Shown here piece by piece: positions 1 through 22,795 of a stretch of 22,795 bases of DNA. Position 1 is the first letter of the stretch, and each line of letters opens with the position of its first letter. The notes below the pieces were generated by a model. It did not search any database. It had not been told where the DNA came from and was given only the letters and a program-made list of their open reading frames with translations. This DNA is from a virus, in the IMG/VR virus record IMGVR_UViG_3300020442_001020, positions 1 through 22,795 of that record; one strand, given 5' to 3'. Made by a program: the position numbers and the translations under genes.

Positions 1-824
1 ATTGCTGTTCGTGTTGCGTAAGTCACTGATTCATTATTTCCAACACCGTCCTCGAATTCTAATAGCTGAGTTCCTTCCTCGATAAATCGGAATACATCCC
101 CTCCGCTACCATAAGACAAAATAGTCTTACGTGCTTGGACGTTCATTAATACCTCACCTGTTAAAACCGATACGGCTCTCATACTTACAGTTACAGCATC
201 TTGTCGATACTGTTTACTAAATCCAATCCCTAGAGTCCGTGCGCCTCTGCCTCCAGTTTGTAGATTTGTGTCGTACCCAATAATACCACCCTCTACAATT
301 ATGCCCGCAAAGAGTAATGGTTGGATACCTTCGTCTGATTGTCCAGTCTTATTTGCAAAGTCTGTACGAGCAGAACGAATGATTTGTCTTTCTCTAACTA
401 AGTGGTCTATACCGTTTCTTTCTACGACTCTAAACCATGTTCCTCCACCAGCTGTCTTAAGTGCATCAATAACCATTGCAGTTGCACCCTGTGTTACTGC
501 AGTTGAAAAATCTGCAATACCTTCTCTTGCTTTTCTCTGACCTGTTAAATCTTGAAAGTTGTATACTGCAACAACTGGTTGTTCTTTTGCTGGTGGGAGT
601 TCTAATAATTGAATGTATGAAGGTAATCGTACAACTTCAGGACTTTCAACACAGATATAATTTCTAGTGACTGCTTTTGCAACACCAGTAACTACATCTT
701 TACGAAAACCATCGTTGTATCTTCCTGTTTCGTATGCACAGTCTGCCGGGCCTTCTGACCATTTTGGCATTGATGAACACCCACTCAGAACTATAATGAG
801 TGCAAGTGTAACTACTCTGAACAT
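1..824 (-). CDS. csgG: CsgG-like outer-membrane secretion channel lipoprotein (3' end outside window)
   Basis: The frame starts at ATG 824-822 and stays open to the window edge (274 codons seen). The N-terminus is a lipoprotein signal peptide with lipobox LSGC at about residues 13-16. The body matches CsgG, the nonameric curli secretion channel: VYNFQDLTGQ, DFSTAVTQGATAM, IIVEGGIIGYDTN, RKTILSYG and VFRFIEEG each have a close counterpart in E. coli CsgG. About 45 residues of the usual C-terminus lie beyond position 1. Between lipobox and core there is extra sequence of roughly 25 residues with two Cys. In the constriction loop the E. coli F56 equivalent is kept, but Y51 and N55 are replaced by charged residues. 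The start overlaps the csgF stop (TAATG), so translation is probably coupled. The family assignment is secure. The role in a phage (export, lysis or host-surface change) is inference. Confidence 0.93.
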   Translation of the reverse strand, partial: MFRVVTLALIIVLSGCSSMPKWSEGPADCAYETGRYNDGFRKDVVTGVAKAVTRNYICVESPEVVRLPSYIQLLELPPAKEQPVVAVYNFQDLTGQRKAREGIADFSTAVTQGATAMVIDALKTAGGGTWFRVVERNGIDHLVRERQIIRSARTDFANKTGQSDEGIQPLLFAGIIVEGGIIGYDTNLQTGGRGARTLGIGFSKQYRQDAVTVSMRAVSVLTGEVLMNVQARKTILSYGSGGDVFRFIEEGTQLLEFEDGVGNNESVTYATRTA

Positions 825-1342
825 TATCCGCCCCCATCTGAACCACCGCCAGTATCAGGGTCTTGTCCAAAGTTACCAGTTCCAACTGGTATCTCTACAA
901 CAGTTTGACTACCGTCTTCTGCTACAATGGTCAAACGGATGAATTCCGTTCCTGACTCGTCAGTGATTACTTCCCATGTAATCGTATTACCTTCTAATAT
1001 AAATGAACCGAATCCTGCTGGGTTGTCATTTGAAAACATAGATTCAACTAATTGTTTTGCAAATTGAGCATAGATTCGCGATTCTAAATTTCTTATGAAT
1101 TTGGCAAGCGTAGTATTTTCTGCTTCCCTTTCTGCAGCTTTTCTCGCTGCTTCCAATGCATCTTCTATCTGCTTCTTACGAGAATGTTCTTGGTTCTCGA
1201 TTGTAAGATAATGAGCTCCAGTTCCTATTCCACTAAAGCTAGGATTTTTAAATTTGTGAACAAGCTCAGTTCCATAACACTGTGCAGTAAAGAACAGTGC
1301 CATCACTGCAATACCTAAATGTGTTCCGTTAACTCTTTTCAT
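824..1342 (-). CDS. csgF: CsgF-like curli channel accessory protein
   Basis: This 172-aa protein has a signal peptide of about 24 residues, probably cut after CYG. The mature N-terminus TELVHKFKNPSFSG parallels E. coli CsgF (GTMTFQFRNPNFGG), the segment known to insert into the CsgG pore. The middle (about residues 50-110) is helical and charged. The C-terminal half has the CsgF-type beta pattern (TWEVITDESG, then a T/V-rich strand) and ends in a Gly/Asp-rich tail, GTGNFGQDPDTGGG. It lies directly upstream of csgG with a 1-nt stop/start overlap, and its own start overlaps the preceding gene by 14 nt. CsgF normally sits at the outer face of the CsgG channel and anchors the nucleator. No CsgA, CsgB or CsgE gene is visible here, so the partner or substrate is unknown. 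CsgF is divergent, but its position next to CsgG makes the call strong. Confidence 0.88.
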   Translation of the reverse strand: MKRVNGTHLGIAVMALFFTAQCYGTELVHKFKNPSFSGIGTGAHYLTIENQEHSRKKQIEDALEAARKAAEREAENTTLAKFIRNLESRIYAQFAKQLVESMFSNDNPAGFGSFILEGNTITWEVITDESGTEFIRLTIVAEDGSQTVVEIPVGTGNFGQDPDTGGGSDGGG

Positions 1343-1631
1343 TCTTCTCCTTTTCTTTTAGTGCCTCTTTCTCTTCGGCATCTTCAAGAATCTCTTCCCG
1401 TTGTCTATATTCCAAGACAGTGTTAACCTTAGACTGCAAACGAATTAAATCGTTGTCTAACATTCGAATCTGATCTAATAATCTAATTAACTCTTTATTG
1501 CCTTTACCCAATGAGGGTTTAAGAGTTTCAGTAACGAACTTCCATACGAAATATATGAAGTAACCCATTCCTAAAGCAAGGACTACTGGAAATCCAAACT
1601 CAGCTATAAGCTGTGCAACCTTTTCCATCAA
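1329..1631 (-). CDS. Small membrane protein with one TM helix and a coiled coil (paralogue of the next upstream gene)
   Basis: The protein has 100 aa. Residues 1-13 hold an EFGFPV-type motif, residues about 14-36 form a single hydrophobic helix, and residues about 45-100 are a charged coiled coil ending in a Lys/Glu-rich tail. The segment IRMLDNDLIRL matches VRMMNNDMIKI of the gene at 1628-1921, so the two look like tandem paralogues. The short GFP-hydrophobic-helix-coil layout recalls YvrJ- or BhlA-type small phage/Bacillus proteins (some holin-like), but I cannot assign a family. The start overlaps the previous stop by 4 nt, and the 3' end overlaps csgF by 14 nt. It may be a membrane partner of the CsgF/CsgG pair or a holin-like protein; both are inference. 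Confidence 0.75.
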   Translation of the reverse strand: MMEKVAQLIAEFGFPVVLALGMGYFIYFVWKFVTETLKPSLGKGNKELIRLLDQIRMLDNDLIRLQSKVNTVLEYRQREEILEDAEEKEALKEKEKNEKS

Positions 1632-1921
1632 TCCCTCCTTACATCGATCTTCTCATCCTCTACAAAATTTTCACTTCTAGCGATTCTATCGATATCGGGT
1701 TTGAGTTCTAATGCAGATGATACTAAAAGATCAATCTTGATCATATCGTTATTCATCATACGAACTCGACTTTCTAAACTACTAATGATGTTAGTCAAAC
1801 CTGTAACTTGACCAACAACTGATTCCAAGATATATCTCAAAGTCAAGAATATAAAGAATGCCATGATGATAGCACTCCCAATAGGTACTCCGACTTCACT
1901 TAAGAAAGATAATATATCCAT
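1628..1921 (-). CDS. Small membrane protein with one TM helix and a coiled coil; first gene of the csgFG operon
   Basis: The protein has 97 aa: a short N-terminal amphipathic part with SEVGVP, a hydrophobic helix at about residues 13-35, then a coiled-coil region containing VRMMNNDMIKID. It is paralogous to the downstream gene. The ATG (1921-1919) lies 5 nt after a late-promoter-like CATAAATA and has no usable separate leader or Shine-Dalgarno site. If that promoter is used, the mRNA would start at the ATG. The gene opens the four-gene run TM-coil, TM-coil, csgF, csgG, all joined by overlaps. Function unknown. Confidence 0.75.
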   Translation of the reverse strand: MDILSFLSEVGVPIGSAIIMAFFIFLTLRYILESVVGQVTGLTNIISSLESRVRMMNNDMIKIDLLVSSALELKPDIDRIARSENFVEDEKIDVRRD

Positions 1922-1926
1922 ACCCT

Positions 1927-1934
1927 TATTTATG
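1927..1934 (-). promoter_or_regulatory. T4-type late promoter element CATAAATA (csgFG operon)
   Basis: On the minus strand this reads CATAAATA, one mismatch from the T4 late consensus TATAAATA recognised by gp55, which this phage encodes. It lies just downstream of a terminator and 5 nt before the ATG at 1921, so the predicted +1 is the start codon. Confidence 0.6.
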
Positions 1935-1953
1935 AAAAATAGGTCTTATATGG

Positions 1954-1987
1954 CCAAAAAAAAGGGGACATCATGTCCCCCTTTTGG
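1954..1987 (-). terminator. Rho-independent terminator
   Basis: Inverted repeat GGGGACA/TGTCCCC with a 3-nt loop, followed on the minus strand by a run of eight T (plus-strand A-run 1956-1963). Outer CCAAAA/TTTTGG pairing can extend the stem and may make it bidirectional. It ends the transcript of the small membrane genes at 2493-2000 and insulates them from the csgFG operon. Confidence 0.85.
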
Positions 1988-1999
1988 ATTAGTGTGGGT

Positions 2000-2290
2000 T
2001 TATTTTTGTCTTAATTGAGACCAAATTTCACTCACGACTGCAGCCTTTGTTCCACTCTTTTTAACTTTGAGAGATTGTTTCTCAGCAAGATCAAAGAGTT
2101 GAACCTTTGTTAGTTTGTTTAACTCAGCCTTTGACACTACACCGTTATCATTTGCATCTGCTTTTGGAGCAGGTGCTTTAGGTGTAGGTGCTTGTACTGG
2201 AGCAGGTGCTGGAGTTTCAGATTTACTAATCTGATACCACAACCCAAACGCAACAATTGCTACTACAATTCCAATTGCAAAAAGTTCCAT
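2000..2290 (-). CDS. Membrane-anchored small protein with Pro/Ala linker and C-terminal SAP/HeH/Rho-N-like domain
   Basis: The protein has 96 aa. Residues 1-20 form a hydrophobic N-terminal helix (MELFAIGIVVAIVAFGLWYQ). Residues about 25-48 are a Pro/Ala/Lys-rich linker (ETPAPAPVQAPTPKAPAPK). Residues about 52-96 resemble the short helix-extended-helix fold of SAP, LEM or Rho N-terminal domains: SKAELNKLTKVQLFDLAEKQ, then TKAAVVSEIWSQL. Such folds usually bind nucleic acid or protein. A good ribosome site (GAGGAAATATTATG) supports the start. It is the last gene before the terminator at 1954-1987. A membrane-tethered nucleic-acid binder is a reasonable reading but is inferred. Confidence 0.75.
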   Translation of the reverse strand: MELFAIGIVVAIVAFGLWYQISKSETPAPAPVQAPTPKAPAPKADANDNGVVSKAELNKLTKVQLFDLAEKQSLKVKKSGTKAAVVSEIWSQLRQK

Positions 2291-2316
2291 AATATTTCCT
2301 CACTTAATTAAGTTTT

Positions 2317-2493
2317 CTACTTATCCTTTGCTTTCCCAACATTGATAGCAACCCAGTCTAAGACTTTGTAAGCCTTTTTGACTAGACCATCATCAACTGG
2401 TGTTGGTGTTAAAGCTGCAATTAAAGATGCACCCATAACCAGCCAAGGAATCACTTGAATCCATGCTATAACCCATTGTAGGAATTCTAACAT
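2317..2493 (-). CDS. Small membrane protein, 58 aa
   Basis: It starts MLEFLQWVIAWIQVIPWLV and ends with a charged amphipathic tail (KKAYKVLDWVAINVGKAKDK). One hydrophobic Trp-rich helix spans about residues 4-30. The start is well supported by GAAGGAGAATATATG. A late-promoter-like CCTAAATA (2533-2540) lies about 40 bp upstream and would give a leader of roughly 34 nt. The gene lies between regA and the SAP-like membrane protein and ends about 26 nt before the latter. Function unknown; a holin or other envelope-acting peptide is possible but not shown. Confidence 0.7.
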   Translation of the reverse strand: MLEFLQWVIAWIQVIPWLVMGASLIAALTPTPVDDGLVKKAYKVLDWVAINVGKAKDK

Positions 2494-2532
2494 ATATTCT
2501 CCTTCGAAAGGTATATATCCCTTTCTCAGGTA

Positions 2533-2540
2533 TATTTAGG
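2533..2540 (-). promoter_or_regulatory. Possible late promoter variant CCTAAATA
   Basis: The minus strand reads CCTAAATATA just past the regA coding end. The same octamer precedes the gene at 22672, where it also gives a leader of about 30 nt and a strong ribosome site. It differs from TATAAATA at the first two positions. Confidence 0.4.
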
Positions 2541-2946
2541 AGTTATTACTGCCTATACTATATTTAGTAGTCAATTTCCACTCACTTTTTTCCTTGTAGG
2601 GAATGATCTTAATCTGTGAGAGTGGAGCTTTCGGTTCAGTAATTTGCCCCTTATTTACAACGGAAACTAAGTTCCATTGCTCTAATAAACCAACGATAGT
2701 ATTCCTTCTAGCAATATCTGAATCATCAATGTTAGTAGGTTTACCATCTAGTTTAAATAGTTCTTTAAAATGTGTGATGTAATACTTTCCTCTTTTGTGA
2801 AGAATGTGACATGACTGGAATAGTTCCTGTTCTCTACGGGATGCAACACCTATGCGTGACAGTGTTTCCCTGATCTTCAGGAAATCGTCTTTCTCGGGAA
2901 AGGTGACCTCGACAAGGTCTTTGATTATTTCTTCTTGGTTATCCAT
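2536..2946 (-). CDS. regA: RegA translational repressor of early genes
   Basis: The protein has 136 aa from ATG 2946-2944. It is collinear with T4 RegA (122 aa): FLKIRETLSRIGVAS, ELFQSCHILHKRGKYYITHF, FKLDGKP, RRNTIVGLLEQWNL and EWKLTTKYSIG all match. RegA is an RNA-binding protein that blocks translation of many early mRNAs at their initiation regions. A GTG four codons further upstream is also in frame, but the ATG has the better site (TAAGGATAATG) and is preferred. It overlaps the end of gene 62 by 8 nt, as expected for the T4 order 45-44-62-regA. Gene 43 (DNA polymerase), next in T4, does not follow; small membrane genes and a terminator do. Confidence 0.95.
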   Translation of the reverse strand: MDNQEEIIKDLVEVTFPEKDDFLKIRETLSRIGVASRREQELFQSCHILHKRGKYYITHFKELFKLDGKPTNIDDSDIARRNTIVGLLEQWNLVSVVNKGQITEPKAPLSQIKIIPYKEKSEWKLTTKYSIGSNNS

Positions 2947-3331
2947 TATCCTTACCACCAGTTTTCATTCTGTTTTTCAAATCTCGTAACTGTTTATCAG
3001 ACAATAGTTCCACATAGTCTTTAGCTTCTCTCGTAGATATCTGATAATAGTCTTTTATAGTATCGAGTTTCTTACTAATGTATGGCTTTTGCCACTGTGA
3101 AAATCTTTGTCTTTTTCTAAGAGTATTTAGGAAAAACATGTATTGAAGACGGTTGTCTACACCATGTCTGACATTCATTTCATTAGTAAGGAAAACAGAA
3201 TCCTGATGATAGGATAATGCTCTGTTTATTAGGAATGGTTGATATGCTTTCTCTTCGACCTCATCAACCATGAGGTCTTTCTTGTCATAAGAAACAGACT
3301 TTACAAAATCAAATGGATTTCTCTTAGCCAT
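2939..3331 (-). CDS. 62: Clamp-loader small subunit gp62
   Basis: This 130-aa protein has the short form seen in marine T4-like phages (T4 gp62 is 187 aa). It contains NPFDFVKSVSYDKKDLMVDE, then FLINRALSYH and LNTLRKRQRFSQW, and a C-terminal helical segment (YYQISTREAKDYVELLSDKQ). gp62 joins gp44 in the clamp loader that opens the gp45 ring onto primer-template DNA. Identity comes from resemblance to cyanophage gp62 and from its place between gene 44 and regA. It overlaps the preceding small gene by 8 nt and regA by 8 nt. Confidence 0.9.
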   Translation of the reverse strand: MAKRNPFDFVKSVSYDKKDLMVDEVEEKAYQPFLINRALSYHQDSVFLTNEMNVRHGVDNRLQYMFFLNTLRKRQRFSQWQKPYISKKLDTIKDYYQISTREAKDYVELLSDKQLRDLKNRMKTGGKDNG

Positions 3332-3614
3332 TTATTACACAATTTCCAGTATACTTTTGATATTGATCGATCAAGTCATCACCCTTGAGTTCTTTACCAA
3401 AGTAAACCTTCGTCCCATCTGAAAGTCTTCTTTCAATAAGCCCATTGTTGTATTGGATATCTGTGACCATCTTACCATCTTCAGTGTCTTGAGGTCTAGT
3501 ATCATACCACATTGAATTTAAACTGTGAGTGTGCATTGACATAAAACCTTTTGCCCACTCTTCTGCCTCTAAAAGCAATCTTTGTCTTTCTACCCTATGA
3601 TTAAATTCACCCAT
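3324..3614 (-). CDS. Conserved-looking hypothetical protein in the clamp-loader operon
   Basis: The 96-aa soluble protein has a charged N-terminal helix (HRVERQRLLLEAEEWAKGF). The middle has YDTRPQD, then two likely beta strands (TDIQYNNGLIERRLSDGTKV). It carries no catalytic motif I recognise. Its ATG overlaps the stop of the 41-aa gene upstream (TAATG), and its 3' end overlaps gene 62 by 8 nt, so it is co-translated with the clamp-loader genes. Function unknown. Confidence 0.7.
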   Translation of the reverse strand: MGEFNHRVERQRLLLEAEEWAKGFMSMHTHSLNSMWYDTRPQDTEDGKMVTDIQYNNGLIERRLSDGTKVYFGKELKGDDLIDQYQKYTGNCVING

Positions 3615-3739
3615 TATGTATTATCTCCGTCTCTATATTCGACTCGATGTTTATTGAATTGTCTATTTGCTTGTCTTTGCATAGACCTTTCAATTTGACG
3701 ATCAAGCCATTTACGAAACCATTGTCGTAGTTTACCCAT
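3614..3739 (-). CDS. Very small basic protein, 41 aa, between genes 44 and 62
   Basis: The reading frame from ATG 3739-3737 encodes MGKLRQWFRKWLDRQIERSM, then QRQANRQFNKHRVEYRDGDNT. It is rich in Arg, Gln and Lys and probably forms one amphipathic helix. Both ends are 1-nt TAATG overlaps: its start with the gene 44 stop, and its stop with the start of the 96-aa gene. This is the same coupling used by proven genes here and is the main support. A nucleic-acid-binding or clamp-loader accessory role would fit but is a guess. Confidence 0.65.
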   Translation of the reverse strand: MGKLRQWFRKWLDRQIERSMQRQANRQFNKHRVEYRDGDNT

Positions 3740-4680
3740 TACTTGAATTTACACTCCGACATAATTTCTGTTAAACATGCAACGAAGTTGATCTCCGAAT
3801 CCATAGCAAATGCAGACTTGTACTGATAATCAGCGATAAACAAAACTGCAGCTGGAATCGATTGAGGTTCTAGTCGTTGCTCCAATGCATTGAAGAGTTT
3901 ACGATACAGTGTGTTGAAATCATTATCTGAATTCTTACCAACCCACTTTCTCATACCTCCCCAATTCTTATCAGCCAACATATCAATAAGAGGTGTAAGT
4001 TTCTCTTCATTGAGTGTAGATAGTAATCCACTATCAATCTCACCTGAGACACCATACCTTTGTACCTCATTGATGCATCGTCTGAAATCGGGAAAGAACT
4101 TGATTACAAGTTCAACTAAAACCTTCTGATCATATTTGATATTCTCAGTTGTACATATCTCCATAAGACGAGCAAGAAATACAGATGCAAGTCTTTGTCT
4201 CTCATCAGGAGACATGGTAAAGTCGATCACCGTTGTTCTTGAATGCAACGGTGGGATGATTCTATTCTTGTAATTACAAGTGAATATGAATCGACAGTTT
4301 GCAGAAAACTCCTCGATGAAGTTTCTGAGTGCTGGTTGTACTGAGTCAGCAGAAATATAATCTGCCTCGTCCAGTATCACAACCTTGGGTGCATCCGATA
4401 GTGAAACTGTGGATGCAAAGTTTTTGATTTTTGTTCTAAGGGTGTCAATCAATCGTCCTTCATCAGAACCATTAATGACGATGAAGTCTGCACCTAGTTC
4501 ATTACACAATGCTTTTGCAACTGTTGTCTTACCGATACCAGCAGAACCACATAACATGAGATTAGGAATCTCACCCTGTTTTACAAAGTCTTGGAATGTT
4601 TGTTTTAAAGATGCTGGAAGTATGGTGTCCTCAATCGTTTGTGGACGATACTTCTCTACAAATAGATACTCATTATTCAT
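3739..4680 (-). CDS. 44: Clamp-loader ATPase gp44
   Basis: This 313-aa AAA+ protein is close to T4 gp44 in length (319 aa). The N-terminus FVEKYRPQTIEDTILP is typical of clamp loaders. The Walker A motif GSAGIGKTT is at residues 45-53 and the Walker B motif VVILDEAD at about 100-107. Sensor 1 is FIFTCNYKNRI. An arginine-finger motif HSRTT stands where SRC is usual in bacterial and phage loaders. Four gp44 subunits with gp62 load the gp45 clamp. It lies directly after gp45 and a short open stretch, in the order 45-44-62-regA. No truncation is seen. Confidence 0.96.
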   Translation of the reverse strand: MNNEYLFVEKYRPQTIEDTILPASLKQTFQDFVKQGEIPNLMLCGSAGIGKTTVAKALCNELGADFIVINGSDEGRLIDTLRTKIKNFASTVSLSDAPKVVILDEADYISADSVQPALRNFIEEFSANCRFIFTCNYKNRIIPPLHSRTTVIDFTMSPDERQRLASVFLARLMEICTTENIKYDQKVLVELVIKFFPDFRRCINEVQRYGVSGEIDSGLLSTLNEEKLTPLIDMLADKNWGGMRKWVGKNSDNDFNTLYRKLFNALEQRLEPQSIPAAVLFIADYQYKSAFAMDSEINFVACLTEIMSECKFK

Positions 4681-4824
4681 TCAGTCTCCGATCATAATAT
4701 AAGGTGTGGAACTCCCCGCCGAGTCCACAGTGTAATCCACCCTTGAAGATTGATGAGATTGGATTACTCCCGTGTGCATTGTAGAGACTGGCACAATACT
4801 CACACTTGTATATAGGTTAAGCAT
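4681..4824 (-). CDS. Doubtful short ORF between genes 45 and 44
   Basis: ATG 4824-4822 overlaps the gene 45 stop by 8 nt and opens a 47-codon frame ending next to the gene 44 ATG. The product is Ser/Thr-rich without motifs. A second frame across the same DNA (4673-4816) lacks a normal start but reads YKCEYCASLYN, then LHCGLGGEFHTLYYD, which looks more protein-like. Either frame, or neither, may be translated. It is listed because the 140-nt gap is unusual in this operon. Confidence 0.3.
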   Translation of the reverse strand: MLNLYTSVSIVPVSTMHTGVIQSHQSSRVDYTVDSAGSSTPYIMIGD

Positions 4825-5482
4825 TGTATTTTGAATCAGGCTCCAACGCGATAAAATACTCAAGTTCGATATCTGAGTTCACAAAGTGAGAGATACCTTT
4901 TGAGGATACGGCAACATTGTAGTTACCATCTAGAACTTTAAGGTTCTCAATCTTGAAGTTCATTGTAAATGTAGACCCATTACCTTCACCTACGATTCTT
5001 GAGAATGTATTTGAAGTAGGATTCTTCTTATCAGTTACTTCTAACTTGATAGTGTTACCATCACTGGATAGAACTAGATCATTCACACCAAGGACACTTG
5101 CAGCTTTCTGTAATTCAGAAAGTAGTGTTGAACTGATTTGAATATTGATCTCTGCCTCAGGCATTGTGATCATCTTATCAGGTGCAACAACCATACCTTC
5201 ACTTGCATAGAAGTATGCAAGACTTGAGTTATCATCTGCAACAGTCAAACTTGCATCACCGAATGTAAACTCAGGGTCATCCAACAAGGATGTTGCACCC
5301 AAGAATTCAGGCAAGTTGTATATACTAAAATCTTGAGGGAACGATTCATCTACCGTTGCCACTGCAAGAATGTTCTTCATATTGGAAATGGTTTCCACCT
5401 TGTTTCCAGTTTTAACTCGGATACCCGAATTAATCGTTGAGAAATTTTTTAAGATATTCCTCGTATCATTACTAATTTTCAT
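4817..5482 (-). CDS. 45: DNA polymerase sliding clamp gp45
   Basis: The protein has 221 aa from ATG 5482-5480 (T4 gp45 is 228 aa). It matches T4-like clamps, with an early helix (ISNDTRNILKNFSTINSGI), the strand-rich FSIYNLPEFLGATSLLDD, SSLAYFYASEGM, and a C-terminal SKGISHFVNSDIELEYFIAL. gp45 is a trimeric ring that tethers the polymerase and, in T4, also activates late transcription together with gp55, which this phage encodes. An in-frame GTG lies one codon upstream; the ATG shares a TGATG overlap with the preceding stop and is preferred. It is the first gene of the classic replication cluster. Confidence 0.95.
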   Translation of the reverse strand: MKISNDTRNILKNFSTINSGIRVKTGNKVETISNMKNILAVATVDESFPQDFSIYNLPEFLGATSLLDDPEFTFGDASLTVADDNSSLAYFYASEGMVVAPDKMITMPEAEINIQISSTLLSELQKAASVLGVNDLVLSSDGNTIKLEVTDKKNPTSNTFSRIVGEGNGSTFTMNFKIENLKVLDGNYNVAVSSKGISHFVNSDIELEYFIALEPDSKYNA

Positions 5483-5775
5483 CACTCTTCAGCCTCCTTT
5501 ACATGCGTATCGTGATTATATAAAGCAAGGAATCCGTAGTGAATGACTTTGAATAAGTCTGCACGATTGTATCCATCCTTCTTACCGTATCTTTGAGCAT
5601 ACTTTAAGATGTTTCCGATACAGAATCCCTCTCCGTGTCCACCATCCATGATAAACTCAGTTGCCTGAAACTTATCTTTTGAATAGTGTTGTTCATATGT
5701 CTTATCAACATACTCCTTGAATTGACTAATCAATTCTTGTTCATTGTACTTGTAGTTTATAGACATCTTCTCCAT
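5482..5775 (-). CDS. DUF3310-like small protein
   Basis: This 97-aa soluble protein contains GEGFCIGNILKYAQRYGKKD and DLFKVIHYGFLAL. These fit the DUF3310 pattern (GF-C-GN-IKY-xR-GKK, then DL-KA-hYL) found widely in phages and sometimes labelled nucleotide-kinase-like, without proven function. The start at 5775 is chosen because AAAGG lies 7-8 nt upstream. In-frame starts at 5793 and 5766 and a TTG at 5802 are possible. It overlaps gene 45 by 1 nt and follows the nuclease gene by 10 nt. Confidence 0.75.
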   Translation of the reverse strand: MEKMSINYKYNEQELISQFKEYVDKTYEQHYSKDKFQATEFIMDGGHGEGFCIGNILKYAQRYGKKDGYNRADLFKVIHYGFLALYNHDTHVKEAEE

Positions 5776-5785
5776 TGTACTACCT

Positions 5786-7261
5786 TTACCCATTTTGTGC
5801 AATAGGGTTTTTATCAGATTTCTTTTTGTTGTATTCTGCTGTCTCTAACTTTCCGTTTTCAACAACTGTCTTACCACCTTTAGACCTAGGGAATACATGA
5901 TCACCATGAATCTCCCCACCCTTTAACTTACCAGCTGATATTTCAACACCATCTGAAGTTGTAGAATCCTTTACCCACATTTCAGCTTTCTGTTGATCAT
6001 TGAATCCAGCATCTTCGTCAACACTAACAATGATTCCCTTTTCAATAGCTGATGGAATGAACAAGTCTCTAATTTCTTCAGTCCTGATCTTGAATACATT
6101 GTTTGCATTCTTACTAAACAAGTCATTAAAGAAACCTTGCAAAGTGTTCTTAACCTTCTGATAAACTGTTTTCTTATCAGCACACCTTGTTGTCAACCAC
6201 TCGTTGTATGCAGTGATCAATGCATACCTACCTTCTGTATTTACATTTGGTATCTTCAAATTGTTAGCTTGCATGTAAGTCAAGACATAACCAAAATCAT
6301 ACCATGCATTCTTCTTGAAGAGTTGTTCCTTCTTACTCTTCATAATTTTAACGTATGGAACTAATTGTGATTCAAAGAACTTCTCAAAGGTTGGATACTG
6401 ATTATCCAGTTTCGAATTTGACTTGAACTCCTTATCTAATTCTTTCTTACCACCAAGGTACGGAGTCAAACTACCAGCTCTTCCTAGAGTATAAGAGTGA
6501 CCTAACTTTAAAATCCATTCCATAAATCCAAATCTAGCTGCATCCTTTTCTGTCAAGACACCAGCATCAACAAATAAAGATTTGTACTTACTATTCAGAA
6601 CATTCCTAATTCCCATTGCAACTGCAGAAACAGTTGGGTTCCTTAACTCCATTGCATTGAGAGTGACATTTGCATTTAGAATCCTGAAAAAATCTCCTCT
6701 TTCTTCTTGAGATAAATCAGAGTAAACCCATAAATGTACAGGTTGTGACATCAACTTCTTATACAATTCAGGATGATTCTTTTTAACATCCTCAAGGGGC
6801 ATGTCCTTTTCAACTGTAACCATCAACCTATATCCATCCTCATCAGGTTGAAATCTATAATCACCTTTTGAAATCTTTACTTCACCCAGTTCTGTCTTGA
6901 GACCAAAGGCAGCGTCAAAAGTATCACACCTGTTTCCGCCATCCAAGTGAGCATACTTATAACCTTGATCTAAAAATCCCTTGATGAAAGCTGCAAAGAT
7001 CGGGTCTCTATGAGCAACGTCATTCGTCACCATGTCGTATAACTTTTCTAAGTCTACTAAGTGAATTGCAGTCTTACTAACATAACCAACTGCACAATGA
7101 GAGAGGTATCCCTTTCTCCTAGCATAGTCCCAAACACCTTCCCTGTTTACAGATTCATCCCTAACTGTGTAGGGTAGATAATCCTTAACAAAGATTTCCA
7201 ATGGGGGAACAAGGAAGTCAGCTTTGACTTCCCTGAAAATTTTCAAATTATTAATACTCAT
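5786..7261 (-). CDS. DUF262 (ParB/Srx-like) protein with C-terminal HNH nuclease domain
   Basis: The protein has 491 aa from ATG 7261-7259 (an in-frame GTG lies three codons earlier). The N-terminal part fits DUF262: the DGxxR-type motif appears as LDGGNRCDTF at about residues 106-115, followed by VHLWVYSDLSQEERGDFFRI and NPTVSAVAMGIRN. The last 45 residues form an HNH nuclease: GDHVFPRSKGGKTVVEN, then NKKKSDK. DUF262-nuclease fusions include GmrSD- and BrxU-type type IV restriction enzymes that cut modified DNA. Here the gene overlaps the CobS-like ATPase by 11 nt and precedes the replication genes. It could attack host or competing phage DNA, or act in DNA processing. The domain calls are firm; the role is inferred. 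Confidence 0.85.
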   Translation of the reverse strand: MSINNLKIFREVKADFLVPPLEIFVKDYLPYTVRDESVNREGVWDYARRKGYLSHCAVGYVSKTAIHLVDLEKLYDMVTNDVAHRDPIFAAFIKGFLDQGYKYAHLDGGNRCDTFDAAFGLKTELGEVKISKGDYRFQPDEDGYRLMVTVEKDMPLEDVKKNHPELYKKLMSQPVHLWVYSDLSQEERGDFFRILNANVTLNAMELRNPTVSAVAMGIRNVLNSKYKSLFVDAGVLTEKDAARFGFMEWILKLGHSYTLGRAGSLTPYLGGKKELDKEFKSNSKLDNQYPTFEKFFESQLVPYVKIMKSKKEQLFKKNAWYDFGYVLTYMQANNLKIPNVNTEGRYALITAYNEWLTTRCADKKTVYQKVKNTLQGFFNDLFSKNANNVFKIRTEEIRDLFIPSAIEKGIIVSVDEDAGFNDQQKAEMWVKDSTTSDGVEISAGKLKGGEIHGDHVFPRSKGGKTVVENGKLETAEYNKKKSDKNPIAQNG

Positions 7262-8498
7262 CGTTCTCACTTACTCCTTCAGAAGACTCCTCTTCTGATT
7301 CTTCAGCAAGGTGAACACCATCGTCCACCTTGGTGTAGAGATCAAGGATTGAATTCCTAGTCTCTTCATCGAACCTTGAAATACACATTGTGATTGACTT
7401 GAGTTTGTCACCAAACATTCTGTAAGCATTCACGATGTGAACCAACCTTCTAGTAGTGATGACATCATCGATACCACCTTCGTAGAAAGTCTTTCTGATT
7501 ATGTCAGCCCAGTCGACTAACTTGTCACAGAAGTCTTGATCGACATCACCAGTCAATGCCATTTCTTTAGAGAGGATTGACTTCTCAGTCTTCACAGGAG
7601 GGTATTCCTGTTGCATTGTGATTGCAAATCTCTCAAGCATTGCTTCGTTCATGATCTGAGTCCCGATGAACTTACCATCCTCAGAACCTTGACCTTTAGT
7701 GTTTGCAGTGGCAAGGATAGTGAACCCTTCTTTAGGAGTCACCCACTCACCAGTCTTCTTGATCAGGTATCCTTTACCTTCAAGAACTGATTGTAAACAC
7801 ATCAACTTGTTAGAACCCAAGTCAACTTCATCGAGAAGAAGGACAGCACCTTTTCTCATTGCTTTGACAACAGGGCCTTCCCTGAAAATGATGTTACCAT
7901 TCTCTAAAGAATGTCCACCCATCAAATCATCCTCATCAGTTTCGATGGTGATGTTGACCCTGTAGAGTTCCCTCTTCAGTTGGGCACAAACTTGTTCAAC
8001 CATCAAGGTCTTACCATTTCCTGAAAGACCAGTGACAAACACTGGAAAGAAAATCTTAGACTTGATGATGTTCTTCACATCCTTGAAGTGACCAAAAGGA
8101 ACATAGTTCCCCATCTTCTCAGGAATGATCTTCACTTGTTCATCCAAGAGATTGACCGAAGCAGTCGCAGCTGCAACAGGCATATTGGATGGTTTAGAAG
8201 TTGCGGGAACTGGTGCAACTTTCACTGGACTCTCACCCCCGTGGGAATACCCACCGTTGTAACCCGAGATAACCTGTTCAAGGTTGAAGATAACTCCACC
8301 TTCAGGATTGGGTTCTTTGAATGGAAACCTTGAGGATTTAATCCAGTATGGAAGATACCCATCAAGTGCTTCTTTGATCTCTGCCCTAGTGAAGGCAGAC
8401 TGATTAGGATACGATTTAATGAGGGTATCCAACACCTCACCCTTATCAGGAGTAATGGTAAAATCCTTACCATTAACAGAAATAGTCTTCTCAGTCAT
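7251..8498 (-). CDS. cobS: CobS/MoxR-like AAA+ ATPase
   Basis: The protein has 415 aa from ATG 8498-8496, chosen because GGAG lies 7 nt upstream; ATGs at 8528 and 8525 are in frame but sit at the predicted transcription start. Residues about 1-85 form an N-terminal domain (ISVNGKDFTITPDKG). A Gly/Pro/Ala-rich linker follows. The AAA+ core has Walker A GLSGNGKT at about 157-164, DEDDLMGGH, Walker B LLLDEVD at about 220-226 and sensor 1 ILATANT. It resembles the CobS family common in marine T4-like phages. MoxR-type ATPases usually work with a VWA partner, and a CobT-like VWA protein is encoded just upstream (8851-11268). CobS and CobT are cobaltochelatase subunits in bacteria, but no CobN is seen, so cobalamin synthesis is unproven. 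The C-terminus is Glu/Ser-rich. Confidence 0.88.
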   Translation of the reverse strand: MTEKTISVNGKDFTITPDKGEVLDTLIKSYPNQSAFTRAEIKEALDGYLPYWIKSSRFPFKEPNPEGGVIFNLEQVISGYNGGYSHGGESPVKVAPVPATSKPSNMPVAAATASVNLLDEQVKIIPEKMGNYVPFGHFKDVKNIIKSKIFFPVFVTGLSGNGKTLMVEQVCAQLKRELYRVNITIETDEDDLMGGHSLENGNIIFREGPVVKAMRKGAVLLLDEVDLGSNKLMCLQSVLEGKGYLIKKTGEWVTPKEGFTILATANTKGQGSEDGKFIGTQIMNEAMLERFAITMQQEYPPVKTEKSILSKEMALTGDVDQDFCDKLVDWADIIRKTFYEGGIDDVITTRRLVHIVNAYRMFGDKLKSITMCISRFDEETRNSILDLYTKVDDGVHLAEESEEESSEGVSENDEY

Positions 8499-8534
8499 AT
8501 AGTCTCCGTTTTCGTTATTTCTCATCATGTGTAT

Positions 8535-8564
8535 ATTATCTCAAAAAGCTGTAGCCATTGTCAA
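8535..8564 (-). promoter_or_regulatory. Early sigma70-like promoter upstream of the CobS-like gene
   Basis: On the minus strand TTGACA (8564-8559), an 18-bp spacer and GATAAT (8540-8535). The segment 8523-8581 is nearly identical to that in front of the VWA gene (11266-11323). The predicted start falls at about 8528, giving a leader of about 30 nt to the ATG at 8498. Confidence 0.8.
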
Positions 8565-8581
8565 GGCCATTTAAGCCACTG

Positions 8582-8851
8582 TTACTTAAGGGGTTCAAGA
8601 AGTCTCCCCATCTTCTTAAGGCATTTGACCTCACCTTTTGCGTTCTTTTCAGTCAAATACTTCTCTCCATTATTGACCCATGCCCTGAAAGCAAAACATT
8701 CAGTGCTGTTGGTTTTACATTCATCAATCAGTTCACAGTTGTGAAAAGTACAGGGGGCAGGCCCAACGTCATTGATTGCCTCAGCGAACTTGCTGAGATC
8801 ATGAGTCGGAATCCTTTCATAGTAAGCAGGGTCTACTCTTAAATGTGGCAT
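8582..8851 (-). CDS. Small Cys-rich protein, probably metal-binding
   Basis: The protein has 89 aa. Cysteines fall in the pattern CTFHNCELIDEC, then TECFAFRAWV, and one further Cys at about residue 77. Together with His they could bind zinc. Small phage proteins with a C-x4-C-x5-C-x(n)-ECxAFRxW-like pattern are familiar to me, but I cannot name a family. The start overlaps the stop of the VWA gene (TAATG), so it is co-translated with it. A near-duplicate promoter cassette for the CobS-like gene begins right after its stop. It may be an accessory of the VWA/ATPase pair. Confidence 0.75.
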   Translation of the reverse strand: MPHLRVDPAYYERIPTHDLSKFAEAINDVGPAPCTFHNCELIDECKTNSTECFAFRAWVNNGEKYLTEKNAKGEVKCLKKMGRLLEPLK

Positions 8852-11268
8852 TATGCTATCTCCTTTATAAATTCATTGGTTAGGAACCTTGAAGTAGTTT
8901 TACTCTTTTGGTTCTTCTTGAACCTTGCAGTCAAGGTTGATTTCTTTGCACCGATCAAATCATCATCCAAAGTATCATCACCACCAGCTCCAAGGTTTGA
9001 TGCAGCGGTCAAGAAGAGTTTGTTGTAACCCTTAGTCTCGATCACAACACCATTGTTTCTAGCTTCTTTCCACATTGCATTCTGTTTTTCGTAGTTGTAG
9101 TCTTTGTAAGTTTCATGACCAATCACCATAAGAAGATTTGTCATATCAGCTTTCTTACCACAAACAAAGTATCCAGTGACAATGGCACCAGTTGTTTGTC
9201 CAACCCAGTCTAGAAGATTCTGAGTTTGGTCAAAATCATTTCTGTCCCATCTGTCTTTTGCTGATAGGTACTTGTAAACTTTTCCGTTGATCGGGTCAAT
9301 AATGTCTCTCTCTTTTTTGACATCCCAAGACATTCCATCACCCAACTGCTCATCGAAGTCAGCTTTTTCTTTTGCATCTTGATTAAGAATGTTTGCACTG
9401 TGAGAGTACCCATCAGTGATCACTGTTAAGATTGACTTCTCAATCCCATACATTTTGTTGAACTTAGGAAGCAGACCTCTCATTGCAACGATTGTTGCAT
9501 CCAGTGGAGTGCCACCAAGTCTGTATTTGTTATCAGGATAGAAGATTTGAGGAATATCAATCCAGCCACTTTGATCAGGGTCAATCCAATCAACACCTGA
9601 GAACCAGTCATTGTACTTCTCAATCTTTGATTTGAAGTTTCTACCGTATCTCATATCATCAATCATGTATGCATTGTAAAGAGTGCAAACATAACCCATC
9701 ATTTCTTTGTATTCTTTTGCGTTCATTTCGTTAGAGAATAACTCAACGAGATACCCACATCTGTTTCTCCAGTATTCTACCTCTTCATTACCTTCAGGTT
9801 TTGCTTTTGAAATGTTGTCTGAGAACAAGTAAACTCTGTGAGGAATTGAAACCTTCTTACAAAACATTGTGAGAATGATTGCTTGTTCTAGGATATCAGC
9901 AACTTCATTGCAGATCGAACCACTCCAGTCGATCATGATGTTGACACCATGATTCTTACCATCAGGAAGATAGGTAACTCTTTTGAAAACATCATCCACG
10001 ATCTGATACTTTGCAAGTCTGTTCATATCTAACTTACCAGTCTTACCAGTGAATGCATGTCTTGAATTCAAAGCAGTCTGTCTCATTTCAAATTCTTTTG
10101 CCATGTGAGCAACGATTGCTTTGTTCTTTGCTTCTAACTTCTTGTAAGTGTGAAGTGATTTTGCAAAGTTCTGATCTTTGTATTGAGAGTAGTAAGATTG
10201 GTTTATTGAAGAATTAGGATTGACGTAGTAGTCTCTCCAATCTTCAAGAACCAACTTGTAATCATAAAGAGTATCTTCGACATACTTACCGAAGTCTTTA
10301 CTCTTTAGATCGATTTGAGTTCTGATCATGTTAGTATCAGAAAGGAATTGCTCTTCGTTGTTGTGAGCGTTGTGTTCTGTTAGTGACTCCCTTGCACCAT
10401 CTTCATCATCGTATTGATCAGGAGTAGAACCTTCTTGGATAGAACCTGAACCACCAGTTTCTTTTCTACCTTCTTCTTCAGACTCTTCCTCTTCTTCAGA
10501 ATCATCATCTTCAGTTTCTTGATCACCATCACCAGTGTTAGGTGCTTCAGGAAGATTGTCTTCCTCAGCTTCTTCATCTGAATCTTCAAAAGAATCATCC
10601 CAAGATTCATTCTCTTCTTGATCTTCTTCTTGATCTTCATCTTCTTCATCGTCACCGATGTCGAACATTTGAGGAACTAACTGCTCGTCAGTCTCATCCC
10701 TAGTTTCATTTTCTTTTGACCATTCATAGATTGCAGTAGCACATTCCTCAACCTCTTCCCAAGTCTCACACTTCATTGACCAATCAAGGAAGAACTGCTC
10801 TTCTTTAGAAAGTTTGATGTTGATTCTAGAACCACATTTAGTGATCAAGTTGATTTTGTCAATCAAAGAAAGACCTTGTAGGTCTCTACCTTTGACTCCA
10901 AAGAAATCCATTTCCATCAATTCATTGTATGCAGTGAAGAAAGACTTCCTCAATCCAGCATACTTGTTTCTGATGTTTCTCTCAATCCTGACATCCTCAA
11001 CAACATTGAGATATCCTTTGAGAGTTTTGTTCTTAGTAACTGCAGAATGAACACCTTCAAATGGAGTCCACAATGCATGACCAACCTCATGACCCATAAA
11101 CAAGTCATAAAGTTCAGGTGATATATCGTCTTTGAAAATAGGGCAACACAGTAACCTATTCTTAAGATCGAAGTATGCAGTAGGAGTTTTCCTATGCACA
11201 ACTGTCAAATTTTCCCCTGCCATCAGTTTTGCAAGGTTGTCTTTTTGGGTCTTTAGTTTCTCAGTCAT
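8851..11268 (-). CDS. CobT-like VWA protein with N-terminal HEXXH metallopeptidase-like motif
   Basis: The protein has 805 aa. The N-terminal region carries GHEVGHALW (HEVGH at residues 60-64) followed by NVVEDVRIER at about 88-97, a gluzincin-like arrangement in which one Glu could be the third metal ligand. Residues about 205-290 are a very acidic low-complexity tract, as in CobT. The C-terminal half is a von Willebrand A domain with MIDAS residues: DWSGS at about 447-451, GGTPLD, and TDGYS. VWA proteins of this kind partner with MoxR/CobS ATPases, and such a gene lies next on the strand. The ATG is 6 nt after a -10 element, so the mRNA may be leaderless; no other Met occurs before residue 16. 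The role may be a chelatase-like, chaperone or protease complex; which is open. Confidence 0.88.
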   Translation of the reverse strand: MTEKLKTQKDNLAKLMAGENLTVVHRKTPTAYFDLKNRLLCCPIFKDDISPELYDLFMGHEVGHALWTPFEGVHSAVTKNKTLKGYLNVVEDVRIERNIRNKYAGLRKSFFTAYNELMEMDFFGVKGRDLQGLSLIDKINLITKCGSRINIKLSKEEQFFLDWSMKCETWEEVEECATAIYEWSKENETRDETDEQLVPQMFDIGDDEEDEDQEEDQEENESWDDSFEDSDEEAEEDNLPEAPNTGDGDQETEDDDSEEEEESEEEGRKETGGSGSIQEGSTPDQYDDEDGARESLTEHNAHNNEEQFLSDTNMIRTQIDLKSKDFGKYVEDTLYDYKLVLEDWRDYYVNPNSSINQSYYSQYKDQNFAKSLHTYKKLEAKNKAIVAHMAKEFEMRQTALNSRHAFTGKTGKLDMNRLAKYQIVDDVFKRVTYLPDGKNHGVNIMIDWSGSICNEVADILEQAIILTMFCKKVSIPHRVYLFSDNISKAKPEGNEEVEYWRNRCGYLVELFSNEMNAKEYKEMMGYVCTLYNAYMIDDMRYGRNFKSKIEKYNDWFSGVDWIDPDQSGWIDIPQIFYPDNKYRLGGTPLDATIVAMRGLLPKFNKMYGIEKSILTVITDGYSHSANILNQDAKEKADFDEQLGDGMSWDVKKERDIIDPINGKVYKYLSAKDRWDRNDFDQTQNLLDWVGQTTGAIVTGYFVCGKKADMTNLLMVIGHETYKDYNYEKQNAMWKEARNNGVVIETKGYNKLFLTAASNLGAGGDDTLDDDLIGAKKSTLTARFKKNQKSKTTSRFLTNEFIKEIA

Positions 11269-11274
11269 GTTTAT

Positions 11275-11304
11275 ATTATCTCAAAAAGCCGTAGGCATTG
11301 TCAA
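11275..11304 (-). promoter_or_regulatory. Early sigma70-like promoter upstream of the VWA gene
   Basis: TTGACA, 18-bp spacer, GATAAT at 11280-11275 on the minus strand, then six nucleotides (ATAAAC) and the ATG. The 41 bp through the ATG differ from the CobS-side copy at only three positions, and similarity continues upstream to the end of the preceding gene. Confidence 0.8.
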
Positions 11305-11323
11305 GGCTACCTAAGCCACTGTT

Positions 11324-11521
11324 TTATATGCAGTAAGAATCGAATCTTAGTTTGATCAGGGTATCAATGTGATCATCATCGTCCTTGGAATAGACTACTT
11401 TGTCTGCCCCAAAATCGGTGGTAATTGCATCGATAACACCCCAAACACCCTTATCATCGTACAATGCACATACATCGTCACTGATATTGTCTATAATTTG
11501 GTTGTTAATTGAATTACTCAT
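11324..11521 (-). CDS. Small acidic hypothetical protein, 65 aa
   Basis: A soluble, Asp-rich protein (VYSKDDDDHIDTLIKLRF) with no recognised motif. The only Met is the first residue, so the start is fixed if the gene is real. The ATG follows a -10-like TAGCAT by 6 nt, the same layout as for the VWA gene and gp55. Being first and smallest in the early region, it could be a host-takeover protein, but nothing in the sequence shows that. Confidence 0.6.
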   Translation of the reverse strand: MSNSINNQIIDNISDDVCALYDDKGVWGVIDAITTDFGADKVVYSKDDDDHIDTLIKLRFDSYCI

Positions 11522-11527
11522 ACCTAT

Positions 11528-11557
11528 ATGCTATCAGAAAGCGGTATGCATTGTCAA
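11528..11557 (-). promoter_or_regulatory. Early sigma70-like promoter upstream of the 65-aa gene
   Basis: TTGACA (11557-11552), 18-bp spacer, TAGCAT (11533-11528). It shares GCCTTGACAATG and GCTTT-CTGA with the other two early promoters, but its -10 is weaker. It directly follows the tRNA gene. Confidence 0.65.
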
Positions 11558-11566
11558 GGCTTGATT

Positions 11567-11643
11567 TGGCCTCCGTGGTAGGACTCGAACCTACAACCCT
11601 CGGCTTAGAAGGCCGATGCTCTATCCAGTTGAGCTACACGGAG
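11567..11643 (-). tRNA. tRNA-Arg (anticodon TCT), CCA encoded
   Basis: A full cloverleaf can be drawn. The acceptor stem is CTCCGTG/CACGGAG. The D stem is GCTC/GAGC. The anticodon stem TCGGC/GCCGA has loop CTTCTAA, and the T stem is GTAGG/CCTAC with loop TTCGAGT. The discriminator is G, followed by an encoded CCA (77 nt in all). It should read AGA, a common Arg codon in these genes, and AGG by wobble. It lies 11 nt after the 2OG oxygenase gene and just before an early promoter. Confidence 0.96.
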
Positions 11644-11654
11644 GGAAAGGGGTT

Positions 11655-12431
11655 TTAAGAAGTTATTTTTTTAGCTTGGGTGACCCATTGCTGATATGCA
11701 TTTTTATCATACCAAAATTTATGGTTTTCAGGATGTGCTAATTGATCACGAAGATCATACTGTAAATGTTCCTTAATAGTATTCTCATTCAAATCTAAAT
11801 TTGTCGAGTATGTTGTTGGGGCGCACTTTTGTTGATCTTCAGTGAACCAAATTGCAATGGTGTGACGTTGTCCTCTACGAACTTTGAAAACTCCATGTGC
11901 ATGATGGATACCTTGGAAGAGTAAACCACTACCTGCTTTTGGTTCTGTTTGATGTCCAAAAGGATAATAATCTGATGGTGGGAAATAGGTTTCACCACCT
12001 GAAAAGTCTTCATTCAGATATACAATACAAGTCCATTCCCTAGAAGGTTTTCCATCATTCATATTTTGTATTTCTGATTCAGATTTACCTGCTGTTTCTT
12101 GATGAGAATATGTGTCTAGATGTGGATTTTGATATCCACCATTATGCCAACTGGTAATCGATGACATTTCAGCATAATATACCTTACCAGTTGCTTTAAA
12201 AATCTCACCTAGACAATGGTTTTCTACCTTTTGAAATAATGTGCGAATGTATTCGTTTTGGATGTGCATCTTTCGAACACCCATATAATCTTGTTTGGAA
12301 CCTACTGATTGAAGATGTGTATGAGACTTATGCCACCTGATTAGGTCTTTCGTCTCCGTCTCCGTCAGTATCGGAATCACTTTGTGATTGTAGACTTTGG
12401 AGTTGTCTAGCAATTTCCATTCTGCGCTCAT
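11655..12431 (-). CDS. 2OG-Fe(II) oxygenase, prolyl-4-hydroxylase-like
   Basis: The protein has 258 aa. The double-stranded beta-helix core shows HxD in NPHLDTYSH (about residues 103-105), GGETYFPP, and the distal His and Arg in HAHGVFKVRRGQRHTIAIWF. These bind Fe(II) and 2-oxoglutarate. Similar enzymes are frequent in marine myoviruses; their substrates are unknown. The N-terminus (KVYNHKVIPILTETETKDL) looks genuine, so the coding region overlaps the deformylase gene by 104 nt in another frame, an unusually long overlap. Weak GAGA-type ribosome site upstream. A shorter start at Met49 or Met55 would shorten or remove the overlap but cut into plausible sequence. Confidence 0.85.
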   Translation of the reverse strand: MSAEWKLLDNSKVYNHKVIPILTETETKDLIRWHKSHTHLQSVGSKQDYMGVRKMHIQNEYIRTLFQKVENHCLGEIFKATGKVYYAEMSSITSWHNGGYQNPHLDTYSHQETAGKSESEIQNMNDGKPSREWTCIVYLNEDFSGGETYFPPSDYYPFGHQTEPKAGSGLLFQGIHHAHGVFKVRRGQRHTIAIWFTEDQQKCAPTTYSTNLDLNENTIKEHLQYDLRDQLAHPENHKFWYDKNAYQQWVTQAKKITS

Positions 12432-12933
12432 ATTCTATTCTCTTCTTTCTTTCTTTTGGTCTTGCTTTTATAGCTCTCTCTAATTTTAATTTAGATGCTC
12501 TTTGAAGAAAGATAATTCCGTTCAGGTGATCTAGTTCATGTTGAACACATCTTGCACCTAAACCTTCAAGTTGTAATCTTTGTTTCTCACCTTCTGCATC
12601 CGTGTACTCTAACTCGATTGCTTTAGGTCTCTTTATCATTAAGTATATATCGGGGAAAGAAAGGCACCCTTCTTTCTGTAGTTCAGTCTCTTGGGACATC
12701 ATGGTGATTTCAGGATTAAAGAATGCTTTGATACCACTGTCTGCAGTTCTCATTACAAACACACGATACTTCAATCCTAATTGATTTGCAGATAAACCAA
12801 TACCACCAAATCGTTCCATTGCTTCTGCAAGGTTCTTTTCTATTTCTTTGGGGTCTTCAGGTGGATTATCAAAATCAAAATCATCAGTGGGTTCGCGTAG
12901 AACCTTCATTGCTTCTTCAACTAATTCATACAT
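12328..12933 (-). CDS. def: Peptide deformylase
   Basis: This 201-aa protein carries all three deformylase motifs: GIGLSANQ (residues 44-51), EGCLS (88-92) and QHELDHLNG with HELDH at 132-136. The Cys and two His bind the metal and the Glu is catalytic. The enzyme removes the N-formyl group from new proteins; phage copies are known from marine myoviruses. After about residue 150 comes a Lys/Arg-rich helix and then a low-complexity tail (SQSQSDSDTDGDGDE type). The last 34 codons overlap the 2OG oxygenase gene. The catalytic domain is complete without the tail. Confidence 0.95.
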   Translation of the reverse strand: MYELVEEAMKVLREPTDDFDFDNPPEDPKEIEKNLAEAMERFGGIGLSANQLGLKYRVFVMRTADSGIKAFFNPEITMMSQETELQKEGCLSFPDIYLMIKRPKAIELEYTDAEGEKQRLQLEGLGARCVQHELDHLNGIIFLQRASKLKLERAIKARPKERKKRIEYERRMEIARQLQSLQSQSDSDTDGDGDERPNQVA

Positions 12934-12934
12934 A

Positions 12935-14410
12935 TTATAAACTTATATCGACTGGAACTCCTCTCACATTACTAATCTCGACATTGAAGAAAGCCATGAC
13001 TGCTTCAAACATTCTTTTACCCATGTTTGCAATTCTCTTTAATACTTTCTTTACATTGTCCATTACTTTCTTGATTACCTTTTGAAACTTGTTCCAAGTT
13101 TTTGAACCAATTTCTTTTGCCCAGTTCCCAGCACGTTTGATAATATCAAATGCACCTTCTTCTAGAACTTCTTCAGTTAGTAACAGATCGAAACCATCCA
13201 TGGTGGTGAGTTCGTTAACGACCATGGTTTTAAAATCATCAATACCATAATGTTCTTTCAATCCTATTCTCATAGTAGAATATGCTGGTGAATTACCACC
13301 ACCTTTCTTAAATGCAATGTAAGGATTGATCTGACTTGCATACTTCTTGATGATCTTATCATTGATTGAGGTGATTGGTTCTACCTCAACTTTTTTTGTA
13401 TTAATATCAAACTTACCTAGTAGGTTTGCAGCTGCAGGGCCTTCGTTAAATTTAACATTACCCGTTGATGCTTCTAACACTACGTTCAGTGAGAATAGTT
13501 GATTGACTTCTGTATCGTTGTTTAAATAAGACATCAAGATTTCTGACAATTCTCTGTTGTCTTTATCTTTTTGTTGGAAATCTATGATGTCCTCACCCGT
13601 CTCCCCAGCTGCTGTCCTTTTGTTTAGTGATGTAACAGTCTCAGTTGTGATAAGACTATTCATCTTCTCTTCCATTTTTTCTACCAAACCTTTTGCAAAG
13701 TTTTTGTTCTCACCCATTTTTGAAAGTGCAGCTCTGACTGTTGCAATAGACTCACCCTTTGCACCTGACATAAGTTGTGAACCACCTGCTTTCTTGAGTG
13801 ATATTTTTTCTTTGAATCCTGAACCAGCAATATCTGTCTTAGGTGTAGGATTACTTGCACCGCTGTCTTTGTAGATTTTGGAAATGGTATTTGGTATCCC
13901 ACCTTTACCTGTGGATACTAATTCTTTCTCTTTTAGTTTCTTATTGAATCCAACTGCAATCTCTTTTGCAATGTCTAGGTATAGTGGAAATGACTCTGCA
14001 GTTCTTATTACGTCTGCATCTGTTTTTTTGTTGTTGAGTTTATTGTACTCGTAGATGATAAGTTCTTCCCACTGTGCGCCACTTGGTGTATCTCCACCTT
14101 CTTTTACATGATTGAAGTATGCAGACTTATAACCAGCACCACCTTTTATATGAAAAGTCTTCTTACCACTCTGTAGATATTTCTCAAACTGTCCGTCTTC
14201 TGTTCCTAAAAAAGCAGTTACTCTCTTAGTAGGTTTCACTGCAATGAAGACATCACCATGTTTAAAACCTTCTGCATCGAACTCTTTGATACCACCTTTG
14301 TACATAAACTTATGTCCGATAACATAATCGGGTTTAAGAATAGATGCTTCAACCAAAGGCTTCTTTGGTACTATTATGGTTTTATCTGTGAATTGTGAGA
14401 AAGATTTCAT
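12935..14410 (-). CDS. Putative head-internal or structural protein with capsid-targeting-like N-terminus
   Basis: This 491-aa protein has no recognised enzymatic domain. It begins MKSFSQF, similar to the capsid-targeting start of T4 internal proteins (MKTYQEF/MKTFKEF type). KPLVEA at about residue 21 fits the T4 prohead protease rule (L/I-x-E then A/G), and VLEEGA near residue 420 fits as well. The middle has Gly/Lys-rich and helical stretches; the C-terminus (about 425-480) is a Lys-rich amphipathic region (KKVMDNVKKVLKRIANMGKR). An exact TATAAATA late promoter lies 5 nt before the ATG, in keeping with a virion protein. The structural role is inferred from these signals. Confidence 0.7.
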   Translation of the reverse strand: MKSFSQFTDKTIIVPKKPLVEASILKPDYVIGHKFMYKGGIKEFDAEGFKHGDVFIAVKPTKRVTAFLGTEDGQFEKYLQSGKKTFHIKGGAGYKSAYFNHVKEGGDTPSGAQWEELIIYEYNKLNNKKTDADVIRTAESFPLYLDIAKEIAVGFNKKLKEKELVSTGKGGIPNTISKIYKDSGASNPTPKTDIAGSGFKEKISLKKAGGSQLMSGAKGESIATVRAALSKMGENKNFAKGLVEKMEEKMNSLITTETVTSLNKRTAAGETGEDIIDFQQKDKDNRELSEILMSYLNNDTEVNQLFSLNVVLEASTGNVKFNEGPAAANLLGKFDINTKKVEVEPITSINDKIIKKYASQINPYIAFKKGGGNSPAYSTMRIGLKEHYGIDDFKTMVVNELTTMDGFDLLLTEEVLEEGAFDIIKRAGNWAKEIGSKTWNKFQKVIKKVMDNVKKVLKRIANMGKRMFEAVMAFFNVEISNVRGVPVDISL

Positions 14411-14415
14411 AATAC

Positions 14416-14423
14416 TATTTATA
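14416..14423 (-). promoter_or_regulatory. T4 late promoter TATAAATA
   Basis: Exact match on the minus strand, in the 13-nt gap between gene 46 and the 491-aa gene. Five nucleotides separate it from the ATG, so the expected +1 is the A of the start codon. Confidence 0.75.
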
Positions 14424-16139
14424 TTATTCTGCTATCCTTGAGAAGTTTTTATACTTTTCAAACCTCGTTACATTCTCAAATTTGTCGTATAGAATATCAC
14501 CTTTGTGAGAAATGATAAATGCATTTGTCTTCTCAGTAAGAGTGTTTAGCATCTTCATGAATTCATCTGTACCATTTGCATCGAGTGAACTATCAAACAC
14601 TTCGTCTAATACCAATAGATTAGTGTTCACTGAGTTCTTCATTCTTGCAACTGCTCTCCATGTAAAGAGAAGTGCCAAGTCGATTCTCATCTTTTCACCC
14701 TGTGAGAAGTTTTCATATTTGAATACGTCTCTGAACCTAGACTTGATTGTTTCTTCGAAACTCTCATCTAATTCAAAACCAACATAGAACTCTAACTGTG
14801 CTAGATACTTGTTGATCAATTTGTTCATGATGGGTACATATTGTTTGATGATCTTTTCCTTGACACCCTGATCTCTAAGTAAGAGAGTTGCAATCTCTAA
14901 GTAGTGACCATTGTCAGCAAGATGCTGTTTCCTCTTCAATAGTGTATGGAGATCATCCTCACACTTTTCTACTTGGGTATGTGCATCTGTATTACCTTGT
15001 TGCTCTTCTTCAAGAGCTGCAATCTCTTTCTGCAGTTTACCAATGTATTTTTGATTAGAAACTATTTCCGTTTGTGCTAATCCAATCTCTCGTTGGATGT
15101 CGTCAATATCGGATTGAACACCTCTGATTCTTTCGATCTCGGTGTGGAGGTCTGCAATTTGGGATTCAAGAGTTGACAACGCCTCCTTGATTTCATTGAC
15201 CTTTGCAGATTTTTCCTGAATGTGTTTCTCTTTGTGTTCATGATCTAAACCCTGTTTACATGTGGGACAATTGTCATTGTTCTCATAGAACTCAATGTCT
15301 TCAATTGCTTTTTTTCTAGCTCTTTCGAGTTGAGTCTCCAAGTCATTTGTTTGTTTGAGTCTATCTTCCGTAGAATCTTTGTTCTCGATAAGTCGTGTTT
15401 TCTCCACCACATTTTGCGTCTTTTCATCAACCTCTCCTAATAGTTTGTCGATATTGGTTTGAGTTTGACTAATGGTAGCCTCGAATTTCAAGATTTTTTC
15501 ATCACGATTTTCACGGAGTGCATTTAGTTGACTATTTAATCCACTAATCCTTTCTTCAAGAATTGCAATCTCATGTTGATTCTCCTTCACTTCTAATACA
15601 TGATTAGACTTTCGTTTCCTCAACAACTGCATCATAGTTGTAAAAATAGTAATATCCAAAAGGTCTTCAACTAGCTTCCTTCTGTCCTTTGCTCTAAGTT
15701 GCATGAACGGAGTGAAGTTTGCTGACCCTAGGATTGCCACCTGAGTGAATGAACGATAACTCATTTTGAGTATGTTATTCTCTAGGTGTTCTTGATAATC
15801 CCTGACACTTGCATCCTGATTCAATAAGATATCGTTACCCCATATCTCAAAGATGTTAGGTTTTGCGCCACGGATTATTTTGTAGTCTTTAGACCCGATT
15901 GAAAAATCAAGTTCAACTACAAGTTCTTTTTGATTGATTGAATTTACAAGTAAGTCTTTTTTCAGATTACGGAACCCACGACCATACAGTGCATAACATA
16001 ATGCATCTAATAGAGTCGATTTACCAGCACCGTTCTCACCTAGTATAAGAGTTGTCTGATGGGTATTAAGTGGTATCTTTGTAAACTTGTTACCCGATGA
16101 TAGTAAATTTTTATATCTTACTTCTTTAAATATAATCAT
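14424..16139 (-). CDS. 46: gp46 recombination nuclease subunit (SbcC/Rad50-like)
   Basis: This 571-aa protein is close to T4 gp46 (560 aa). The ABC-type head has Walker A GENGAGKST at residues 34-42. A long coiled coil (about 165-440) carries the zinc hook CPTC near residue 291. The C-terminal head has the signature FSQGEKMR at about 477 and Walker B NLLVLDEVFD at about 510. With gp47 it resects DNA ends for recombination-dependent replication and helps degrade host DNA. It overlaps gene 47 by 4 nt (ATGA). All key motifs are intact. Confidence 0.97.
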   Translation of the reverse strand: MIIFKEVRYKNLLSSGNKFTKIPLNTHQTTLILGENGAGKSTLLDALCYALYGRGFRNLKKDLLVNSINQKELVVELDFSIGSKDYKIIRGAKPNIFEIWGNDILLNQDASVRDYQEHLENNILKMSYRSFTQVAILGSANFTPFMQLRAKDRRKLVEDLLDITIFTTMMQLLRKRKSNHVLEVKENQHEIAILEERISGLNSQLNALRENRDEKILKFEATISQTQTNIDKLLGEVDEKTQNVVEKTRLIENKDSTEDRLKQTNDLETQLERARKKAIEDIEFYENNDNCPTCKQGLDHEHKEKHIQEKSAKVNEIKEALSTLESQIADLHTEIERIRGVQSDIDDIQREIGLAQTEIVSNQKYIGKLQKEIAALEEEQQGNTDAHTQVEKCEDDLHTLLKRKQHLADNGHYLEIATLLLRDQGVKEKIIKQYVPIMNKLINKYLAQLEFYVGFELDESFEETIKSRFRDVFKYENFSQGEKMRIDLALLFTWRAVARMKNSVNTNLLVLDEVFDSSLDANGTDEFMKMLNTLTEKTNAFIISHKGDILYDKFENVTRFEKYKNFSRIAE

Positions 16140-17203
16140 AGATAGGTGTGTTCATCCAGTGCTTCATTATACAATGAAGTCATCAATTCTGTAAGAGGCT
16201 TTTTCTTTCCTTGGATGTCCATACTCTCGACATACTTGTTTAGTATAGTCAAGGTGTCTTCTACATTCTCTACATCTGCATCATCCATCAAGTCCATATG
16301 TTTATGGTCATCTACTACATTTAAGTGTAGAGGTGAAGCTGCGTGTAGTTTATCTAAGAATGCATCAAACCAATATGGGTTGTCTTTATTGACAACTATC
16401 ACTTTGGTGAATTTTCCTGTTACGTTTGAATAGTCTTTGTTGACGATCTTTTCAAATGTTTCTTTAGTGTCATCATAAAATACTTTTTCAAAAATTGTAA
16501 GTGGATTTAACACAGGCAATACTTCTCTTGTCTCTGTATCAAAGATGTGGAAGTATTTTGGGTCATCATAATCTGACCATGTGAACTGCATTTGTGAACC
16601 AAGATATCTGATGTTTGCAAACTCTGACTTCTGATGGAAGTGACCACTGTATACTTTCTCAAATCTCTTTACATAAGAATGATCAAGTCCATGTTGACAC
16701 GTCATGCCTGGGTGCATCAAAGCACCTTCAAACTCAAAGTGTCCCATACAGATAGGTGCATCACATGTCATTAGAAACTCAACTTGATCTGCATAGTTAT
16801 CACTATTAATCCATGGACTAAATGCTATATTCAATCCATCAAATTCTTTGACTACGGGTTCAGTGTGTACAGTAATACTCTCATCACCAAACAATAATAG
16901 TTCAGGTGCATTTACATCATTCGTATTCTTATAATAAGTATCATGATTACCAATAATCAAATCCATGGTAATACCAGCATCCAACATAGGTTGGATAAAG
17001 TGTTCACGGTTTGCTTTAAGGGATGAGAAGTTTACATATTTTCTGCGATCAAAGTAATCACCTAGGTGGATGATATGTTTGATATCATTCTCTTCCAAAT
17101 ATGGAAAGAATACTTCATTATAAAAACGTCCTTGGTAATCGGCCATTGCAACCATATCACCTCGGACTCCCGCATGGGTGTCATTCAATAGTGCTATCTT
17201 CAT
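16136..17203 (-). CDS. 47: gp47 recombination nuclease (SbcD/Mre11-like)
   Basis: This 355-aa calcineurin-like phosphoesterase has DTHAG at 8-12, HLGDYFDRR at 47-54, GNHDTYY at 85-91, and SGHFHQKS with metal-binding His at about 188 and 190. These are the Mre11 metal ligands. It forms the nuclease with gp46 and is translated in step with it and with gp55 (4-nt overlaps on both sides). Length agrees with T4 gp47 (339 aa). Confidence 0.97.
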   Translation of the reverse strand: MKIALLNDTHAGVRGDMVAMADYQGRFYNEVFFPYLEENDIKHIIHLGDYFDRRKYVNFSSLKANREHFIQPMLDAGITMDLIIGNHDTYYKNTNDVNAPELLLFGDESITVHTEPVVKEFDGLNIAFSPWINSDNYADQVEFLMTCDAPICMGHFEFEGALMHPGMTCQHGLDHSYVKRFEKVYSGHFHQKSEFANIRYLGSQMQFTWSDYDDPKYFHIFDTETREVLPVLNPLTIFEKVFYDDTKETFEKIVNKDYSNVTGKFTKVIVVNKDNPYWFDAFLDKLHAASPLHLNVVDDHKHMDLMDDADVENVEDTLTILNKYVESMDIQGKKKPLTELMTSLYNEALDEHTYL

Positions 17204-17757
17204 TCAGTAAATTTATCTAGACTGTTCTCTTTAACTTTCTTGGTTCGTTTTGATTTTCGTGGTTCGTATTCAACCCTATTCATATTCTCTTGCATCCACT
17301 CTATATTAGTGTTGGTAAGAGTAGGGTCATGTTCCCCATCAATAGTTGTGTATGCATCCATAGTAATGTTACTTTCCTCGATGGACTTCTGCTTGATGAA
17401 TACTTGCTTCTTCTCCTTTTGTATCCTTCGTAGGAATGCGTAGTAACAAATTTGAGTTACATATGCAAATGCATTGTTTGACTTTTCAGTATTGAAGTTA
17501 CCGATGTATTGGATACAGTTTTCAATTGCATCACAAATCATTTCGTCTCGGTATGTGTAGTTGATAAAATTAGGTCTAGTCGATAAACGAGTAGCAATTT
17601 TATAGATACATTCACCAATGTATTCTGTCATTCTTGGGGGGACTTCCCCGTTGGATTCTGCAAGTTTAACTGATGCGTTATACTCGGAGACTGCTAGTGT
17701 GAACTCTTTGTTGTTAACATAGTGTTCAGCCTGTTTTGGGTCTTTTTTAGTAGTCAT
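17200..17757 (-). CDS. 55: gp55 late-transcription sigma factor
   Basis: The protein has 185 aa, the same length as T4 gp55. Matches include YVNNKEFTLAV (T4 YVNNKELLQAI), RPNFINYTYRDEMICDAIENC, NFNTEKSNNAFAYVTQICYYAFLRRI, then KKEK-type basic residues. gp55 directs host RNA polymerase to TATAAATA late promoters, together with gp33 and the gp45 clamp in T4. The ATG is fixed, since the next Met is at residue 43. It lies 6 nt after a perfect TATAAT -10 box, which suggests a leaderless mRNA. It is the first gene of the 55-47-46 operon. Confidence 0.95.
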   Translation of the reverse strand: MTTKKDPKQAEHYVNNKEFTLAVSEYNASVKLAESNGEVPPRMTEYIGECIYKIATRLSTRPNFINYTYRDEMICDAIENCIQYIGNFNTEKSNNAFAYVTQICYYAFLRRIQKEKKQVFIKQKSIEESNITMDAYTTIDGEHDPTLTNTNIEWMQENMNRVEYEPRKSKRTKKVKENSLDKFTE

Positions 17758-17763
17758 GTGTCT

Positions 17764-17791
17764 ATTATACTAGAAAATCTCCGTATTGTAA
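17764..17791 (-). promoter_or_regulatory. Sigma70-like promoter of gp55
   Basis: TTACAA (17791-17786), 16-bp spacer, perfect TATAAT (17769-17764), then AGACAC and the ATG. The spacer is shorter than in the other early promoters, but the position of the -10 relative to the ATG is the same. Confidence 0.75.
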
Positions 17792-17827
17792 GGGGGTTTC
17801 TAGTATTTATTTAATTTGAATTTTTCA

Positions 17828-17849
17828 GCAAAACCATCTTTACAGATGG
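17828..17849 (-). terminator. Possible weak terminator
   Basis: Hairpin CCATCT/AGATGG with a GTAA tetraloop (17849-17834 on the minus strand), followed by TTTTG. It stands after the 45-aa gene and before the gp55 promoter, where an end of transcript is expected. The short stem and T-run make it uncertain. Confidence 0.45.
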
Positions 17850-17868
17850 AAATTCGATGGTAAAATAA

Positions 17869-18006
17869 CTATGTACCCGCAGGGGAATATATTAATAAAG
17901 GGATTTCTACCCTTCTATCAATAGCACGTGACATTCGATCTTGTTCACCGATTGTAACATAGAACATACACAATCCTACCATCATCCCTAATATATAGGT
18001 CTTCAC
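17869..18006 (-). CDS. Small membrane protein, 45 aa, GTG start
   Basis: The frame from GTG 18006-18004 encodes (M)KTYILGMMVGLCMFYVTIGE, then QDRMSRAIDRRVEIPLLIYS and a short end. One hydrophobic helix covers about residues 3-20. The GTG overlaps the stop of the preceding gene (GTGA), the usual coupling here. An internal ATG pair could serve as start. Function unknown. Confidence 0.5.
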   Translation of the reverse strand: MKTYILGMMVGLCMFYVTIGEQDRMSRAIDRRVEIPLLIYSPAGT

Positions 18007-18206
18007 GAAAACACCCACTGGTTGATCATCATTACAAGACCCATCATTCCTAATGCAGATATCTGAACGACTGTTGCAATTGCAACGAAACTAAGCTGAC
18101 GATCACCCCACCATTTCAATTCGGTGTTGTACCAGTCTTCGACTTCTTGGGGGGTTGCGTCCCTTGGTTTGTTGAGCAATAAACTCAACTGATTAGGATA
18201 CTTCAT
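18003..18206 (-). CDS. Small C-terminal-anchored membrane protein, 67 aa
   Basis: It begins MKYPNQLSLLLNKPRDATPQ, then EVEDWYNTELKWWGDRQL, and ends in a hydrophobic helix (VAIATVVQISALGMMGLVMM). The ATG at 18206 is preferred over an in-frame GTG at 18251, because it forms an ATGA overlap with the stop of the 30-aa gene and leaves a compact cytoplasmic part. Part of a run of four tiny membrane genes. Function unknown. Confidence 0.65.
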   Translation of the reverse strand: MKYPNQLSLLLNKPRDATPQEVEDWYNTELKWWGDRQLSFVAIATVVQISALGMMGLVMMINQWVFS

Positions 18207-18295
18207 GCAACACCCCACAAAGAAGCCATAAAGATTAGCATGAGTGTACACACTTCTGCATTCTCTTTAATTTTTTGTATCTTTTTCTGTGACAT
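18203..18295 (-). CDS. Tiny membrane protein, 30 aa
   Basis: The reading frame ATG 18295-18293 gives MSQKKIQKIKENAEV, then CTLMLIFMASLWGVA: a basic N-terminus followed by one hydrophobic helix. It has a strong ribosome site (TTAAGGAAAAATG) and a 4-nt overlap with the next gene. These two signals make it credible despite its size. Confidence 0.55.
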   Translation of the reverse strand: MSQKKIQKIKENAEVCTLMLIFMASLWGVA

Positions 18296-18318
18296 TTTTC
18301 CTTAAATGCCACAACAAC

Positions 18319-18486
18319 TTAATATCCCATTGATAGGAATATAATACCGAAAGGTATAAGGATTGGAAGAGTCAATAGTGTTATGAACTCTATACCATCG
18401 ATTAGCTTTGATATAATCTCTGATCTTCTCAAGTGTTCGATTTCAGACACCATGCTCCTTGCAATCTTCAAAACTGCCGTGGTCAT
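18319..18486 (-). CDS. Small membrane protein, 55 aa
   Basis: From ATG 18486-18484: MTTAVLKIARSMVSEIEHLR, a helical charged part, then a hydrophobic C-terminal helix (FITLLTLPILIPFGIIFLS). GAGGAAA lies about 10 nt upstream; Met12 is an alternative start. It heads the four-gene membrane cluster. Confidence 0.55.
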   Translation of the reverse strand: MTTAVLKIARSMVSEIEHLRRSEIISKLIDGIEFITLLTLPILIPFGIIFLSMGY

Positions 18487-18609
18487 GGTTTGGTTTCCTC
18501 GTTAGTAAATATAAACACACTGAATAATATGATATAACTCAAAATTATTCGATAGTATATATGCATTCGCGTTACTCAATGTAACATAAATGGTATAAAA
18601 AAATAATTT
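18487..18609. other. A+T-rich intergenic gap, 123 bp
   Basis: It separates the Sm-like gene from the small membrane genes. It holds a small inverted repeat GTTAC/GTAAC around TCAAT and a longer-loop GAATAAT/ATTATTC pair. I see no clear -35/-10, no TATAAATA on the minus strand and no open frame, though a promoter for the membrane cluster would be expected here. Confidence 0.5.
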
Positions 18610-19137
18610 TTAATGAATTTTTTTCTTGTCAGAAGGTGGACGTGCTGTTTCAAAGTCTGCAAGGTAATCATCTTCCTGATTCCACTCTTCCTCTTCTAAC
18701 TGTTGCAACATTCTTTCTTCCTCTTCAGTGATCGGGCCACCTGTTGCATCCATCAAGTCTCTGACCATTCTTTCGACATATGATCTTCTGACTTCTTTTC
18801 TGTTTCCAGTTAGAGGGATAGTTTCGTTTTCAACCATGTCGAACCATCGAGAAGATGCTTCATCGTAGTATGGAATGAATTGATTATTAAGTCGACTTCT
18901 ATGTGCAATCATATCAAGAGGCATCTTGACTGTAGAGTCTGCAGACATAGGTGCATAAGGATAAAAAGTAGCAAGGGTATGAGTACCTTCGGGATTGACT
19001 ACTTCAAGTCTGCATAACATAGGTAGAGTTATCTCCACACCTTCGTGTGTATCTCTAGTCATCCCAACAACTTCAGCACCAGTCTTAAGTTTTAGGACTT
19101 CGTATTGTTGGGGAATTATATCGTTAGGTCTTGTCAT
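18610..19137 (-). CDS. Hypothetical protein with Sm-like N-terminal region and acidic C-terminus
   Basis: The protein has 175 aa. The N-terminal part (YEVLKLKTGAEVVGMTRDTH, then ITLPMLCRLEV) follows the strand pattern of short Sm/Hfq-like folds that occur in many marine T4-like phages (KLxTGEExxG, then a P-M strand); this is resemblance only. Residues about 140-160 are Glu-rich, and the tail is basic (PPSDKKKIH). It overlaps the uvsW 3' end by 14 nt. An exact TATAAATA lies within uvsW about 50 bp upstream and could drive it late. Confidence 0.7.
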   Translation of the reverse strand: MTRPNDIIPQQYEVLKLKTGAEVVGMTRDTHEGVEITLPMLCRLEVVNPEGTHTLATFYPYAPMSADSTVKMPLDMIAHRSRLNNQFIPYYDEASSRWFDMVENETIPLTGNRKEVRRSYVERMVRDLMDATGGPITEEEERMLQQLEEEEWNQEDDYLADFETARPPSDKKKIH

Positions 19138-20554
19138 TTAAATCGAACTGCTTAATTTCGTATGAAAAATTTTCCTCGTTGTAAATATTTATACGATCTT
19201 TCAGGTGATTGAGAGTATAGTTTTCACACTGTAGATCATCTGCAATATCAAAAAGTCTCATTTTTTCTTTACCTTCCACCTTACGAAGACCCCTACCGAT
19301 TGACTGTAGGTTTCGTATTCTAGATTTAGATGGACTTGCAAATACAATATTATCAATTCGTTTAATGTTTACACCTGTAGAGAATGTACCATAAGATGCA
19401 AGGATAGTATCATCTTTATTCCTTTCTACAATCTCTCTTACAGCTTCTCTATCTTCTGTGTCTGTTCCACCATAAACATAGTGGAGTTTATCACCCAGTC
19501 TCTTAAGCATTTTCTCATGTAGAAGAACTCCATGTTTTTCGACATATTGAAATAATACGAGTGTATTTCCTGATAAACTGTACACTAGATTACAGATGAA
19601 TTCGTTTCTTGCTTCATTAGAGACAAGGTAATCCATCTCTTCTTGGTAGGACATTTTCTTTTGTTTAGTATGACGAAGTATGACACAATCTATAGACAAG
19701 TTTGCGATGGTTCCTTCATCCATGAGTTCTTTTGTGCTTATGACCTTTTTGACTGGGCCGAACATACCTTCTAACTGCAGTCTATGACACTCTGAACCAT
19801 CAAGGGTTCCTGTGGTTCCAATTCGAATTGCAGTCTTCTTCATCTTCTCAAGTATACCTTTCAAAACATTTGCTTTAAAGAGGTGTGCTTCATCCCCGAC
19901 TACAACTTCAAAACTTTCCATAACATCTTTTGGTGCTTTAGAAAATGATTGCCATGTTGTAATTGTAATGTCTGCATCAAATACTTCCTGACCACTATAG
20001 ATTTTACAAACCCTATCAGTGTAACCATAGTCTTCGAAATCTTTTGCCATCTGTTCTACCAGTGATGTGGTAGGAACAATCACAACTGTTTTCTTATTAT
20101 AGTATCTTGTAAGCAAATATATGATCAATGATTTACCACTTGCAGTGGGTGACAATAAAAGTTGTCGACCATATTGCACTGCAGTTCTAAATGCATCCAT
20201 TTGATAGTCTCTAGGTTCAAAGGGTAGACCTAGTTCTTGTATGAAACCTTCATCAGGCTCTCTTTCTTTTTGTCCAAGGATATCATTGATTCCTATAATA
20301 TCATATCCTCTTTCTCTACAGAACTCATCAACGTAGGGAAGTAAACCAATATAGATTTTATTTGTTTTGATTGAGAATAGACGTACCTTACCATCCCAGT
20401 ATCTACTCTTGACTGATGGCATGAATTTTGCGTTAGGTACAGTAAAAGAAAAGAAATCGAATAGGTCTCTGGCTAACCCATCGTCACATTGTACTTGCAT
20501 GAAGACCTCATCGATCTTCTTAAGAATTATCTCAGAGGCCATCCTGTGTTCCAT
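19124..20554 (-). CDS. uvsW: UvsW recombination/branch-migration helicase
   Basis: This 476-aa SF2 helicase is a little shorter than T4 UvsW (503 aa). The N-terminal domain has LFDFFSFTVPNAKF and RYWDGKVRLF. The Q-motif region is FEPRDYQMDAF. Walker A is SPTASGKS at about 135-142, the DEAH box is at 221-224, motif III is GTTGTLDG, and motif VI is QSIGRGLRK. UvsW unwinds R-loops and branched recombination intermediates and shifts replication from origin- to recombination-dependent mode. It overlaps the oxygenase gene by 28 nt if M1 is used; the second Met (residue 5, at 20542) is an alternative. Confidence 0.96.
   Translation of the reverse strand: MEHRMASEIILKKIDEVFMQVQCDDGLARDLFDFFSFTVPNAKFMPSVKSRYWDGKVRLFSIKTNKIYIGLLPYVDEFCRERGYDIIGINDILGQKEREPDEGFIQELGLPFEPRDYQMDAFRTAVQYGRQLLLSPTASGKSLIIYLLTRYYNKKTVVIVPTTSLVEQMAKDFEDYGYTDRVCKIYSGQEVFDADITITTWQSFSKAPKDVMESFEVVVGDEAHLFKANVLKGILEKMKKTAIRIGTTGTLDGSECHRLQLEGMFGPVKKVISTKELMDEGTIANLSIDCVILRHTKQKKMSYQEEMDYLVSNEARNEFICNLVYSLSGNTLVLFQYVEKHGVLLHEKMLKRLGDKLHYVYGGTDTEDREAVREIVERNKDDTILASYGTFSTGVNIKRIDNIVFASPSKSRIRNLQSIGRGLRKVEGKEKMRLFDIADDLQCENYTLNHLKDRINIYNEENFSYEIKQFDLNDKT
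19186..19193 (-). promoter_or_regulatory. Possible late promoter TATAAATA inside uvsW
   Basis: Exact late consensus on the minus strand, within the uvsW coding end (codons for RINIYN). It would give a leader of about 43 nt for the Sm-like gene at 19137. Because it lies in coding sequence, chance is possible. Confidence 0.4.
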
Positions 20555-21210
20555 ACTACCAAGGATTTTCTAACCCCTCTCGTCACAGGTGTGACCTGAT
20601 GATGCAACCATGATGGGAATACAATTAGAGAACCTATCTCTTTTGCACTCATGGGTGCAGTGTGAATGATATCATCTGTATAGATAGTTTTTTGTTCCTG
20701 ACGTAATCTGTCGAAAGTACCAGCACTCTCAATCCATTGAAAGTGACCACCCTCATAATCTTCAGGAATAGATAATTGAACAGAGCAAGATATCTTTCTT
20801 ATTTGTCCACTTGGATAAGGGTCAACTCCAGCATCAGTATGCCAAGTATAGAAGTCACCCTTCTTTCTATTAGGTTGTGCTTCATATACTGTGTATTGCC
20901 AATGTTCCATATCTGCAATATCATAGTTCCAACCTGATGTCTGATTTGCTTGAACCATTCCATCAAATATTTTTTGTTTAATTTTCTGATCAAAGTTTAG
21001 ATCATTGTGATCAATCCATTTATTTGTAGACTGTCTGATTGCATGATCTTCACCACCACTTTCTTCATAAGAGTCTGCATCCTTTGTGGCTGCTCCACCA
21101 CCGACTCTAGAATTCATAGTATCTATTTGTTGTGCATAACCATGAATGTAACTTACCTCTTCCACGGAAAGAAAGTTTGGTAATATACAAGTATAGTTTT
21201 TATAGATCAT
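20527..21210 (-). CDS. PKHD-type 2OG-Fe(II) oxygenase
   Basis: The protein has 227 aa. The core has YTWHTDAGVDPYPSG (HxD), KISCSVQLS, YEGGHFQW, GSLIVFPSWLHHQVTPVTRG (distal His) and VRKSLVVWNTGWP. This is the PiuC/PKHD-type hydroxylase pattern, common in marine T4-like phages. Substrate unknown. Its ATG overlaps the uvsY stop (TAATG), so it is co-translated with recombination genes. Confidence 0.92.
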   Translation of the reverse strand: MIYKNYTCILPNFLSVEEVSYIHGYAQQIDTMNSRVGGGAATKDADSYEESGGEDHAIRQSTNKWIDHNDLNFDQKIKQKIFDGMVQANQTSGWNYDIADMEHWQYTVYEAQPNRKKGDFYTWHTDAGVDPYPSGQIRKISCSVQLSIPEDYEGGHFQWIESAGTFDRLRQEQKTIYTDDIIHTAPMSAKEIGSLIVFPSWLHHQVTPVTRGVRKSLVVWNTGWPLR

Positions 21211-21653
21211 TATGAACCCGCCATAAATTTACGCCACTCGATAGTGTTCTTAATGGTCTGATGTCTCCATGTAATGTTTTCCATGCATCGTTTTAGAAAA
21301 TCAATAGTTGCTTGTTGGTACTCAGTTTGGGCATTCAACTTCTGTAAGTCTGCATCTGAGTTGAAGAATATCTGCATGTCATTCTTCATGATTTTAAGAC
21401 CATCAAAAGGGTCATCATCCCATCCAAGTTCTTTGATTCTTCCTTCATCCATTTTACCATTGAACCATAACCACTTATCTCTGAGCATGGTTTGATATCT
21501 AAGTTGCAAGGATTTATGCTTGACAATTGCATCTGTCAAGAGTTCGGAGTATTTTGCGTGGAGTTTAGGAACCTCTAAAGATGAAACATCTAGTTCGATA
21601 TCATCTATTTCACAATCCTTCTTCCACTCTATTTTCAAGTCATCTAGAGTCAT
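21210..21653 (-). CDS. uvsY: UvsY recombination mediator
   Basis: This 147-aa helical protein is similar to T4 UvsY (137 aa): the start MTLDDLKIEWKKDCEIDDIE parallels MRLEDLQEELKKDVFID, and the C-terminal helices match in layout (LDFCSG-like FLKRCMENI, then IRDMREF-like EWRKFMAGS). UvsY loads the UvsX recombinase onto gp32-coated ssDNA. Its place just before uvsW (one gene between) supports the call. Upstream is CATAAATA (21671-21678). Confidence 0.88.
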   Translation of the reverse strand: MTLDDLKIEWKKDCEIDDIELDVSSLEVPKLHAKYSELLTDAIVKHKSLQLRYQTMLRDKWLWFNGKMDEGRIKELGWDDDPFDGLKIMKNDMQIFFNSDADLQKLNAQTEYQQATIDFLKRCMENITWRHQTIKNTIEWRKFMAGS

Positions 21654-21670
21654 AATGTACCATTATACCA

Positions 21671-21678
21671 TATTTATG
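21671..21678 (-). promoter_or_regulatory. Late-promoter-like CATAAATA upstream of uvsY
   Basis: It lies in the short gap before uvsY, inside the near-palindrome ACCATAAATATGGT, with 17 nt to the ATG. A TATAAT also occurs between it and the ATG. Either could give uvsY its own transcript. Confidence 0.45.
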
Positions 21679-21683
21679 GTATA

Positions 21684-22229
21684 TTAGGAAGTGGTTTTTA
21701 TTTCGTAGTATGTGAACCTGAATTCTACTGTTGCTATGACGGTCTCTCCGTCTGCACCTGATTCCATCTCAATCCCACTTAAAGAGATAGGGAATGCATC
21801 ATGGAACCTGAAGAATCGATTTGGTAGATTTTTATTAGTGTTTGTAACCAGTGTAATATCTGAGTATTGATTCAAAGCATCATCGATCTTTGACTGTTGA
21901 CCTGTTGCAACTGTTTCAGACTTTACATAGTTCTTGTATGCACTTGGGTCTGATACTGGAACGATAGAATCCATCCAGTCAAATATTTCTTTGAAGTTTG
22001 CAAGGTCTTCATCAACCAAGAAACCTACACTCAAAGTATCAAACGAAACTTTATCGCCTGGGAAAAATGCATCTAGACCTATACCAGCAGGTGCAACTGT
22101 TTCTGTAAACTGCAAGCCTGGGATGTTAACATTCTTTACAAAGAATTCAACACTTGGTACTTTATCAATAAGAAGTCTAAAATTATTCTTACCTAAAAGG
22201 GATTTGTTTATGTTTATATTATCAGCCAT
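21684..22229 (-). CDS. Tail-tube-family protein (T4 gp19-like; possibly the gp3-type tail terminator)
   Basis: The protein has 181 aa. It shows the gp19-superfamily pattern common in marine myoviruses: NNFRLLIDKVPSVEFFVKNV, NIPGL, FPGDKVSFDTLSVGFLVDED, LANFKEIFDWMDSI, and a C-terminal strand VIATVEFRFTYYEI. Such proteins stack in the tail tube or cap it. In marine T4-like genomes a tail-completion gene (gene 3) commonly lies next to uvsY, so gp3 is an alternative label. It overlaps the previous gene by 8 nt. Confidence 0.8.
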   Translation of the reverse strand: MADNININKSLLGKNNFRLLIDKVPSVEFFVKNVNIPGLQFTETVAPAGIGLDAFFPGDKVSFDTLSVGFLVDEDLANFKEIFDWMDSIVPVSDPSAYKNYVKSETVATGQQSKIDDALNQYSDITLVTNTNKNLPNRFFRFHDAFPISLSGIEMESGADGETVIATVEFRFTYYEIKTTS

Positions 22230-22440
22230 TTACTTTGATTATCCTAGAGGACTTTGTGGTGTCATGATAGTCACCGTCCCTGTATTCTCGGGTAACTATG
22301 GACTCGCACAAATAACCATCTTGGATATACCTAGTAACAATCTGACGTGATAATACATCCTTGGTTTCTACTCCGTTAGGGAATGCATGTCTTTCAAATG
22401 GGCCTTCGCTCATAGTAATTGTTTTATCGTACTTGTCCAT
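22222..22440 (-). CDS. Small conserved-looking hypothetical protein, 72 aa
   Basis: Soluble, with GPFERHAFPNGVETKDVLSR and a C-terminal TREYRDGDYHDTTKSSRII segment. It has no known motif. The ATG at 22440 follows CATAAATA by 5 nt; Met10 is an alternative start but has no ribosome site. It lies directly before the tail-tube gene, so a late/virion role is plausible. Confidence 0.65.
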   Translation of the reverse strand: MDKYDKTITMSEGPFERHAFPNGVETKDVLSRQIVTRYIQDGYLCESIVTREYRDGDYHDTTKSSRIIKVNG

Positions 22441-22445
22441 AGTTA

Positions 22446-22453
22446 TATTTATG
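22446..22453 (-). promoter_or_regulatory. Late promoter element CATAAATA
   Basis: Fills the gap between the two 72-aa genes, 5 nt before the ATG at 22440; same spacing as at 1927-1934 and 14416-14423. Confidence 0.6.
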
Positions 22454-22672
22454 TTATTTCTCGTTTACAAAATCATTAAACTGTTTTGCAGTATTAATAA
22501 CATCTTGAGCAGTATAAGTCCTTAAAGGTAAGTCCTTCTTGCTCTCGGGATGATTATCATTCCACATGTAAATGGGTTGTCTTTCATTTTCAATGTTATT
22601 GATTAAGACCCCCTCTGCGAGAGTTAATAGATCGGCACGAATTTCGTACCCTGATTTTCCTTGATTTGCCAT
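22454..22672 (-). CDS. Small hypothetical protein, 72 aa, with strong ribosome site
   Basis: It starts MANQGKSGYEIRADLLTLAE and ends in TAQDVINTAKQFNDFVNEK; helical and soluble. I recall similar short proteins (M-A-N-x-G-K-x-x-YEIRADLL) in marine T4-like phages, without function. AGGAGG (22682-22677) stands 4 nt from the ATG, the best ribosome site in the window. A CCTAAATA late-like element lies about 36 bp upstream. Confidence 0.8.
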   Translation of the reverse strand: MANQGKSGYEIRADLLTLAEGVLINNIENERQPIYMWNDNHPESKKDLPLRTYTAQDVINTAKQFNDFVNEK

Positions 22673-22707
22673 ATTTCCTCCTGTGTGTATGTGTGTTTAT
22701 GACCTTA

Positions 22708-22715
22708 TATTTAGG
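22708..22715 (-). promoter_or_regulatory. Possible late promoter variant CCTAAATA
   Basis: Sits a few nucleotides after the T-run of the terminator at 22719-22748, so terminator and promoter form one compact junction. Same octamer and similar leader length as at 2533-2540. Confidence 0.45.
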
Positions 22716-22718
22716 GCC

Positions 22719-22748
22719 AAAAAAAAAGGTCTCCGAAGAGACCTTTTT
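22719..22748 (-). terminator. Strong rho-independent terminator with UUCG loop
   Basis: On the minus strand an 11-bp perfect stem (AAAAAGGTCTC with its complement) closes on a TTCG tetraloop (CUUCGG in RNA), followed by nine T. It ends the transcript that enters from beyond the window. Confidence 0.93.
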
Positions 22749-22767
22749 AGTGAAACATAAAGTCCGA

Positions 22768-22795
22768 TTACAGAATGTTGCTTACAGCGATTTTT
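22768..22795 (-). CDS. C-terminal end of an upstream gene (truncated by window)
   Basis: The frame reads KIAVSNIL and stops at TAA 22770-22768, about 20 nt before the terminator. Too short to identify. In marine T4-like phages the major capsid gene 23 often precedes this region, so gp23 is a guess from gene order only. Confidence 0.4.

Follow-up and report, generated by a model that had tools for sequence, protein, structure and literature searches.

Start-codon-fused promoters of early and late classes predict leaderless mRNAs in a T4-like marine phage and its relatives

We analyzed a 22,795-nucleotide stretch of viral DNA (IMG/VR virus record IMGVR_UViG_3300020442_001020, positions 1 to 22,795; hereafter the window) and found that promoter cores of both early and late classes stand at a fixed short distance from an ATG, that this distance is conserved in related phages, and that in most families tested a coding bias sets in at codon 2 of the reading frames so opened. 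It is very probable that these start-codon-fused promoters of both classes yield leaderless mRNAs. According to the relevant portions of PMC1524935, the gp55-dependent late promoters of T4 carry TATAAATA at positions -13 to -6 relative to the start site, so the 5-nt late spacing observed here would place +1 on the A of the ATG; the early placement is taken from the standard spacing of sigma70 promoters. The leaderless interpretation put forward in the original prediction was thus supported by the conserved distance, the codon-2 bias and the T4-derived +1. The early-type features of the window are listed below, all on the minus strand.

17764–17792, minus: sigma70-type early promoter of gp55; CTTACA (17792–17787), 17 nt, TATAAT (17769–17764), 6 nt, ATG
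17200–17757, minus: gp55 late sigma factor gene (phrog_234, E 5e-58), start at 17757, predicted leaderless
17804–17811, minus: AATAAATA, a late-type variant 46 nt upstream of gp55
11275–11304, minus: sigma70-type promoter TTGACA-18-GATAAT with TG before the -10; 6 nt to ATG 11268
8851–11268, minus: 805-aa gene ("VWA"; phrog_459, 'peptidase'), predicted leaderless
11528–11557, minus: sigma70-type promoter TTGACA-18-TAGCAT, a near-copy of the promoter at 11304; 6 nt to ATG 11521
11324–11521, minus: 65-aa gene, predicted leaderless in this phage; leader and Shine-Dalgarno (SD) site in relatives (3/3 contigs)
8535–8564, minus: third promoter copy, TTGACA-18-GATAAT; 6 nt to ATG 8528
7251–8528, minus: AAA ATPase gene with a 5'-terminal ATG (8528) and an SD-led inner ATG (8498)

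Six promoter–ATG sites had been predicted, three of each class, and their hexamers and spacings were all re-read as given, on the minus strand. A seventh case, upstream of the AAA gene (TTGACA-18-GATAAT-6-ATG, 8564–8526), had been overlooked; because of the SD-led inner ATG at 8498, this gene is not a clean leaderless case. No SD-like string was found at -18 to -4 of the six genes, and the AAGGG upstream of ATG 1921, with 1 nt between, is too near the ATG for a standard SD. Other genes, for example those starting at 22672, 8851 and 2493, are indeed preceded by SD sites, as had been claimed. The statement that no alternative Met lies nearby also held, with none before residue 43 in gp55 and none at all in the 65-aa protein. 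The label VWA comes from the original prediction; the 805-aa gene had no Pfam match. Early promoters were recognized by TTGACA/TATAAT-like hexamers 16–18 nt apart, and those beginning at 8564, 11304, 11557 and 17792 match 10–11 of the 12 hexamer positions. Such pairs, counted by score alone, showed no excess over shuffled sequence (42 versus 47.8), so the sigma70 half of the claim rests on position and conservation.

The relatives comprised 14 related viral contigs (1.2 Mb), hand-picked, mostly by length, from the contigs behind 160 loci, with other long contigs omitted; the choice followed inspection of the gp55 and VWA upstreams. The gp55 -10 element lies exactly 6 nt from the ATG in 13/14 contigs, and the distance was retained in 14/15 sources when upstreams were aligned. 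A scripted count gave 6 nt in 41/88 rows, and within its group of 52 rows, eight had the -10 at 9 nt and one at 7 nt. Upstream of the VWA gene, TTGACA is exactly 30 nt from the ATG in 53/80 loci and 52 nt in 18, with other values in 7, and a pyrimidine precedes the ATG in 29 of 30 different upstreams. Host-type promoters at 6 nt were found before gp55, the VWA gene and DNA polymerase. With TATAAT alone, 38 ATGs lay at 6 nt against a mean of about 6 elsewhere (11 of the 14 contigs), and TTGACA/TATAAT-like pairs in all 14 contigs gave 69 at 6 nt versus an average of about 22 elsewhere, with 7 and 31 nt next highest at 38. Internal coding ATGs are caught by the loose early scan too, and other distances yield families as well (at 12 nt, in 12 and 9 contigs), so its counts were not used alone. 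We weighed the AATAAATA variant upstream of gp55 as a possible late promoter and discarded it; it is probably not a working one because it was placed at 5 nt in 3/80 cases.

The late-type features of the window are as follows.

1927–1934, minus: late promoter CATAAATA; 5 nt to ATG 1921
1628–1921, minus: 97-aa gene (phrog_18771), predicted leaderless late mRNA
1956–1980, minus: terminator-like hairpin, identified by eye (GGGGACA, TGA loop, TGTCCCC, T run), directly upstream of the 1921 promoter
14416–14423, minus: late promoter TATAAATA; 5 nt to ATG 14410; adjoins the upstream stop (gene 14424–16139)
12935–14410, minus: 491-aa gene without a PHROG or Pfam match; late mRNA predicted to be leaderless
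22446–22453, minus: late promoter CATAAATA; 5 nt to ATG 22440; adjoins the upstream stop (gene 22454–22672)
22222–22440, minus: 72-aa gene without a PHROG or Pfam match; late mRNA predicted to be leaderless in this phage
21671–21678, minus: late-type CATAAATA, with the start of UvsY (21653) 17 nt downstream; a contrast case, with a short leader lacking an SD

All six copies of NATAAATA in the window lie on the minus (coding) strand and none on the plus strand; an ATG follows at exactly 5 nt in 3/6. Across the relatives, ATAAATA was followed at exactly 5 nt by an ATG opening a reading frame of at least 40 codons in 83 of 438 motifs, compared with 1 at 4 nt, 3 at 6 nt and a mean of 4.6 per other distance. 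The Poisson probability of this spike is 3.7e-72, a value that overstates independence because the contigs are related. The 5-nt placement was also seen for CTAAATA (32/255 motifs), was weak for GTAAATA (5/228), and numbered 0–4 for each of the other 19 one-base variants. Since ATAAATA reversed is ATAAATA itself, its controls were permuted motifs and one-base variants; seven permuted or related 7-mers gave 0–4 at 5 nt. The full late pattern was found 84 times and its reversed control 5 times. When sites were collapsed by protein family, 39 families remained at 5 nt versus 0–14 at any other distance from 0 to 60. Reading frames had a minimum of 40 codons in the spacing counts and of 30 or 60 codons in some others, with repeated upstreams removed in the 60-codon count; motifs split at the ends of 20-kb stretches were lost from the counts.

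Of 94 leaderless late sites, 90% have T directly before the ATG and 6% have C. Leadered late promoters had a purine at the presumed +1, 6 nt past the core, in 83% of 162 cases, which is moderately higher than the 70–77% purine at the second to fourth bases past it, themselves AT-rich positions. For most families tested, codon-position bias sets in at codon 2: codons 2–11 gave a third-position excess for portal (88/34/273) and DNA polymerase (26/8/169), the third-position bias of gp55 begins at codon 2, and the VWA family had a weak codon-position bias (84/111/127). For this test and for the family alignments, tblastn matches starting beyond query residue 15 were dropped.

As for individual genes, the predicted conservation of the distance held for gp55, the VWA gene, the 97-aa family (5 nt in 13/14 sources) and the 491-aa gene (3/3 aligned relatives). 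It held in part for the 72-aa family, with 5 nt at the aligned start in 4/12 and in one more at an in-frame upstream ATG, the remaining relatives being leadered, several with GGAG. It failed for the 65-aa gene (0/3, all with SD sites); this gene and the AAA gene are leadered in most or all relatives. Thus some relatives do show the other distances and SD sites named as counter-evidence in the original prediction, yet the VWA distances are two-valued rather than loose, at 30 or 52 nt from TTGACA in 71/80 loci.

Chance in an AT-rich genome would be helped by AT-rich promoters, by the frequency of short gaps and by the equal abundance of sigma70-like pairs in shuffles; the late spike is not reproduced by permuted motifs, by one-base variants or by the reversed pattern, drifted orthologous upstreams still hold the distance, and with the family-collapsed counts this explanation was refuted and has next to no probability. 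A second view takes the ATG as a promoter initiator, with the true starts downstream behind SDs of their own. The SD-led inner ATG of the AAA gene fits it, as do two isolate sites off the annotated starts (described below) and the clade sites that do not open 40 codons (1/84 for ATAAATA, 4/36 for CTAAATA). On the other hand, 83/84 and 32/36 of these ATGs open at least 40 codons, coding bias runs from codon 2, and leadered late promoters show no ATG preference at that place, where the third base is G in 17%. We rejected the initiator view and consider it very improbable.

Genome compaction, by which promoters were squeezed onto starts, translation proceeds by read-through coupling and leaderlessness has no function, agrees with the short gaps to the upstream stop: by a crude ORF-based measure, the median is 17 nt for leaderless late sites against 50 nt for leadered ones, 70/123 leaderless sites have at most 20 nt, and two of the three late promoters in the window adjoin the upstream stop codon. 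Leadered read-through mRNAs may therefore also exist at those 70 sites. However, compaction predicts a spread of short distances instead of the sharp maximum at 5 nt flanked by 1 and 3 cases, and in the window about 245 nt separate gp55, and 55 nt the VWA gene, from the end of the nearest same-strand reading frame upstream. In addition, 24/123 gaps exceed 60 nt, and a T run occupies the hairpin position in 11/14 members of the 97-aa family (by eye), suggesting that read-through is not general; on balance, compaction is improbable as the explanation. Somewhat less improbable, but still unlikely, are very short leaders, with transcription starting 1–5 nt to either side of the A and initiation by 70S scanning or non-SD 30S binding instead of genuine recognition of a 5'-AUG. 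RNA polymerase commonly wobbles by 1–2 bases in its choice of start site, which speaks for such leaders, as do the early 7-nt cases and the 9-nt placement of gp55 seen in eight rows and in the isolate Mosig, but a tolerant mechanism would not keep exactly 5 nt across 39 families.

The late form with 5 nt to the ATG recurs in cultured phages, namely HTVC008M and Mosig of Pelagibacter (9 and 8 sites, respectively) and Melnitz of OM43 (4 sites), where 19 of 21 sites coincide with the start of an annotated CDS, the exceptions being Mosig 73459 and Melnitz 129255; the late signal of Melnitz is near noise (3 sites, P 0.018). In contrast to the 6 nt found here, the gp55 gene follows a leader in HTVC008M and Melnitz, and in Mosig its -10 stands at 9 nt; Mosig and Melnitz also have a leader before portal, for which a leaderless form is predicted in the clade contigs. 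The portions of the Melnitz and pelagimyophage papers on promoters report them with no description of the fused geometry, and our literature search found no description of this promoter–ATG arrangement. T4 shares the late core motif, the late sigma class (phrog_234) and the expected +1 placement, but differs in that many late genes here have the ATG at the presumed +1 and CTAAATA also works. In T4 a 5-nt spike was not found, and its two ATAAATA 5-nt ATGs do not open 40 codons; its variant TTAAATA gave three at 5 nt (P 0.017 before correction), and 24 leadered late candidates had the ATG 17–55 nt on, with an SD in 16/24. The cyanophages Syn9, S-PM2 and P-HM1 have gp55 and NATAAATA late promoters as here, with a purine at the presumed +1 in 84% of 43, and showed no 5-nt spike (3 versus a mean of 1.5, the three genomes taken together); in S-SSM7 and P-SSM2 the pattern was no commoner than its reversed control (1 and 1; 3 and 3).

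Bacterial TA-led genes are described in parts of PMC3160421 as yielding leaderless mRNAs, and 70S initiation on such mRNAs is reviewed in PMC9031893, a section of which names lambda cI. As in these mRNAs and lambda cI, the -10 here lies about 12 bp before the start codon, an SD is absent and the AUG would be 5'-terminal. The known cases belong to hosts or, for one gene, encode a phage repressor, whereas here the arrangement extends over the early as well as the late class in a T4-like phage, with core replication and virion genes among them. In the leaderless reading, host RNA polymerase with its main sigma would start early transcripts on the A of the ATG (gp55 and the VWA gene here, DNA polymerase in relatives), and host polymerase with the phage sigma gp55 would do so for late ones (the 97-, 491- and 72-aa genes here; portal, baseplate wedge and DNA end protector genes, which carry late promoters, in relatives). 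The 5'-terminal AUG may then be bound directly by the 70S ribosome and initiator tRNA, as the leaderless-mRNA literature would suggest, while other genes of this phage retain leaders and SD sites. A likely benefit would be that a late start needs only about 13 bp and the promoter alone sets output. The fused arrangement suggests a second, leader-free mode of translation start in these phages.

If so, a marine phage group decouples much of its gene expression from SD recognition, and a 13-bp unit (the 8-bp late core plus 5 nt) serves as promoter and translation start together. A survey of Pelagibacter T4-like phages (PMC7029224) reports, in its passage on late promoters, that their prediction was unsuccessful; late promoters do exist in these phages. 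The idea that late promoters overlap upstream genes and were hence filtered from that survey was dropped; the window sites abut stops. Gene finders can also use the spacing as a rule for placing starts in these genomes, and gp55, VWA, portal and the 72-aa gene offer natural leaderless and leadered versions of one gene, useful for tests of leaderless translation. More speculatively, the clade may run much of its early-to-late programme, late sigma factor, DNA polymerase and portal included, by leaderless mRNAs and also retune the ribosomes of infected cells toward 5'-AUG starts; this combined reading is unlikely. Candidates for ribosome tuning would be peptide deformylase, encoded in the window, and phage ribosomal protein S21, found in 2/14 contigs (many of which are fragments) and in all three isolates. 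The S21 of a relative was also tried as a pointer to the host and rejected, its lone match, in a Sphingobacteriales MAG contig, belonging to a related phage (44 tblastn matches, 16.7 kb).

The original prediction was that six minus-strand genes each have a promoter core set a constant few nucleotides ahead of the ATG, and all six arrangements were found in this virus record (22,795 bases, a T4-like phage). In the early form, a sigma70-type -10 box is followed by 6 nt and the ATG, and in the late form, a gp55-type core is followed by 5 nt and the ATG:

ATG at 17757, minus strand: gp55, early form
ATG at 11268, minus strand: 805-aa gene ("VWA"), early form
ATG at 11521, minus strand: 65-aa gene, early form
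ATG at 1921, minus strand: 97-aa gene, late form
ATG at 14410, minus strand: 491-aa gene, late form
ATG at 22440, minus strand: 72-aa gene, late form

The window holds six copies of NATAAATA, every one on the coding strand, with an ATG exactly 5 nt downstream in three; the others lie 17 nt upstream of UvsY, within a gene, and 46 nt upstream of gp55. Among deposited phages, the window's gp55 best matched that of Pelagibacter phage Mosig, with those of S-SSM7 and Melnitz next (54–57% identity across 82–87% of the protein); some cyanophages reached 60% identity, but over a shorter aligned part.

The late form was examined in a clade of 14 related viral contigs, drawn from those found via gp55 and the 805-aa gene. 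An ORF-opening ATG stood exactly 5 nt after 83 of the 438 ATAAATA copies, compared with 1 at 4 nt, 3 at 6 nt, and a mean of 4.6 per other distance; the near emptiness of the 4-nt and 6-nt classes argues that the exact placement is itself under selection. The corresponding 5-nt counts were 32/255 for CTAAATA, 5/228 for GTAAATA, and 0/288 for TTAAATA, and the 18 single-base changes at the other six positions gave 0–4 each. The clade late promoter tolerates C for the first A, as reported for phage Aeh1, while an A ahead of the core was disfavoured (AATAAATA at 5 nt in 3/80). When protein families were counted once, with the window included, 39 had a member at 5 nt versus 0–14 at every other distance up to 60 nt. 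Besides the window's 97-, 491-, and 72-aa genes, the families at 5 nt cover portal, a baseplate wedge protein, the DNA end protector, and a NifU-like protein. The 5-nt form was retained in 13 of 14 sources for both the portal and 97-aa genes, 11/13 for an 86-aa gene, 7/8 each for a 278-aa and a 110-aa gene, and 5/5 for the wedge gene. Alignment of relatives likewise bore out the spacing of the 491-aa gene (3/3 aligned sources); that of the 72-aa gene was kept in 4 of 12, the others being mostly leadered, often with GGAG.

For the early class, TTGACA/TATAAT-like pairs in the 14 contigs were followed by 69 ATGs at 6 nt against an average of about 22 (38 at 7 nt and 38 at 31 nt), an excess that was small when genomes were taken singly. 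Orthology provides strong evidence for this predicted class. A -10 box lay 6 nt from the gp55 ATG in 13 of 14 contigs, as anticipated. In a gp55 tree of 88 rows, 41 had the 6-nt form by script and two more (rows L013 and L016) had TATAGT at 6 nt by eye; all 43 fell in one 52-row group (support 99/48, weak by SH-aLRT), in which eight of the remaining nine rows placed the -10 at 9 nt and the last, row L020, at 7 nt. T4, three cyanophages, HTVC008M, Mosig, and Melnitz fell outside this group. The gp55 genes of HTVC008M, Syn9, and T4 have a leader with a Shine-Dalgarno (SD)-like run, and in Mosig the -10 lies 9 nt from the gp55 ATG (both by eye). For the 805-aa gene, TTGACA stood exactly 30 nt before the ATG in 53 of 80 loci, with 29 different upstream sequences, exactly 52 nt before it in 18, and at other distances in 7, two being unscorable. 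The early 6-nt form also occurred at DNA polymerase in 9/9 contigs where the start was located, and the early form at UvsY in 4 contigs.

The spacing of the 65-aa gene was not kept, all three relatives found being leadered with an SD. The AAA gene shares the sigma70 promoter, yet has an SD-led inner start, and most of its relatives are SD-led. Because the 65-aa relatives are SD-leadered and the 72-aa gene is mixed, we confine the statement that the predicted leaderless arrangement is backed by conservation to the gp55, 805-, 97-, and 491-aa genes; for the 72- and 65-aa genes it rests mainly on the window phage's own sequence. Several contigs repeat a stretch like ATGATGAGAAA close to where the AAA transcript would begin (8496–8528 and relatives); in two of them, G002 and G003, this stretch would create a short upstream frame overlapping the SD-led start (by eye).

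As to whether the ATGs are genuine starts, substitutions in codons 2–11, by codon position, numbered 88/34/273 for portal, 26/8/169 for DNA polymerase, 16/12/106 for the 110-aa, 37/67/145 for gp55, 47/28/112 for the 97-aa, 59/24/104 for the 278-aa, 85/23/110 for the 86-aa, and 6/8/15 for the wedge gene, with a weak bias in the 805-aa gene (84/111/127). Nineteen of 21 5-nt ATGs matched annotated starts in the isolates (HTVC008M 9/9, Mosig 7/8, Melnitz 3/4).

The T4 late core TATAAATA is placed at -13 to -6 (PMC1524935), from which we infer that, in the 5-nt sites, +1 would be the sixth base after the core, the A of the ATG. Leadered late candidates, defined as late promoters with an ATG 15–60 nt downstream, had a purine at the presumed +1 in 83% of clade (n = 162), 87% of isolate (58), 84% of cyanophage (43), and 71% of T4 (24) cases, a moderate mark only, since the second to fourth bases past this position were already 70–77% purine in the clade. 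Directly ahead of the ATG in the predicted leaderless late sites (n = 94), the base was T in 90% and C in 6%. GGAG, GAGG, or AGGA was present in 87/162 clade, 39/58 isolate, 16/24 T4, and 9/43 cyanophage leadered candidates, in agreement with the suggestion that leaderless and SD-type translation modes coexist.

It is likely that the phage fused promoter and start codon; 70S ribosomes are described as binding leaderless mRNAs at a 5'-terminal AUG (PMC9031893). Compaction may have favoured the fused form, because the median gap to the upstream stop, a crude ORF measure, was 17 nt for predicted leaderless late sites and 50 nt for leadered ones. A terminator-like hairpin directly upstream of the 97-aa gene's promoter, with a T run at its position in 11/14 sources (both by eye), suggests that this mRNA should not come from read-through.

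With an open frame required, 5-nt late sites numbered 9 in HTVC008M, 7 in Mosig, and 3 in Melnitz (P 0.018), 0 in T4, and 3 in Syn9, S-PM2, and P-HM1 jointly versus a mean of 1.5. The pattern alone, with no frame filter, gave 2 in T4, 2 in RB49, 0 in KVP40, and 3 in P-SSM2, equal to its reversed control; the T4 variant TTAAATA gave 3 versus 0.5 (P 0.017, one among 24 tests). Taken together with the gp55 tree, these counts make the late form, within the phages sampled, a mark of marine T4-like phages outside the cyanophages, and the gp55 early form a mark of the window's own group. Among the matches listed for open-licence PMC papers, whose titles and abstract openings were covered, none on T4-like phages, cyanophages, pelagiphages, or SAR11 leaderless transcripts described an ATG-fused promoter, a weak absence confined to such papers. 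For Melnitz, 31 early and 15 late promoters were predicted in its own paper, where "leaderless" occurs once, inside a reference title; a pelagimyophage survey reports an unsuccessful late-promoter search, and a remark in PMC5312081 holds that phage transcripts are often leaderless.

Several further features were observed. Three near-identical sigma70 cassettes (8526–8564, 11266–11304, and 11519–11557; TTGACAATG, 18-nt spacer, TG ahead of the -10) head three genes, with a direct ATG in two and a 5'-terminal ATG plus SD in one, and look as if they were copies of one promoter. A tRNA gene (11570–11643, same strand) ends 12 bases upstream of the 65-aa gene's -35 box. The 97-aa gene (1628–1921) and its neighbour (1329–1631) both belong to phrog_18771 and are likely paralogues. 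The locus L278 (JAAXIF010000105.1), filed as a Sphingobacteriales MAG contig, is a T4-like phage related to the clade and was probably misbinned. The window encodes a peptide deformylase (12328–12933, PF01327), and in contig G002 a late promoter lies 5 nt upstream of a gene whose N-terminus looks similar by eye.
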